This document shows, piece by piece, positions 1-58,765 of a DNA stretch of 58,765 nucleotides. The DNA lies in contig JAAVCL010000007.1 of assembly GCA_014802335.1 (NCBI GenBank), positions 80,150 through 138,914 of the forward strand, read 5' to 3'. Below the pieces are notes generated by a model. The model saw only the letters and a program-made list of their open reading frames with translations. It made no database searches and was not told the DNA's origin. Every line of letters starts with the position of its first letter. Position 1 is the stretch's first letter. The stretch comes from Bacteroides sp. Lineage in GTDB: Bacteria; Bacteroidota; Bacteroidia; Bacteroidales; Muribaculaceae. The position numbers were made by a program, and so were the translations under genes.

Positions 1-123
1 ACAACGGATTATAAATATGGAGCAAGACAACTGATGAAATTTACATATATAACATATATTAACAAATAACTGCCATGGTTTTGCAGCCAAAACGGTTTAC
101 TTTGCATTATTAAATTTTAGATT

Positions 124-1449
124 ATGAAGATTTACAGATCGGAAAATTGCTTATTCCCTCGCTTTGTTTCACACGGAGGCATGTCAGATATATTATCAGA
201 TATATTATCAGATATATTAAAGGCGTCTTCTGCCTTAGTCTTTATATTGGTGCTTCTAACCGGTCTGTTTTATGCGCAATCGGCCGGGGCTTACAAAATC
301 GGACATCTGGAATTTAACATTTTGTCGGAGGATGAGAGAACCGTTGATGTCGGCTGGGAAGAAAGACCACCTTCTCCACATCATGGATTTAGGACGGACA
401 GTATCGTAATCCCTCCTACCGTGACTATTAACAACAAAGAATACCGCGTGACTCAGATTCGCAAGAACGGTTTTGATGAGTTGATATGCGATTATATCGA
501 TATTCCTTCGAGTGTGGAGGTTATTAACCAATCGGCTTTCGAAAAACTCGCTGTCGACACGATTATTCTCAAACCGGGACTCAGAGAGATTGGAAAGAGT
601 GCTTTTTCAGGTTCATGGGTACGATACTGCAGTGTGCCTAACACAGTGGAAATTATCAATGATTATGCCTGGAAGAAATGCTGGCGTTTGGAAACAATAG
701 ACTGGCCTCAAAATTTAACTGTCATTCCCGATTATTGTTTCGCTTACTGCGGTCGGCTAAAATTTGATTTTAAAAATATCACAAAAATAGGGTGGGACGC
801 TTTTAGCTTTAACGAAATGGAGCAGATTTATTTTCCGGCCGGTATTCATATTGGGAATGGAGCTTTCGGATGTAGCCATGCTAAACAAATCACTTTTGAG
901 CTCGGACCCACATTTATTGAAAGAAATGCATTCCTGAGCTCTAATGAGTTGGAAGAACTTGAATTACCTGAAGGGATAACAGTGGATGATGACGCCTTCA
1001 TATTTTGTAACAATCTCAAACGTCTGGTGATACACGATAATGTTACATTCATCCTTGGATCCGGTACATTCAACTCTACTCCCGATTATCAAGATGACGA
1101 GCATCCAAACGGATATATAATAGACCGGATTTTTTATCTTGCAAAAAATCCGCAGAGTCTAAGTCAATCTATGTTCTCCTGGGCAACCTATCTCAACGGC
1201 AAACTCTATGTACTGCCCGAGGCATACGAAACTGCCAAGGTAACCGAACCTTGGTCTCTTTTCGAGAATATATACCCCATTTCTGACGGTGTGCAACAAG
1301 TAGTGAATTCTCAGCAAGAATTTGAAACTAAATCCGAAATCCTGTTTGATTTGCAAGGCAGAAAGGTGGACTCTGAAATTGATAACCTGAATCCCGGTGT
1401 TTACATCAGTATAAAAGGTAACAACCGCTCCAAGATTATCGTCAGATGA
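124..1449 (+). CDS. BspA-type leucine-rich repeat surface protein
   Basis: Predicted exported or surface protein of 441 residues. After a hydrophobic signal segment at about residues 34-56 (ending near QSAGA), the body consists of LRR_5-type repeats (patterns such as LREIGKSAFSGS, LTVIPDYCFAYC, IHIGNGAFGCS), as in BspA and Treponema pallidum-type LRR proteins. The C-terminus (ILFDLQGRKV, then NPGVYI, then KIIVR) resembles type IX secretion type-A sorting tails common in Bacteroidetes. Such proteins usually mediate adhesion or binding; the ligand is unknown. A downstream ATG at 181 would give a more normal signal peptide and may be the true start. The gene stands alone, 143 nt before the next gene on the same strand. 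Confidence 0.8.
   Translation: MKIYRSENCLFPRFVSHGGMSDILSDILSDILKASSALVFILVLLTGLFYAQSAGAYKIGHLEFNILSEDERTVDVGWEERPPSPHHGFRTDSIVIPPTVTINNKEYRVTQIRKNGFDELICDYIDIPSSVEVINQSAFEKLAVDTIILKPGLREIGKSAFSGSWVRYCSVPNTVEIINDYAWKKCWRLETIDWPQNLTVIPDYCFAYCGRLKFDFKNITKIGWDAFSFNEMEQIYFPAGIHIGNGAFGCSHAKQITFELGPTFIERNAFLSSNELEELELPEGITVDDDAFIFCNNLKRLVIHDNVTFILGSGTFNSTPDYQDDEHPNGYIIDRIFYLAKNPQSLSQSMFSWATYLNGKLYVLPEAYETAKVTEPWSLFENIYPISDGVQQVVNSQQEFETKSEILFDLQGRKVDSEIDNLNPGVYISIKGNNRSKIIVR
184..219 (+). repeat. Three tandem 12-bp units at the start of the LRR gene
   Basis: The unit TCAGATATATTA occurs three times back to back and encodes SDIL-SDIL-SDIL just before the signal peptide core. Unit length is a multiple of three, so copy-number change would alter length without breaking the frame. 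Confidence 0.85.
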
Positions 1450-1592
1450 CGACCCTACAATGAAGCCTAGATAACAACTTCGATTCTCCTCATTATTTAC
1501 TCCTATTAAAACTTATTCATAGTATGCTTCTCAAAAAGAAACATACAGCACTTACATACAATTTATATAATTAACTAAAAACTAAAAAGATT

Positions 1593-3287
1593 ATGGAAAA
1601 AACCACAAATGAAAAGGTCGTGGAATGTGAAAATTGCCGGCAATCATGTCCCCTGAAGTCGGCGGATGAAAATGCCTCGTGCTCCCGGCGGTGCACCGAA
1701 TGTAGAGCCAAGAAAGGCAATAACTTGAATTACGGACTTGAAGAAATGGCTTACACCGCCGAGTATCACAATCCGAATCCGGGCAAAATTCCGATAATGG
1801 CCTTACCACTGACGGACAATGATAAATATAAATATGTGGAGAAAGAGGTGGATGATATGATTTCGTGTGGATTCAATCTTACCCTTGCCTCAATATCAAT
1901 GGGGAGCGATGTAGATAAAAATCTGCTTGAAGATCTTTCCGGCAAAATCAGAATCCTATTTAACAATTCATATATTGGGCCGTATCAGACTTCTGCAGAC
2001 CTCAAAAATCATATTAACGATTATATCTCGAAAAGAAAAGTATATCAGTCATTTGCCGGAATTTATAAGGAAGATGAGCCCCCCTTATGGCGTATGAGAT
2101 GCTGTAGGCATGACAGTATGCTGAACTGCTGGAAACTTACCAACGATGCATTAAAAACTCATACTGAAGATGGAATGACACGCATAAATTTAGTTGGCAT
2201 CGAAGCATTTAAAAGCGTCAGTGAATTTGAGGAATATTTAGACTTCTTTGGCACCTATTTCAAACCGGCCTTCTGGAGTTTTGACTGTTATCCCGTTATG
2301 CAGCACAGCCCTCTTTTTGACCTGATTAATTTTGTCAAAAGCCATAAGGGCATAAAACATGGGGATTATTGGCAAAAACATGAATCATTCTATCGAAACA
2401 TGGAAATGATTTCGGCCGCTGCCAAAAAATATAAGCGACCCTTCTGGTTTGTAATGCTAAGTACTTCGCATCTCTGTCATGGGGAGGGATATTATCCCGT
2501 TCAGTTAGAGCAGCATCTACGTTATCAGGCTTTCACTGCCCTTGCCTACGGAGCGCAAGGTATCAGCTACTGGCGGTATCTTCAAGCCACTGACAATAAC
2601 TGGGAAACCTACTTCGATACGCCCATAGACAGAGAAGGTAAACGTAATGCCCTTTGGTATTATGTTCGTCGGGTAAATAACGAAATCGTGAAACATACCG
2701 ATGTTTTTCTTGGCTCTACAGTGATAAAAGTTTGCCACACAGAGGTAGGCAGACTTATGGAATTGTCAAAAGGTATACTGGAGCTGCCCTCGGACCAGGA
2801 AGCCTATTATCCCATCAGTAACAGTCCCGACCCAAAGAAGGTATATGATGAGAACTGGGGACTCACGAATTTGGAACCTGATTCGATACCTGCTTTCAGC
2901 GAGATCACTACACAAGAAAATAATGATCTCGGAGTTGTGGTGTCCTATCTGTCCAAACCAAAGGTTGTTACAACAATCAAAACAGAAAAGAGTAACACCA
3001 CCGGAATGCACGATAACTGTTCGTCAACTCCGGAACAGGCTGCCGCATCCGGCGGCATAATTGCGAGGCCTATACTTAAAGACCACTATATCGTCATCGT
3101 GAGTCACGATGCGGTGAAATATCAGAATATAACAATAAAACTGAAGGGTACTCTCAAACTTAAGGAACTCACACCTCTGAAATCAGGCCAAGAAGTGTCC
3201 TCAGAAACTATTGACTGCGCCAAAACTCCAACTATCCAACGCCATCTTCCCCCCGGCGGATATATAATATTCCATTGGGAGGAATAA
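1593..3287 (+). CDS. TIM-barrel (glycoside hydrolase-like) protein with cysteine-rich N-terminus
   Basis: Unrecognised 564-residue protein, apparently cytoplasmic (no signal peptide). Residues 10-40 are cysteine-rich (CENCRQSC and CSRRCTEC), a possible zinc-binding knuckle. The rest starts with NPNPGKIPIMALP and contains a stretch typical of glycoside-hydrolase-like (beta/alpha)8 barrels near residues 305-330 (FTALAYGAQGISYWRY). It ends with a beta-sandwich-like part closing in PPGGYIIFHWEE, as in C-terminal domains of many glycoside hydrolases. It is paralogous to the next gene, which shares the NPxPG opening, the AYGAxGI stretch and the final DPG/PPG...IFxW motif. Catalytic acids are not assigned, so substrate and even enzymatic activity are uncertain. 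Confidence 0.6.
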   Translation: MEKTTNEKVVECENCRQSCPLKSADENASCSRRCTECRAKKGNNLNYGLEEMAYTAEYHNPNPGKIPIMALPLTDNDKYKYVEKEVDDMISCGFNLTLASISMGSDVDKNLLEDLSGKIRILFNNSYIGPYQTSADLKNHINDYISKRKVYQSFAGIYKEDEPPLWRMRCCRHDSMLNCWKLTNDALKTHTEDGMTRINLVGIEAFKSVSEFEEYLDFFGTYFKPAFWSFDCYPVMQHSPLFDLINFVKSHKGIKHGDYWQKHESFYRNMEMISAAAKKYKRPFWFVMLSTSHLCHGEGYYPVQLEQHLRYQAFTALAYGAQGISYWRYLQATDNNWETYFDTPIDREGKRNALWYYVRRVNNEIVKHTDVFLGSTVIKVCHTEVGRLMELSKGILELPSDQEAYYPISNSPDPKKVYDENWGLTNLEPDSIPAFSEITTQENNDLGVVVSYLSKPKVVTTIKTEKSNTTGMHDNCSSTPEQAAASGGIIARPILKDHYIVIVSHDAVKYQNITIKLKGTLKLKELTPLKSGQEVSSETIDCAKTPTIQRHLPPGGYIIFHWEE

Positions 3288-3336
3288 TCAATTAAAAACT
3301 CATAACTATTTTTTATATCACAAAAATTACAAAAAT

Positions 3337-4704
3337 ATGAATTATCCTTATTTTAACCCCACTCCCGGTCGTCTACCCTTAGTAGCCTTACTTCCTAACT
3401 TAGGATCAGAAGCACCCGAAGATCATGTTTGCTCCTACATGGATTATATTTCAATCAACTGTGCCATAATGAGTATGAGTGTATCTAAGATCACTACCGG
3501 TATAAATACTGCAAAAGACAATAATATCCGAACCATTTTAGCACATAATCATTTTAATCCCGAAGCATCGCGCACACTTGATCAACAGCTTAAATACTGT
3601 CAGGATACAGTTAATGCGCACACAAAGAATACCGGATTGGCAGGCTATTGGGTAGGTGCGTTTCCTCAAGTGAATATGGAAGTGGAGAATATAGAAAAAT
3701 TCCCTGAAAAGATATATGACTGTGACAACGGAAAAAGCGTATTTACAATGATTCCGGCACACACTGCCGAAAGGAGCTACACTCCAAATGACTATACAGA
3801 CTTTATCAAAGAGGTTCAGAATAAAATGAAACCGGCAGTATGGATTGCAGATAGCATACCGTATAACATCATTGAGGGTTGGGTGGGTATTCGTCATAAG
3901 GAATTCCTAAACAGTCTTGAGACATTTGCCATGTTAAGTCGATATACATTACGCCCTTTCTGGGCCAGTGTGAAGTGTGGCCCAGATAATGAACTCTTAC
4001 CTTATCCTACATCCGGCCAAATGCTTTATCACGCTCTTTCTGCGCTTGCTTATGGGGCAAAAGGCATAATATTCAACAATTTTCGTCAAAAAATTAAGTC
4101 TGATGTGCCATTGGCACCCTTGGATTATGATGGTTTTGAGACGGAGCAACTTGATGATGTAAAGAAAGTTATCGAGAGAATAAAGAAATTTGAACAAATC
4201 TTTCTCTCATCTCAAATGATGCAGATAGCGCACACGGGACGTAAAGACTTACCTTCTAACCAATCTGCACTAAATGATGTTCCTTTGACAGAACGTACCG
4301 AAGATAGTTCCATATTATATCGCAAATTCTTGTCACCGATAGGTCCTTTATATAAAATTAGTTGCACAGGAAGAGGTGTTTTGATTTCTCACCTATGTTG
4401 GAAGCCAAATGACCCTGAATCTTCGAAAGATAACACAGAATCTTCGAAGGATAACACTGAAACCACAAACGATAACAATGAACCCAAAAACGATGTTGAA
4501 GACTATTTGATGATAGTTAACCACGATACTGATAAAAAACAAACAGTAACCCTCAGCTTCAGTCCATATTTCAAAATTGAGCAAGTGAAGTCGGCTAAGG
4601 TAAATGAAAGTATCGAGAACGATGAAATAATTATAACTCAATCAGGATCCGACACAAAAATTATTCTTGATCCGGGTGACTGTGCAATATTTCGCTGGAA
4701 GTAA
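3337..4704 (+). CDS. Second TIM-barrel-like paralogue
   Basis: 455-residue paralogue of the preceding gene, starting 49 nt after it and probably co-transcribed. It lacks the cysteine-rich N-terminus and opens directly with FNPTPGRLPLVALLP. The shared core stretch is HALSALAYGAKGIIF near residue 240, and the C-terminus again ends in a beta-sandwich with DPGDCAIFRWK. Residues about 361-385 are a low-complexity insert of ESSKDNT-like tandem units, a likely flexible linker before the last domain. No signal peptide is seen. The duplication with divergence suggests two related substrates or a heteromeric pair; function is not known. Confidence 0.6.
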   Translation: MNYPYFNPTPGRLPLVALLPNLGSEAPEDHVCSYMDYISINCAIMSMSVSKITTGINTAKDNNIRTILAHNHFNPEASRTLDQQLKYCQDTVNAHTKNTGLAGYWVGAFPQVNMEVENIEKFPEKIYDCDNGKSVFTMIPAHTAERSYTPNDYTDFIKEVQNKMKPAVWIADSIPYNIIEGWVGIRHKEFLNSLETFAMLSRYTLRPFWASVKCGPDNELLPYPTSGQMLYHALSALAYGAKGIIFNNFRQKIKSDVPLAPLDYDGFETEQLDDVKKVIERIKKFEQIFLSSQMMQIAHTGRKDLPSNQSALNDVPLTERTEDSSILYRKFLSPIGPLYKISCTGRGVLISHLCWKPNDPESSKDNTESSKDNTETTNDNNEPKNDVEDYLMIVNHDTDKKQTVTLSFSPYFKIEQVKSAKVNESIENDEIIITQSGSDTKIILDPGDCAIFRWK

Positions 4705-4734
4705 GCACAAATAATAACTCTATATTTAATAACT

Positions 4735-4800
4735 GTATATCCGTCAGAAAAGAGAATACTTTATTTTATTCTGAAGTATGCATTTTTCCGACGGATATAC
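4735..4800. terminator. Bidirectional hairpin between convergent genes
   Basis: Arms GTATATCCGTC (4735-4745) and GACGGATATAC (4790-4800) are perfect inverted repeats, lying between the plus-strand gene ending at 4704 and the minus-strand gene ending at 4820. It probably terminates both. Confidence 0.7.
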
Positions 4801-4819
4801 TTCAACATACATTTATAAT

Positions 4820-7723
4820 TTATTTTACGAGGTTCTGGCGGGTTTCGGTGGGCGTTTCGCCTATGCCTTCACGATAACATTTAGTGAAGTAGGCCGGAGT
4901 GGAGAAGCCTACCTTATATGCTATTTCGGATATGGAAAGCTCGGTGGTGAGGAGTAGATTCCGGGCTTCTTTCAATCGTATGTTTCTTATCAGTTCGACC
5001 GGCGAGAAGTTGGTGAGCGCCTTTATCTTGCGATAGAATTGAGAGCGCCCCAGACCCATCTCGGCGGCTAAGGAATCTACATTTATATCCGCATCGCCGA
5101 TGCATCCTTTTAATACTTCAAGGAACCGATTGTAAAATTCACTGTCAATGTCTCCGCCATGCAAAGGACGCTGTGGAACTGATGTGCCTTTGTCGACGGC
5201 TGTGGCCGATGTTTTACTTAGTTTTCCGGGTGTTTCGTGTAAGATTCCACTTTCCGGACCCGGCGCTCCATTCTTATGGTATAAATCTAAAATGCGACGT
5301 CTGTTTTCGATAAGATTTTCTATTCGGGCCATAAGTACGACACTATTGAACGGTTTTGATACGTAACCATCGGCTCCCGATTCATAACCTTGCACGCGCT
5401 GTTCATCCATCGAGCAGGCGGTCAGCATCATTACGGGAACATGTGAGGTTGAGACTTCCGTCTTTATGCGCCGACAACATTCCATACCATCCATCACCGG
5501 CATCATCACATCACACACCACAATATCGGGAATGTATTTGGCAGCTTTACGCACCCCCTCTGACCCGTTCTGTGCCGTTATTACTCTGTATTTCCCTTTA
5601 AGTAGTTCCGACAACATTGCCAATATGTCTGCATTGTCGTCTATAACCAGAACCAGAGGTTTGGCTTGTTCTTCTTTATTCTCTTCTTTAACATTATCTT
5701 CTGCTTTGTCGTCGTGGAATAACGAGTACCCTTCAAAACTATCGATAATCCCCAATTCTTCATTTACTTCCTGCGAAGTAATGTTTTTACCGACGATTTC
5801 AGCCGGCTGCCCGGCCACATGTCTTACCGGAATTTCTATTGTGAATATCGAACCTTTTCCCTGTTCCGATTCCACCGACAAGGTGCCTTCATGCAACTCC
5901 ACAAAAGCCTTTGCCAAAGAAAGTCCTATGCCCGACCCTGTGGGATGCACCTTTTCAGCTTGATAGAAACGATCGAATATCTTAGGTAGATCCTCACTCG
6001 AAATGCCATTTCCGGTGTCACTTACCGATATTCTCAATTTTTCCTTTTCAATCTCTACTTTTACATTGATACGGCTGTTATCGGGCGAATACTTGAAGGC
6101 ATTGCTGAGCAGATTGAAGAAAACCCTTTCTATTTTTTCAACATCCAGTGCAATATGAAAATTTATATTTTCATGCAGATTTTCAAGTTTGAGTTTTATA
6201 TGTCGGGCGCGTGCCACTGAGTAAAACGATTCAGTCCATTCCTCTATCAATGATCTTATATCAACTTCTGTCAACACAAGGTTCAGACGGCCGCTTTCAT
6301 ATTTTCGGAAATCCAACACCTGATTAATGAGCCTTTGCAGAATCTTGACATTCTTATTGGCCAACTTAACCAGTTTATGCTGCTCGTCCGTGAGATTGGA
6401 AGCAGACACCAATTGTTTCACGGGTTCGGAAATAAGAGTAAGCGGGGTGCGCAAATCGTGCGACACATTTGTGAAGAAAGTGAGTTTGGATTGAGTTGCT
6501 TCCTGAAGCTGTTGGTTGAGCCTTTTTTCATTATCGCGCTGAACTTCCAGTTCCTTGTTTTTTTCAATAAGTAGTTTTTGTTGATATTGCTTCTGCCAGA
6601 ACGCACGCAAAAAGAGAATAAGAAGCACGAAAAGCATTAAAAGAAGTGCGAGCAACACATATAGAAATATTTTCTGAGCATTATGCGCAGTCCAATATTT
6701 ATCCACCTCATTCTTCAAATTCTCCATTTTAGAGGTTTCCTCTTTCAACGATTGATTCTGAAGAATAAGAATATCGGCATTACTTTTATCCACAACCGTG
6801 GATGCTTTCTCCACACTTTCCTTATTAAATTTCTCCCCTTTTACAATTGCCAATGCTGTTTTCACAAGCTTGTGGCCTTCGGTGGGATAAAGGAATGTAG
6901 CTGTGAGCTTGCCATCCGCCACACCTTTCATACCAATTTCCGGAGCCGCATCCACACCTATGATATAGACTGAACGATTCAGACTGTCGGCCACATCGGC
7001 GGCCGCAAGTGCCATACGGTCATTATGAGCATAGATCACATCTACATCCTCATATACTTTAAATAGTGAATCAACTTTACGGGAAGCTGTTGAATAATTC
7101 CAATTCCCATTAGCTTGAGCTATCACCTCAATATCGGGATATTTTGCAATTTCTCTTGTAAAACCGTTGTGGCGACCCAATGTCGGAGTCGAGCCGGGAT
7201 TGCCCAGAATCTCTATCACACGCTTGGGGCCATCGAACAACTGATTAACATAATCGGCAACCTGGCAACCTATACTATCATTATCCGCACCCTGGAATGC
7301 CGTATAATTATTATTGGAGACCGAACGGTCGAATATCATCACCGGGATTCCTCTTTCCATGATTGAATCAATGGTAGGAGTGATCGGAGCTGCTTCATTG
7401 GGTGCCGCAACTATGATATCAAAATCATTATCGGCAAAATAATTGAGATCGGCAATCTGCTTATCGTTCGAATCATAGGCAGATCTTATTTCAACTTCCA
7501 CATTATCCTGAAACATTGCCTCCCTTTCAATTTCCTCATTCATTTTTTTTCGCCAGTCGTCGTCACTACACTGCGAGACACCTATTTTTATTTTCTTAGG
7601 TTCACTACATCCCGTAAGTATGGCAGAAGATATAGCTAAAGCTAAAAAGGCAAGCCATACATTCTTCTTTAAATTGAATATACTTCTTATAGAAAAGAAT
7701 TCTTTAATCTGTTTCATGAGCAA
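4820..7723 (-). CDS. Hybrid two-component sensor/regulator with periplasmic sugar-binding-type sensor
   Basis: 967-residue single-protein signalling system. Order: lipobox-like signal (AILTGC near residue 39), periplasmic-binding-protein domain of the LacI/ribose-binding type (about 46-315), one membrane helix (about 350-376), HisKA with phospho-acceptor His in NVSHDLRTPL, HATPase (DTGNGIS, GSGIGLSLAKA), receiver domain with Asp in VCDVMMPVMDG (about 690-805) and a C-terminal AraC-type helix-turn-helix (about 865-960). Bacteroides proteins of this build, such as the fructose sensor BT1754, bind a sugar with the periplasmic domain and activate a nearby utilisation locus. No SusC/SusD pair or transporter is adjacent here, so the ligand and target are unknown. 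The lipobox may simply be part of an uncleaved N-terminal anchor. Confidence 0.93.
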   Translation of the reverse strand: MLMKQIKEFFSIRSIFNLKKNVWLAFLALAISSAILTGCSEPKKIKIGVSQCSDDDWRKKMNEEIEREAMFQDNVEVEIRSAYDSNDKQIADLNYFADNDFDIIVAAPNEAAPITPTIDSIMERGIPVMIFDRSVSNNNYTAFQGADNDSIGCQVADYVNQLFDGPKRVIEILGNPGSTPTLGRHNGFTREIAKYPDIEVIAQANGNWNYSTASRKVDSLFKVYEDVDVIYAHNDRMALAAADVADSLNRSVYIIGVDAAPEIGMKGVADGKLTATFLYPTEGHKLVKTALAIVKGEKFNKESVEKASTVVDKSNADILILQNQSLKEETSKMENLKNEVDKYWTAHNAQKIFLYVLLALLLMLFVLLILFLRAFWQKQYQQKLLIEKNKELEVQRDNEKRLNQQLQEATQSKLTFFTNVSHDLRTPLTLISEPVKQLVSASNLTDEQHKLVKLANKNVKILQRLINQVLDFRKYESGRLNLVLTEVDIRSLIEEWTESFYSVARARHIKLKLENLHENINFHIALDVEKIERVFFNLLSNAFKYSPDNSRINVKVEIEKEKLRISVSDTGNGISSEDLPKIFDRFYQAEKVHPTGSGIGLSLAKAFVELHEGTLSVESEQGKGSIFTIEIPVRHVAGQPAEIVGKNITSQEVNEELGIIDSFEGYSLFHDDKAEDNVKEENKEEQAKPLVLVIDDNADILAMLSELLKGKYRVITAQNGSEGVRKAAKYIPDIVVCDVMMPVMDGMECCRRIKTEVSTSHVPVMMLTACSMDEQRVQGYESGADGYVSKPFNSVVLMARIENLIENRRRILDLYHKNGAPGPESGILHETPGKLSKTSATAVDKGTSVPQRPLHGGDIDSEFYNRFLEVLKGCIGDADINVDSLAAEMGLGRSQFYRKIKALTNFSPVELIRNIRLKEARNLLLTTELSISEIAYKVGFSTPAYFTKCYREGIGETPTETRQNLVK

Positions 7724-8277
7724 AGGTTAACTATGTGGGGGTAAGGCAGCTTAAATAAGCTTTGAATAGGACTTACAAATATAATCAAAAACTTTAAAGC
7801 CGACCATTCAATTGTTGAAAAGTTGTTGATAAACCCCCTATTTTCTGTTGAAAAACCTGTTTAAAAGCCGTAGATAGATTTAAAACAAGTATTTTCAATT
7901 ATTTTTGCTATTATCAATAATTCGCTTATACAGAACAAATTTGGAATATGCAAATAAAGTTTTTATAAACACGGGGGCAACTTATCGAAGGGCAATCAAC
8001 AGCTTTACCCCCACTTTTCAACAAGAGCTTGAAGCTCTAATGAAGGAAATTTATTAACTTTGCAGTTATCAACAGTGTGTAGACAACATGACGCATCCAC
8101 CTGATTTCCAATAAAGGTGCCTGTTCAAATCTGTAGATAACCCAACTCATGAATTCAATAACTGACATTTCCAAATTTTAAAGCAAAAAGTTATTGGATG
8201 TTATCAACAGCCTTTATTGTTGTTGATTATATTTTTATTAAATTTTTAATTAATTAAACTTATAAATAAAATAAAAA
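7724..8277. other. AT-rich gap with clustered DnaA-box-like 9-mers
   Basis: No gene is visible in these 554 bases. TTATCAACA occurs exactly at 8066-8074 and 8201-8209 (plus) and as TGTTGATAA at 7824-7832 (minus). Near matches are TTATCAATA at 7911-7919, TGTAGATAA at 8132-8140 and TGTTGATTA at 8221-8229. They resemble the DnaA box TTATCCACA. A very AT-rich tract (8229-8277) follows. Replication origin is one reading; a DnaA-responsive promoter region for nadA is another. Confidence 0.4.
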
Positions 8278-9216
8278 ATGAACTCACGTTCGTCAGCTCT
8301 CCGCGAAGAAATCCTTCGTCTTAAAAAAGAGAAAAATGCCTTGATAATGGCCCATTATTACACTCGCGATGAGATTCAGGAAATAGCGGATTTTATAGGC
8401 GATTCGCTTGCATTGGCCCGCAAGGCTGCCGAAACTGATGCGGATATAATTGTGATGTGTGGCGTTCATTTTATGGGCGAGACGGCCAAAATTCTATGTC
8501 CGGATAAGAAGGTGCTTGTTCCCGATGTCGAGGCCGGATGCTCGTTGGCCGATAGCTGCGACCCCGAGGAATTCGCTCAATTTGTCAAGGATCATCCCGG
8601 ATATACGGTGATAAGCTATGTCAATACTTCGGCTGCTGTGAAAGCCTATACCGATATTGTGGTTACTTCCGGAAATGCGCGTAAGATTATTGACTCGTTG
8701 CCCCTGGATGAAAAAATAATTTTCGGCCCCGATCGCAACTTGGGAGGCTATATAAATTCTGTGACCGGACGCGAAATGTTGCTTTGGCCCGGAGCCTGCC
8801 ATGTGCACGACCGCTTTTCGGTTGAAAAGATAATTGAATTGAAGAAAGAACACCCCGAGGCTAAAGTGCTGGTACACCCCGAGTGCAGGAAACCCCTTCA
8901 GCTGTTGGCCGATAAGGTGGGTTCAACAGCCGCTCTGTTAGACTTTGCCCTCACGGATAGTGCCAAGGAGTATATTGTGGTGACCGAAAGTGGTATTCTT
9001 TATGAAATGAGGAATAAATGTCCTGAAAAAACTTTTATTCCTGCCCCGGCTGAGAATGGTGAGTGCCGTTGCAATGAGTGCGAGTATATGAAACTGAATA
9101 CTCTTGAGAAGGTGGCATCGGCTTTGCGTGATGAGCAACCCGAAATTCTGGTAGACACCGAAGTTGCCGAAAAAGCGTTACGCCCCATTGTTAGGATGCT
9201 TGAACTTTCTCGATAA
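8278..9216 (+). CDS. nadA: Quinolinate synthase
   Basis: 312-residue enzyme that condenses iminoaspartate with dihydroxyacetone phosphate to quinolinate in de novo NAD synthesis, using an oxygen-sensitive [4Fe-4S] cluster. The three expected cluster cysteines are visible in VMCGVHFMGETA, PGACHVHDRF and CRCNECEYMKLNT. Other family segments include AHYYTRDEIQ and DSLALARKAA. Length is normal for the family. nadB and nadC are not beside it. Its stop codon overlaps the start of the next gene by one base, so the two are translationally coupled. The AT-rich region with DnaA-box-like sites lies immediately upstream. Confidence 0.96.
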   Translation: MNSRSSALREEILRLKKEKNALIMAHYYTRDEIQEIADFIGDSLALARKAAETDADIIVMCGVHFMGETAKILCPDKKVLVPDVEAGCSLADSCDPEEFAQFVKDHPGYTVISYVNTSAAVKAYTDIVVTSGNARKIIDSLPLDEKIIFGPDRNLGGYINSVTGREMLLWPGACHVHDRFSVEKIIELKKEHPEAKVLVHPECRKPLQLLADKVGSTAALLDFALTDSAKEYIVVTESGILYEMRNKCPEKTFIPAPAENGECRCNECEYMKLNTLEKVASALRDEQPEILVDTEVAEKALRPIVRMLELSR

Positions 9217-9797
9217 TGGAACGGAGGAAAAAAAATATTGCCGAGCTCACCCGCATCTCTCGCGCCGAGTATCGCGCCATAAATAAACTTCCGCTTGTTG
9301 TGGTGGCCGATAATGTCCGGTCCATGCACAACATCGGCTCTCTGTTCAGGACATCCGATGCGTTCCGCGTCAGTGAAATTATATTATGTGGAATATCGGG
9401 TTGTCCCCCTCATCCTGAAATATCGAAGACGGCTTTGGGCGCAGAGGAATCCGTGAGTTGGAAGCATGCGGAGAATACCCTCAATGCCGTTACGGAATTA
9501 AGGAATCAGGGTTGGAAAATATGCGTTCTCGAGCAGACGCATGGCAGCATACCGTTAGCCGATTTTAATCTTACTCAAGATTCGGGTAGTGATAGCGGCG
9601 TGGAGGGAAATGTAAATAATAAACTTGTGTTGGTGGTGGGCAATGAAGTGAATGGCGTTGGTCAGGAAATAGTGGATATTGCCGACTACGTACTTGAAAT
9701 TCCTCAGGAAGGCACCAAACATTCCCTGAACGTTGCCGCTTCGGCTGCTATAGCCATTTTCCATCTCTACACGCTTTTGAAAAGTATAGAAGATTAA
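9216..9797 (+). CDS. SpoU/TrmH-family RNA 2'-O-methyltransferase
   Basis: 193-residue SAM-dependent SPOUT (knotted) methyltransferase acting on tRNA or rRNA ribose. Family motifs are visible: NVRSMHNIGSLFRTSDA (motif 1), VVGNEVNGVGQEI (motif 2) and LEIPQEGTKHSLNVAASAAI (motif 3). It lacks the extra N-terminal substrate-binding domain of RlmB, so it is a short form and the exact target nucleotide cannot be named. The ATG shares its A with the nadA stop codon TAA. A long hairpin follows the gene. Confidence 0.9.
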   Translation: MERRKKNIAELTRISRAEYRAINKLPLVVVADNVRSMHNIGSLFRTSDAFRVSEIILCGISGCPPHPEISKTALGAEESVSWKHAENTLNAVTELRNQGWKICVLEQTHGSIPLADFNLTQDSGSDSGVEGNVNNKLVLVVGNEVNGVGQEIVDIADYVLEIPQEGTKHSLNVAASAAIAIFHLYTLLKSIED

Positions 9798-9802
9798 TAC
9801 CT

Positions 9803-9869
9803 CAACCCACACTAAATGTTAATGCCAGGGCGGCAGAGATGCCCCGGCATTAACATTTAGTGTGGGTTG
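9803..9869. terminator. Long bidirectional hairpin between convergent genes
   Basis: Arms 9803-9826 and 9846-9869 are perfect 24-bp inverted repeats (outer ends CAACCCACAC / GTGTGGGTTG) around a 19-base loop. It lies between the plus-strand methyltransferase and the minus-strand polA. There is no strong T-run, so it may also protect the transcript 3' ends. Confidence 0.75.
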
Positions 9870-9878
9870 GGATTTAAA

Positions 9879-12686
9879 TCAATGGGCGTCCAGCCAGTTT
9901 GTGGCCACGCCGGCAGATGCCGTGAGTGTTACCGAACCGTTATAGGCTTCCTGCATTCTGCGTGCCACCAGTTCTTGCATAATGCCCACTTCCTGCTCGG
10001 GCACGTTGAAGTTGAGTTCATCGTGCACCTGCATAATCATGCGCGATTCAAGACCTCTTTCCCGAATTTCGCGGTCGATGCTGATCATTGCCTTTTTTAT
10101 AATGTCGGCTGCGGTGCCCTGCAAAGGTGCATTTATGGCATTGCGCTCGGCATACCCACGCACCACCGGATTGCGACTGTTAATGTCGGGGAGCAGACGT
10201 CTACGCCCGAAACGAGTTTCCACATATCCTTGACGGCGTGCTGTTTCCGCGCTGTCTGACATATATTTACGCACAGTGGGGAAGGTGATGAAGTAGTTGT
10301 CGATAATATCCTTGGCTTCTCCGCGCGGAATGCCGAGACGAGAGGAAAGTCCGAAGGCTGAAATGCCGTAGACAATACCGAAATTGGCGGTTTTGGCATT
10401 GCGCCGCTCGTTGGCCGTGACTTCTCCCTGCTCCTTATGATAGATTTTTGCAGCGGTAATGGCATGAATATCTTTACCATGCTTGAAGGCATCGAGCATG
10501 ATGGGGTCGTTGCTGAAATCGGCAAGCAGGCGTAATTCTATTTGAGAATAATCGGCTGAAAGGAACAGACAGCCCGGTTCAGCAATAAATGCACGTCTTA
10601 TTTCGCGTCCTTCGTCATCGCGCACCGGAATATTCTGCAGATTGGGTGCTGACGATGAAAGTCGTCCGGTGGCCGTTACAGTTTGATTATAGTTGGTGTG
10701 GACGCGTCCGGTGGTTGGATTTATGGCTGCCGGCAATGCTGTTATATAGGTGGTGAGAAGTTTCTTCAGGGCCCTGTATTCCATTATCTTTGACACAATG
10801 GGATGTTTTGGCACCAGCTTTTCAAGAATGTCTTCACTTGTGCTGTATTGCCCTGTCTTTGTTTTCTTGGCTTTGGCATCCAGACCCAACTTGTCGAAGA
10901 GTATTTCACCAACTTTAGCCGGAGAACTGACATTGAATTCTTCGCCGGCAAGTGCGAATATCTGTTGTTGAAGCTCGTCGAGCCGATGTTGCATTTGCAG
11001 TTCAGCTTCTTTAAGAGCGGCTGTATCAATGCGGACACCTGTAATTTCCATTTCTGCCAGCACCCTTACGAGGGGCATTTCAATTTCATGGAGCAACTTC
11101 TCCATTTTTTCTTCTTTTACGGCTTTATCGAGCGGAGCATACAGACGAAGAGTTAAGTCAGCCTGACGGCATGCCCATTGTGAAATAGGCTCGATGTCTT
11201 CTTTAAGACTCAGAGTGGATTTGGTGCCGCGTCTGGAAGTGGTGGTTTTACTTGGGAAGGGTGTAGCCTCAACGCCTAAATATGTCGGAGCAAGCCATTC
11301 GAGGCCGTGGCGCATTTCAGGTTGCAGAAGATAATGAGCCAGCGAGATGTCGTAGAAATTGTTCAGGGCATCCTGTTGATCATTTCGTTGACGATGAGCC
11401 AAAACATAATCGCGCTTGGCATTGACGGTGATTTTCCTGATGTCTCCGCGGGCCATAAGATCAAGCACGGCTGCTGTGCCTTGTTTGAAAGAGCAGGGTA
11501 TGAAACGTGCATACCCCCCGTCGGTTGCCACGGCGGTGCCTATCCATGAAGCCATCATATCATTTTCCCCGTCGGCCAGAAGATAGACCGCGCAATCTGC
11601 ATCGGGCAGCAGACGTTTCTGAAGTTCCTCCAGTTTTTTACTATCATCTGCAATGCCATAATCCGTATTGTCCATATCAATGGTCGGAATTGCAGCGGGC
11701 GTAGTATCATCTGTTGCGGAAGCTGAAAAGTCGATATCGTCAAAAAGAGAAGGAGCTATATTTTTTGAATTGGCGGGAGTGCCACCCCCTTCACTGCTGC
11801 TGCCGCTCTCCGAGTCAAGACGCCGGGCCACACGCGTTGCCAGCGATTTGAATTCCAATTCGTTGAAGATTGCAAACAGTTTGTCGCGGTCCACGGGACG
11901 GCGTTGCAGTTCGTCGGGCGTGATGCCGACGGGCACATCGGTGCGGATAGTGGCCAGAAATTTAGAAAAATTAATCTGCTTTTCGTTCTCCTCCACTTTC
12001 TTCTTGAGGGCACCCTTGAGGTTGTCGGTATTTTGAAGAAGGTTATCTACCGAGCCAAAATCATGAATAAGCTTTACGGCCGTCTTTTCGCCCACTCCGG
12101 GACACCCGGGAATATTATCAATCTTGTCTCCCATCAGAGCCAAAAGGTCGATTACTTGTTCGGGCCGCTGAATATCATAACGCTCGCATACTTCCTTTTC
12201 ACCCCTGATTTCAAAATCCTGGCCACGATAGGAAGGTTTATATTGAAGAATAGAGGGACTTACCAACTGACCATAATCCTTATCGGGAGTCATCATATAG
12301 GTTACGAAGTCCTCCTTTTCAGCCATTTTTGCCAGCGTGCCTATCACGTCGTCGGCTTCAAAACCCTCAATTTCCACCACGGGAATATTATAGGCTTTTA
12401 CAATTTCCTTTATAAAAGGAATAGACAATTTTATATCTTCGGGGGTGGCCGATCGTTCCGCTTTGTAACCTTCGAAGGCTTCATTGCGGAATGTGGGCCC
12501 CGGAGGATCAAAGCAAACAGCCACATGAGTTGGATTCTCCTTTCGCAAAAGTTCTTCGAGAGTGTTTACAAATCCAAAAATAGCCGACGTGTTAAAACCC
12601 GTCTGAGTGAGGCGGGGCATTTTGATTAAAGCATAATAAGCCCTGAATATAAGGGCATAGGCATCCAGTAAAAACAACTTCTTCAT
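9879..12686 (-). CDS. polA: DNA polymerase I
   Basis: 935-residue polymerase for Okazaki-fragment processing and repair. The N-terminal 5'-3' exonuclease is about residues 1-290 (FLLDAYALIFRAYYA, GFEADDVIGTLA). A degenerate 3'-5' exonuclease domain spans about 340-530, and the polymerase domain follows with motif A (SADYSQIELRLLADFS), the O-helix (RRNAKTANFGIVYGIS) and motif C (MQVHDELNF). In the 3'-5' exonuclease domain the usual exo I pattern DxE (as in FDTETT) is replaced by YLL in the best hand alignment (AVYLLADGEND), although the exo II and III aspartates seem present. Proofreading may therefore be lost or weak. A Ser/Gly-rich linker at about 293-310 separates the first two domains. Confidence 0.97.
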   Translation of the reverse strand: MKKLFLLDAYALIFRAYYALIKMPRLTQTGFNTSAIFGFVNTLEELLRKENPTHVAVCFDPPGPTFRNEAFEGYKAERSATPEDIKLSIPFIKEIVKAYNIPVVEIEGFEADDVIGTLAKMAEKEDFVTYMMTPDKDYGQLVSPSILQYKPSYRGQDFEIRGEKEVCERYDIQRPEQVIDLLALMGDKIDNIPGCPGVGEKTAVKLIHDFGSVDNLLQNTDNLKGALKKKVEENEKQINFSKFLATIRTDVPVGITPDELQRRPVDRDKLFAIFNELEFKSLATRVARRLDSESGSSSEGGGTPANSKNIAPSLFDDIDFSASATDDTTPAAIPTIDMDNTDYGIADDSKKLEELQKRLLPDADCAVYLLADGENDMMASWIGTAVATDGGYARFIPCSFKQGTAAVLDLMARGDIRKITVNAKRDYVLAHRQRNDQQDALNNFYDISLAHYLLQPEMRHGLEWLAPTYLGVEATPFPSKTTTSRRGTKSTLSLKEDIEPISQWACRQADLTLRLYAPLDKAVKEEKMEKLLHEIEMPLVRVLAEMEITGVRIDTAALKEAELQMQHRLDELQQQIFALAGEEFNVSSPAKVGEILFDKLGLDAKAKKTKTGQYSTSEDILEKLVPKHPIVSKIMEYRALKKLLTTYITALPAAINPTTGRVHTNYNQTVTATGRLSSSAPNLQNIPVRDDEGREIRRAFIAEPGCLFLSADYSQIELRLLADFSNDPIMLDAFKHGKDIHAITAAKIYHKEQGEVTANERRNAKTANFGIVYGISAFGLSSRLGIPRGEAKDIIDNYFITFPTVRKYMSDSAETARRQGYVETRFGRRRLLPDINSRNPVVRGYAERNAINAPLQGTAADIIKKAMISIDREIRERGLESRMIMQVHDELNFNVPEQEVGIMQELVARRMQEAYNGSVTLTASAGVATNWLDAH

Positions 12687-12788
12687 AACTTTATAACGTT
12701 TATAGGAGTGAAATATTTATCTTTCATCATAGGATTCCTTCTCATGAAATTTATTACCGGACGTCCGGTAATGAATGGTGTCGGCAAA

Positions 12789-12885
12789 TGTAGGGACGTG
12801 GCGTGCCACGTCTGATTGTTGCGATGGCGAATGCGATGGATAATTCGGCGATATTTCCCCAGACGTGGCACGCCACGTCCCTACA
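12789..12885. repeat. REP-like inverted pair
   Basis: Two 26-bp arms (12789-12814 and 12860-12885) are perfect inverted copies containing GACGTGGCGTGCCACGTC, itself nearly palindromic. The same unit recurs at 24264-24505. Flanks carry GTCCGGTAATGA-type sequences. This resembles REP/BIME elements mobilised by RAYT transposases, though no such gene is in this window. Confidence 0.75.
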
Positions 12886-13032
12886 CTTGTCCGGTAATGA
12901 GTCGTAACACTCGTCCGGTAATCTACACACGTCCGGTAAAGGCTGGTGAGATATGATTATTTTGATATAGTAAAAGATAAGAAATGCAAAGAAGATAAAT
13001 GTGAGGTTTAAAATAAAAAATAAGCAAATTGT

Positions 13033-13062
13033 TTTGTATTTAAAAATTTTTATTTATTTTTG
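13033..13062 (+). promoter_or_regulatory. Bacteroidetes-type promoter without an obvious gene
   Basis: TTTG at 13033-13036, an 18-base gap, then TATTTTTG (TAnnTTTG) at 13055-13062. Predicted transcription would begin near 13070, in a region with no long reading frame. Confidence 0.45.
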
Positions 13063-13069
13063 CAATATC

Positions 13070-13484
13070 AAAACGGAAAATGATAATGTAAATAAGCATT
13101 TTCTACTTGCTTACTTAACATTTTAACGGTTAAATTTTGACACTTTGATAATCAAAGCTTATTGTGAAAATAAAAAAAGTATATTTTTTAGCAAAAAGAT
13201 ACAGTAATTAAAATTAAACTAAAAAATTATACTTTCCACGGAATAAGATATATGAAGAAATTAGACCATTATGTGTTTGGAAAGCAGGTAACGTATAAGG
13301 TTAGAGATTTAATAATGGTGGTAAATAAATAATAATTAAAATGCGGGAGACTCGTCAGAGTCTTTAGATTCAAAGAAAAGAATTGTATTATTCGCAATTC
13401 GTTTGCGGATACTATGATTTGATTCAACCTAATTTTAATTATGAGAGGGACGGATCGCTGAGATTAGTCTCTCTCGCTTTTTAA
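13070..13484 (+). ncRNA. Candidate small RNA or leader transcript
   Basis: The region lies between the promoter-like site at 13033-13062 and a terminator-like hairpin with arms GAGAGGGAC (13443-13451) and GTCTCTCTC (13467-13475), followed by GCTTTTT. A small hairpin AGACTC-GTC-AGAGTCT lies near 13350. A 26-codon frame starting with ATG at 13252 and ending at 13332 is open but has no recognisable product. I cannot assign an RNA family; the call rests only on promoter plus terminator. Confidence 0.3.
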
Positions 13485-13634
13485 GGAAGGGTGAAGAGTA
13501 GGCAATCAAGTACATAAGGAAAGGGAAAAATGAACGAAAAAAGGAGTATTATGTTTAAAAAATTATGTTGTAAAACATAATTTTTACAAATTTTCACAAC
13601 TTTTTTTGTTCTGTATCGTTAATAAAGGGTAAAA

Positions 13635-13820
13635 TAAGTAGCTCTTAGAAATTAGCTATGACTAATTTTCGGGGATTTTTTGAATGGATTTGGAATTGAG
13701 AAGAAGGAGTTTAGCGGGCTAAACGACTGATGAACAATTTCAAAGTCATCAAAAAAGACCGAAAAGAAGCATAGCCACTAAGAATCAATTCAATATAAAC
13801 TAATTTCTAAGAGCTACTTA
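13635..13820 (+). mobile_element. MITE type A, copy 1
   Basis: 186-bp element with perfect 21-bp terminal inverted repeats starting TAAGTAGCTCTTAGAAATTA and no coding capacity. A central palindrome GTTTAGCGGGCTAAAC lies near 13710-13725. The outermost TA at each end could be a target duplication, as made by Tc1/mariner-IS630 transposases. A second copy in inverse orientation is at 21086-21271. Bases 13485-13634 before it hold only another A/T hairpin (13557-13584). Confidence 0.85.
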
Positions 13821-13987
13821 TTGATGAAGCTGACTGAAAATTAAATTTCGGAAGAAAGCTTCGATATGTTTAATTTATTAAAAATTTTTATGATGAAAGT
13901 TATTAAAAAGATTGTTAGGGCCTATTTTGAACAGTGTTCGCATGTATATGAATAACATGTAAGTAGCGATAAAACTTTTATTATGTG

Positions 13988-14016
13988 AAGAAGGAGCACA
14001 GGTTTATATGCTTCTT
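13988..14016 (+). terminator. Weak terminator-like hairpin
   Basis: AAGAAG (13988-13993) and CTTCTT (14011-14016) followed by a T-run. It lies in a non-coding stretch (13821-14026) where only a 20-codon frame beginning near 13893 is open. Confidence 0.35.
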
Positions 14017-14026
14017 TTTTTTGTGG

Positions 14027-14070
14027 ATAAAGCCTCCATTCACTTAAATTTAAGTAAATGGAGGCTTTAT
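14027..14070. terminator. Terminator downstream of the MBL-fold gene
   Basis: Near-perfect inverted repeat ATAAAGCCTCCATT / AATGGAGGCTTTAT with an inner paired ACTTAAAT/TTAAGT segment. It follows the minus-strand operon that ends at 14113. Confidence 0.8.
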
Positions 14071-14090
14071 GGCTTTGGTTAGGATTTTAA

Positions 14091-14110
14091 ATATCTAAGA
14101 GCTACCTAAG
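14091..14110 (-). repeat. Solo type-A MITE end (degenerate)
   Basis: On the minus strand this reads TAGGTAGCTCTTAGATATTT, close to the type-A terminus TAAGTAGCTCTTAGAAATTA. No partner end is seen nearby. It lies 3 bases after the stop of the MBL-fold gene. Confidence 0.5.
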
Positions 14111-14112
14111 AA

Positions 14113-14739
14113 CTACCTGAGTAAAAGACTTTTCTCTTCGCCTATGGTTATTGGTGACGAATGGCCGGAAAGGAGGAGTGTGTCGTCGGGCAATGTAAAG
14201 ATTTTATTTATGATTGTGTTTTCGAGCACATTCCGATTGCCACCCGGAAAATTAGTCAGTCCCGGTCCATGTTGATAAAACAGATCTCCTACAAAGGCGG
14301 CCTTTTCTTCGGGGGAATAGTAGGTTACCGAACCGGGAGTATGGCCCGGTGTGTGAATCACTTTAAGATAGAACCCTGAGTTATGGCGAAGTCTGATAAT
14401 TTCTCCATCACTGAGTTCTTCATAGTGTTTCACCACAATAGGCTGCATGGTGTTCCCACTCAAATTTAAAGCTGTATCGGTCAGATACCTGCTTTCTTCA
14501 TGATATATGAAAATAGGAGCCGCCAGCTTTTCCCGTAATATTTCGGCTGCTCCGAAATGGTCGAAGTGCCCGTGGGTAAGGAGTATTCTCTCAATGTGCC
14601 AGCCGTTTTGCATCACTGTGTCATAAATCAGTCCGGCTTGCGCACCCGGATCTATAATAAATCCGGCCTTGGAGTGTGAATCTATATAGAAATATGTGTT
14701 TTCGGCAAAAACGCCTTCCACCATCAATTCCTTAATCAT
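14113..14739 (-). CDS. MBL-fold metal-dependent hydrolase (glyoxalase II-like)
   Basis: 208-residue metallo-beta-lactamase-fold hydrolase. The metal-binding signature LTHGHFDHFGAAE (HxHxDH) is at about residues 55-67, with the further ligand histidines in HTPGHTPGSVTYY and LLSGHSSPTTI-like context (LLSGHSSPITIGEE) and the bridging Asp in AAFVGDLFYQHG. Such short proteins usually hydrolyse glutathione-type or other thioesters, or handle persulfides; the substrate cannot be fixed. It is the last gene of a minus-strand set with the FrnE-like and MarR-type genes, 11 nt after the former, suggesting thiol or electrophile detoxification. Confidence 0.9.
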   Translation of the reverse strand: MIKELMVEGVFAENTYFYIDSHSKAGFIIDPGAQAGLIYDTVMQNGWHIERILLTHGHFDHFGAAEILREKLAAPIFIYHEESRYLTDTALNLSGNTMQPIVVKHYEELSDGEIIRLRHNSGFYLKVIHTPGHTPGSVTYYSPEEKAAFVGDLFYQHGPGLTNFPGGNRNVLENTIINKIFTLPDDTLLLSGHSSPITIGEEKSLLLR

Positions 14740-14750
14740 AACTTTTCTCC

Positions 14751-15470
14751 TTAAAGTAATTCACAACCGTCGGGTCCGCATTGGTGAGGACGTTCGGTTT
14801 CAGTTTGTTCCGAAGCTTTCTTATCCTGCTTTTTAAGTTCACGTTGCAGTGCTGATTTAAATCCTTCGATTGTCAGTGCACCCGGCACTGCAAAGTCACC
14901 GTTAAACATAACGTAAGGCACTCCGTGAACTCCACGCATCATAGCCTCGCGCTCGTCAAAACGAACTTCATCGTCATATTTATCCGTTGACAGCACATCT
15001 TTAACATCTTCTTCGTTCATTCCGGCTTCCACCGCCTTTTCGAGAAGCACATTATGATCGGCAAGAACAAGATTTTCTACAAAATAGGCTTTGAACAAGG
15101 CTTCGTTGAGGCGACCCACGGTGTCGCGGTCATATTTTGCCTCGGCAAGTTTCATGAGTCGATGAGCATCGCGTGTGTTTGAATACTTCGTGGTGGCATA
15201 ATTAAAATCTATTCCAAGTTCGCGTCCGAGGTCAGATATCTGTTCAATCTGTTTGCGCGCTCCTTCAAGCGACAAGCGATATTTCATAGCAAATCTTTCG
15301 GGAGTTGTGGTCACAACTTCTTTAGGTGCTGACGGATCAAGTTCAAACGCGCGAAGATCTATTTGCACATTGTCTTTTAATCCAAGTTCTTCAATGGCTT
15401 TCTGAAGACGTGTTTCTCCGATGTAACAATAAGGACATGCAAAGTCCGACCAAATTGTTAAAGTAATCAT
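14751..15470 (-). CDS. DsbA-family thioredoxin-fold oxidoreductase (FrnE-like)
   Basis: 239-residue cytoplasmic member of the DsbA/HCCA-isomerase superfamily of the FrnE type. The redox site is FACPYCYIGETRL (CPYC at about residues 12-15), with the cis-proline loop at GVHGVPYVMFNGDFAVPGA. It ends with an extra pair of cysteines, CGPDGC, six residues before the C-terminus. FrnE proteins are thought to carry out disulfide isomerisation or oxidative-stress functions. Lies between the MarR-type regulator (41 nt upstream) and the MBL-fold hydrolase, most likely one operon. Confidence 0.92.
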   Translation of the reverse strand: MITLTIWSDFACPYCYIGETRLQKAIEELGLKDNVQIDLRAFELDPSAPKEVVTTTPERFAMKYRLSLEGARKQIEQISDLGRELGIDFNYATTKYSNTRDAHRLMKLAEAKYDRDTVGRLNEALFKAYFVENLVLADHNVLLEKAVEAGMNEEDVKDVLSTDKYDDEVRFDEREAMMRGVHGVPYVMFNGDFAVPGALTIEGFKSALQRELKKQDKKASEQTETERPHQCGPDGCELL

Positions 15471-15511
15471 TGTGTTTTTCCTTTCTATTTAAATATCAGT
15501 ATCTAAGTTTT

Positions 15512-16018
15512 TCAATTATCGGATGAAAGAATTTTGTCAAGAATACATGAGAATGTTGCCAGTTCATCGGGGGTTATGATGTGTAGCAACGCGTTGTATC
15601 TTTCTTCAGCAACCTTTAAAATCAGAGGTTGCAGCTCCTTTCCTTGTTCTGAAGAATAGACCCGCAGACATTTATGACTTATTGATTCGGTGCGGATATA
15701 CCCCTTTTTTTCAAGAATAGCAACGCAACGGCTCACAGTCGCTTTGTCTTTGCCTGTCAATTCTGCAATTTCACACGACTGAAGACCTTCCTTGTAGTAA
15801 ATAGCCCTGAGTACGAGATATTCGTTTGAAGTTATATCCACGCCTGCGTGTAAAAGTGAAATCTCAAGCTGATTCAACATCTTTCTGTATGCCTGACTCA
15901 CCCGGCATCCTATCGCCATATATTCAATATGTGTGTTTTCATTATTTTTATTTTTTTCTTTCATCTGACTATATAACATTTGAACTGTAAAAATGGTTGA
16001 ATTATCAACTATAATCAT
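15512..16018 (-). CDS. MarR-family transcriptional regulator
   Basis: Winged-helix dimeric repressor of 168 residues. The recognition region is visible at about 82-105 (GLQSCEIAELTGKDKATVSRCVAILEKKGYI), followed by the wing. It contains five cysteines, including three close to the DNA-binding helices, so thiol-based sensing as in OhrR-type members is possible. It precedes the FrnE-like and MBL-fold genes and probably controls them. The start is uncertain: the first ATG gives an unusually long N-terminus, and the ATG of MKEKNKNN, 18 codons later, is a good alternative. Confidence 0.9.
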   Translation of the reverse strand: MIIVDNSTIFTVQMLYSQMKEKNKNNENTHIEYMAIGCRVSQAYRKMLNQLEISLLHAGVDITSNEYLVLRAIYYKEGLQSCEIAELTGKDKATVSRCVAILEKKGYIRTESISHKCLRVYSSEQGKELQPLILKVAEERYNALLHIITPDELATFSCILDKILSSDN

Positions 16019-16039
16019 TTAGGGCTTTAATCGGAAAAA

Positions 16040-16074
16040 AGGGATGTTACCGAATTGAGAACGGTAACATCCCT
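16040..16074 (-). terminator. Rho-independent terminator of the lipoprotein gene
   Basis: Arms AGGGATGTTACCG (16040-16052) and CGGTAACATCCCT (16062-16074) form a perfect 13-bp stem. Read on the minus strand it is followed by TTTTTT. Confidence 0.92.
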
Positions 16075-16094
16075 CTAAAGGTCTGCTATTGGGA

Positions 16095-16559
16095 TCACCA
16101 GGGAGAATAATTTATGCGATCGTAAACATAGGTCTGGACGCGACCGCCGGCTGTCTGCCACTGCATCCACAGCGTGTTGTTGTTGTGGGTGAACCAATAG
16201 TTGGTTGTAAGCGGATTTGAATATTCATATTGAATATTAATTTGATAACCGGAGGCACCGTTATATGATTCCTGGCACCAGTAATGGATACGTTCACGTT
16301 CAAGGAAACCATTGGAATAGTAATAATAATACCCATTTCCGTAACCATCGAAAGAGAAGAAGTTGGATGCACTTTCGGGCACATAATCATCATTGTAGCT
16401 TACCAACTGCCAATATCCCGTAAGACGTCGGTCGGTATAATTCCAATTGCCTCCGGGGTCGTCCCACCAAACGGGATCGTCCGTGCAACTTGTCAACATA
16501 GGCACCAGGGTCAATGCCATCAGGAAAATTCCTAAATACTTGAGTAGATGTTTTTTCAT
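16095..16559 (-). CDS. Small lipocalin-like lipoprotein
   Basis: 154-residue predicted lipoprotein. The signal MKKHLLKYLGIFLMALTLVP ends in lipobox MLTSC, with the lipidated Cys at about residue 25. The mature part is very rich in Tyr, Trp and Asn, and starts LTGYWQLVSYNDDYV, a pattern like lipocalin-like domains of Bacteroidetes lipoproteins (GxW near the N-terminus, alternating beta strands). Function is unknown. It is monocistronic, with a strong terminator after it and 65 nt before it to the end of cdd. Confidence 0.8.
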   Translation of the reverse strand: MKKHLLKYLGIFLMALTLVPMLTSCTDDPVWWDDPGGNWNYTDRRLTGYWQLVSYNDDYVPESASNFFSFDGYGNGYYYYYSNGFLERERIHYWCQESYNGASGYQINIQYEYSNPLTTNYWFTHNNNTLWMQWQTAGGRVQTYVYDRINYSPW

Positions 16560-16624
16560 AATATATCTATCTGAGAATTAATTTCGAACATATACTTATA
16601 ACAACGATTTATGTGTCATAAGTT

Positions 16625-17092
16625 TTAAAATTCAGTGAATGTGAATGGGAGCAAAGACGATACGGAGGGTAATTTATATATCCCCTTTTCACCGTAAAGG
16701 ATCACTTCTATCGGGCCGTATTTAGCTTCATATTCAGCGAGAGCCTGTCGGCATGCACCGCAGGGACTTATTGGATTTTCCTGAAAATGACCGTTTGTCC
16801 AGGCAGCGATTGCTATTTTGCGCATTGGCACACCGGGATGTAAGGCAGATGCCTGATAACATGCGGTGCGTTCGGCACATGTGCCCGAGGGGTAGGCCAC
16901 ATTTTCCTGATTGGAACCCTTTATGATAACTCCATTATCCAAAAGAATGGCTGCTCCTACATGAAATCGTGAATAGGGTGCATAACTGTTTCGGGTCATA
17001 TCTTTTGCTGTATCCACAAGCTTACGATCGGCTTCCGGAAGCTCATCGTAGGTATATTCTTCAAATGGGGTTTCTATCTTATGAGTTTTCAT
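16625..17092 (-). CDS. cdd: Cytidine deaminase
   Basis: 155-residue zinc deaminase that converts cytidine and deoxycytidine to uridine forms in pyrimidine salvage. The zinc site is visible: TCAERTA (Cys and catalytic Glu) and SPCGACRQALAE (PCxxC). SRFHVGAAI is the usual N-terminal family segment. Length suits the homotetrameric type. Its start lies inside the 3' end of the membrane-protein gene upstream (14-nt overlap), so it is translationally coupled to it. Confidence 0.96.
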   Translation of the reverse strand: MKTHKIETPFEEYTYDELPEADRKLVDTAKDMTRNSYAPYSRFHVGAAILLDNGVIIKGSNQENVAYPSGTCAERTACYQASALHPGVPMRKIAIAAWTNGHFQENPISPCGACRQALAEYEAKYGPIEVILYGEKGIYKLPSVSSLLPFTFTEF

Positions 17093-18194
17093 CTTTTAAT
17101 GCTTTTTGAGAGTTAGACATCTTCCTTTTATATTGACCAAGAGGAGAGTTCTTGCGATTCACCATTACATAACCGGCCGAGAAAAGTCCGAGCACCACAA
17201 GCCATGCAGCTTGACAACTCCACATCACCATAGAGAATGAAGCCCCTTCGGTGTCTCCGATTCCATACAGTGAGAGGGCAAACATAACGGCGAGATTCCA
17301 AGGGCCGAGGCCTCCGTTACTCGGAATGGCCATGGAATAGGAACCGAAAATAAAAACTACCAGCCCGGGTATGAGACCCCATGCAAAACCCGGTGTATGC
17401 ACAAGTTCACGTGTGAATGGGAAAGCCTGGAACATTACGTAGGTTTCCATAAAATAGCAAGTCCAGATTCCAATGGTCAGCACGACGTACCAGCCTCGAC
17501 CCTTCATCGTGAACAGTACTTTAAATCCTTGCCACACCTGTTCAAGCGTATTGTCCATTCGCTTTATCCATGAATACCGGCGCAAATAATGACATACAGC
17601 CCAGAACGCACCGATCGCGGCGGCAATGCCGAGCCATACCAGTTTATCGTCGATCACTCGGCTTATATCGCGTCCCACCTGATATTTGTCAAGAAAAGCG
17701 GTAAGTGCCGGGTGGGCAACAATAAGACAGAGAACGGTGAGAAGTACAACCACCACTGCATCCGAGCCACGGTCGCCTATATCAGTGCCCACAACTGTCG
17801 ACAATTTTACTCTTTCAGTTCGGCTTATATAGACGCAACGCCACACTTCCCCGAGGCGCGGAAATACAAGATTAAGGGCGTAGGCTCCGAATATCGATAC
17901 GGATTCTTTGGTCACGGTCATTCGTGGAACACCTGCACCGCGAAGTTGTATTCCCCATCTTACTCCACGGGTAATATGCGAAAGCGTGGTGATGATCATC
18001 ATTACTATTACCCACCAGAAGTTACATTCCTTCTGGATAATATCCATCACATCATGAAATTTCACCTTTCCGAACAGCCACACAATCAATAACACCGATA
18101 TTCCTATCGGCACCAGATAGTCAATAACTTTCGAAAGAATGTGCCAAATCTTTTGCCACCCCGTCTTTGTATCTGTCTTTGTATCTGTCTGCAT
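17079..18194 (-). CDS. Lysylphosphatidylglycerol-synthase-like membrane protein (UPF0104)
   Basis: 371-residue integral membrane protein with about eight predicted helices, of the LPG_synthase_TM/UPF0104 family (the flippase-like domain of MprF, without a catalytic domain). Characteristic parts are ITTLSHITRGVRWGIQL, the LNLVFPRLGEVWRCVYISR segment and AIPSNGGLGPWNLAVMFAL. Such proteins are thought to transport lipids or lipid-linked molecules between membrane leaflets, but the substrate is not known. Residues 2-11 include a TDTKTDTK tandem repeat. It overlaps cdd by 14 nt. Confidence 0.85.
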   Translation of the reverse strand: MQTDTKTDTKTGWQKIWHILSKVIDYLVPIGISVLLIVWLFGKVKFHDVMDIIQKECNFWWVIVMMIITTLSHITRGVRWGIQLRGAGVPRMTVTKESVSIFGAYALNLVFPRLGEVWRCVYISRTERVKLSTVVGTDIGDRGSDAVVVVLLTVLCLIVAHPALTAFLDKYQVGRDISRVIDDKLVWLGIAAAIGAFWAVCHYLRRYSWIKRMDNTLEQVWQGFKVLFTMKGRGWYVVLTIGIWTCYFMETYVMFQAFPFTRELVHTPGFAWGLIPGLVVFIFGSYSMAIPSNGGLGPWNLAVMFALSLYGIGDTEGASFSMVMWSCQAAWLVVLGLFSAGYVMVNRKNSPLGQYKRKMSNSQKALKDENS

Positions 18195-18232
18195 ATTTAT
18201 TGAAGTAGGTTAAACTCTTTAACAAAACTCGA

Positions 18233-18266
18233 GAAGTGTTTAACATTGAAATAGTTTAAACACTTC
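18233..18266. promoter_or_regulatory. Inverted repeat upstream of the UPF0104 gene
   Basis: GAAGTGTTTAA and TTTAAACACTTC form an imperfect inverted repeat around about 12 bases, 39 bases upstream of the start at 18194. It could be an operator; a terminator role is less likely because no T-run follows. Confidence 0.35.
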
Positions 18267-18328
18267 AACTTGGTACTTCTCCTATTTTAACCTTAATAAA
18301 TATGTTTTGGTTTGATTTAAGAATAAGA

Positions 18329-18354
18329 AATGAAGGCGTTTAAACGCCTTCATT
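18329..18354 (-). terminator. Palindromic terminator-like site after the acidic-tail membrane protein
   Basis: A perfect 26-bp palindrome whose half is AATGAAGGCGTTT, 74 bases downstream of the minus-strand stop at 18428, followed on the minus strand by a T-rich stretch. Confidence 0.55.
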
Positions 18355-18427
18355 AGTTAAAATTAAAGATTTGTAGTTTTTTTATCCCTTTTTGAGTCTC
18401 CAATCTAATAAATTAAAGAGGAAGAAA

Positions 18428-19087
18428 TCAGATACTGTCTGACACGGGTTCTTCGATTACAGGGTCGGAGGGATTTTCAATGGTTGGATCAAAGCTTTCT
18501 TCGGGCGATACAAGATCGGCGTCATTAACGTCAGAAAGAGTATCTTTTTCTATTTCCGGGGCAGTTGTAACCTCATCCTGATAAGTAAAGATAGGTTCTT
18601 CAACCACATAATCTTCTTCAACTGTCGCGGTATCTTCCTCCGGCACATATCGGGAATTAGGATTCAATATTTCAGAATTCAGGGTGGTAAGCATCATTAA
18701 CAATCCTAAAATAAAGAATAAAATGCAACTAACTGCAAGCAGCGTATCCACCCCCAACATTCGAGGTTTATGTTCTTTCTCGGGAGCCCCATGAAGAAAT
18801 CGTGTTATAATGGCCGCAATCGGAACAATGGAAGCCGCAAACCATACACTCAGCACAACTATTGTTGAAGTGATGCCTGCATCGGGTCCTATAAGACCGA
18901 TCTGACCCATCATAATTCCCGACACTCCAAGTGTCACAATCAGCCACGCCAGCAGACTCAATGCGCATGTACGTCCGGATTCTTTATCCTTAAAATTGGC
19001 ATACTGATGAAAGAAAGGCCGAATAAAATATGTTTCGAAATAACCGTCATACGTGTGACGCGGGCTGGTGAACTGATGTATGTTCAT
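18428..19087 (-). CDS. Hypothetical membrane protein with acidic tail
   Basis: 219-residue protein I do not recognise, counted from the ATG at 19087 (MNIHQFTSPRHTYDGYF); an upstream ATG at 19135 would add 16 residues of less typical sequence. The N-terminal half has an amphipathic start, then about three to four hydrophobic helices (ALSLLAWLIVTLGVSGIMMG, IVVLSVWFAASIVPIAAII, LLAVSCILFFILGLLMML). The last 80 residues are Glu/Asp/Pro/Ser-rich, apparently disordered, and have repeats of the EEP/NPSDPVIEEP kind. The HQFTSPRH start resembles Bacteroidales Yip1-like or DUF inner-membrane proteins, but this is only an impression. Confidence 0.65.
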   Translation of the reverse strand: MNIHQFTSPRHTYDGYFETYFIRPFFHQYANFKDKESGRTCALSLLAWLIVTLGVSGIMMGQIGLIGPDAGITSTIVVLSVWFAASIVPIAAIITRFLHGAPEKEHKPRMLGVDTLLAVSCILFFILGLLMMLTTLNSEILNPNSRYVPEEDTATVEEDYVVEEPIFTYQDEVTTAPEIEKDTLSDVNDADLVSPEESFDPTIENPSDPVIEEPVSDSI

Positions 19088-19407
19088 GGGTGAAAAGATT
19101 TTGGGATATTGCCTCAATTTCAAACTCACCGGCAAGTGTCGATAAGAGAGAAACCGTTTCGCGCATATTTTGCAAATTTAATAAAAATCTTTGGAATCCA
19201 CTGAGGTAAAGTACCATTAGAGTCAACAGACACCTGCAAAATTAAACAATACCTCTATAAAACTCAATTTTTGAGGTAAAATGATTTAACGCGAAAAATA
19301 GGGACGACCCATAATCTTGAGTGCCCGATTTTGTGAGTCTGTATGGATGTAACGAGTAGGTGAGGCTTTTATCCCGAACACGCGTTACTAATTTCTCATT
19401 ATTCCGT

Positions 19408-19615
19408 TAACCGAAGTAAAGATTGTATTTTTTGGAGTGCAGCAGAACGAGGAAATGGGTTATATGTAGGGATACCGAAGTTTATGGAGTGAATTTTCTC
19501 GATTTACCGAAGTTTATACATCTTTAAAATCGCAAAATACCGAAGTTTAGGATGTGTAAATTTGCCTAAATACCGAAGTTTACAGTGTGTAAATTTGCCT
19601 AAATACCGAAGTTTG
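19408..19615 (+). promoter_or_regulatory. Phased repeats TACCGAAGTTTA at 32-33 bp pitch
   Basis: Five copies start at 19473, 19505, 19538, 19571 and 19604, i.e. spaced 32, 33, 33 and 33 bases, about three helical turns. A degenerate copy (TAACCGAAGTAAA) begins at 19408, two periods earlier. The last copy (with G at the final base) sits between the -33 and -7 elements of the promoter for the DUF4143 ATPase. The phasing puts every site on the same DNA face, as expected of a cooperative operator. The stretch 19136-19407 upstream of the array shows no gene. Confidence 0.8.
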
Positions 19616-19625
19616 ATTATCTTTG
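19594..19625 (+). promoter_or_regulatory. Promoter of the DUF4143 ATPase gene
   Basis: TTTG at 19594-19597, 20 bases, then TATCTTTG (TAnnTTTG) at 19618-19625, the Bacteroidetes primary-sigma consensus. Translation starts at 19647, about 20 bases downstream. The spacer contains the last phased repeat, suggesting repression by a protein bound there. Confidence 0.75.
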
Positions 19626-19646
19626 TGCCATATAATCAAGAAGATA

Positions 19647-20915
19647 ATGGATACATCTGTATTACTTGAAATATTACGAGACCAACAGGAAGAGTTGGTT
19701 ACGCTTCGTTCCCAGAGTTTTTGCAAGCGTAAGGAAGAAGATTTGATAAAGCTTGATAGTAAAAAGGCTCAAGTGGTTATCGGGGTTCGTCGTAGTGGAA
19801 AATCAACATTGTGTTTCAATGTTCTAAATGGAGCACAGGTAAAATTCGCTTATGTGAATTTTGACGATGAGCGTTTGATTCGTTTGTCATCTGACGATTT
19901 GAACGATGTACTGAAATGCTTATATCAAATTTATGGGGACTTTACTCATTTATTTCTTGATGAAGCGCAGAATGTAGAAGGATGGCATCTATTTGTTAAT
20001 AGACTTCTCCGACAGGGAATAAAGGTGGTTATTACCGGTAGCAATGCGAAACTACTTAGTAGCGAGCTTTCAACGTATCTTACCGGACGTTATAACGAGA
20101 TAGAATTGTATCCGTTTTCGTTCAGTGAGTTCTGCGAAATGGGGAAGGTGGAAACCACGAATCTATCTACAAAAACGGATGCCTTACTTCGGCGCGCTTT
20201 TGACAGATATATGGAGGTTGGTGGCTTTCCGGAAATAATAAGTGGTGAAGAAATAGCCGATATATACGTAGATACGTTGGTGTTAAATATTCTGGAAAGA
20301 GATATAGTACAACGTTTTAAGGTAAGATATAAGAATACCTTTAAGTCATTATCCAATCATCTGATGAATAATGCTCCATGCGAAGTTGTTTATGCAACGT
20401 TGCAAAAGATTTTCAATTTAAAGAATGATAAAACGGTTGAGAATTATGTAAGTTATCTTTATCAGGCTTATCTTCTGAAACAGTTGCGTAAATATTCACC
20501 CAAGAGTAGCGAGCGGATTCGTAATGCTAAATGCTATCCCATAGACGTATCTCTTATGAACGCAAGGAAGGATGCATTTGCAAAAGATAATTTGGGATGG
20601 AGACTCGAAGCCTTAGTTTATTTGGGATTATGTAGAAGATATGGAACCGGTTTCGACATCTATTATTATAAAACTAATTCATACGAAGTAGATTTCGTGG
20701 TTTGCCATCGAGCAACGGTTGTAGAACTTGTGCAGGTATCTTACGACATTTCTTCTGAAAAAACGTTCTCTCGAGAGACGTCTGCTTTGGTGAAAGCAGG
20801 CACATCACTCAACTGTGATAAACTGACTCTTGTAACGGCTTATGAAGAGCGTGAATTAGATGTGACCGGACATATCATTTACATTTGTCCGGCTTACAAA
20901 TGGCTTCTCAATTAA
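19647..20915 (+). CDS. AAA-family ATPase with DUF4143 domain
   Basis: 422 residues from the ATG at 19647 (MDTSVLLEIL). The P-loop is VIGVRRSGKSTLC and Walker B is HLFLDEAQNVEGW; the C-terminal half is the DUF4143 domain, which has a nuclease-like fold in some members (FDIYYYKTNSYEVDFVV contains the typical ExD/VDF pattern). These ATPases occur in many copies in Bacteroidales genomes, and their biological role is unsettled; toxin, defence and regulatory roles have been suggested. The gene is monocistronic, behind a strong promoter embedded in phased repeats, and flanked on its 3' side by MITE-like sequences. Confidence 0.9.
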   Translation: MDTSVLLEILRDQQEELVTLRSQSFCKRKEEDLIKLDSKKAQVVIGVRRSGKSTLCFNVLNGAQVKFAYVNFDDERLIRLSSDDLNDVLKCLYQIYGDFTHLFLDEAQNVEGWHLFVNRLLRQGIKVVITGSNAKLLSSELSTYLTGRYNEIELYPFSFSEFCEMGKVETTNLSTKTDALLRRAFDRYMEVGGFPEIISGEEIADIYVDTLVLNILERDIVQRFKVRYKNTFKSLSNHLMNNAPCEVVYATLQKIFNLKNDKTVENYVSYLYQAYLLKQLRKYSPKSSERIRNAKCYPIDVSLMNARKDAFAKDNLGWRLEALVYLGLCRRYGTGFDIYYYKTNSYEVDFVVCHRATVVELVQVSYDISSEKTFSRETSALVKAGTSLNCDKLTLVTAYEERELDVTGHIIYICPAYKWLLN

Positions 20916-20920
20916 TGTAT

Positions 20921-20940
20921 AAAGTAGTTGCTAAAAATTA
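20921..20940 (+). repeat. Solo MITE-like end (third type)
   Basis: Reads AAAGTAGTTGCTAAAAATTA, matching the shared end pattern TAAGTA-N4-(T/C)TA(G/A)AAATTA. A near-identical copy is at 24176-24195 (TAAGTAATTGCTAAAAATTA). No inverse partner is seen nearby. Confidence 0.5.
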
Positions 20941-20969
20941 ATGAACAGATAAAACGCAGTTATTTTTGC

Positions 20970-21035
20970 GATGATTTGAGTGCGGAGAGAAAGAGCATAG
21001 CGCAATATGCGACTGAACGACAAGCTCAAATCATC
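20970..21035 (+). terminator. Hairpin downstream of the ATPase gene
   Basis: GATGATTTGAG (20970-20980) pairs with CTCAAATCATC (21025-21035). The loop is purine-rich, with an inner GCATAGCGCAATATGC palindrome. It may terminate the ATPase transcript or be part of a decayed repeat element. Confidence 0.4.
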
Positions 21036-21085
21036 CAAAAAGAAGAAGTTTTCACGTTCAAGATATATACTACGATTTTTTAACA

Positions 21086-21271
21086 TAAGTAGCTCTTAGA
21101 AATTAGTTTATATTGGAGTAATTCTTAGTGGTTGTGCTTCTTTTCGGTCTTTTTTGATGGTTTTGAAATTGTTCATCAGTCGTTTAGCTCGCTAAACTCC
21201 TTCTTCTCAATTCCAAATCCATTCATAAAATCCCCGAAAATAAGTTATAGATAATTTCTAATAGCTACTTA
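21086..21271 (-). mobile_element. MITE type A, copy 2
   Basis: 186-bp second copy, inverted relative to the one at 13635-13820 and of the same length. The left end is TAAGTAGCTCTTAGAAATTA; the right end has two mismatches (…AATTTCTAATAGCTACTTA). The central TTTAGCTCGCTAAA palindrome is preserved with compensatory-looking differences. No coding capacity. Confidence 0.85.
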
Positions 21272-21303
21272 AAAATAAAATGCTGCGAATACTCAAAAAA
21301 ATT

Positions 21304-21329
21304 AGGGTGCATCAATTTTGATGCACCCT
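21304..21329 (-). terminator. Terminator of the tRNA-Ser transcript
   Basis: AGGGTGCATCAA (21304-21315) and TTGATGCACCCT (21318-21329) form a perfect 12-bp stem, followed on the minus strand by a T-run. Confidence 0.88.
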
Positions 21330-21346
21330 GTTAAGTTTAATCGTTG

Positions 21347-21433
21347 CGGAGAGGACGAGATTCGAACTCGTGGTAGGATTGCTCCTACGTCAGTTTAGCA
21401 AACTGGTGGTTTCAGCCACTCACCCACCTCTCC
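21347..21433 (-). tRNA. tRNA-Ser (anticodon GCU)
   Basis: 87-nt class II tRNA. Acceptor GGAGAGG/CCTCTCC with discriminator G, anticodon loop TTGCTAA (anticodon GCT), a long variable arm (acgtaggagcaatcctacca) and the T-loop GTTCGAATC. CCA is not encoded. Confidence 0.95.
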
Positions 21434-21590
21434 AAAATATGTCACAGACAAACAAACAGTCTGTAATTTCAGCCTTTTACGGCTTTGCGATTACAAAGTT
21501 AATCATTAATTTTCTATTTTCCAAATTTTTCTTCAAATTTTCGCAAATTTCGCGCCGGGAAAAAAGATGCGCACGGTTTGAGGGTGGATA

Positions 21591-21625
21591 AAAAAAGATG
21601 CGCACAAGCCATGCGCATCTTTTTT
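21591..21625. terminator. Terminator of pckA
   Basis: AAAAAAGATGCGCA (21591-21604) and TGCGCATCTTTTTT (21612-21625) form a hairpin with A- and T-runs, usable from both strands. It lies between pckA (stop at 21693) and the tRNA-Ser gene. Confidence 0.92.
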
Positions 21626-21692
21626 TATAGGATTTTTATTGTGTAAGGCTTAAAGATTGGTGTCTTTAGGCTTACTTGTGATCAGGTTTTTA

Positions 21693-23297
21693 TTAGAGTT
21701 TCGGACCGTCAGCTACAAGTGCTTTACCTGCAGGGTTGAACTCAAATTTCTTGAAGTTCTTGATGAACATTTCAGCAAGTTTGGTTGCTTTTTCTGTCCA
21801 TTCTGCGGGATTTGCGTATGTGTCGCGGGGGTCGAGAATCTTAGGATCAACTCCGGGAAGTTCGGTGGGAACTGTGAAGTCGAAGATAGGAATTTGTTTT
21901 GTGGGAGCTTTCAGGATGCTGCCGTCGAGGATAGCATCGATGATGCCACGAGTGTCGCGGATTGAGATGCGCTTGCCGGTACCGTTCCAACCAGTGTTCA
22001 CGAGGTATGCCTTAGCATCGTTTGCCTGCATCTTCTTAACGAGTTCCTCAGCATATTTGGTGGGGTGGAGTTCAAGGAACGCCTGGCCGAAGCAAGCTGA
22101 GAATGTAGGAGTAGGCTCAGTGATGCCACGCTCTGTACCTGCGAGTTTTGAGGTGAAGCCTGAGAGGAAGTAATACTGAGTCTGACCGGGTGTAAGGATA
22201 GACACGGGAGGAAGCACGCCGAATGCATCAGCAGAAAGGAAGATTACATTCTTAGCAGCCGGGCCGGCAGAAACGGGGGCTACGATGCTTTCGATGTGGT
22301 TGATAGGATAAGATACACGAGTGTTTTCGGTAACGCTCTTGTCTGCAAAGTCGATTTTGCCGTTTTCGTCAACTGTTACGTTTTCGAGAAGTGCATCGCG
22401 ACGGATTGCTTTGTAGATATCGGGTTCGCTTTCTTTGTCGAGGTTGATAACTTTTGCATAGCAACCGCCTTCAAAGTTGAACACACCGTTGTCGTCCCAA
22501 CCGTGTTCGTCGTCGCCGATGAGGAGACGTTTGGGGTCGGTTGAAAGTGTGGTCTTACCTGTACCTGAAAGACCGAAGAAGATAGCAGTGTTTTTGCCTT
22601 CTTTGTCGGTGTTGGCAGAACAGTGCATTGATGCGATGCCGTTCTGGGGAAGGAAGTAGTTCATCATTGAGAACATACCTTTCTTCATTTCACCACCATA
22701 CCAAGTGTTGATGATTACCTGCTCTTTTGAAGTGGTGTTGAATACAACTGCAGTTTCAGAGTTGAGACCAAGTTCTTTGAAGTTTTCAACTTTAGCCTTA
22801 GATGCGTTGTAAACAATGAAGTCGGGCTTGAAGTCAGCAAGTTCTTCAGCTGAAGGAGCGATGAACATGTTGGTTACGAAGTGAGCCTGCCATGCAACTT
22901 CCATGATGAAGCGAACAGCCATGCGGGTGTCTTTGTTGGCACCGCAGAAACGGTCTACAACATAAAGCTTCTTGCCTGAGAGTTCTTTGATAGCGATATC
23001 CTTGATTTCTTTCCATGCCTCTTCGGTCACGGGTTTGTTGTCGTTAGGATATTCTTCGGTTGTCCACCATACTTTGTCTTTTGAGTTGTCGTCAAGTACG
23101 ATGAATTTATCTTTAGGAGAACGGCCGGTGTAAACGCCGGTCATAACGTTTACTGCGCCGAGTTCAGTTACTGTGCCCTTTTCGAAACCTTCGAGTGAAG
23201 GATCTGTTTCTGCTTTGAACAGTTCTTCGTAAGAGGGATTGTAGATTACCTCTTTGACATCTTTGATGCCATACTGAGCCAAATCGATGTTTGCCAT
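21693..23297 (-). CDS. pckA: Phosphoenolpyruvate carboxykinase (ATP type)
   Basis: 534-residue ATP-dependent PEPCK interconverting oxaloacetate and PEP. In gut Bacteroidales it often runs toward oxaloacetate to start the succinate/propionate branch. Visible motifs are the substrate loop [13 protein letters not shown], the kinase P-loop [15 protein letters not shown], the metal-site segment [23 protein letters not shown] and the nucleotide region [17 protein letters not shown]. Length is standard. Codon use looks strongly biased (GCC/CTC-poor, very regular), fitting high expression. A TAAATTTG -7-like box lies on the minus strand at 23401-23408, with a weak CAAA (TTTG) further upstream. Monocistronic, ending in a strong terminator. 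Confidence 0.98.
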
Positions 23298-23509
23298 AAT
23301 CAGTGTGAGTGTTTAAATATTTGGGTTTATAATTTTATGCTTTAAGTCTATTTGTAATGCAATGCGTGGCGAGGTTGCTCTCTCGCTTGTTTTTCAAATG
23401 CAAATTTACTAATTTTTGTTGAATAGTTTAAGCAAAATAAAGAAAAATTTCCTTAATTATTTTCTTCTTAACTATTTTTAAGCTCAATCTCTGTTTATTT
23501 GAGTGCTGT

Positions 23510-24067
23510 TTATTCTTCGGGGATTTGGATGGGGCGGAGTTCTCCGGTGTAGCTGTCCATCACGAAGCCGCGCACATTGATACCTTCCGGGGGCATGAGG
23601 GGATGACGGCTTATTAAGTCGACTGTTTCGCTGATTGCTGCGTCTGTGTCCTCAAAACCGTGCAGCCATTCACGAAGATTGATGCCGCAGTGTTCCATCA
23701 GGGTGATATGCTCGCGGCTCACACCACGTTGCTGCATAACGTGCAGCATTTCTTCGGCATCCATTCCCTGCACTCCGCAGCCTGTGTGCCCGATTACCAT
23801 TATCTCGTTCACTCCAAGTTCGTAGACGGCTATGAGCAGAGAGCGCATTGTGGAGTCAAAGGGGTTTACAATTGTTGCACCCGCATTCTTTATGATTTTT
23901 ACATCACCGTTGCGAAATCCGAGGGCAGCGGGCAGAAGTTCTATCAGCCGGGTGTCCATGCATGTCACTATCGCTATCTTTTTATCGGGATATTTGCTGG
24001 TGGCGAATTTTTCGTAAGCCCGGTCTTCAACAAAGCGTTTGTTGTGGGCAAGAATTTCATCTATCAT
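23510..24067 (-). CDS. can: Beta-class carbonic anhydrase
   Basis: 185-residue zinc enzyme hydrating CO2 to bicarbonate. The zinc ligands and dyad are seen in VTCMDTRL (Cys, Asp-Arg dyad) and VIGHTGCGVQGM (His, Cys). It belongs to the short clade related to mycobacterial/plant-type beta carbonic anhydrases. It lies 212 nt upstream (in transcription order) of pckA; bicarbonate supply would serve carboxylation by PEPCK, although co-transcription is not certain. Confidence 0.93.
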   Translation of the reverse strand: MIDEILAHNKRFVEDRAYEKFATSKYPDKKIAIVTCMDTRLIELLPAALGFRNGDVKIIKNAGATIVNPFDSTMRSLLIAVYELGVNEIMVIGHTGCGVQGMDAEEMLHVMQQRGVSREHITLMEHCGINLREWLHGFEDTDAAISETVDLISRHPLMPPEGINVRGFVMDSYTGELRPIQIPEE

Positions 24068-24175
24068 CTGGTATGGTTTTTAAAGTTTGGATTTCGGTTG
24101 CTGAGATAAGAGGATGTGACTGCGGGGGAGTGGAGGCATCTTGTCACGTCTTAATTGCAAATTTAAGTAATTTTT

Positions 24176-24224
24176 TAAGTAATTGCTAAAAATTAATCGA
24201 TATAATCAGCTCTTAGAAATCAGC
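24176..24224. repeat. Two adjacent solo MITE-like ends
   Basis: TAAGTAATTGCTAAAAATTA (24176-24195) matches the third end type, also found at 20921. TAATCAGCTCTTAGAAATCA (24203-24222) resembles the type-A end. They are in the same orientation and lack partners, suggesting decayed elements. Confidence 0.5.
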
Positions 24225-24263
24225 AATGTATCTTTTCGTTCTTTAGTCAGTTTTCGTCGGCAA

Positions 24264-24505
24264 AGTGTAGGGACATGGCGTGCCATGTCTTGAGAAAACA
24301 CCCCCGAATTACCCGACGAGTGTATGGCGTGCCACGTCTGGTTAAACACCACCGAATTACCGGACGAGTGTAGGGACGTGGCGTGCCACGTCTGAGTAAA
24401 ACATCGACACATTACCCGCTGCATTATCGTCGCATTACCCGTCGCAAGGTTCAGACATGGCACGCCATGTCTCTACATTTGTCGACGTATTTCCTCAACC
24501 ATGTC
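24264..24505. repeat. Cluster of REP-like palindromes
   Basis: Five units with the core GACRTGGCRYGCCAYGTC lie at about 24268-24290, 24319-24340, 24371-24394, 24452-24476 and a partial one near 24498-24510, separated by spacers such as ATTACCCGACGAGTGTA. The same unit pair is at 12789-12885. No gene is seen in 24068-24695, which otherwise holds the MITE-like ends and the cysE leader. Confidence 0.75.
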
Positions 24506-24695
24506 CCTACATTTGCCGATGCTTTATAATGGCTTTGAAATTGTAATCAATCGTTATAGCTGTCAGACAATGAGCCTTATTTGGTTCGTGGTCAAACATC
24601 TTGTTTATTTTATATGTTTTACTTTGGATAGGTGCGATCCGGGGCTCTGTCAATAATAAAGAAAACAGCTTAAATAAAGAAAACAGCTTAGAATA

Positions 24696-25535
24696 ATGCA
24701 TAATAACGATCGACTTTTAAAAATTATAGAGAAAGAAACACTTCTGCTTCATAATACCGATGGTGGTATCGGCTCTTCACTGCCTGCCGTGGCTGATGTG
24801 CAGGCTTTGATGCAGGCCATCTGGGATACGATTTTTTTTGAAGGTTCTTGTCATCATCATTGCACGGGAGCCGAAATCACCCAGGGTTTGCTTACGGTCT
24901 ATACTCGGCTGCATCACCTTCTTGACCGCGCGGCCCCCGAGAAAGACACCGGCATATCCACCACCGAAACTGCCATGAATTTCATTGAGCGGATGCATTC
25001 CATACGCGAATTGCTGATCACCGATATTCGGGCTATTCTCGTAATGGACCCGGCGGCCACTTCACCTCAGGAAGTTATCGCCTGTTATCCGGCTGTAAAG
25101 GCTGTGCTTTATTACAGGTCGGCTCATGAAATGGTGAAACTCGGAATCCCCATTCTGCCTCGAATGATTACCGAGCTCGCTCATTCCATCACGGGTATTG
25201 ACATTCATCCGAATGCGAAAATAGGACCTTATTTTGCTATCGACCATGGCACGGGAATCGTTATTGGTGAAACCTCTATTATCGGAAGCCATGTGACTTT
25301 GTATCAAGGTGTGACACTGGGTGCAAAAGCTTTTTCTTACGACGAGAACGGTTTGCCCCAGCGCATTGACCGCCACCCGATTATCGAGGATAATGTGACT
25401 ATTTATTCCAATTCAAGTATATTGGGTCGAATCACTATCGGCCACGACACGGTGATCGGTGGTAATATCTGGGTCACCCAGTCGGTGCCTCCTCATTCCA
25501 AAATAACTCAGAAAACGGTTATAAGTATGTGTTAG
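24696..25535 (+). CDS. cysE: Serine O-acetyltransferase
   Basis: 279-residue enzyme making O-acetylserine from serine and acetyl-CoA, the first step of cysteine synthesis. The helical N-terminal part (1-165) precedes left-handed hexapeptide repeats (DIHPNAKIGPYFAIDHGTGIVIGE, catalytic Asp/His in DHGTG). The acetyl-CoA loop is near TLYQGVTLGAKAF. The C-terminal residues ISMC and the stop codon are encoded by the left terminal repeat of the MITE at 25521-25689, so the original C-terminus has been replaced. The native tail usually contacts cysteine synthase and ends in Ile; this substitution could change that complex. cysK follows directly after the element. Confidence 0.95.
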   Translation: MHNNDRLLKIIEKETLLLHNTDGGIGSSLPAVADVQALMQAIWDTIFFEGSCHHHCTGAEITQGLLTVYTRLHHLLDRAAPEKDTGISTTETAMNFIERMHSIRELLITDIRAILVMDPAATSPQEVIACYPAVKAVLYYRSAHEMVKLGIPILPRMITELAHSITGIDIHPNAKIGPYFAIDHGTGIVIGETSIIGSHVTLYQGVTLGAKAFSYDENGLPQRIDRHPIIEDNVTIYSNSSILGRITIGHDTVIGGNIWVTQSVPPHSKITQKTVISMC

Positions 25536-25689
25536 AAATTATTTAATGCATTGCCTCATAAATTATGAGGCGAACTTTAGTATCCGGCTTCTGTTGCTAT
25601 GGAACCCCATAACGCCTTCAGCCGAATACCAAATTTCATCCACATTCTTTATAACTCAATACGTTAAATAATTTCTAACACATACTTAT
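25521..25689 (+). mobile_element. MITE type B, copy 1 (between cysE and cysK)
   Basis: 169-bp element with perfect 25-bp terminal inverted repeats (outer part ATAAGTATGTGTTAGAAATT). Internal hairpins are GCCTCATAA-ATTATGAGGC and CTATGG-AACC-CCATA. It starts within cysE and ends 16 nt before the cysK start codon. A homologous copy is at 44887-45053. The ends share TAAGTA-N4-TTAGAAATTA with type A. Confidence 0.88.
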
Positions 25690-25705
25690 CTAAATAGAAT
25701 TAATT

Positions 25706-26659
25706 ATGAACCACGATAAATTAACGGGTCAGAATATTGCAGACTCTCTTACTGACCTGATTGGGAATACACCCCTTGTAGAATTACATAATATTGAAAA
25801 AGAAATAGGCTTCAACGGCCGATTACTTGCCAAACTCGAATCTTTCAATCCCGGAGGTTCCGCCAAAGACCGTATTGCGCTTGCCATGATTGAGGATGTC
25901 GAAGTTTCGGGTCGCCTCAAACCCGAGGGCACCATTATCGAGCCGACAAGTGGAAATACCGGTATCGGCCTTGCATGGATTGGAGCGATGAAGGGTTATA
26001 ACGTTATTCTTACAATGCCCGACACGATGAGTGCCGAGCGGCGGCAACTGCTCAAAGCATACGGAGCCCGGCTTGAACTCACCCCCGGCAAGGAGGGTAT
26101 GAAGGGAGCCATAGCGAGGGCACGCGAGCTTCAGGAAGAAATTCGAGGGGCGATAATTATGGAGCAGTTTGACAATCCGGCCAATCCACGCGTTCATGAA
26201 CTGACCACGGCACGCGAAATTTTGCGCGACACTGCCGGAAATGTAGACATTCTTGTGGCCGGTGTCGGCACGGGAGGAACAGTATCGGGCACGGCACGCG
26301 GTATTAAAAAAGAACATCCCGAATTGCTGGCCGTTGCCGTCGAACCGGCTTCTTCACCCGTACTTGAAGGTGGAGCCCCCGGGCCTCATAAAATTCAGGG
26401 TATCGGTGCCGGATTCGTGCCCCGGAATTATGATGAGACGGTTATCGACAAGGTTATGGCGGTCACTGATGAAGACGCAGTGAAAGGTGCGCGCCTTCTG
26501 ATACGTAAGGAAGGAATTTTGGCCGGAATCTCAAGCGGAGCCGCAATTTCGGCTGCAATTTCTATTGCAAAGTTGTCTGAGAATGAGGGAAAGACAATAG
26601 TTGTTGTCCTCCCCGATACGGGCGAACGCTATCTCTCAACACCACTTTTCAACGAGTGA
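25706..26659 (+). CDS. cysK: Cysteine synthase (O-acetylserine sulfhydrylase)
   Basis: 317-residue PLP enzyme that makes cysteine from O-acetylserine and sulfide. The PLP lysine is in NPGGSAKDRIALAMIE (about residue 54), the substrate loop is PTSGNTGIGLAW and the phosphate-binding loop is GVGTGGTVSGTARGIKK. SSGAAISAA and PDTGERYLS close the active site and C-terminus as in the family. It is the functional partner of cysE, separated from it by the MITE, which supplies most of its 5' untranslated sequence. A strong terminator follows. Confidence 0.97.
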   Translation: MNHDKLTGQNIADSLTDLIGNTPLVELHNIEKEIGFNGRLLAKLESFNPGGSAKDRIALAMIEDVEVSGRLKPEGTIIEPTSGNTGIGLAWIGAMKGYNVILTMPDTMSAERRQLLKAYGARLELTPGKEGMKGAIARARELQEEIRGAIIMEQFDNPANPRVHELTTAREILRDTAGNVDILVAGVGTGGTVSGTARGIKKEHPELLAVAVEPASSPVLEGGAPGPHKIQGIGAGFVPRNYDETVIDKVMAVTDEDAVKGARLLIRKEGILAGISSGAAISAAISIAKLSENEGKTIVVVLPDTGERYLSTPLFNE

Positions 26660-26685
26660 CGCAGGAATTATTTCCATTCCCCACA

Positions 26686-26713
26686 AGCCACTGCAACTTT
26701 TTTGCAGTGGCTT
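26686..26713 (+). terminator. Terminator of cysK
   Basis: AAGCCACTGCAA and TTGCAGTGGCTT form a 12-bp stem with a short T loop, followed by AAATTTTTTTAA. Confidence 0.92.
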
Positions 26714-26802
26714 AAATTTTTTTAATTCTTTATTTTAGCCATAAATTAGGAATCAGCGTTTAATTGTATTACTTTTGTAAAAAAATTAGAAACACTACAA
26801 AT

Positions 26803-28005
26803 ATGGCAGTAAAAAAGAAAGCGGCGGCCGCAGCGCCGACGCGCATATCAGATAAAGCAGAGAAACTGAAGGCGTTGAATGTAACGATGCAACACCTTGA
26901 GAAAGATTTTGGCGCGGGCACAGTGATGCGTCTCGGAGATAATGCCAACCAGAACGTTGAGGCAATATCCACCGGCTCTCTCGGACTCGACTATGCACTT
27001 GGCATCGGAGGGCTTCCGCGTGGCCGAATCACCGAAATCTATGGTCCTGAATCGTCGGGTAAGACAACTCTGGCAATCCACGTTATCGCAGAGGCTCAGA
27101 AGCGCGGAGGTATCTGTGCCATCATTGATGCCGAGCATGCATTCGACCGTTTCTATGCCGAGAAATTGGGGGTAGATGTCAACAACCTGTGGCTCGCTCA
27201 GCCCGACAACGGCGAGCAAGCTTTAGACATTGCCGAACAGCTTATCAACTCGGGCGCAATTGACGTATTGGTCATTGACTCGGTGGCTGCCCTCACGCCC
27301 AAAGCCGAAATCGAAGGTGAGATGGGCGATAAGAACATGGGTCTTCATGCACGTCTCATGTCGCAGGCCATGCGTAAGCTCACGGGCACAATCTCGCGCA
27401 CGCGCACTTGCTGCATTTTCATCAACCAGCTCCGCGAAAAGATCGGCGTGATGTTTGGCAATCCGGAAACCACCACCGGCGGTAACGCCCTTAAATTCTA
27501 TGCTTCCGTCCGCATTGATATCCGTCCTTCTTCTTACATCAAGGATGGCGACACCACTATCGGACGTGTGGCCAAGGTGAAGGTTGTAAAAAACAAGATG
27601 GCTCCTCCTTTCATGAAAGCCGAATTCGAAATAATGTATGGCGAAGGTATTTCAAAAGCCGGAGAAATCATTGACATGGCTGTGGCTCAAGGAATCGTAA
27701 AGAAATCAGGCTCCTGGTTCTCTTATAATAATGCAAAACTTGGTCAGGGACGTGACGCGGTGAAGAAAGTAATTGCTGAAAATCCGGAACTTGCCGAAGA
27801 ACTCGAACAGCAGATTCTCGAAAAGATGAAAGCCGAGAAAGAGCAAGGAAAGAAACCGGTCAACCCTTTCCTGCCGAGCAAAGATAATGTGAAGTCTGAC
27901 ACGGAGGATGCCCCCGACCAGGAAGTGGCCGAGATGGATATGACTTCGGAAGCTGAATCAGACACAGATCTGTTTGGTGACGATTTTGATATCGAAATAG
28001 ATTAA
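26803..28005 (+). CDS. recA: Recombinase RecA
   Basis: 400 residues from the ATG at 26803 ([14 protein letters not shown]). ATP-dependent strand-exchange protein and SOS co-protease. The P-loop is [13 protein letters not shown], Walker B is [10 protein letters not shown], loop L1 is around [22 protein letters not shown] and loop L2 around [31 protein letters not shown]. The C-terminal tail is acidic (last 40 residues Asp/Glu-rich), as usual. A TACTTTTG -7 box at 26770-26777 fits the Bacteroidetes consensus, with no clear -33. No LexA-like box is recognisable. The gene marks the left edge of the unusual operon that follows. Confidence 0.98.
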
Positions 28006-28044
28006 GACCCGATGACTGTTCTTCTTTCAGGAGAATGACATAAT

Positions 28045-28089
28045 CAAAGACCTCATCTCGGATTTTAAATCCCGCAGATGAGGTCTTTG
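28045..28089. terminator. Bidirectional terminator between recA and the large minus-strand operon
   Basis: CAAAGACCTCATCT (28045-28058) and AGATGAGGTCTTTG (28076-28089) form a 14-bp stem. It would end both recA and the operon running toward it from 42.7 kb. Confidence 0.85.
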
Positions 28090-28163
28090 CCTATTATTTA
28101 ATACTCCAATATTCTGCATGGCAGCTAAGTCATGCTCAATGGTACGCTGACTTAAAAACGAGA

Positions 28164-28262
28164 TTACTTATCTTTACGTTCAATCCACCATTTACGGATT
28201 TCATGTGCCGGCAGTTTCGCGCAGAAAAGCGCGCAGATTAGAAGATAATGAGTCGTCATCAT
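28164..28262 (-). CDS. Possible 32-residue small membrane protein at the operon end
   Basis: Open frame starting with MMTTHYLLICALFCAKLPAH and ending in a basic, Trp-containing tail (RKWWIERKDK), 13 nt after the WG-repeat gene. A short hydrophobic helix followed by positive charge is a plausible membrane miniprotein. Nothing else supports it, and it could be chance. Confidence 0.35.
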   Translation of the reverse strand: MMTTHYLLICALFCAKLPAHEIRKWWIERKDK

Positions 28263-28275
28263 AGTTATATGAATT

Positions 28276-29400
28276 TTAATGTTTGACGATTTCCCCCTTG
28301 GAGTTGATTATTACTCCGGCATTTGCATCCTTATATCGGCATAGATATGTGTCTTTGGTAAGCGGTAAGACTTCCCAATATAGGGGTTCGGTAACGATGT
28401 CGCCGTTGACAGTACAGAGTCCCTCGTATCCATCTGGCATACGATAGCGCATCAGAGTCGTAGCATCGATGAGTTTGTTGCCTTCTTCATCCCACTCGTC
28501 TTTGTCGTAGTACATCTTTTCAACATCGCGGATCAGGAACTTTTCGGACTTAACACCATCGTAGCTATAAGAGAGCTGAAGATGGTTTGGCAGAGTGGCA
28601 ACGATGCCAAGATCATCGGTAAAGTTCAATTCGGAATAGCCGGTGTCAAAGACGGGCTCGGCTTTGTCATTGAATGCATACCATAGCCCGGTTTCGTTAT
28701 CGCCTTTGCGCATATTCCAGAAATTGTGCTTTTCAGCGATTATCCAATCGTAGGTAGGCTCGATTGCCCAATTGAAATTACGGTCTATCAGACCCATCAT
28801 ACCGTTGTCGGCAGCGAGTGCACAGTAATCGCCGTGGAAAACATAACCGCTATTCTTAGGATTGTAACGTAGTTTCTTATTGTTGACTGGTTTCCCGGAA
28901 TGGTCAATGAAATACACGCTGTCGCCTTCTGCGACTCCGGCCACACCACTTGAAAACAACCATGCTTTAGTGTATTTGGCAGGGATCGAAACTTCGCCAC
29001 TGAAACGATTGATGTAACCGCGTTTACCACTCTTCGAATAGACCATCAGGCTGTCTTCATCATGAGGCATAGCAATCCATTCTATCCCTTTTTGAACTAC
29101 CTCTCCGGTACTGATGTGAACGATAGAACCTAATCCGTTATAAGGTTTAACGAACTTGTAGTTGTGGCTAATGCGTTGTATATCGGCGTAGCCACGATGT
29201 TCACGCAACTTGTAAGTGAGATACGAGTGAACCAAGCAACCGGAGACAGCTACAATGCAGATAGTGATGACCGACCAAATAACGCGCCAGAATTTGGACT
29301 TGTACTTGGGATTGAAGGCACGACCAACCCAACACATTGCTTGCCAAATACCTTGCCAAAGGTTTGCAAGCCAGTTCTTGAAAGTAATTTTGTTGCTCAT
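28276..29400 (-). CDS. Membrane-anchored WG-repeat protein
   Basis: 374 residues. A cytoplasmic or amphipathic N-terminus (about 1-38) precedes one transmembrane helix (VIWSVITICIVAVSGCLVHSYL, about 39-60), followed by an extracytoplasmic beta-propeller-like region of WG-type repeats (GKRGYINRFSGEVSIPAKYTKAW, MMGLIDRNFNWAIEPTYDWI, NAGVIINSKGEIV). WG repeats are usually protein or glycan binding surfaces in bacterial envelope or conflict systems. It is the last large gene of the minus-strand cluster starting at 42656, 133 nt after the small membrane protein gene. It might be a separate transcript because of that larger gap. Confidence 0.75.
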   Translation of the reverse strand: MSNKITFKNWLANLWQGIWQAMCWVGRAFNPKYKSKFWRVIWSVITICIVAVSGCLVHSYLTYKLREHRGYADIQRISHNYKFVKPYNGLGSIVHISTGEVVQKGIEWIAMPHDEDSLMVYSKSGKRGYINRFSGEVSIPAKYTKAWLFSSGVAGVAEGDSVYFIDHSGKPVNNKKLRYNPKNSGYVFHGDYCALAADNGMMGLIDRNFNWAIEPTYDWIIAEKHNFWNMRKGDNETGLWYAFNDKAEPVFDTGYSELNFTDDLGIVATLPNHLQLSYSYDGVKSEKFLIRDVEKMYYDKDEWDEEGNKLIDATTLMRYRMPDGYEGLCTVNGDIVTEPLYWEVLPLTKDTYLCRYKDANAGVIINSKGEIVKH

Positions 29401-29505
29401 AAATGATATAGTTTGTGGTTTCTATATGTAATGAGTAGAGCAACATCAAAATCTATCGTGTAAAGCATCAAAAAAGCGATGGATATCTCCACCGCAAAAT
29501 AAAAA

Positions 29506-29748
29506 AGGACAGTGACCGATTAATACTGTTATCCTAAGGAAGTAGGTAAATTCCGATTACGTATAGTATAATAATCACCAAGACAGTCAACTCATGAAAA
29601 TCGGTGAAATTCATTTGTGGAAGTTTTTTCATCTCGTCAATGATGTCATTGAGCATTCTTGAAACAACATTAGCCCAAACCATTAATATGGTATTGATAA
29701 GAATTTCATTTTTACTCATAATCGTGACCATTTTGTGGTCACTGTCCT
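29506..29748. repeat. 12-bp inverted repeats flanking a small gene
   Basis: AGGACAGTGACC (29506-29517) and GGTCACTGTCCT (29737-29748) are perfect inverted copies that bracket the 61-residue membrane protein gene. The right copy also forms a local hairpin GTGACCA-TTTTG-TGGTCAC (29724-29742). This could be a cassette boundary or a pair of operators. Confidence 0.6.
29534..29719 (-). CDS. Small membrane protein
   Basis: 61 residues from MSKNEILINTILMVW. An N-terminal amphipathic segment (NEILINTILMVWANVVSRML), then a charged linker (DEMKKLPQ), then a C-terminal hydrophobic helix (LTVLVIIILYVIGIYLLP). I do not recognise a family. It lies between the WG-repeat gene and the 153-residue unknown, within inverted repeats. 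As a small membrane protein in a caspase/dynamin operon it could be an effector or an anchor, but this is speculation. Confidence 0.5.
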   Translation of the reverse strand: MSKNEILINTILMVWANVVSRMLNDIIDEMKKLPQMNFTDFHELTVLVIIILYVIGIYLLP

Positions 29749-29769
29749 AAATATATTAGTGTTTATAAT

Positions 29770-30231
29770 TCAGCTTATACCGGGTGCTTTCGGAGGCAGT
29801 CCGTATGTTGGTGTTCCCCAGTGGTCATAAAGACGTCCCTGCTGTTTGTTTGCCTCGGCCTCCCATTTGAGCATTTCTTCAATGTTTCCAGAAGCCTTCG
29901 CATCCTTATAATGTTCAACTGCGGTATCTCGCATAGCTTCTATCTCATTGCTTTTATCAAGACGCATTTGATCATAACTCTCTACTTCAGCTCCAGTAAA
30001 AGAAGTCGAATTGTCTGCATGAGGGGTTACTCCGCCAAAACTACTGGATGGCAAGCCACTCATGATATCTACGTCCATGGGGTCACAAATATGTGTGCCA
30101 CCAAAGATGTCAGTTACCTCACATAGATTTGTTCCTTCTATCGGGGCATACGTTGGGGAATTTGAAATCGTGGGGGTGATATTAGGTGTCCCTTCGGGAG
30201 CATCCTGTCCCGGTATAAAGTCTTCGTTCAT
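29770..30231 (-). CDS. Hypothetical protein, disordered N-terminus and helical C-terminus
   Basis: 153 residues, no recognised family. The first 90 residues are Pro/Thr/Ser/Asn-rich and probably disordered, with one CEVTDIFGGTHICDP segment holding two cysteines. About residues 80-130 form a charged helix (SYDQMRLDKSNEIEAMRDTAVEHYKDAKASG, EEMLKWEAEANKQQGRL). No signal peptide. It lies 75 nt after the beta-sandwich gene in the same direction, so it probably belongs to the operon. The helical part could be a coiled-coil partner of another cluster protein. Confidence 0.6.
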   Translation of the reverse strand: MNEDFIPGQDAPEGTPNITPTISNSPTYAPIEGTNLCEVTDIFGGTHICDPMDVDIMSGLPSSSFGGVTPHADNSTSFTGAEVESYDQMRLDKSNEIEAMRDTAVEHYKDAKASGNIEEMLKWEAEANKQQGRLYDHWGTPTYGLPPKAPGIS

Positions 30232-30306
30232 ATACGGTTTTTTTTACTAAAAGAGTTGAGCCATATTATTTTATATCACACGGAGCTTAAATTTCTGACA
30301 AAATAA

Positions 30307-30720
30307 TTATTTGTAAGAGAAATGATATAGCTCCGATCGAGCAATCACGACATTTTCTATCCATATAACAAGTTGAAAATCAAGCAATGATCCACTAATA
30401 ACATGCAACTCATTATACGGCATAAAGATTACTAAATCGCTAAATCTTTTATTGTCTTTATTACAAAAGAAGGATTCATGGGTTGCCACTTGTTGGTCTG
30501 AGGCACAAAATCTACCATTTATGTCTTGGATTGCATTTCCATTCCTATAATAGAAATATACTGCTAAAGCTCCTGTTTTGTAAAAAGCATTATGGACTGA
30601 AAAATCAGTATGAATTTTCATGCCTTTAACTCTACCGTTATACACATTATGCTCAATCCAAACAACCTTAAATTCTCCAGTGATACCGGCAGTTTCATCG
30701 GGAAAATACATTTTACCCAT
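30307..30720 (-). CDS. Beta-sandwich protein paired with the caspase gene
   Basis: 137-residue soluble protein, predicted mostly beta. Segments such as VWIEHNVYNGRVKGMKIHTDF, GALAVYFYYRNGNAIQDINGRF and FMPYNELHVISGSLLDFQLVIWI look like a C2/immunoglobulin-like sandwich of a kind that in other bacteria I associate with caspase-like or signalling proteins, sometimes as a fused C-terminal domain. I cannot name the family. It starts 6 nt after the caspase stop, so the two proteins are probably made together and may form a complex; a regulatory or substrate-recognition subunit is a reasonable guess. Confidence 0.65.
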   Translation of the reverse strand: MGKMYFPDETAGITGEFKVVWIEHNVYNGRVKGMKIHTDFSVHNAFYKTGALAVYFYYRNGNAIQDINGRFCASDQQVATHESFFCNKDNKRFSDLVIFMPYNELHVISGSLLDFQLVIWIENVVIARSELYHFSYK

Positions 30721-30726
30721 AATGGT

Positions 30727-31695
30727 TCAAATTGATATTAATTTAAAATCTATTGGAAAATAAGGAGATATAATCAAAATTGGTTGTTGATAGAACGAAT
30801 GGTCAATAGCATACGACATAGCAAACTTATTAGTCTCTTGAAACATTTGAACCACGCTAATAGGCTTACTAATATATTGAAGCAGCCCAAAAGCGAATGG
30901 ACTATGTTCAGTCGGGATTCCGTCATAGGCAACCGCACCAAGTGAAGAAGAAAAAGCCATAAGAGTTCGTCCAGCACTTTTAACCATTTCGGGATTACCT
31001 TCGCCATTAACGATTACAGAGCATGCATCCGATGCTAAAATTATATTTTTGTAATCGGTACCAGACAAAAACTCATCAATCTCTTCTAGACATAAAGGAT
31101 TTTTATCTGAAGTGGATTCATCTATTGAGGTTATGTAATGCCTTCCCTGGTTGGAATGTCCATGCCCGGAGAAATAGAAGAAAACATGATCATAGACACG
31201 TGCTTTTAATTCTAAAGCTTGTATCGCATCTATCATCTGTGATTTAGTAGCATTCTTTAGAATTGTCACATCGACCTTCATTGCTCTAAGCTGCTTGGCT
31301 ATAGCTTCAGCATCTTTTATACAGTTATTCAGCGGACTTGTAGGGTAATCGTTATTACCAATAACTAAAGCGGTTATTTTATGAGCAGTTATGGGTTGTG
31401 ATTCTGGATATTCTGGAGGGATAGGTTGATTGTTACCATATGGCAACTCTTCATTAGTGGGCATTGAGAAATCATGCAATAATTCTCCTTTCCACCAATA
31501 TCCATACTTTACAATTTCACCTCTATCATAAAGAGTCCCGACACCACACATAGAACCATTTGCCCATGCTCCTATATATGATTGCCCATTATCCCATGCA
31601 CAGGACGCCTCCTGGGACTCTGGCAAGCCATCGTCATTAAGTTCTCCAATATACAGCCCGCCATCTGGAAGAATTAACGTAGAAAAATTAGCCAT
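30727..31695 (-). CDS. Caspase-family cysteine peptidase with N-terminal MORN repeats
   Basis: 322 residues. N-terminal MORN-like motifs (GGLYIGELNDDGLP, GQSYIGAWANGSMCGVGTLYDRG) may bind lipid or protein. The peptidase C14-like domain is about residues 105-300. It starts ALVIGNNDYPTSPLNNCIKDA, has the catalytic His in VFFYFSGHGHSN and the catalytic Cys in IILASDACSV, the standard caspase/metacaspase dyad. A specificity segment follows at MAFSSSLGAVAYDG. Bacterial caspase-like proteases often act in conflict or cell-suicide systems by cleaving a partner such as a gasdermin. No gasdermin-like gene is visible here, so the substrate may be another operon product. Confidence 0.9.
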   Translation of the reverse strand: MANFSTLILPDGGLYIGELNDDGLPESQEASCAWDNGQSYIGAWANGSMCGVGTLYDRGEIVKYGYWWKGELLHDFSMPTNEELPYGNNQPIPPEYPESQPITAHKITALVIGNNDYPTSPLNNCIKDAEAIAKQLRAMKVDVTILKNATKSQMIDAIQALELKARVYDHVFFYFSGHGHSNQGRHYITSIDESTSDKNPLCLEEIDEFLSGTDYKNIILASDACSVIVNGEGNPEMVKSAGRTLMAFSSSLGAVAYDGIPTEHSPFAFGLLQYISKPISVVQMFQETNKFAMSYAIDHSFYQQPILIISPYFPIDFKLISI

Positions 31696-31701
31696 AACTC
31701 T

Positions 31702-32013
31702 CTATAGGTTATCCAATAACCGTTTAAACCAATGGATTGATACCTTTGATATACCACTCATTATAGCAAGAGATGATGCTATTTCCTTAGTATTTGGCGA
31801 ATATTTCGTATGCGTTAGACTATCACATGACATACGCATTTGGGAAATGTGAGCAGTCTTACCACACTTAGAACACCGAACCATACCACTGCTGTTAATC
31901 ATCAAAAGGCCTTTACAAATATCTCCATGAACCCAAAGCTCAGGATTATAATTTTGATCCTTAGCACATTTTGGGCACGGCATATTTATCTTTTGCCAAC
32001 TGTATTCATTCAT
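31702..32013 (-). CDS. Zinc-ribbon protein 1 of 3
   Basis: 103 residues. Cysteine pairs CPKC (13-16) and CSKC (47-50), with a third pattern LWVHGDICKG like those of the two larger zinc-ribbon proteins (WTHGxxxxGxxCGG and WIHGNNCGG). The C-terminus SIHWFKRLLDNL corresponds to their GLKWLNxLT motif. It is therefore a shortened or diverged paralogue. It overlaps the AAA ATPase gene by 8 nt and sits 6 nt before the caspase gene. The role could be adaptor or substrate tag-like; not known. Confidence 0.7.
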   Translation of the reverse strand: MNEYSWQKINMPCPKCAKDQNYNPELWVHGDICKGLLMINSSGMVRCSKCGKTAHISQMRMSCDSLTHTKYSPNTKEIASSLAIMSGISKVSIHWFKRLLDNL

Positions 32014-33493
32014 GATTCATGGATGATTTCCATTGGCTCGCTTCTTCTGAACGCACCTGAGTGGGTTTAATAACCTTAAATGCAGAATCAAAGTCTTCTC
32101 TGTCAATTCTGATATTTTCCGCTACTTCCGTCATTGTCGCTTTTCCGTTTTTATCAATTACGAGATGCCTACGTATTGCGGACATTACACTCTCTGTATA
32201 AAGTGCTGAAATATCGGCACCAGAATATCCATCAATTTTTTTTGCCAATTGATACAGGAACTCATCATTCACAGAATCTGAGAAAAGATTTGCCGCGTCA
32301 AGTTTTACATATTTCTGAAGAATATCATAACGAGCTTCTAAATCAGGTTGTGGCACTTCAATCTCTTTATCAAATCGCCCGGGTCTTCTTAACGCCGGAT
32401 CAATAACATTCAATCTATTGGTGGCTCCAATAACAAAGACACGATGACTTGATTTTATTCCATCCATTAGTGACAATAATTGACCCACCAAAGATACTTC
32501 ATGGTTAGCACTGTCAACCTCTCGGATGGATGCAATTGCATCTATTTCATCTATGAAAATAACTGCATTCTTCTTTCTCTCTGCCTCCTCAAATTTTTTC
32601 CCAAGATTATATTCTCCCACACCTTTGAACTTCTGTAGGGCATCAGATAAATCAATTTCAATAAAAGCAGCTCCAAAAGATTGAGCAACAGCTCTGGCTA
32701 TCATAGTCTTACCATTTCCCGGAGGTCCATATAACAAAACCCCTTTAGGCGGTCTTATCCCAAATTTTGTAAAATATTCGGGATAATTCATCGGAAGTTG
32801 TATGATACGTCTTAATTCATCGATAACCTTTTTCTGACCGCCAATTTGCGTGAAGTCGATAATTTGTTGCGGATTTGCCGGTTTACCTTCTGTAACAATT
32901 TGTGTATCTGCACTTATCCAATATGGCTGTTCATCATCACCATTATATGGCGAGGTTTTTATAATAGTTCCAACCACAGCATCCGTATAAGTCTTATTAT
33001 AAAAGAATCTCTGCTGAGCACAAAATAGCTTAAGCTGCTTGCGCAAATGCTTTTCAGCAGATTCAAAGTCCTTTTCTGACCATCGCTCAACTTCTTCCTC
33101 AGGAATTTTAATAGTAATGACATCCGCCGTAGGAATATCTGTTGTTTGAACAACAGATACTTCTACCGTAGAACGCTTATTAGTCGTACAGTCTCTCTCT
33201 GGCATTATCTCCTGAGACAGCCAGACCAATCCTTCTCCCTCGCGTGAATAAATCGAGTCAGAAGGGAGTTTGGCTAATCGAGTGTAAATTACGAAATCAC
33301 TAAATTCCGCAGGGTTATCGCACTCTATTTTAACAAAGAATTCTTCTCTGCCTTCGCGATAAATTGGATAATCTTCTAATAGTTTATTCCAATCATCTTC
33401 AAGCACCCATGCACACATCGTATATGGATGGAGCTCAAAGTGGTTGTTGAGAGCGCGATATTTAAATATCTTAAACTGCATATGATATAGCAA
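32006..33493 (-). CDS. Cdc48/PAN-like AAA+ ATPase
   Basis: 495-residue classic-clade AAA+ ATPase with a single ATPase domain. The N-terminal ~180 residues are unique to this protein. The core begins FTQIGGQKKVIDELRRII, with Walker A GPPGNGKTM (about residue 250), Walker B AVIFIDEIDAIASI, the second region of homology PALRRPGRFDKEIEVPQPD and the sensor 2 part GYSGADISALYTESVMSAIRRH. Such ATPases unfold or remodel protein complexes and often feed proteases. It lacks a membrane segment and an FtsH peptidase domain. Close neighbours are zinc-ribbon proteins on both sides and the caspase, so it may deliver or disassemble targets for proteolysis. Confidence 0.93.
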   Translation of the reverse strand: MLYHMQFKIFKYRALNNHFELHPYTMCAWVLEDDWNKLLEDYPIYREGREEFFVKIECDNPAEFSDFVIYTRLAKLPSDSIYSREGEGLVWLSQEIMPERDCTTNKRSTVEVSVVQTTDIPTADVITIKIPEEEVERWSEKDFESAEKHLRKQLKLFCAQQRFFYNKTYTDAVVGTIIKTSPYNGDDEQPYWISADTQIVTEGKPANPQQIIDFTQIGGQKKVIDELRRIIQLPMNYPEYFTKFGIRPPKGVLLYGPPGNGKTMIARAVAQSFGAAFIEIDLSDALQKFKGVGEYNLGKKFEEAERKKNAVIFIDEIDAIASIREVDSANHEVSLVGQLLSLMDGIKSSHRVFVIGATNRLNVIDPALRRPGRFDKEIEVPQPDLEARYDILQKYVKLDAANLFSDSVNDEFLYQLAKKIDGYSGADISALYTESVMSAIRRHLVIDKNGKATMTEVAENIRIDREDFDSAFKVIKPTQVRSEEASQWKSSMNHE

Positions 33494-33509
33494 TGTAATA
33501 AGGCGAAAA

Positions 33510-33911
33510 TTATTTTACACCAAATTTTTGATCCATCAGAGCTGTTGTTAGTCTATTGAGCCATTTCAGGCCGGCGGGTCCAGTGGTAATCTCACCAGCT
33601 ACGATAAGAGCATTAGCAAGATATTTACCATCAGTAATACTTAAGTATTCCTCCATCCCGTTTTGGCCATGGATAGGATTCGGACACTTATATGCCCAAT
33701 TGACAATCAGGTCTTTATTACCGCAGCGTTCGCAGTAATAGTAACCATTGTCACCAATGTACATATCTCCGCCACATTCTGTCCCATCAGCCTTTTGGCC
33801 ATGGGTCCAATAGGTAGGTGTTGTTGGAAGATTGTGTTCGAGACACACCGGGCACTTTATATGGAGTTGGAAGTACTCAGCTCCTTCTTTACAGAAATGC
33901 TTTAATTCCAT
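33510..33911 (-). CDS. Zinc-ribbon protein 2 of 3
   Basis: 133 residues. It has CPVC (20-23), then the signature YWTHGQKADGTECGGDMYIGDNGYYYCERCG with a CxxC, a further CPNPIHG motif, and a C-terminal helix GPAGLKWLNRLTTALMDQ. The same WxHG...CGGxxYIGxN and GLKWLNxxT blocks appear in the 150-residue protein at 34965-35417, showing a small paralogous family within one operon. Located 16 nt before the AAA ATPase gene. No known name. Confidence 0.75.
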   Translation of the reverse strand: MELKHFCKEGAEYFQLHIKCPVCLEHNLPTTPTYWTHGQKADGTECGGDMYIGDNGYYYCERCGNKDLIVNWAYKCPNPIHGQNGMEEYLSITDGKYLANALIVAGEITTGPAGLKWLNRLTTALMDQKFGVK

Positions 33912-33926
33912 GTTTTTTATTGCGTA

Positions 33927-34952
33927 TTAGTCTTTATCAAGAGATTGTACCAATTCAATGATTTCTTTTGCAAGCTTCTGAATACGAGCATATTTTTCAT
34001 CTTTAGACATGCCCGTCTTTACATCTTCATGTTTGCAAGGCTCTGGTTTAACCCCTGAATCAGATTTGGCATTCTCGTATTTGCTGATACTTAGATTGTT
34101 GTCTGGACCAAAATCAATATCAAACGGTTCTGCGGTCGAATCAATTATTGATGCCGTTTCAACCGCCGGAGCCGTTTGAGGATTGTTCCGTCGGTCGTAC
34201 ATTTGATCAATGGATTCTTCGTTTATACTCGGAAGCTGAGCTGCAACCGATGGGAGATATTCATTAACCATTTTAACAAACATCTTAAGAGGTGCACTAT
34301 TATCACAAACATATGAAAGGGCTGCAATGATGCGTTTATAACCATCTAAAGCGGTTCCTCTGTAGTGACTTGTAACAAGTTCAGTTGCCTCCTTGGATTC
34401 ATGTTCATAAATATGCTGACCTTCAATCCACGCCAGCATACCTTCATTTACGGCACGATACTTCTCTTCAGTTGTATCGTTTGTAAGAATTGGGGTGTCA
34501 TAGACATATTTATCAAACAAATCATCAATCTGATTAGTCTTATATGACACCGCTGCCATTATCGGTATGATGGCTGTGTCAACTGCATCATAGAAGTCTA
34601 AAAGGCTTCGACCGCCATACCATTCAAGGAGATCCTTCATAAAGGCCTCCACTGCAATTTTAAAGACCTCAGGGTTGTCATAGTGAGCACACATATACAA
34701 TCCTTTGCAATCCAAGGAAAGCTCAAGATAGTACATTGATTCATGTGCGACAGGAGATGAATTGTCATGATGATCGCGGGGTGTTCCGGCAGCTGTTTGC
34801 TTCAGTTGCGGATATACCCGGTCATTTGGAAGAAGATGCGCTTCTAATCGCTCTAACGACACTAATGTGCGGTGGAAAGCATCGTCCTCGGCCTGGAGCA
34901 TGGCTTGAATAACGTCTTGCTCCTTTTTTCGTTTATTTGAACCGAAAATCAT
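33927..34952 (-). CDS. Hypothetical cytoplasmic protein with coiled-coil end
   Basis: 341 residues, unrecognised. Mostly alpha-helical by composition. The first 60 residues are charged (FGSNKRKKEQDVIQAMLQAED). A middle region (75-245) looks globular, with cysteine/tyrosine-rich stretches (SLDCKGLYMCAHYDNPEV). Residues 255-305 are low complexity, and the end (EKYARIQKLAKEIIELVQSLDKD) is a short coiled coil. No transmembrane segment or enzymatic motif is seen. It lies between two zinc-ribbon genes with gaps of 12-15 nt, clearly part of the operon. Possibly a scaffold for the zinc-ribbon proteins. Confidence 0.7.
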   Translation of the reverse strand: MIFGSNKRKKEQDVIQAMLQAEDDAFHRTLVSLERLEAHLLPNDRVYPQLKQTAAGTPRDHHDNSSPVAHESMYYLELSLDCKGLYMCAHYDNPEVFKIAVEAFMKDLLEWYGGRSLLDFYDAVDTAIIPIMAAVSYKTNQIDDLFDKYVYDTPILTNDTTEEKYRAVNEGMLAWIEGQHIYEHESKEATELVTSHYRGTALDGYKRIIAALSYVCDNSAPLKMFVKMVNEYLPSVAAQLPSINEESIDQMYDRRNNPQTAPAVETASIIDSTAEPFDIDFGPDNNLSISKYENAKSDSGVKPEPCKHEDVKTGMSKDEKYARIQKLAKEIIELVQSLDKD

Positions 34953-34964
34953 TGTTTATTGTAT

Positions 34965-35417
34965 TTAATTTTTTGTTATTAGTCGTGAAGTAATTTCATT
35001 CAGCCACTTAAGGCCTGCACGATTTACAGGTAAAATTTTAAGAATATCTTGAAGAGGTTGTTCCTCACTCGAAACATCAACTTGTATGATGTTGTCCTTT
35101 ATTTCACCAGTTTTGTGCCAATATTTAATGTCTGAACTCTTGTGGCATTTCCCACAGACACAAATGGCATTATTCCCTATATATATTGTTCCTCCGCAAT
35201 TGTTGCCGTGAATCCACCGTTCATCTATATCTGCCGGACATTCGTCGGAAGGATTTAATGAATAATAAAGAATCCCAGCTTCTGTAAATGAATTTTCATT
35301 ACATTCACATTCTGGAGCAGAAAGTGACTCTGTTCCATTATCTCTTAATTTCTTTCCGCAATCCACGCAGAAAATAGAATCATCGGGTATTTCATTATTA
35401 CAGTTTGGACAAATCAT
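34965..35417 (-). CDS. Zinc-ribbon protein 3 of 3
   Basis: 150 residues. It begins with a canonical zinc ribbon (MICPNCNNEIPDDSIFCVDCGKKL, CxxC-x11-CxxC), then the shared block RWIHGNNCGGTIYIGNNAICVCGKCH, and ends with RAGLKWLNEITSRL, the same C-terminal helix as zinc-ribbon protein 2. It follows the GrpE-like gene after 26 nt. The N-terminal ribbon also resembles the one at the end of the Hsp70-like protein, so metal-binding ribbons recur as a theme through the operon. Confidence 0.75.
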   Translation of the reverse strand: MICPNCNNEIPDDSIFCVDCGKKLRDNGTESLSAPECECNENSFTEAGILYYSLNPSDECPADIDERWIHGNNCGGTIYIGNNAICVCGKCHKSSDIKYWHKTGEIKDNIIQVDVSSEEQPLQDILKILPVNRAGLKWLNEITSRLITKN

Positions 35418-35443
35418 ATGATTTATTTAATGAAATTTCAATA

Positions 35444-36115
35444 CTATACTTTCTCCTTAACGATAGCTTTTATAAGAACCTTTTTCTCCAGAGTTATCCC
35501 GGGATGAACGATTTCTATTAAAGCCCCGGGCTTGATAAATATTGGAGTCGATGGTAAGTGACGGGCTGCATTAAATTTTGTGTCGTTTACAATAGGTTCT
35601 CCTCCTATTATTACAAAATTCTCAAAAATGCTATTTCGTATATGCTCCTTGATACCTGTTATATCGCCTTCAACACTTGCGTCATCAAGGAATGACATGA
35701 TATCAAGACAACAATCAATTAAGGTCGTAAATTTGGAATTACTCAACACAGAACCATTATCAGAACCTTCATTAAAAGATTTATTATTCTGATTGATTGT
35801 ATCAAAAGTATTATCATTCGAGATATTATCATACGAATTACCAGGGATATCCTCAGCTTCTTCAGAAGTTTTTGTATGATGTTCCATTACTTTGGCTTCT
35901 GTAATATCTGTTTTCATGAGGATATTATTATCCTCAGTATTGATCACATTTATATTTTCAGACTGCATTTCAGAATCATACGTTTCTTCAACTACCTTTT
36001 GATTGCTGTCAAATGTCGTGTCGTATGCGACATTTAATGTGGTAGGTTCTTCAATGTCGTGGTCGGATCTTGAAAAAAGCGCGTTCACAATATATTTTAA
36101 GGAAATTTTCTTCAT
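35444..36115 (-). CDS. GrpE-like nucleotide-exchange factor candidate
   Basis: 223 residues. The N-terminal 120 residues are acidic and low complexity. The C-terminal 110 (FTTLIDCCLDIMSFLDDASV to the end) resemble the short helix plus beta-wing of GrpE: a helix with acidic residues, FENFVIIGGEPIV, RHLPSTPIFIKPG and a final IVHPGITLEKKVLIKAIVKEKV, comparable to the ...PGY..GDRVLRPAxVxV ending of GrpE. The long GrpE coiled coil is missing. An exchange factor for the Hsp70-like protein two genes upstream is the natural reading. It overlaps the dynamin gene by 4 nt (ATGA), implying coupled translation. Weak similarity; a search is needed to confirm. Confidence 0.6.
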   Translation of the reverse strand: MKKISLKYIVNALFSRSDHDIEEPTTLNVAYDTTFDSNQKVVEETYDSEMQSENINVINTEDNNILMKTDITEAKVMEHHTKTSEEAEDIPGNSYDNISNDNTFDTINQNNKSFNEGSDNGSVLSNSKFTTLIDCCLDIMSFLDDASVEGDITGIKEHIRNSIFENFVIIGGEPIVNDTKFNAARHLPSTPIFIKPGALIEIVHPGITLEKKVLIKAIVKEKV

Positions 36116-37752
36116 ATATTTGTTGCTCTAAATTCGTATTCCGATAATACTATTTCTATAATTCGTTTTATTTCCTTATTAAAGGCCATATTACGACGCC
36201 CACGCCAATAAATCTGCCTTGTAGCAAGTTCTTCTCTGCTTAGATGTTTATCACTTCCTGTACGTTTACCTAAAATATACTCTATTTCAGATATTTCTTG
36301 TTCATTAAAAGCTTTATGGTGCTTATCTAATAGCAATAATGCTTCCACATCGTTGTCAACTTTTTTAAATTCAAGAAGCAACTCCTCTACAGCAAAGGTT
36401 AAAGATTGAATGCGATTTTCATGCGATTTATAATCGTCCATACTAACAATATTAGATTGGACAAACTCTTTGAACGCATTCTTAATGTCAGCATTCGCTG
36501 TGCTGTCATTGATTATGCGTAAATAATCCTTTCTGTTAATCGCATTAAAACGAAGATTATATAAGTGCCGTATTGATATTTCGCTAAGGATTTTATGTAA
36601 GTTGTCAGCGATTTTTGCACATCGAATAATTCTCGAACGATTGAAGAACTGGCGTTCTAATACGGTACGAACTTTCTCCATACCGGAATAAGCAATAAGA
36701 TTTATAATAGCTTGTTCAATGGAACTATTATATAATTCGCGCGCAATAATATAAAAGACTTCCCATTCTAATGTTCCGACAATGCTTACACGATCAGAAT
36801 ATGTCAATCCATATTCAGTATAAACTTCATCGTATTCATCTCCTTTTGTTAGGAATGCCAATCTATCGCCATCAAAAAGTTCATCAAAAACATCGGATGG
36901 TATGAGCCGAATTTTTTCTTGAATTAATGAAAGTTTGTTAGAGCTCTTTAATTCATTGACTGCATGGTAAACCCCAGCTGAGACGGGTAAAATTGTGTTT
37001 AATTGGTCTCTCAACAATTGAGAATACTTTTCACATCGCCTACTCCAGTCCCGTTCACTGGTGTTATGCTCCATATCTATTTTAGTCATGACGCCAAGCG
37101 TATTAAACGCTGAAGTATCATTGCTAAACCTACCTACTAACTCATTAGTAGAAGATGTGGGAACCCTTTCAGTTATAACAACTACAGCATCGGCTCTCGA
37201 TTTTAATGCAATCGATTGCTGTTCATGCTTTTTTCTAAGTTTATCATAATCACCTGAAAGATAGTCGGAAGTTCTTTGTTCATGCTCATCTACCAAAGCG
37301 CCGGTACCTGGAGTATCAACAAGTGTAATATTTGACAGAATAGGATTGAGAACGAAGTACTCTAAATGGTCAATATTATTGGCCTTCTCAAGTGTTTCCT
37401 TATCATTACCTTGGAGAGAGTCAAGAAACATTTTTGTTTGCCATTCTTCTCTTCCATCTGTCCAAACAACTTTAACTGGATGTTCATTATCTAAAGAAGT
37501 TCCATACTTAAAGAAATTAATAGTCGCAGTAGTTTCAGTAGTTCCAACTAATGCAAGATTTTCCCCAAGTAAAGCATTGAGAAATGAGCTCTTACCAGCT
37601 TTTACTCGACCGACTATGGCAAGTTCACATGGATAGTTCAATCGTTCAGACAACATTTTAATACGATCTGAATATAATCCACGCCAAGGGCTATTGTCGA
37701 TGTAGCCTAATACTTGGTCAATAATATGTTTTGTTTTTTCAACAGCGTTCAT
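36112..37752 (-). CDS. Dynamin-family GTPase, soluble type
   Basis: 546 residues. The GTPase domain has P-loop VGRVKAGKSSFLNALLGE (about 42-59), switch threonines in TTETTATINFF, G3 LVDTPGTGA and G4 MTKIDM. The C-terminal half is helical, without a clear hydrophobic paddle, so it probably acts with a partner; bacterial dynamins often come as unequal pairs such as the tandem one here. It shares 1 nt with the Hsp70-like gene upstream and overlaps the GrpE-like gene downstream by 4 nt. This interleaving of chaperone and dynamin genes suggests one complex. Expected role: GTP-dependent membrane or protein-assembly remodelling. Confidence 0.9.
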   Translation of the reverse strand: MNAVEKTKHIIDQVLGYIDNSPWRGLYSDRIKMLSERLNYPCELAIVGRVKAGKSSFLNALLGENLALVGTTETTATINFFKYGTSLDNEHPVKVVWTDGREEWQTKMFLDSLQGNDKETLEKANNIDHLEYFVLNPILSNITLVDTPGTGALVDEHEQRTSDYLSGDYDKLRKKHEQQSIALKSRADAVVVITERVPTSSTNELVGRFSNDTSAFNTLGVMTKIDMEHNTSERDWSRRCEKYSQLLRDQLNTILPVSAGVYHAVNELKSSNKLSLIQEKIRLIPSDVFDELFDGDRLAFLTKGDEYDEVYTEYGLTYSDRVSIVGTLEWEVFYIIARELYNSSIEQAIINLIAYSGMEKVRTVLERQFFNRSRIIRCAKIADNLHKILSEISIRHLYNLRFNAINRKDYLRIINDSTANADIKNAFKEFVQSNIVSMDDYKSHENRIQSLTFAVEELLLEFKKVDNDVEALLLLDKHHKAFNEQEISEIEYILGKRTGSDKHLSREELATRQIYWRGRRNMAFNKEIKRIIEIVLSEYEFRATNI

Positions 37753-38987
37753 TATTGGTCAAATTTATAGTCATATCTAACATTATTTGTACCGCATACC
37801 GGACAGAATTTTATGGCTGTAGTTAACTCTTTGCCATCCTTTCTGCAGAAACATTTTTTAGGAGTAGTTTCCGGGGCATTGATATAAACAGCGGCACCTA
37901 ACGCAACTGCGACATCATATTCTGGAACCTTTCCAATCGGAATAGGTAAAATCTCTTTTAGCCGCTCAATCACGAGTGGAAGTTTTGAGCTTCCACCGAT
38001 TAGCAAAACTTTATCAACACTAAAACCTTCATCACGGATGATGGAAAGCATCTTCTGTGTCAAATCAATTGTTTGATCTACAATGGGACTTATTAGTTCT
38101 TCCCATCGTTCTTTGCTCATATTCAATTCGACTTGTTTCCCATGACGATACGTCTTAAGTGTATAAGACTTGACATCCTTATGTGCAAAGTATGATGAAA
38201 GAAAACATTTATGATGTTCGCATGTTTTCTTAAGAAATGGCAAATCGAGGTCGTATTCATTATTCGCTATGTGTTTACCACATTGTTGAAATATGGCCTT
38301 ATCCCATTCGGAATAGAGAATTTTGTCTATATCTTCACCTCCACAATTATTATCTCCGACTGGAGGTAACATTCGTTTGTCACCATTCGCATCAAATTTT
38401 ACAAAAGCGAGATCGAATGTTCCACCACCGAAATCATAGACAAGTATCCCTTTATTTTTATAATCTGGAATTGATTCGTAACCTATGGAGGCCGCTACTG
38501 GCTCCATTAACAACTTGACATTTGTAAATCCAGCGAGATGTGCAGCTTCGAGTAAAACCTTCTTTTTGTCATTCTCAAAAATAACAGGATGAGTTATACA
38601 TACATCTGTTATTGTCGAGTTATTAATGGATTCTTCTGCTTGATATTTTATATATTTAAAGAACTTAGCAAGCAATTGGGCATAACTTAGTGATTCCCCA
38701 TTAGGGAGATAAATGGTAGCGGAGCTATTCATATCTCGCTTGATGCCGGAAAATACGCCAGAAAGTATTTGTCTTACCTCATTTGGATCAACGAGGTCTT
38801 TAGCTATCTCAAAAGTAGCCAAAGCCTGAGTCCCTACAATTGGCTCTCCTTCATCATTAGAGAAATACAATACTGACGGAATTTTTTCCTCCCCATCTAT
38901 ACGCAAAGTCTTTGGTTGCCCGGATTGGTGGTCAACCAAAGAGACGGTTGTATTAGACGTTCCAAAGTCGATTCCTAATTTTGCCAT
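37752..38987 (-). CDS. Hsp70-like ATPase without substrate-binding domain, with C-terminal zinc ribbon
   Basis: 411 residues from the ATG at 38987 (MAKLGIDFGTSNTTV). It has the complete actin-like ATPase domain: phosphate 1 GIDFGTSNTTV, phosphate 2 ILVYDFGGGTFDLAF and adenosine motif VLLIGGSSKLPLV. After about residue 370 there is no peptide-binding beta-sandwich or lid; instead a short tail carries cysteines (CFCRKDGKEL, FCPVCGTNN) typical of a zinc ribbon. The start was set at the second ATG because it begins the conserved domain and lies one base after the stop of the upstream dynamin gene. It may act as an ATP-driven switch with a GrpE-like partner encoded downstream. Confidence 0.93.
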   Translation of the reverse strand: MAKLGIDFGTSNTTVSLVDHQSGQPKTLRIDGEEKIPSVLYFSNDEGEPIVGTQALATFEIAKDLVDPNEVRQILSGVFSGIKRDMNSSATIYLPNGESLSYAQLLAKFFKYIKYQAEESINNSTITDVCITHPVIFENDKKKVLLEAAHLAGFTNVKLLMEPVAASIGYESIPDYKNKGILVYDFGGGTFDLAFVKFDANGDKRMLPPVGDNNCGGEDIDKILYSEWDKAIFQQCGKHIANNEYDLDLPFLKKTCEHHKCFLSSYFAHKDVKSYTLKTYRHGKQVELNMSKERWEELISPIVDQTIDLTQKMLSIIRDEGFSVDKVLLIGGSSKLPLVIERLKEILPIPIGKVPEYDVAVALGAAVYINAPETTPKKCFCRKDGKELTTAIKFCPVCGTNNVRYDYKFDQ

Positions 38988-38988
38988 A

Positions 38989-40926
38989 CTATTTAGTCTT
39001 GAGTAGGGTGGCGATTTCATTACGCATACCTACTTCTTTCTTTATTTCTGCTACGACTTTATCCCATTCTTTCTTATATCCCAGCCATACTGCCTCATTC
39101 TTTTTGCGTTGTTCTGAATCTAAAGAAGCCTGAGCCTGTAATTCTTGAAGTTGCTTCTGAAGGATAGCTTTCCTATTTTCGAGCATCTTTATTATGGCTG
39201 ATTCTCCCATTTTACACAGATTTTTCGCATAATCTGCTACGACGGATTGATTCGAGTTGGGGCTTACCTGAAGAAGTTTCACTCCAAGTTCGGAAAGAAG
39301 TTTTGAAAGTTCCGACCTGAAATTCGCTTTGGTTTTGTTTAGAGCCTTCTCTTTACTATCATCACCACCGGTAAAGAAGCACCATACTGCGCCCAAAACA
39401 GCCGCTATCGGTGCAACAATGGGGAAACTGATTACCCCGAGACCAGCTAATATGCCGGCACCAATTCCTGAGATCCAAGTGCCAGTGAAATACTGATTAC
39501 GGTAGCACTGAATCTTATCTTTCATTGATAATTCAGCTAATTCCAACTTATGGGTATCAATGTCCCCATTTACGCCATAGGTGATTCGATCCATCTCTGC
39601 TCCGACTTCACCTAATACCGCAATTACTTTATCCTGGGCTTCAAGAGAAATATTTTCCCACTGGGAAAGCACATCGTTAGTCACGTCCTGAGGCATTGTT
39701 TCTCCCAATCGTTTTGCTGATTCCAAATCGCAGAGTGCATCAATTTTAGCCTCATATTCTTTATACACTATACCCGATGATATTACAATCTGTTGCACTC
39801 GACTTGTCAAGCTATTGCATATATCGCGAATCTCTGAAATATATTCTTTTGATTTTGCACTTTCTTCGTTAAACGTCTGAGAAAGTTCCTTCGCTCTTGA
39901 CTCTTTCTCCTGATTCAACTTCATTTGTGCTTGAAGATTGTCTTGCGCAGTTACTTGAAGTATTTCATCTACGGTTTTTTTTGCCTTTGAAGTTTGTTCT
40001 GCTACTTCACGTAAAGCGACTCCCGTACGCATAAGACCAATTGCACGGTAAACCATCAACATTAATTGATTTTTTACCTGAGGGAATTTACTATTCTTTA
40101 AGTTAGCATTCTTTAGTGCTTCTACTTTAGAATTTGACGCCTTATTTAGAGCCTTGCTGGAAATGGGATAAATTTCAGGAGAATCTAATTTATGCTCGGC
40201 ATAAATCAGCGCTAAGAGTTCCTCATCTCGGTTAAGTATCTCTTGACATTTCTCCTCGGAATACTGATCAATTTTGGTTAGGACAAATAGGATGTGGGGT
40301 GTAACTGAAAGGACCTTCTTGATAAAATCTTTCTCTTTATCAACGATTGGTCTTTCGGGGTCAAGAACAAAAATCACAGCAGATGCATTCTTTACATAAG
40401 ATTGGGTAATCCATTCATGTGATTTATATAGCGCCCCAAGTCCTGGAGTATCTACTAAATTTACGCCTTTAGGCAAGAATGCAATAGGTACGTTAACCTG
40501 AATATATGACAGCTTCCTATTTTTAAAAATTGGCTCACCATTAAGATTTGCGTCAACCTGAGAACCGTATTTTGACAGTTCCTCCTTCGTTATCTCCTGA
40601 CTTGTCCCATCCGTAAAAACCAAATAGAACGATTCTTCGATACTATTTGATATACGGAATACCTGTGATGTTGCAATCTCATTATTAACAGGCAAATACT
40701 CTGCCCCAATAATTGCATTTAGAAGAGAACTCTTACCTTTTTTTACTTCGCCACAAACAACCACATTAAACTCTGGTGATTCGACCATAGTCTTACTTGT
40801 TGAAAATGTAGCAGAAATCTCGGGAAACTTACCTTCAAGTTTCGTTAGACGTTCTACTTCGGACATCGTCTTAACTATCTCCTGCTGTAAATCGCTTATT
40901 TTAGGTTCTATTAGATTCCAGTCCAT
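38989..40926 (-). CDS. Dynamin-family GTPase with membrane-insertion segment
   Basis: 645 residues. The GTPase domain has P-loop VVCGEVKKGKSSLLNAIIG (about 56-74), G3 LVDTPGLGAL, G4 VLTKIDQ. Extended helical regions with coiled-coil character (about 310-400 and 590-640) flank a strongly hydrophobic stretch at about 487-530 (GIGAGILAGLGVISFPIVAP, then AAVLGAVWCFF), which looks like the membrane paddle of bacterial dynamin-like proteins. With the soluble dynamin at 36112-37752 it may form a heteromeric membrane-remodelling machine. It follows the C39-like peptidase gene after 12 nt. Confidence 0.92.
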   Translation of the reverse strand: MDWNLIEPKISDLQQEIVKTMSEVERLTKLEGKFPEISATFSTSKTMVESPEFNVVVCGEVKKGKSSLLNAIIGAEYLPVNNEIATSQVFRISNSIEESFYLVFTDGTSQEITKEELSKYGSQVDANLNGEPIFKNRKLSYIQVNVPIAFLPKGVNLVDTPGLGALYKSHEWITQSYVKNASAVIFVLDPERPIVDKEKDFIKKVLSVTPHILFVLTKIDQYSEEKCQEILNRDEELLALIYAEHKLDSPEIYPISSKALNKASNSKVEALKNANLKNSKFPQVKNQLMLMVYRAIGLMRTGVALREVAEQTSKAKKTVDEILQVTAQDNLQAQMKLNQEKESRAKELSQTFNEESAKSKEYISEIRDICNSLTSRVQQIVISSGIVYKEYEAKIDALCDLESAKRLGETMPQDVTNDVLSQWENISLEAQDKVIAVLGEVGAEMDRITYGVNGDIDTHKLELAELSMKDKIQCYRNQYFTGTWISGIGAGILAGLGVISFPIVAPIAAVLGAVWCFFTGGDDSKEKALNKTKANFRSELSKLLSELGVKLLQVSPNSNQSVVADYAKNLCKMGESAIIKMLENRKAILQKQLQELQAQASLDSEQRKKNEAVWLGYKKEWDKVVAEIKKEVGMRNEIATLLKTK

Positions 40927-40938
40927 AAGAGAGTATTG

Positions 40939-42066
40939 TTATATTAGATCATCATCAAGGTCAAGACCAAAATCAAGCCCATGTATTGATGATAAGTCGT
41001 TTGACACTAAGGTTTCTAAATCAGGAAAATGTATTGTATCCTCTTCTGAGTATGTATTAGCTATAAATTCAGGCATGGTGAAATTATCCGGAGACAATTG
41101 ATACCCATGGTCTATAATAAACCCATTAAAGGCAAATTCAGTAGAAAAACCTGAGGGAATCTCTGAATTGGTTGTGGGATCAAATTGATATGGTGCAGGT
41201 TCTTCGGTGCTTACCATAAAACAATTGCTATCTTTCCATGCATCAACAAATTCTTCTAAAGAATACTCAACTCTCAAGTCACCATTACCCGGGTCAGTTA
41301 AAACTACTTTTACATCATTCGGATTGTTTGGATTTACCTCTACTCCAGCAACTATAAGAGCGTGATCAGCACCACCTTGACCTGTTAAATCCTCAAATTT
41401 TTCAGACATTTTGTCCCAAAATGATTTAGCCCAAAGTTCTCCTGAATCAACACCTACAATTATTCTATGGCCTTGAGCTAATTCATGGGTCAGGTCAAAT
41501 ATTGTATTATTTATACTCTGATGGCAATCTACGCCAGCAATATTTAAAAGATTACCGATATTTTCTATGGGTGTTCCTTCGCCTGGCATATACCATCCAT
41601 TCTCATTCGCTATTTGAATGAGATTTTCTTGAGAAATATCTATGCCATAATCACGAAGAATGATTTGCTGGCTACGTATTGCACACGTGTCAGGATAAAA
41701 TTGATTTATAAGTGGATGTGAGAGATTATCCGAAGAGCCTGGTTCTCCAAAAATCTTCAAGTCCGATAAGTCGTCAAATTGGAAGTTATTTGGCATGTAA
41801 TTTATAGTGTTGATTTCTTGTAATTCTGGGATTGAAGGTAGTTCAAAATTATCGGTAGAAAGATCAAAAAGAACCTCTTCTTCCAGAGCCAGTTGGGATC
41901 CAGCTTCAATTAGTTCAGATATATCCGAGTTGAAAATTACTGCGTCTTGTACTGCTAACACGTCTTGCAGATCAAGATTCCCTTCCAAATATGCGCCGAG
42001 CATTTCTTCGGAGATGGGGAGCTCTTCGATACTGTCGAATTTTTTCATGAGTTCGTCATCTATCAT
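40939..42066 (-). CDS. C39-like cysteine peptidase with anti-sigma-like N-terminus
   Basis: 375 residues. The first ~70 residues (ELPISEEMLGAYLEGNLDLQDVL, then VQDAVIFNSDISELI) resemble the short N-terminal helices of anti-sigma factors. The middle contains a papain-like C39-type domain: Cys in QFYPDTCAIRSQQIIL, His in GGADHALIVAGVEV and Asp in VLTDPGNGD. The C-terminal 100 residues are acidic and low complexity. It overlaps the sigma-like gene by 4 nt, the usual arrangement for a sigma/anti-sigma pair. Possible role: binds the sigma factor and releases it by self-cleavage, or processes an operon product. No signal peptide, so it is cytoplasmic unlike C39 exporters. Confidence 0.8.
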   Translation of the reverse strand: MIDDELMKKFDSIEELPISEEMLGAYLEGNLDLQDVLAVQDAVIFNSDISELIEAGSQLALEEEVLFDLSTDNFELPSIPELQEINTINYMPNNFQFDDLSDLKIFGEPGSSDNLSHPLINQFYPDTCAIRSQQIILRDYGIDISQENLIQIANENGWYMPGEGTPIENIGNLLNIAGVDCHQSINNTIFDLTHELAQGHRIIVGVDSGELWAKSFWDKMSEKFEDLTGQGGADHALIVAGVEVNPNNPNDVKVVLTDPGNGDLRVEYSLEEFVDAWKDSNCFMVSTEEPAPYQFDPTTNSEIPSGFSTEFAFNGFIIDHGYQLSPDNFTMPEFIANTYSEEDTIHFPDLETLVSNDLSSIHGLDFGLDLDDDLI

Positions 42067-42656
42067 AGCAGACCCTCCTTTCTTAAAACTTCACAATACT
42101 GAGCTTTGGCTCGTTTGTGCATATTATAGTAATTGGGCATTGTGACGGCTAACAACATCGCTGTTTCCTCATTGGTTTTATCATCGACATAGCGATACTC
42201 AATCAGCTTGCGGTAGCGTTGATTGGGCATCATGTTGAGTATTTTGCGTACGTCTTCCATGTCGATGCGATGGGTATTCTCCGTTAGAGAGTCATCATCG
42301 GGCATCTTTCTATCACTGCCAACGTCAGAATCTCTATCAATCTCCATACGCCGGGCATAGAGTTGGTGGCAGTAGTTCTCTGCGACCACCTTTAACCACA
42401 TAGTTAATGTGCAACGGAAACCAAATGCAGCAAGTTTCGATATACCGGTATTCTTCTGCGGAATCATGATATAGACATATATCTCATTTATAAGCTCGAA
42501 GCAGGTTTCGCAGTCGGTATAGTATTTATCATAAATAGCTTTGAACAGCGGATAGCACTTCCTATACAGGAACTCCTTCGTGATGTAGGTGTCCCTGTCA
42601 AGAATTGCCTTGACAATTTCCTGATCGGTTAAAGTGGCGATGACCGAATGTGTCAT
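42063..42656 (-). CDS. Sigma-70-like factor heading the operon
   Basis: 197 residues from the ATG at 42656 (MTHSVIATLTDQEIV); an upstream GTG at 42674 adds six. Region 2-like helices are at about 20-70 (FLYRKCYPLFKAIYDKYYTD, CETCFELINEIYVYIMIP), and region 4-like helix-turn-helix at about 150-195 (MPNQRYRKLIEYRYVDDKTN, EETAMLLAVTMPNYYNMHKRAKAQY). It has the size of an ECF sigma factor, though diverged. As first gene of the cluster with 4-nt overlap to the C39-like gene, it probably transcribes the operon itself. Confidence 0.8.
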   Translation of the reverse strand: MTHSVIATLTDQEIVKAILDRDTYITKEFLYRKCYPLFKAIYDKYYTDCETCFELINEIYVYIMIPQKNTGISKLAAFGFRCTLTMWLKVVAENYCHQLYARRMEIDRDSDVGSDRKMPDDDSLTENTHRIDMEDVRKILNMMPNQRYRKLIEYRYVDDKTNEETAMLLAVTMPNYYNMHKRAKAQYCEVLRKEGLL

Positions 42657-42733
42657 TACAGGGCGGATAACCACTATCCTTAGTGTTATATCCCCTATAG
42701 ACTCTCAAATTCGGGTAATTAAAAGAAAAAAGC

Positions 42734-42779
42734 GCGAGAATCTTTACCTGCTGCTCTTTCCATTCATAGAGGCTCTCGC
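42734..42779 (-). promoter_or_regulatory. Leader hairpin with T-run upstream of the sigma-like gene
   Basis: On the minus strand GCGAGA ... TCTCGC (42774-42779 with 42734-42739) closes a loop of 34 bases and is followed by GCTTTTTTCTTTT, resembling an intrinsic terminator inside the 5' leader. Attenuation of the operon is possible. A GAGAGCC/GGCTCTC-like second pairing is also seen. Confidence 0.45.
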
Positions 42780-42981
42780 ATTGCCCATCGTAGTAGAAAG
42801 AGCAACGCCGAAGTCTCACGCTGTATGATATATACGAATACAAAGAATGCTTTATAAGCATCCCTTGTCTACTTAATCATACCATAAGACATCTACCGTT
42901 GCTTTTCTTGACTACGATTAGAATTTGCGAGATTCCTATGAATCAAGAATAAGCGAAGTAAACGCTTGTCACTATGTCTAT

Positions 42982-43002
42982 GTTACGTCAAAGTGACGTA
43001 AC
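42982..43002. promoter_or_regulatory. Palindromic operator-like site upstream of the large operon
   Basis: GTTACGTCA-AAG-TGACGTAAC is a perfect 9-bp dyad with a 3-base centre, 326 bases upstream of the sigma-like start. It suits a dimeric regulator (CREB/bZIP-like spacing aside). Bases 42675-43180 otherwise show no gene. Confidence 0.5.
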
Positions 43003-43181
43003 GATAACTACACCCGCCCACGAGCCCATATCGGACTTCGGCAGACGATATGCGACCGCAAATTAACGAATTTTTCTGATATTACCAAAATTTAATGCAT
43101 TGATTATATAAAAATCGTTTAGGAAACTTTTTATAGCCTTATTCATTGTTTAATTATGTAAGCTAATTGTATGTTATAACG

Positions 43182-43219
43182 ACAGAGTCCCCTACAAGAA
43201 ATGTTGTAGGAGACTCTGT
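43182..43219. terminator. Hairpin between the operon leader and a decayed gene
   Basis: ACAGAGTC (43182-43189) with GACTCTGT (43212-43219), continued inside by CCTACAA (43191-43197) with TTGTAGG (43204-43210). It follows the remnant at 43232-43450 on the minus strand. Confidence 0.7.
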
Positions 43220-43231
43220 GATTCTAATCAT

Positions 43232-43450
43232 TCATACCCCTTCGGGTAAAGGTGGTTTTGCGTCTTCGGGGATGTTGGGGTCGGCTCGCAGAGCCTTTAT
43301 TGCCTCAATCTCTCCCGGTGTCAGATTCGATTTCTGATTGGAGCATTGGGTTCGCTCCAATCGGTAGAGTCATTCAACTTTAAGCAGCTCATTACGCTTA
43401 TTCCTGACACTTGAACTGTACCAGCCCAAGATTGAGACGAGCGCAACCAT
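43232..43450 (-). pseudogene. Remnant of a small membrane-protein gene
   Basis: One minus-strand frame reads a basic segment, a hydrophobic helix (ASCFVGMVALVSILGWYSSS), RNKRNELLKVE, then an in-frame TGA at 43370-43372, then YRLERTQCSNQKSNLTPGEI and EAIKALRADPNIPEDAKPPL ending in PEGV and a stop at 43232-43234. The second part looks like genuine coding sequence (a GEIEAIKALRADP motif), so a stop-interrupted gene is likely. No convincing start codon besides the ATG at 43450. Confidence 0.5.
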
Positions 43451-43536
43451 GCCGACAAAACAGGATGCGGATAACCTTATTCTTTTGCACCTTCTTATTT
43501 CTCTAAGCGGGTGAATTCTTAATAACGTCTTTGTCT

Positions 43537-43556
43537 ATATATCTAACAGATACTTA
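43537..43556 (-). repeat. Solo MITE-like end next to der
   Basis: On the minus strand TAAGTATCTGTTAGATATAT, matching TAAGTA-N4-TTAGAAATTA in most positions, 3 bases after the stop of der. Confidence 0.45.
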
Positions 43557-43559
43557 CGA

Positions 43560-44876
43560 TTATTTCTCGCGCATGAATATCTGAATCGGAGTTCCGTGGA
43601 AATCCCATTTCTCCCTAATCTTATTCTCAAGGAAACGCCGGTAGGGTTCCTTTACCCATTGAGGCAGGTTACAGAAGAATACGAACGTGGGAATTATCGC
43701 CTCTTTCAGCATTGTGACATATTTGATTTTTACAAATTTGCCCTTATTGCTTGGCGGGGGAGTCACGGCAATTTGCTCGAGCATGTAAGTGTTAAGCTGA
43801 GAAGTGGGGATGACGCGGCGACGGTTGTTGTAGACCTCTATTGCCGTTTCAAGCACTTTGAAAATGCGCTGCTTTGTAAGAGCCGATGTGAAAATGATAG
43901 GGAAGTCTGTGAATGGTGCAAAACGGCTCCTGATTGCCTCTTCATATCTTTTCTGAGCTGTTACGGATTTGTCTTCCACCAGGTCCCATTTATTAACACA
44001 TACCACCAGGCCCTTTTTGTTACGCTGAATCAAGCTGAAAATATTTGCATCCTGCCCCTCGATTCCTCTTGTTGCGTCGATCATAAGAATACACACATCG
44101 GAAGCCTCGATGGCACGTATCGAGCGGATAACACTGTAATATTCGATATCCTCGTTTACTTTCTGCTTCTTGCGGATACCCGCCGTGTCGACAAGGTAAA
44201 AGTCGAAGCCGAATTTATTGTAACGATGATAGATTGAATCGCGTGTGGTTCCGGCAATGTCTGTCACGATGTGGCGTTCCTCGCCTATGAAAGCATTGAT
44301 AAGCGATGATTTTCCGGCATTCGGACGCCCCACAATGGCAAACTTGGCCACATTCTCCTCAGGCTTGTCATCATCATCTTTTTCGGGCATATCTTTTACA
44401 ATCTCGTCGAGCAGATCGCCGGTGCCCGACCCGTTGGCCGATGACACTTCGATAGGATCTCCCAGACCGAAAGAATAAAATTCCGAGGAATTGAAATGGG
44501 CGTCTCCAACATCTTCTTTATTGGCCACAACAATCACCGGCTTTTTTGAACGGCGAAGTATCTGAGCCACCTTGTCATCAAGGTCGGTAACCCCCGTGGT
44601 GGAATCGACAACGAAGAGAATCACATCAGCCTCTTCAATAGCGATTTCAACCTGTTTGTTTATCTCCTCTTCAAAAACATCATCTGAATTTACCACCCAA
44701 CCGCCGGTATCGACGATTGAGAATTCCTGACCGTTCCAGTCTACTTTACCATACTGGCGGTCGCGAGTGGTGCCGGCAGTATTGTCTACTATGGCACTTC
44801 TTGTCTGCGTCAAGCGGTTGAACAACGTCGATTTCCCGACATTGGGCCGCCCTACTATTGCTATTAATTTGCTCAT
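43560..44876 (-). CDS. der: Ribosome-assembly GTPase Der
   Basis: 438-residue double-domain GTPase needed for 50S subunit maturation. First G domain: [14 protein letters not shown] and DTGGW, NKED. Second G domain: [21 protein letters not shown] and NKWD. A C-terminal KH-like domain (about 350-435) follows. An acidic linker ([11 protein letters not shown]) joins the G domains, longer than in E. coli. The MITE-B copy ends 10 bases before its start codon; upstream of that lies era on the same strand, giving an era-MITE-der arrangement. Confidence 0.97.
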
Positions 44877-44886
44877 TATATTTTTT

Positions 44887-45053
44887 TAAGTATGTGTTCG
44901 AAATTATTTATCGTATTGAGTTATGAAGTATGTGGATGAAATTTTGGATTCGGCTGAAGGCGCTATGGGGTTCCATAGCAACAGAAGCCGAATTCTAAAG
45001 TTCGCCTCATAATTTATGAGGCAATGCATTAAATAATTTCGAACACATACTTA
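44887..45053 (-). mobile_element. MITE type B, copy 2 (between era and der)
   Basis: 167-bp homologue of 25521-25689, here on the minus strand, i.e. in the same orientation relative to transcription of the flanking operon as the first copy. Ends are TAAGTATGTGTTCGAAATTA-type repeats (24 bp perfect). The A-T pair in TTAGAAA of copy 1 is a C-G pair in TTCGAAA here, changed on both arms. Internal hairpins (GCCTCATAA.., CTATGG..CCATAG) are kept. Confidence 0.88.
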
Positions 45054-45103
45054 TGTATCTCTTAATAGAGTTTGATTATAGAGTTTGAAGTCGGTTTAAC
45101 TTT

Positions 45104-46108
45104 TTATTCGCGATAACCGAACTCCCGAAGTTTATTCTCGCGGTTTCTCCAATCTTTTTCTACTTTGACAAAGAGTTCAAGATATACTTTCTTTCCGAAG
45201 AATTTTTCGATATCTTCACGCGAGGATATTCCGACTTTCTTGATTTTTTCTCCACCTTTTCCGATGATTATACCCTTTTGGGAGTCTCGCTCCACATATA
45301 TGACGGCCATAATATGGATCGCACCCTCTTTTTCATCGAATTTTTCAACGATAACTTCAGTGCTGTAAGGTATTTCCTTATCATACATCAACAGAAGTTT
45401 CTCGCGGATTATTTCAGTTACGAAGAAACGTGCAGGTTTATCTGTAAGAGCGTCCTTACCAAAGAACGGTGCTGAGACAGGGAGAAGTTCAACAATTCGG
45501 TTTTTCAGATTCTCCACATTGAAATGTTCGAGCGCACTGGTGGGGAATATTTCTGCCTTGGGAAGACGTTCGTGCCATTTGTCGACAATAGCATTAAGAT
45601 CATCTTGATTCTTCACAAGGTCAATCTTATTTATCACAAGCAGAACAGGGATATTCTCTTTGGCCACTCTGTCCAGAAAGTCTTTATTTTTTTCAGGCTC
45701 TTCCACCACATCCGTAACATAGATAAGCACATCAGCGTCTGTCAAAGCACCTTCGGAAAACTCAAGCATTGATTCCTGAAGTTTATACTTAGGTTTGAGC
45801 ACGCCGGGAGTGTCGGAATATACAATCTGATATTCCGGAGTGTTGACTATACCCATTATACGGTGACGTGTGGTCTGGGCTTTTTGGGTTATAATGGAGA
45901 TCCGCTCGCCCACAAGGTCATTCATAAGAGTTGACTTGCCGACGTTCGGGTTGCCTACTATATTTACAAATCCGGCTTTATGGCCTTCCTTGATTTCTTG
46001 ATCCGCTCCCGAAGGAATGGCTGCCGATTTGGTATTTACTTCTATTTCATTGCTGCCGGAGTTGCCATTTGTCATTGTTTCTGCAGCGTCCAATTCATTC
46101 TCTTTCAT
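45104..46108 (-). CDS. era: Ribosome-assembly GTPase Era
   Basis: 334 residues: KH-domain GTPase that binds the 3' end of 16S rRNA in 30S maturation. G domain: [16 protein letters not shown] (about residue 52), DTPGVLKP, NKIDLV. KH domain: IMAVIYVERDSQKGIIIGKGGEKIKKVG. The N-terminal 45 residues before the G domain are non-conserved, so a later start is possible, but no other good ATG lies close. Followed by der across the MITE. A hairpin separates it from fabH. Confidence 0.96.
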   Translation of the reverse strand: MKENELDAAETMTNGNSGSNEIEVNTKSAAIPSGADQEIKEGHKAGFVNIVGNPNVGKSTLMNDLVGERISIITQKAQTTRHRIMGIVNTPEYQIVYSDTPGVLKPKYKLQESMLEFSEGALTDADVLIYVTDVVEEPEKNKDFLDRVAKENIPVLLVINKIDLVKNQDDLNAIVDKWHERLPKAEIFPTSALEHFNVENLKNRIVELLPVSAPFFGKDALTDKPARFFVTEIIREKLLLMYDKEIPYSTEVIVEKFDEKEGAIHIMAVIYVERDSQKGIIIGKGGEKIKKVGISSREDIEKFFGKKVYLELFVKVEKDWRNRENKLREFGYRE

Positions 46109-46238
46109 AATATCATAATTAAGGGTTGTATAGAATCAACCCTTTCAACCCCCGAATAGTTCATAAAGCGCCTTATCTAAATGGTGAAAAGCACTGCGGG
46201 CAGACTGATATCGCTAACATATATATCGATGAAATACG

Positions 46239-46280
46239 TATTCCTCCGTTTCCAGACATTTTGCTGAAAACGGAGGAATA
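46239..46280. terminator. Hairpin between fabH and era
   Basis: TATTCCTCCGTTT (46239-46251) and AAACGGAGGAATA (46268-46280) form a 13-bp stem. There is no clear T-run, so termination is only partly supported. Confidence 0.55.
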
Positions 46281-46348
46281 TGATGATTAAATCTGAAACC
46301 GCGGTTTAGACTGTTGAGACGGGAATAGGGGAGTATATTGAAAGGAGA

Positions 46349-47341
46349 TCATTTTGGATCGATCGACCATATCAAATACATCGCACCCCATGTAAATCCG
46401 GCTCCGAAGGCAGTCATGATAATCTTATCGCCCTTTTTAAGCTTATTTTTGTATTCGTCAAGACACAAAGGGATTGATGCTGCCGAGGTGTTACCGTAGT
46501 GCTGGATATTGACCAGGGTCTTTTCCTGAGGAATTCGGATACGGCCGCCAACAGCCTCAATGATACGCAAATTAGCCTGATGAGGCACGAACCAGTCAAT
46601 GTCGTCGACCGACAGGTCATTACGCTTCATCACAGATTGTGAAGAAGTGAGCATATCTGTCACCGCGTTCTTATAAACAACACGGCCCTCCTGATAAATA
46701 TAGTGTTCGCGAGCATCAACAGTTTCGTGAGAAGCCGGACGAGCCGAGCCACCGGCCTTCATAAGGAGATTGTTAAGACCGGAACCGTCAATGTGGAATT
46801 CACCGTCGATAACACCGGTTCCGTCCTCGGTTGGCTCAACGAGCACAGCAGCAGCTGCGTCACCGAAAAGGGGACATGTGGCACGATCCTGATAATCTGT
46901 CATGCTCGACATTTTTTCGGCTGCCACTACAATTATTTTCTTGTAAAGGCCTGACTGTATATAACCGCGCGCATCTTGCATAGTAACCAGAAATCCGGCA
47001 CAAGCAGCCTGCACATCGTATGCGTATGCATTCGGAAGCCCCACTCCATAAGCTATTACGGATGCCGTGGAGGGGAAACGGTAGTCGGGATTTGATGTAG
47101 CGCAGATGAGCAGATCAATTTCCTCTTTTGGAGTTCCGGTTTCAGCGAGAAGTTTCTCGACGGCCTTGATTCCAAGATAACTTGATCCCTTCGACTCATC
47201 TTTGAGTATGCGCCGTTCTTTAATACCGACGCGGGTAGTGATCCATTCATCGTTGGTATCTACCATCTTCGATAGCATTTCATTATCGAGGATATCGTCG
47301 GGCACAAAGGAGGCGATACCGCTTATCTTAGCATTAGCCAT
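46349..47341 (-). CDS. fabH: Beta-ketoacyl-ACP synthase III
   Basis: 330 residues from the ATG at 47341 (MANAKISGIASFVPDDILDN); a start three codons upstream is also open. It starts fatty-acid synthesis by condensing acetyl-CoA with malonyl-ACP. The catalytic Cys lies in DVQAACAGFLVTM (about residue 112), His in WFVPHQANLRIIEA and Asn in HYGNTSAASIPLCL. Downstream of rpmF and DUF177, the order common in bacteria (often yceD-rpmF-plsX-fabH), but plsX is missing here. Confidence 0.96.
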   Translation of the reverse strand: MANAKISGIASFVPDDILDNEMLSKMVDTNDEWITTRVGIKERRILKDESKGSSYLGIKAVEKLLAETGTPKEEIDLLICATSNPDYRFPSTASVIAYGVGLPNAYAYDVQAACAGFLVTMQDARGYIQSGLYKKIIVVAAEKMSSMTDYQDRATCPLFGDAAAAVLVEPTEDGTGVIDGEFHIDGSGLNNLLMKAGGSARPASHETVDAREHYIYQEGRVVYKNAVTDMLTSSQSVMKRNDLSVDDIDWFVPHQANLRIIEAVGGRIRIPQEKTLVNIQHYGNTSAASIPLCLDEYKNKLKKGDKIIMTAFGAGFTWGAMYLIWSIDPK

Positions 47342-47419
47342 AATCTTCAATAATTAAAAAGCAACCGCGTGAACGGTGCATCGTTGGTGTGTGGGTATAA
47401 AGCAAAAGACGCATACCCC

Positions 47420-47467
47420 GGAGTCTGAGGGCCGGGGGCGTCATCTGCCCTATGTCGGCCGGACTCC
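47420..47467 (-). promoter_or_regulatory. GC-rich hairpin between rpmF and fabH
   Basis: GGAGTC (47420-47425) pairs with GACTCC (47462-47467), with more G/C-rich pairing inside. It may attenuate transcription or set mRNA ends between the two genes. Confidence 0.35.
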
Positions 47468-47506
47468 CGGCGTATTCACTCCGAGAGAACCGGTTCGGAC
47501 ATTTTA

Positions 47507-47680
47507 TTATTTGTTAATCACCTGACGGCCGCGGTAGTAACCACATTCACCGCATACAGTGTGATAAAGATGCCACGCTCCACAGTTCGGGCAAAGTGCC
47601 AGTGTGGGGATGAGTGCTTTGTCGTGAGTGCGACGTTTCGCGGTGCGGGTGTGCGATTGTCTGCGTTTGGGATGTGCCAT
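47507..47680 (-). CDS. rpmF: Ribosomal protein bL32
   Basis: 57-residue ribosomal protein. It starts MAHPKRRQSHTRTAKRRTHD and has the zinc-type knuckle CPNCGAWHLYHTVCGECGYY (four cysteines), so this is the zinc-binding form. The stop is TAATAA at 47504-47509. It lies 33 nt after the DUF177 gene. Confidence 0.96.
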   Translation of the reverse strand: MAHPKRRQSHTRTAKRRTHDKALIPTLALCPNCGAWHLYHTVCGECGYYRGRQVINK

Positions 47681-47713
47681 TTTCTTTTTCTATTTTAAAA
47701 GTTATTTTTTTAT

Positions 47714-48202
47714 TTATTCTTCGTCGCTTTCGTCAGAGGCTTCATTATTGTGTCGGCGAAGCACTTCCGACATCTCGATGTTACATTCTCCTTCCGGATG
47801 AACGCATCGGAGCGGGATTGTCAGCAAGAGTGTGTCATATATCAGTGGTGATACATCAAATCCGGTCATTCCGTAGGGGATTATGATCAGATCGTCTGAG
47901 GAAGTATCGTCATATTCCTCACCATACTTCAACTTGACATCATAATCAACACCGACAGGAATAGACACCGGGTCAAGACAACGATCGCACGGAGCGGAAA
48001 GCTCGCCATCGCAGGCGAACTCAAGCTCATAACTTTCATGATGCCTGCGCACCACCAGATGCACATCAACATCACAATCGAGCACATCAGAATTTTCTCG
48101 GCTTGCGAAAAAATCCTTACCTATCCGGAAGTCATATTCATAGTCCCGGTTCTCCTGAAGCTGAAGCAGGTCGATTGTGTATTCGTTGTGTTTTGTCGAC
48201 AT
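47714..48202 (-). CDS. DUF177 (YceD-like) protein
   Basis: 162 residues. The family signature is the central cysteine pair DGELSAPCDRCLDPVSIPV; the C-terminal half has IIPYGMTGFDVSPLIYDTLLLTIP and a CxxxxxxC segment (RCVHPEGEC). DUF177/YceD proteins are linked to 23S rRNA accumulation and usually precede rpmF, as here. The tail is acidic (EASDESDEE). Confidence 0.9.
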   Translation of the reverse strand: MSTKHNEYTIDLLQLQENRDYEYDFRIGKDFFASRENSDVLDCDVDVHLVVRRHHESYELEFACDGELSAPCDRCLDPVSIPVGVDYDVKLKYGEEYDDTSSDDLIIIPYGMTGFDVSPLIYDTLLLTIPLRCVHPEGECNIEMSEVLRRHNNEASDESDEE

Positions 48203-48243
48203 TGATTGTCTGTTTGCTTTGGTATACTTGTTTATTTATTCTG

Positions 48244-48315
48244 TACCTCCGAGGGGAATCGAACCCCTATCTAAAGTTTAGGAAACTTCTATTCTATCCG
48301 TTGAACTACAGAGGC
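48244..48315 (-). tRNA. tRNA-Arg (anticodon CCU)
   Basis: 72 nt without encoded CCA. Acceptor GCCTCTG/CGGAGGT with discriminator A, D arm GTTCAACGGATAGAAT, anticodon stem GAAGT/ACTTT around TTCCTAA (anticodon CCT), and T arm AGGGGTTCGATTCCCCT. It is 41 nt upstream of the DUF177 gene on the same strand and may be co-transcribed. Confidence 0.94.
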
Positions 48316-48526
48316 TCTGCTTCTCTTTTTTGTCCGTTACAGGACACACCGCTAAGCGCGCCCCGATTGTCGGGACCCTGCAACGAGTGTGCAAAATTAG
48401 CTAAAACTATTGAAATAAACAAAAAATCCGCTGGTTAGCCCTCTTTTTTTAACTCATTTTTACCCTTTGATTACTTTTCTTTTTGTTATACACCCTCTCT
48501 TTTCAATGTTTTCACACGGTTTTACA

Positions 48527-48557
48527 TTTGTCAATCGGGCGATTTTGGTTATATTTG
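48527..48557 (+). promoter_or_regulatory. Promoter of the glycosyltransferase gene
   Basis: TTTG at 48527-48530, 19 bases, then TATATTTG (TAnnTTTG) at 48550-48557; the start codon is at 48584. Confidence 0.7.
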
Positions 48558-48583
48558 CAATTGAATCATTACAGCTAACCCCC

Positions 48584-49540
48584 ATGAAAACCTTGAAACT
48601 TGCCATTGTGGCACCATGTTATAACGAAGAAGATATGCTCCCGCTGTCGGCCCCTCGCCTTATTGATCTGATGGAGAGTCTGAAAGCCGACGGACGCATT
48701 GCGCACGATAGCTTTCTGCTTTTCGTAAATGATGGAAGTCGCGACCGCACATGGCAGATTATCGAGGAGTTGCATCAAAAAAATCCAATGTGCCACGGCC
48801 TTGATCTTTCCCGTAACGTAGGACACCAAAATGCCATAATGGCCGGAATGCAGACGGCCGTGGAAGGCTCCGACCGCGCCGATGGAGTAATAACTATCGA
48901 TGTGGACTTACAGGATCCTTTGGAATGTATTCCGCAGATGATTGATGATTATTACAAGGGATTCGATGTGGTGTATGGCGTCAGGTCTTCAAGAGAATCT
49001 GATTCTTTCCTGAAACGTTTCACTGCTGAATCTTTTTATAAACTTCAAGCCACTCTCGGTCTGAAAACCATATATAATCATGCCGATTTCAGATTTATGA
49101 CTCGCAGAGTTGTGCTTGAACTTGAAAAATATGAGGAGCGTAATCTTTATCTGAGGGGGATAATTCCAATGATTGGTTTCCCCTCGACAACTGTTAATGA
49201 AGTCAGAGCCGAACGAGAAGCCGGCACCACCAAGTATACCCTTCGCAAAATGTTGCGGCTGGCTTTCGACGGAATCACTTCATTCTCAATTACTCCGATA
49301 TATTTTATCCTCGGACTTGGAGCAAGTTTTATTTTAATTGCCCTTTGCATAGCGATCTATGTCACAGTGTCTCTGCTGAAGGGTTCGGTTGTGCCCGGGT
49401 GGTCGTCGCTGATGCTGAGTATTTGGCTTGTTGGCGGCATCATAATGATTTCAGTCGGGCTGGTGGGTCTTTATGTGGGTAAAGTTTATATTGAAACCAA
49501 ACACCGCCCCCGTTATCATATAAACCGCCGCCTTGGCTAA
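48584..49540 (+). CDS. Membrane family-2 glycosyltransferase (polyprenyl-phosphate type)
   Basis: 318 residues from the ATG at 48584 (MKTLKLAIVAPCYNEEDMLP), chosen because a promoter lies just upstream and the conserved GT-A fold starts there. Catalytic motifs are FVNDGSRDRT and TIDVDLQDPLE (DxD-like). Two C-terminal membrane helices (about 235-265 and 270-300) resemble GtrB/DPM1-type transferases that load sugars on undecaprenyl phosphate. The acceptor sugar is unknown. It stands alone on the plus strand, between the tRNA-Arg gene and prfB. Confidence 0.9.
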   Translation: MKTLKLAIVAPCYNEEDMLPLSAPRLIDLMESLKADGRIAHDSFLLFVNDGSRDRTWQIIEELHQKNPMCHGLDLSRNVGHQNAIMAGMQTAVEGSDRADGVITIDVDLQDPLECIPQMIDDYYKGFDVVYGVRSSRESDSFLKRFTAESFYKLQATLGLKTIYNHADFRFMTRRVVLELEKYEERNLYLRGIIPMIGFPSTTVNEVRAEREAGTTKYTLRKMLRLAFDGITSFSITPIYFILGLGASFILIALCIAIYVTVSLLKGSVVPGWSSLMLSIWLVGGIIMISVGLVGLYVGKVYIETKHRPRYHINRRLG

Positions 49541-50350
49541 CTCTCCTAATCGCCCACATCCAGTATCTGTTATCAGTATCCGGATCTGTACTACTGTAAT
49601 AGAAAGAACCATAATAGCTTCGAAACCGGCAAGAAGCCGGCAAAAAGATTTTTTGAACTTGAAGCCTGACTTCGGGCCTGACTTACTTAATACTAAAGAT
49701 TGACTTTAAGATAATCCTAAATAATGCTAAACTTAAAGGCGCGGAATTTCACAATTCCACGCCTTTTGCTCTTGCATTAATTATATGTGTAATTTGGATT
49801 ACATCAGCTAACTGTTTGTTTTTGGGTTTGAAAACATTTGTGTTTTCAAACCCAAATGTACATCATTTATCCTTTTAATCAATCAGTATGGTTTCTGACC
49901 GGGAATCGATCTTCACAGATAAATCAGCGGCCTATTTCGTGTGTTTATTCGCTTGTTCAATTTCCTTGGAAAGCAATCCCCCGATTGCAGGATGATAAGT
50001 TAGGTCATGATTGAGATTGTTTGGAAAACGCAGATGTTGAATGGTTGGCAATGCAACCGGGGGGATGTGATTTCCGATGCAAAGTTCGTATATTTTTTAC
50101 GTCATTGCAAGACTATCAAACAAAAATCAAAATATTTTAAAGTATCATCTTATTTATTATTAGATAATTAATAAAATTATTTATAACTAAAAATCAAAAT
50201 CAAAAACAACATTTACAGTCTTAATTTAACAATTACCGACCGCGTAATTAGCCGTAAATCTACGTGAAATGTTAAAACACCGGATGTGCCGCGGGGCGCA
50301 TCCGGTGTTCATTGTTGTGGTAGATAAACTTGGGGGAGTCTGGGAATGTA
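49541..50350. other. Intergenic region with three hairpins
   Basis: Three hairpins are visible: near 49736-49767 (the glycosyltransferase terminator, an AATT-centred stem ending in GCCTTTT), 49821-49856 (perfect 16-bp stem, half TTTGGGTTTGAAAACA) and 50276-50309 (AACACCGGATG / CATCCGGTGTT, terminator of prfB). A start-less minus-strand open frame 49933-50096 could be a gene remnant. Otherwise nothing is recognised. Confidence 0.7.
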
Positions 50351-51457
50351 TTATTCGCTGAACTCCATCAGGTATGCCTTGATGAAGTCATCGATTTCTC
50401 CATCCATCACGCTGTTTACATCTGAAGTCTGATGATTCGTTCTGTGGTCTTTTACACGACGGTCGTCGAATACATAACTCCGGATCTGACTTCCCCATTC
50501 AATTTTCTTTTTGCCGGCTTCCACTTTTGCCTGTTCCTCCATTCGGTGTCTAAGCTCTTTTTCATAAAGAATAGACTTGAGTTGCCTCATGGCATTTTCC
50601 TTATTTTTAGGCTGGTCGCGGGTCTCAGTATTTTCTATGAGAATTTCTTCTTCTTCTCCTGTGTAAGGATCTTTGAACTGATAACGGAGGCGGACACCCG
50701 ATTCCACTTTATTCACGTTCTGACCGCCGGCACCACCCGAGCGGAATGTATCCCAGGAAACGCGTGCATTCTCTATCTGGATATCTATCGTGTCGTCAAC
50801 AAGAGGAGTCACAAAAACCGATGCAAATGAGGTCATGCGCTTTCCTTGAGCATTATACGGACTTACACGTACAAGGCGGTGCACACCGTTTTCCGATTTC
50901 AAGAATCCGTAAGCGTAATCTCCTTCAATATTTATTGTCACCGATTTAATTCCGGCTTCATCTCCGTCCAATATCTGAGCAATCGAGGTTTTATATCCAT
51001 GTCTTTCGGCATATCTCAGATATAGACGCATCAGCATCGAAGCCCAGTCCTGAGATTCCGTACCGCCTGCTCCGGAGTTGATCTTAAGAACGACTCCGAG
51101 TTTATCTTCTTCCCTGCGCAACATGTTGCGTAATTCCAGATTCTCCACTTTTTTTATAAGTGCCTCATACTGGTCGTCAATCTCTTGCTCAGTTACGAGT
51201 TCATCTTTCAGGAATTCCAGACCGAGACGAAGTTCTTCGAGCTGTTTTTCAACTTCGTTGTATGAATCTATCCAGAAATGAATTCCTTTTATTTTTCGCA
51301 TCTGGGCTTCCGCCTTCTCGCGGTCGTCCCAGAAATCGGAAACATGCGTGCGAAGTTCTTCCTCCTCTACTTCAATTTTCTTTGAGTCTATATCAAGATA
51401 ACGTTTCAGATCGGAAACGCGTGTCTCGATATTTTTGAATTGATCGGTGGTTATCAT
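50351..51457 (-). CDS. prfB: Peptide chain release factor 2
   Basis: 368 residues. Reads UGA/UAA stop codons and triggers peptide release. The catalytic GGQ loop is GGAGGQNVNKVES, and the stop-recognition tripeptide position reads SPY in VRVSPYNAQGKRM, where E. coli has SPF. The gene is uninterrupted: at the place of the common programmed +1 frameshift (TAT CTT TGA C in E. coli) it reads TAT CTT GAT ATA, so no frameshift is needed. Start ATG at 51457. Confidence 0.96.
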   Translation of the reverse strand: MITTDQFKNIETRVSDLKRYLDIDSKKIEVEEEELRTHVSDFWDDREKAEAQMRKIKGIHFWIDSYNEVEKQLEELRLGLEFLKDELVTEQEIDDQYEALIKKVENLELRNMLRREEDKLGVVLKINSGAGGTESQDWASMLMRLYLRYAERHGYKTSIAQILDGDEAGIKSVTINIEGDYAYGFLKSENGVHRLVRVSPYNAQGKRMTSFASVFVTPLVDDTIDIQIENARVSWDTFRSGGAGGQNVNKVESGVRLRYQFKDPYTGEEEEILIENTETRDQPKNKENAMRQLKSILYEKELRHRMEEQAKVEAGKKKIEWGSQIRSYVFDDRRVKDHRTNHQTSDVNSVMDGEIDDFIKAYLMEFSE

Positions 51458-51550
51458 GATTTATAATTATCGAAAGTTTCTTAGTTACTATTATTAAAGT
51501 TGGAGATGATCTCAGCCGATACCGTCAGGTGACGGCTGTCAATGCCGGGT

Positions 51551-53371
51551 TTAAGTATCAGCATACATTTTCTCGATGATATCAGCATAATTACGGGCCA
51601 CAATCGGTCGACGCACCTTCATGGTATTTGTCACCTCTCCGTTCATTATTGAGAAATGATTGGGAAGCAACGTTATGCGCTTGATTTTTTCGTAGGAAGC
51701 AATATCTTTCTGATAGGTTTCGATTTGCTTCATAATAAATTCGATCACCTGAGGATTCTTCATGAGCTTCACCGTGTCGTCGATAGGAATGCCTTTACTT
51801 TGAGCCCAGGCACGAAGTTGCGAAAGATTAGGCACGACAAGTGCGGTAACAAATTTCCTTTGGTCGCCAATCACAGCCACTTCATCGATATATTTGTTTT
51901 CGGCAAGTCGACTCTCCATCATCTGCGGAGCTATATATTTTCCATTTGATGTTTTGAAGAGATCTTTCACTCTTTCTGTAAGGACTATTGCCCCGTCGTC
52001 GGTTATATAGCCGGCATCGCCGGTGCGGAAGTATCCGTCTTCGGTAAAAGCACTCTGATTGGCATCAGGGTTGTTATAATATCCGGGAGTGACAGTCGGG
52101 CCTTTTACAAGGATTTCGCCATTCGAGTCTATTTTGACTTTTATGCCCGGCAACGGTTTCCCGACGGTTCCTATCTCATATCCGACTTTAGGGAAGCATG
52201 ACACGGTGGCGGTTGTTTCCGACAATCCGTAGCCAATTATTATATCAATTCCCATTGCTATGAAGAATTCACAAATCTTTCCTGAAAGAGGGGCTCCGGC
52301 AGTGGGATAAAAATTAGGATCGGGAATCCCGACAGCTTTCTTCATACGCGAGAAAAGCAGGCGATCCCATAACTTATATTCTTTTTCAATTCTCCAGGGC
52401 ACCTTCCGGCCGGTGCGTCGATATTTCAGATTTCGTGCTTTTCCAATTCGCAACGCGCGGGCCACCATAAGTCGCTGCATGCGAGTCATCTCTTCTAACT
52501 TTTCGCGCACTCCGGCATATACTTTTTCCCAAAATCGTGGCACGCAACACATTAAGTTGGGATGCACATCGTGAATAGTATCGGAAATGACACGCGGATC
52601 ATAATTTACAGCAATAGCAATTCCGGTTGATAAGCAGAAAAAGCACCATGCCTTTTCGAGGATATGAGACATTGGGAGGAATGCCATTGAAATATCCGTG
52701 TCGCGTATGGAAGAGGAGAGTAATTTTTTATGCTCGCTTATGGTGGCATCATAATTCGAGTGAGTTATAACCACACCCTTCGGTTCTCCCGTAGTGCCCG
52801 ATGTGTAGATAAGTGTGGCCATATCTTCGGGCAAACCGCGCTGCATCCTTTGGTTAACAGTCTCTTCCACCTCATCCGGAACCTCCATGCCGAGACGCAC
52901 AAAGTCATCCCAGAAAATAGACACGGTGTCATCGTCAAACAACTCAAGACCGTCGTTCTTGAAAATAACTATCTTTTTTATTTCAGGATTGCTTTTCCAA
53001 TGGTTGTAGGCCATGGGATACTGATGCTTATCGCCGACAAACAAAACTTTTGCGCCGCCGTCGCGCACGATATAGTCGAACTGCGATTGAACACTGCTTG
53101 AATAAATTGGTATGCAAGCGATTCGGTTGCGAAACGCTCCGAATTCGGTGATAAGTATCTGGGGCGTATTGGGCGAACAGATAGCTATGGTGTCTTTTTC
53201 CAGCAGCCCCATAGCACATAAAGCCCTTGCGGCCACTTTTACTTGAGATGCAAATTCGCTCCAGGTGGTCGACATCCAATCTCCATCTTTGCGCCAACAG
53301 AATCTATAAGCCTCATGATCGGGCTTCTTTGCACCTGTGATATCTATTATTTCGACTAAACGATTTGCCAT
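51551..53371 (-). CDS. Long-chain acyl-CoA synthetase (AMP-forming)
   Basis: 606 residues of the ANL superfamily. AMP-binding motifs: LIYTSGTTGEPKGVVITH (P-loop-like A3) and IGYGLSETTATVSC, then FRTGDAGYITDDGAIVLTER and the C-terminal lysine segment NGKYIAPQ. It belongs to the long-chain-fatty-acid/FadD15-like group. Acyl substrates could be fatty acids or, given its neighbours, steroid or bile-acid side chains. It lies 92 nt after the SDR gene; co-transcription is plausible, with an inverted repeat (AGTATTcaaggtttAATACTT, about 53429-53450) between. Confidence 0.92.
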   Translation of the reverse strand: MANRLVEIIDITGAKKPDHEAYRFCWRKDGDWMSTTWSEFASQVKVAARALCAMGLLEKDTIAICSPNTPQILITEFGAFRNRIACIPIYSSSVQSQFDYIVRDGGAKVLFVGDKHQYPMAYNHWKSNPEIKKIVIFKNDGLELFDDDTVSIFWDDFVRLGMEVPDEVEETVNQRMQRGLPEDMATLIYTSGTTGEPKGVVITHSNYDATISEHKKLLSSSIRDTDISMAFLPMSHILEKAWCFFCLSTGIAIAVNYDPRVISDTIHDVHPNLMCCVPRFWEKVYAGVREKLEEMTRMQRLMVARALRIGKARNLKYRRTGRKVPWRIEKEYKLWDRLLFSRMKKAVGIPDPNFYPTAGAPLSGKICEFFIAMGIDIIIGYGLSETTATVSCFPKVGYEIGTVGKPLPGIKVKIDSNGEILVKGPTVTPGYYNNPDANQSAFTEDGYFRTGDAGYITDDGAIVLTERVKDLFKTSNGKYIAPQMMESRLAENKYIDEVAVIGDQRKFVTALVVPNLSQLRAWAQSKGIPIDDTVKLMKNPQVIEFIMKQIETYQKDIASYEKIKRITLLPNHFSIMNGEVTNTMKVRRPIVARNYADIIEKMYADT

Positions 53372-53463
53372 AATGAATGTGCATCTTTTGGAGTTATTAC
53401 AACCTTAGTATAATTTCGATAATCAAGTATTCAAGGTTTAATACTTACTTATAATTAAACGTT

Positions 53464-54279
53464 TTAAATGCGCTTGATGTTCTTATCGAGCATGCGGTGT
53501 TTTATCATCATTCGGAGAGGTGTGGGGGTGATTGCTACAAAGAAAATCGAAATTCGGTTCAGCCACCCGTTTATATACTGCATGCGGCCTTTCAGAAGCT
53601 TGTCTATGGCTTTCCCGGCAAATTTTTCAGGGGTTTGAATAACACCTAATTTCACGGCGAGTTTCATTAATCGCGGAGGCAATCCGAAGAGATCGGTTGC
53701 AATTCCTCCGGGGCATGCAGCCATGACTTTTACACCACTGTCGCGCATTTCATAATGGAAGGCTCGTGTCAATACCCTTATGTATGATTTGGTTGCAGCA
53801 TAGAGTGCGATTCCCGGCATCGGCATCCAGCACGACATTGAAGACATGTTAAGTATATAACCATGTTTACGTTCTGCCATTCTTCTGCCAAAATCCCGTG
53901 TGAGGCAAGTGACCGCACGCACATGAAGGTCGACAAAGCAATTTATTCGTGCTTCGCTTGTCTCCATTAATGGTGCAAATGAAAAGACCCCGGCATTATT
54001 GATGAGAATATCTGTTTCCAGTCCGAGTGAATCCATAAAAGAAAGGATTGAACCTGAGGCATCTGCAGAAGTCAGATCACAGTAAAACGGACGCGCCTGC
54101 ACTCCATATTTTTCTGAAATCAGGGCAGCATTGTCGGCTATCTCGTCTCTCTGATTTGATATCATCACCAGATTGCAGCCTCTTTCGGCCAGCGCATGGC
54201 AGAAGCAAAGTCCGATACCTCTGCCGGCTCCGGTCACCACGGCCAGTCGCCCGCGTAATGTTTCAGTCGACAATGCCAT
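53464..54279 (-). CDS. Short-chain dehydrogenase/reductase
   Basis: 271 residues. Cofactor motif VTGAGRGIGLCF, NNAGVFSF, catalytic Ser in MSSMSC and Tyr/Lys in YAATKSYI. The C-terminus (after about 215) is extended and basic, with a hydrophobic stretch, suggesting membrane proximity. It overlaps the flavin oxidoreductase gene by 17 nt. In this context a hydroxysteroid dehydrogenase is a reasonable guess, but many SDRs share these motifs. Confidence 0.88.
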   Translation of the reverse strand: MALSTETLRGRLAVVTGAGRGIGLCFCHALAERGCNLVMISNQRDEIADNAALISEKYGVQARPFYCDLTSADASGSILSFMDSLGLETDILINNAGVFSFAPLMETSEARINCFVDLHVRAVTCLTRDFGRRMAERKHGYILNMSSMSCWMPMPGIALYAATKSYIRVLTRAFHYEMRDSGVKVMAACPGGIATDLFGLPPRLMKLAVKLGVIQTPEKFAGKAIDKLLKGRMQYINGWLNRISIFFVAITPTPLRMMIKHRMLDKNIKRI

Positions 54280-55510
54280 CTCTCTTTTTTATTTTATCTA
54301 TTTCCTTGCGAATCGATGCCGGCAGGTCGGCGCAGTGCTTGTGACATGCCATTTCACGCGAGTACATTCTCGCTATGCAATAGTTCACATGGTCGCATCC
54401 GCATCTGTGATTTTCGCTTCCGGCCCGGCGTATGCGGTTCACGAAATCGGGTTCATTCAACAGGGCACGTCCCATCTGGACAAAATCAAATCCTTCGTCA
54501 TCAAGCACTTTATCAGCACCCTCGCGGTCTATAACTCCACCTACATATATCAGCGGGAGTTTCAGTTCTTTACGGAACAGGCGGGCGTCGTCTAAAAAAT
54601 ATAACGGTTCAAACGGCACAGACGGAATCATATATTTGCCAACCATGCGCACGCCATATTTCAACCACCACTGTTTCATATAATGGGTCATAGAGTGAAT
54701 GGGCATGCTTCCGCGCATCACATACATCGGGGCTTTGCTGACAAATCCCCCCGACAAAACGATTCCATGAACTCCGGCCCGTTCAATCTCACGGGCAACT
54801 TCAAGACAATCATCAATTTCGAGCCCTCCTTTGAAACCATCGCGCATATTTGTTTTCACAATTACGGCCATATCCGAACCTGCAGCTTTCAGAGATTCTT
54901 CAAGACACATATTCATGAATTTCATTCTGTTGGCGAGTGTGCCTCCAAATTCATCGCGACGATGATTTGTATAGGGCGAAAGGAATTGTGAAATGAGATA
55001 ACCGTGCCCGGCGTGTATCTCGACGCAATCAAAGCCGGCATCACGGGCGTTACGCACAGCGTCGCCGAAATATCGGGCAATTTCCTTTAATTCATCTTTG
55101 CGCAGGCCACGGCAAAATGTAGGGGAATACAGGTTGAAACCTGTCGAGGCCCCCACGGGGGTTCCTCCGGAGGTGGAGCGGTGGGTCATGTTTCCGCAGT
55201 GTCCCAATTGAATTGACGCTTTGGCACCGGCTGCGTGAATGCCATCTGTTATTTCTCTCAAAGGCACCACAATTTCGGGACGAAGCCAAAGTTGCGTGGT
55301 GAAAGAGAGGGCCGATCTGCATATTCCGGCATAGGCAAGCGTTGTCATGCCGACTCCGCCTTTTGCCACAGATAAATGATAGTCGCGCAGCATTTCTGTC
55401 GGACCGTTGTCTTTACCCATGCCTTCAAATGCTGCTGAACGGATGGTGCGGTTACGGAGTTCCACGGGTCCCAGACGTCCCGGAGAAAATAACTTTGATT
55501 CCTTTGTCAT
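54263..55510 (-). CDS. NADH:flavin oxidoreductase of the old yellow enzyme family, short form
   Basis: 415 residues with an FMN-binding TIM barrel starting LFSPGRLGPVELRNRTIRSA, with IQLGHCGNMTH and the active-site segment DCVEIHAGHGYLISQFLSPYTNHRRDEFGG. After the barrel a cysteine cluster (CGCDHVNYC, MACHKHC) is spaced like a [4Fe-4S] site of 2,4-dienoyl-CoA reductase/BaiCD relatives. The C-terminal FAD/NAD domain of BaiCD and BaiH is absent. Such enzymes reduce conjugated double bonds, including the delta-4 bond of 3-oxo steroids. It starts 4 nt after the 5-alpha-reductase-like gene and overlaps the SDR gene. Confidence 0.9.
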   Translation of the reverse strand: MTKESKLFSPGRLGPVELRNRTIRSAAFEGMGKDNGPTEMLRDYHLSVAKGGVGMTTLAYAGICRSALSFTTQLWLRPEIVVPLREITDGIHAAGAKASIQLGHCGNMTHRSTSGGTPVGASTGFNLYSPTFCRGLRKDELKEIARYFGDAVRNARDAGFDCVEIHAGHGYLISQFLSPYTNHRRDEFGGTLANRMKFMNMCLEESLKAAGSDMAVIVKTNMRDGFKGGLEIDDCLEVAREIERAGVHGIVLSGGFVSKAPMYVMRGSMPIHSMTHYMKQWWLKYGVRMVGKYMIPSVPFEPLYFLDDARLFRKELKLPLIYVGGVIDREGADKVLDDEGFDFVQMGRALLNEPDFVNRIRRAGSENHRCGCDHVNYCIARMYSREMACHKHCADLPASIRKEIDKIKKRDGIVD

Positions 55511-55514
55511 GATG

Positions 55515-56285
55515 TCAGTATATAAAAGGAATAATGTAGCGTCGATTCAAATCTTTATATTCCTTTCCAAACTCATTTATATAACGATAATGTATCGAAC
55601 GCGCACGTGGAGCAAGATTGGCAAAGGTCCAAATTGCAAAAGTCAGACCCCCAAGACTCCATGTGAGAATTGCATAACCGACCCATTCGGTAATTTCTCC
55701 GAAATAATTGGCAGATGTGACGTAGCGGTACATTCCTCCACGTGGAATGTAGTGGCGATTGTCGCCGGGTTTGCGCAGATGTCTCACAATGGAATCGGAG
55801 CGCAGGTTTATCCACATTCCTGCAAAGAAAATGATTGTACCGATAATAAAAGTTGGTGAATAGAGCCAATTTATATTATAATAGTCAGGGGGGCTCACGT
55901 AAAAAAGCCACCCACCTATCATATACGCATTCACAACATTAAAAATCATGCCCATGATCATTATGGCCAGCGGCATCCGGCTTTTTCCTCTGATAAGAAG
56001 AGGAAAAATAAATGTGCGTTGAAAGTAGTGAACCTCAAAGAGAATGGCCATTATCGCAGGCACGGTTGCAGATGCACGTTCACTCAGAATCCACAACAGC
56101 AGCATGGTGACAAATGAAGGAGCCTCCATCAGAATCCACCCGAGGCGATTATTGATGCTCAAGCCCCACTTGGAGTTATACATCATGCCATAACCTGCCG
56201 TGATGCGGTGAAGCACCACAAACACGATTATTGCCAGAAAAAGCATGGTGACGATAACGGAATAATAAAACGTGGGTTGAAACAT
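55515..56285 (-). CDS. Steroid 5-alpha-reductase-like membrane protein
   Basis: 256 residues with about six membrane helices. The C-terminal half matches the 3-oxo-5-alpha-steroid 4-dehydrogenase type: IIFFAGMWINLRSDSIVRHLRKPGDNRHYIPRGGMYRYVTS, then SANYFGEITEWVGYAILTW and RYINEFGKEYKDLNRRYIIPFIY. The pattern of Asn-Tyr-x-x-Glu near the active site and the closing YKDL..RR.IIPFI are typical. It is the first gene of the 5AR-OYE-SDR set. No signal for the natural substrate, but gut Bacteroidota with similar gene sets convert bile acids or steroid hormones. Confidence 0.88.
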   Translation of the reverse strand: MFQPTFYYSVIVTMLFLAIIVFVVLHRITAGYGMMYNSKWGLSINNRLGWILMEAPSFVTMLLLWILSERASATVPAIMAILFEVHYFQRTFIFPLLIRGKSRMPLAIMIMGMIFNVVNAYMIGGWLFYVSPPDYYNINWLYSPTFIIGTIIFFAGMWINLRSDSIVRHLRKPGDNRHYIPRGGMYRYVTSANYFGEITEWVGYAILTWSLGGLTFAIWTFANLAPRARSIHYRYINEFGKEYKDLNRRYIIPFIY

Positions 56286-56372
56286 AGCACAAATTTACAA
56301 CAAAATAGTCAAACCACCAATTTATATTACTTTTATCAAAGGGGGTGGGACATTTCTAAACCCTATTTATAC

Positions 56373-56416
56373 AGTAAAAGCTGTGCCATAATAATGATTA
56401 CGTCACAGCTTTTACT
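56373..56416 (-). terminator. Terminator between GH97 and the reductase set
   Basis: AGTAAAAGCTGTG (56373-56385) and CACAGCTTTTACT (56404-56416) form a perfect 13-bp stem. It separates the GH97 gene from the steroid-reductase-like operon on the same strand. Confidence 0.75.
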
Positions 56417-56495
56417 TTAGGGTTCAGACACCGACTCGTAGAAGAACGAGCCGTCACTGTATCCTTTTAGGCCTGTCGGGGCCTTGGCAGGGGTA

Positions 56496-58604
56496 TTACT
56501 TCTTTTTGGTGATGCGTATGGCCGCACCGCCACCGGGTGCGAGTTTCTGTTTCAGTTTCATTCCTGATTTTACATCGACATTGCGTATTCTATAGGCCTG
56601 GGGATTCTCTTTCCAATCTGCATCGGGCGCGTCTTCATAGATAGTGGCTATGAATTTCTCATTTTTGGGGAGGAATGAGAGATCTATTTCAGCGGTGCGT
56701 GCATTTTCATCGGTTATCGCACCCACAAACCAGTCGTCGGAGTTTTTATCACGGCGAGCCACGGTGATGTAGCGGTTGGGTTCGGCTTCGAGATAGCGTG
56801 AATCGGCCCAGTCAACCGGAACATCCTTAATAAATTGGAAAGCGTCGTAGAAACGTTCGTAATTTTCAGGAAGGTCACACACCATCTGCATCGGAGAGGG
56901 CATGGTGAGATAGAGAGCGAGCTGGCGCGCAAGAGTTGTTCCGGCCTGGGAATCTTTGCCTTCGCCATAGTAACTCATGCGAGTTTCAAACAGGCCCGGA
57001 GTATAGTCCATCGGCCCCCCCTTAAGGCGTGTGAATGGCAGAATACAAGTATGAGAGGGGGGATTTCCACCCATTGATTCAAATTCACCTCCGCGGGCAG
57101 ATTCTTGAGCCAGCCAGTTGGGATAAGTGCGGCATAGTCCGGTGGGACGCGGTGCTTCATGGCTATCGACCATAATCTTATACTCGGCAGCTCTTTCAAT
57201 CACGTGGCGTGCATGATCCACCATCCATTGGGAGGTGTGATGCTCCGAGCGGGGTATAATGGCTCCTACATATCCCGTTTTTACGGCATCATAGTTATTA
57301 TCTTTCATGAATTGAAACGCACGGTCAAGCTGTTTCTCATAATCTGAGGCGTTGGCCGCAGTCTCATGGTGCATTATGAGCTTAACACCCTTTTCCTTTG
57401 CGTAATCGCGCAAATAGGGAAGGTCGAAATCCGGATAGGGCTTGTCGAAGAGGAATTGTCGGTTTTTACGATAGCTGGCCCAGTCTTCCCAACCTTCGTT
57501 CCAGCCTTCTACGAGCACTCCGTCGATTCCATTGGCTGAGGCGAAGTCAATATATTTTTTTACATTTTCCGTATTTGCCGGATGACGTCCGTTGGGTTTA
57601 AGCTTTGAATAATCAGTGATGCCGGGTTTTGCAAGCGCATCATCAGAATAAGCCCAGGTCTTTTGGTTGCCGGTAAACATTTCCCACCATACACCCATAA
57701 ACTTCATAGGCTTTATCCAAGATGTATCTTCTATTTTGGAAGGTTCATTTAGATTGAGTACAAGCTGAGAGGCAAGAATATCACGCGCATCGTCGCTTAC
57801 TATAAGTGTGCGCCATGGAGTTGCAAAAGGCAATTGAAGATATGCACTCACACCTAATCTATCGGGCACGAGATGAGATTTCATAGAAAACTTATCCGGT
57901 TCCACATCAAGCAACATTGCCGGATACCCGTCGAGAGCAGCTTCATGCATATTTACATAGACACCGTCTGCGGTCTTGATCAGCATAGGGGTCTGAATGG
58001 TGGTGCCACCGGTGCGTTGAGCTTCCGAGTGTCTTTTATAGGAAGATAACGCCTGGGGCAGATCGGTGAATGTTGTCTCCGACCATAGATATTCGTCTGT
58101 ATCATAGTCGCCGGGGATACAATACAACTTATGATTGCCGGTGAAATTAAATTCTGTCAGTTCATCCTTGACTGTCAGGTAATTAGGGCCTTTTTGAACC
58201 GGTAATTCATATCTGAAACCCAATCCGTCGTCAAAGAGGCGAAACCTTACGGTCATTTCGCGTGCAGGATCTTCGGCCACAAACTTAACCGCCATTTCAC
58301 GGAAATGATCGCGCACGGTGGAATATTCGCCCCAAACCGGCTCCCAACTGCGATCCACAGTGACAGTATCCACCTGTTCGATACGGAACCCGTCGCTAAA
58401 TTTTGTTTCGTCGGCCTGAATGCCCAATCGGCTTGGTGATACCAATTCTTTTCCCTTGTAAATCAGAGAATACACCGGTTGCCCGGCAGCATTCACATCC
58501 ACATTCAATTTCAGCTCGCCACCGGGGGAATAAATATCGGCGGCTTCGGCACTTAGAATCGTGGAGACCAGAAAGCCGGCTAATAGTAATTGTTTGAATT
58601 TCAT
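56496..58604 (-). CDS. Glycoside hydrolase family 97 alpha-glucosidase (SusB-like)
   Basis: 702 residues with a clear signal peptide (MKFKQLLLAGFLVSTILSAEA). N-terminal beta-sandwich (IYSPGGELKLNVDVNAAGQPVYSLIYKGKELV), a TIM barrel with VEGWNEGWEDWAS, IMVDSHEAPRPTGLCRTYPNW and QESARGGEFES, and a C-terminal beta domain. The Glu in SHEAPRPTG sits where SusB has a catalytic Glu (HEAVRPTG), which points to the inverting, calcium-dependent type rather than the retaining branch that has a different residue there. It releases glucose or related sugars from alpha-glucans outside or at the outer membrane. It is not next to SusC/SusD. Confidence 0.96.
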   Translation of the reverse strand: MKFKQLLLAGFLVSTILSAEAADIYSPGGELKLNVDVNAAGQPVYSLIYKGKELVSPSRLGIQADETKFSDGFRIEQVDTVTVDRSWEPVWGEYSTVRDHFREMAVKFVAEDPAREMTVRFRLFDDGLGFRYELPVQKGPNYLTVKDELTEFNFTGNHKLYCIPGDYDTDEYLWSETTFTDLPQALSSYKRHSEAQRTGGTTIQTPMLIKTADGVYVNMHEAALDGYPAMLLDVEPDKFSMKSHLVPDRLGVSAYLQLPFATPWRTLIVSDDARDILASQLVLNLNEPSKIEDTSWIKPMKFMGVWWEMFTGNQKTWAYSDDALAKPGITDYSKLKPNGRHPANTENVKKYIDFASANGIDGVLVEGWNEGWEDWASYRKNRQFLFDKPYPDFDLPYLRDYAKEKGVKLIMHHETAANASDYEKQLDRAFQFMKDNNYDAVKTGYVGAIIPRSEHHTSQWMVDHARHVIERAAEYKIMVDSHEAPRPTGLCRTYPNWLAQESARGGEFESMGGNPPSHTCILPFTRLKGGPMDYTPGLFETRMSYYGEGKDSQAGTTLARQLALYLTMPSPMQMVCDLPENYERFYDAFQFIKDVPVDWADSRYLEAEPNRYITVARRDKNSDDWFVGAITDENARTAEIDLSFLPKNEKFIATIYEDAPDADWKENPQAYRIRNVDVKSGMKLKQKLAPGGGAAIRITKKK

Positions 58605-58639
58605 ATATCGGAAGATTAGATTATTAAAGTATTCGCAGA

Positions 58640-58765
58640 TTAGATAATGGATGCTATGAACTCATCTGACTCGCCAAGCAATTCGGCGATTGAGATGTTG
58701 TCTAATCCTTTTGATCTCAAATTTTTAACAATTTCTCTAAGCTTTTGTAGAGCTCCTTCGGCACG
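58640..58765 (-). CDS. C-terminal end of an Rpn-family nuclease/transposase-like protein (partial)
   Basis: The last 41 codons (RAEGALQKLREIVKNLRSKGLDNISIAELLGESDEF and IASII) of a gene running in from the right edge. The LRSKGLDNISIAELLG helix pair resembles the C-termini of Rpn/PD-(D/E)XK putative transposases common in Bacteroidales. The gene is truncated by the window border. Confidence 0.55.
   Translation of the reverse strand, partial: RAEGALQKLREIVKNLRSKGLDNISIAELLGESDEFIASII

Follow-up and report, generated by a model that had tools for sequence, protein, structure and literature searches.

Do the genes crowded between recA and der in this Bacteroides sp. genome (GCA_014802335.1, contig JAAVCL010000007.1) make up one system, and how does that system compare with those already described? 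The window, the whole 58,765-nt stretch that was analysed and in whose numbering positions are given, contains 16 minus-strand ORFs at 28276-42674 between the two flanking genes, which both have close matches in relatives. The initial annotation had counted about fifteen such genes and proposed an undescribed operon. The features are as follows, in the order of transcription and with the basis of each assignment.

43560..44876, minus: der (flank)
42063..42674, minus: ECF-like sigma factor, 203 aa, GTG start (region 4 detected)
40939..42066, minus: anti-sigma-like N-terminus fused to C39 papain-like peptidase, 375 aa (Pfam and alignment)
38989..40926, minus: dynamin-like GTPase 1, 645 aa (Pfam Dynamin_N, 1.8e-22)
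37752..39020, minus: Hsp70 ATPase domain, 422 aa (Pfam HSP70, 3.5e-47)
36112..37752, minus: dynamin-like GTPase 2, 546 aa (Pfam Dynamin_N, 2.5e-16)
35444..36115, minus: GrpE-fold protein, 223 aa (predicted structure)
34965..35417, minus: zinc-ribbon protein, 150 aa (Pfam Zn_Ribbon_1, 3.9e-7)
33927..34952, minus: protein of 341 aa, predicted all-helical (structure prediction, protein clusters)
33510..33911, minus: zinc-ribbon-like protein, 133 aa (similar to the 150-aa protein, E about 3e-6)
32006..33493, minus: AAA ATPase, 495 aa, one AAA domain (Pfam AAA, 2.8e-39)
31702..32013, minus: zinc-ribbon-like protein, 103 aa (similar to the 150-aa, about 2e-5, and 133-aa, about 7e-5, proteins)
30727..31695, minus: caspase-family protease, possible MORN-like front, 322 aa (Pfam Peptidase_C14, 1.7e-24)
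30307..30720, minus: protein of 137 aa (40% identical over 125 aa to a protein of locus L049)
29770..30231, minus: small conserved protein, 153 aa (79% identical over 115 aa in G303)
29534..29731, minus: short ORF, 65 aa (ORF list)
28276..29400, minus: WG-repeat protein, 374 aa (Pfam WG_beta_rep, 4.5e-12)
26764..28005, plus: recA (flank)

Layout and gene content of the operon

The 16 genes are a real same-strand operon. Their consecutive gaps are -4, 12, -32, -1, -4, 26, 12, 15, 16, -8, 6, 6, 75, 38 and 133 nt (range -32 to +133), so that all but the last three lie between -32 and 16 nt or are 26 nt, in agreement with the compact order, mostly overlaps or gaps under 30 nt, that had been described. 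The GC content is 0.387, compared with 0.434 in the remainder of the window and 0.447 and 0.438 in the two adjoining 8-kb flanks, which bears out the impression that the operon is AT-richer than its flanks. A terminator-like hairpin at 29495-29476, of a kind about as frequent in shuffles, lies upstream of the WG gene, which might be off the main transcript. An ORF-calling artefact is ruled out by the intact motifs and by conservation of the gene order elsewhere.

The first two genes form what we call the head. In the sigma protein region 4 alone was detected, with no region 2 (Pfam Sigma70_r4_2, E = 6.7e-5, below the cut-off), and it is 57-70% identical to sigma genes of four genomes in the genus. 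The peptidase matches C39_2 below the cut-off (E = 0.0072) and its L033 homologue above it (E = 7.6e-6); its catalytic triad, Cys128, His235 and Asp258, is kept in 26/26 aligned sequences, a set that left out the duplicates L032 and L033, the G303 copy and the weak G330 copy. Both the sigma-like factor and the C39 peptidase had been listed in the initial annotation. About residues 1-90 of the C39 protein are an anti-sigma-like front, which that annotation had missed. In G303 this front is a separate gene beside the sigma gene (54% identical over 50 aa), and in G322 and G329 it lies beside a sigma gene without C39. Since the sigma gene is accompanied by an anti-sigma-like partner, which is either part of the C39 protein or encoded beside it, the earlier idea that the operon regulates itself appears better grounded.

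Dynamin 2 shares 32-35% identity with its counterparts in L032 and L033. The gene between the two dynamins is an Hsp70 with motifs DFGT, DFGGGT and IGGSS in place, as had been claimed; the match covers the ATPase part alone (profile positions 2-371 of 599), Pfam detected no substrate-binding domain in the 422 aa, and the C-terminus is a stretch with Cys pairs. The GrpE-like gene has no Pfam match at E ≤ 1, and its product is predicted to have a GrpE-like fold from the modelled structure of residues 122-223, in line with the initial annotation.

Of the three zinc ribbons that had been reported, the 150-aa protein is clear, and those of 133 and 103 aa score weakly by Pfam yet resemble it. The AAA ATPase has Walker A and B strings, and its AAA match is one stretch. 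The caspase half of the reported MORN-caspase stands, with His and Cys motifs SGHG and DACS in place; the MORN half is no more than plausible, the stretch ahead of the caspase having no MORN match in Pfam at E ≤ 1 and matching ORFs of four same-genus genomes at 37-47% identity. Altogether, the caspase, C39, Hsp70, AAA and GTPase motifs were intact. Among the other genes, the 341-aa protein has 15 relatives besides itself among protein clusters, and a fold search gave no usable match for it. The L049 relative of the 137-aa protein is the C-terminal part of a product encoded just before C39. The 153-aa protein, which has no Pfam match at E ≤ 1, occurs in 2/61 genomes, the same two genus genomes that have a strong C39 match.

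A constant head with variable bodies

A search with C39 only gave 17 loci, in which neighbours were counted within about 10 kb. Dynamins lie near C39 in 11 of these, a sigma gene in nine (the L041 label being weak, 2e-5), Hsp70 in six, and a GrpE-type gene, a different AAA module and a DO-GTPase pair (L035, L038, L050) in three each; L036 and L051 end too early to judge neighbours. Five of the Hsp70s were found by profile labels, and the sixth (L045), dropped by the greedy ORF filter, was read from the ORF list of its twin L003. L045 and L038 are apparent twins of G218:C4 and G020:C46, which were first found through dynamin 2 and used in query building; when both are omitted, dynamins are present in 9/15 and Hsp70 in 4/15 C39 loci. 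Because the profiles used to label the loci were built by iteration on this same small set, the E-values of the labels are inflated. Even der and Era reach about 1e-45 and 1e-41 with the dynamin profiles, and the dynamins counted score better than 1e-90 and exceed 500 aa. Ten dynamins, representing 8 of the 11 dynamin-bearing loci, were tested with Pfam, and each passed the Dynamin_N cut-off. The remaining loci were checked with PADLOC (L037, whose three dynamins all match Leo models) or via alignment of twins (L038 and L045).

Plasmids carry the same core: 24 records match, and all eight loci examined have dynamins, Hsp70 and C39, with sigma too in 7/7 Rhodococcus loci. Pfam confirmed 6/6 dynamins and 4/4 Hsp70s tested there. 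The GrpE-like profile of the window family has no match in the eight plasmid loci; Pfam GrpE was looked for in L091, where it matches between the dynamins. The first dynamin of L090 may be a broken gene because its long ORF overlaps other annotated genes. The core recurs in Bacteroidota, Cyanobacteriota and Actinomycetota, and its gene order is conserved in other genomes, a check that the initial annotation had proposed.

Different bodies stand behind the same C39 head. C39 precedes modules of a 719-733-aa protein plus AAA in G303, L043, L046 and L047. In G330 a TIR protein follows a weak relative of C39, and both the G303 and the G330 sigma/C39 locus have a WG-repeat homologue nearby. Neither the window's own AAA nor its caspase was found in any of the 8 plasmid or 17 C39 loci that we looked at. 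These two may therefore belong to an exchangeable body or to a separate system next door, and among loci examined the complete gene list is in one operon in the window only.

The suggestion that the block is variably present between recA and der proved right, as the two genes adjoin, with the island absent, in nine same-genus genomes. Dynamin 2 is present in 1/111 genomes of the genus, and a tyrosine integrase adjoins the G303 copy; because of these observations and the plasmid copies we regard the genes as mobile, and the operon was likely acquired horizontally. The direct repeats fall into 32 families, and the 20 largest include none that pairs both operon ends, as attachment repeats would. 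A recA-der hotspot common to G327 was considered and rejected; the 27 kb between recA and der there hold mostly ordinary genes by eye.

Possible functions

The initial annotation had proposed a machine switched on by its own sigma factor, in which the AAA ATPase would unfold targets and the caspase would carry out proteolysis, and our results support this in part. We predict that the operon is an undescribed defence or damage-response system. Our leading interpretation, which we hold tentatively, is that the C39/sigma head is a proteolytic alarm and that the dynamin-Hsp70-GrpE-AAA-caspase body sets a threshold and then acts on membrane and proteins. A trigger, either phage infection or membrane damage, would free or activate the C39 peptidase, which would cut its own anti-sigma part or a partner and release the sigma factor, and the freed factor would raise transcription of the operon. 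The dynamins would assemble on damaged membrane, with Hsp70 and GrpE cycling ATP as a timer and not as a folding chaperone. Past the threshold, the AAA ATPase would feed or activate the caspase, leading to cell arrest or death.

The head could instead sense envelope damage, with the dynamins mending the membrane together with Hsp70-GrpE and with no role in defence or suicide. A sigma factor with an anti-sigma is a usual wiring of envelope stress responses, the mycobacterial dynamins IniA and IniC may help mend membrane, and a profile of three dynamin 1 homologues matches the bacterial dynamin-like protein 2j68 in the PDB (E = 8.6e-29) as well as IniA (6j72, E = 3.2e-19); the Rhodococcus relatives also carry the same set. 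However, a patchy, mobile distribution suits conflict systems better than housekeeping repair, as does the way in which one kind of head precedes differing bodies (AAA, DO-GTPase or TIR), and a caspase is an odd tool for repair. We consider an envelope-stress or membrane-repair operon rather unlikely.

It is likewise unlikely, in our judgement, that two adjacent systems meet here, one running from sigma through C39, dynamin and Hsp70 to GrpE (35444-42674) and the other from zinc ribbon through AAA to caspase (about 29534-35417). The first half alone does recur as a unit in loci examined, and the 341-aa protein of the second was found in 1/393 genomes of the order. Nonetheless, the halves are 26 nt apart, and between the first zinc-ribbon gene and the caspase the gaps are 16 nt at most; the longest contigs holding relatives of dynamin 2 have the same lengths, 21320 and 15448, as those holding relatives of the 341-aa protein, which suggests that the contigs are the same; and the 153-aa and WG genes of the far end recur in the sigma/C39/AAA operon of G303. 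Highly improbable is a peptide-processing locus in which C39 trims a small secreted peptide in the manner of bacteriocin maturation and the other genes are accessory, for although the best-known activity of C39 peptidases is the cleavage of double-glycine leaders and the 153-aa protein contains a GG, the C39 domain here has no ABC transporter domain attached by Pfam, and the genes labelled beside C39 in the various phyla are sigma, dynamins and Hsp70.

Returning to the proteolytic alarm, we suggest, again tentatively, that it may characterize a new class of conflict systems spanning three phyla or more. The alarm would be a sigma factor under the hold of a self-cutting anti-sigma/C39 protease, the response would come from interchangeable NTPase bodies (DO-GTPases, AAA, TIR, or a dynamin pair timed by an Hsp70-GrpE clock), and in this copy the caspase would be the executioner. 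Bacterial dynamins, whose roles are mostly unknown, are here tied to an Hsp70 recognisable in its ATPase part only, to the predicted GrpE-fold partner of that Hsp70, and to a sigma factor beside a protease. If confirmed, bacteria would have a transcriptional alarm that works by proteolysis, Hsp70 would have a function other than folding, serving membrane GTPases as a nucleotide clock, and the C39/sigma head would be a handle for finding many further systems.

Comparison with known systems

The initial annotation knew of no named system with this full set, and we found no published description of one in a search made mostly by title, with most subscription journals and bioRxiv preprints outside its scope. 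Several genes resemble defence-type families by PADLOC, namely the Leo dynamins, the IetA AAA ATPase and caspases. The operon shares tandem dynamin-like GTPases with Leo (LeoA/LeoB/LeoBC), dynamin 1 matching LeoBC at 1.9e-15 and dynamin 2 matching LeoA at 0.0012 only; it differs in its sigma, C39, Hsp70 and GrpE-fold genes, none of which Leo systems are known to have. IetAS consists of an AAA ATPase plus a subtilisin-type protease. Our AAA ATPase, near a protease gene, matches IetA at 2.5e-32, mainly over the AAA domain, and this may reflect that domain generally; here, however, the protease is a caspase, Pfam lists no IetS subtilase among the 16 window proteins, and dynamin, Hsp70 and sigma genes are extra. 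The iniBAC operon of mycobacteria likewise has two dynamin-like GTPases, with dynamin 1 similar to IniA, whereas Hsp70, GrpE-fold, C39 and sigma genes are present here.

DO-GTPase-type genes occur in pairs in some relatives (L033/L038, L035, L050 and L089), the second often below the Pfam cut-off, and a neighbour family common to these relatives, without a GAP1 Pfam match, is taken by its position to be GAP1-like. Among the 16 window proteins no DO-GTPase match was found by Pfam at E ≤ 1 (for the AAA protein, among the best 25 of 28 families). No GAP1, FNIII or vWA gene was recognised in the window, with no GAP1 match in Pfam, and BLAST at E ≤ 1e-3 aligned the 341-aa protein with none of the relatives' GAP1-like genes. 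The HSP70 theme of DO-GTPase/GAP1 systems is present, with GrpE by predicted fold only.

The nearest known systems are the GTPase-centric HSP70/GrpE conflict systems of Kaur et al. (2020, eLife 9:e52696), whose main text does not contain the terms dynamin, C39 or sigma factor. As described there, a DO-GTPase/GAP1 GTPase pair is joined by Hsp70, GrpE and zinc ribbons in mobile neighbourhoods, a subset has a second Hsp70 without a peptide-binding domain, and a constant core is combined with variable effectors, caspases being among those of the sister subtype. Unlike those systems, the window has dynamins and is headed by sigma and anti-sigma-like/C39 genes; like them, it combines a GTPase pair, Hsp70, a predicted GrpE fold, zinc ribbons and a caspase.

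Layout of the operon and its recA-der site

The initial annotation described a compact minus-strand operon between recA and der that is AT-richer than its surroundings, and both points hold. ORF calling on the window gives 16 ORFs that fill the interval, spaced −32 to +133 nt apart, and GC content is 0.387 in the operon vs. 0.434 in the remainder of the window. GC3 is 0.26–0.41 in the 14 inner genes and higher at the two ends:

28276–42674, minus strand, operon of 16 ORFs
42063–42674, minus strand, sigma gene (GC3 0.53)
29770–30231, minus strand, gene for a 153-aa protein
28276–29400, minus strand, WG-repeat gene (GC3 0.52)

Most of the domains listed in that annotation stand: Pfam supports the two dynamins, Hsp70, AAA ATPase and caspase, and one of its zinc ribbons is clear. 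Pfam also supports WG repeats. The C39 peptidase matches weakly by itself, with its homologue in locus L033 above the cut-off, and sigma region 4 has a weak match only.

Presence of the block at this site is variable. Among 36 other genomes of the genus examined, recA and der lie within 1 kb in 10; in nine of these the two genes converge, as they do in the window, and are separated by roughly 80 to 800 nt (some 600 and 800 nt in G329 and G311) with no island; in the tenth, G300, recA points in the opposite direction. No flanking repeats were recognised around the island among the repeat families listed for the window. Dynamin 2 occurs in 1 of 111 genus genomes (E ≤ 1e-30) and strong C39 matches in 2 of 37, with weak matches in four more (G322, G311, G330, G329), of which three cover just the front part. 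G327 (L060–L061), with recA and der 27 kb apart, was rejected as a site of the same island; the interval holds mostly ordinary genes by eye, and is a rearrangement.

Recurrence of the core in genomes and on plasmids

A search of the species genomes that used only C39 as query found 17 loci, and neighbors were counted within about 10 kb; L036 and L051 stop too early to judge.

Genes near C39 in the 17 loci
Dynamin-type GTPase: 11/17 (L035, L037, L038, L039, L040, L041, L042, L044, L045, L048, L049)
Hsp70: 6/17 (L035, L038, L042, L044, L049, and L045 via its twin L003)
GrpE-type: 3/17 (L035, L044, L045)
719–730-aa protein with a different AAA ATPase: 3/17 (L043, L046, L047)
DO-GTPase pair: 3/17 (L035, L038, L050)
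Kinase: 2/17 (L042, L049)
Labelled sigma: 9/17 (one label weak)

The core recurs near C39, and also on plasmids (below). Ten dynamins, from 8 of the 11 dynamin-bearing loci, pass the Pfam cut-off. L038 and L045 appear to come from the two genomes used to build the query, and excluding them leaves dynamins in 9/15 and Hsp70 in 4/15. Because full-length dynamin 2 is rare (3 of 295 sampled genomes of the order, the window's own counted; 38 have some match, many short), this clustering is, by our own uncomputed estimate, far beyond chance.

Among plasmid records, 24 match the C39 protein, and 8 of these loci were fetched. All seven from Rhodococcus carry two dynamin-type ORFs, Hsp70, C39 and sigma, in like order in six; in L091 the C39-sigma pair comes first. 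All tested plasmid dynamins (6/6) and Hsp70s (4/4) pass Pfam. Between the L091 dynamins a 160-aa protein matches Pfam GrpE (1.6e-4, just below the cut-off), and we therefore count the set with GrpE in Actinomycetota too; sigma, C39, dynamin, Hsp70, GrpE and dynamin are found together in Bacteroidota and, via L091, in Actinomycetota. The Anabaena plasmid pANA01 locus (L089) has Hsp70, C39, two dynamins and two DO-GTPase-type genes (one below the cut-off), with no labelled sigma or GrpE; an annotated CHAT-domain protein is encoded just upstream (1–1451). In L096, a Rhodococcus locus, Hsp70 is split over two overlapping ORFs (5466–7348), a broken gene or sequencing error.

One head with different bodies

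The Cys, His and Asp of the C39 protein are kept in 26/26 aligned sequences, including Bacteroidota, Cyanobacteriota and Actinomycetota loci and one Lachnospiraceae genome. Its front part matches a small stand-alone gene that G303 has between sigma and C39 (54% over 50 aa); a small gene sits there in L046 as well, and in G322 and G329 the match adjoins sigma without C39. From this gene order and the fused and split forms we infer that the front is an anti-sigma domain. The zf-HC2 profile matches two of four such proteins very weakly (E 0.036 and 0.2) and the other two not at all. In L032, from G218, sigma and C39 flank a vWA-like gene (8314–9033; weak VWA_CoxE, E 0.012), which recalls the vWA components of the Kaur et al. 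(2020) systems.

Within this genus the bodies behind the head differ: the window carries dynamin-Hsp70-GrpE plus ZnR-AAA-caspase, G303 a 733-aa protein with AAA and kinase, and G330 a TIR-FGE protein:

L062 (G303), 269–16722: integrase, sigma, separate anti-sigma-like gene, C39, 733-aa protein, small proteins, AAA, 153-aa homologue, kinase-AAA and AAA pieces (two adjacent ORFs), WG protein
L076 (G330), 3920–6750: sigma, weak C39 relative with anti-sigma-like front (by eye), TIR protein with FGE-type domain

L062 is a second operon of this kind, adjoining a tyrosine integrase, and L076 pairs a head of this type with a TIR effector, its sigma (29%) and C39 (24%) being more distant. All three heads have a WG-repeat gene nearby, and two have the 153-aa gene, those of the window and G303, the only carriers among 61 genomes. 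The C-terminal 115 aa of this protein are 79% identical between the two, well above its neighbors (51% for C39). Different bodies may share it as a substrate or adaptor. In L036 a zinc-ribbon and FGE-sulfatase-like protein (11026–11955) directly follows sigma and C39 at the contig end.

Proposed mechanism and relation to known systems

In the proposed model a trigger would lead C39 to release sigma, Hsp70 would serve as a clock and the caspase would act in the response. Against it, the window's AAA, caspase and 341-aa genes were found in none of the other C39 loci of the 17-locus scan, the AAA and caspase were not found in the 8 plasmid loci, and of 393 genomes of the order just one has the 341-aa gene. 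The resemblance of the dynamin 1 profile to IniA makes a role in envelope stress and membrane repair, with no part in defence, a serious rival.

PADLOC on the window reports resemblances to Leo, IetA and caspase. No description of such an operon was found in the literature searched, much of the subscription literature and preprints lying outside that search. The closest published systems we found are the GAP1-N2 GTPase-centric ones, about 14% of which are described as carrying HSP70 and GrpE, in some of them together with a second HSP70 that has no peptide-binding domain (Kaur et al. 2020, eLife 9:e52696); the main text of that paper does not mention dynamin, C39 or sigma factor. L033/L038 (twins), L035 and L089 join the operon's group to the GTPase-centric systems, since they hold both DO-GTPase-type genes and dynamins. 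Beside the DO-GTPase-type genes lies a shared family (L033 15608–16933; L035 17240–18343; L089 3803–5041 and 7177–8616; L050 14167–15114) that lacks a strong Pfam match and may be a new type of GAP1-like protein. One head with varying bodies resembles the constant core and variable effectors by which Kaur et al. (2020) characterise their conflict systems.
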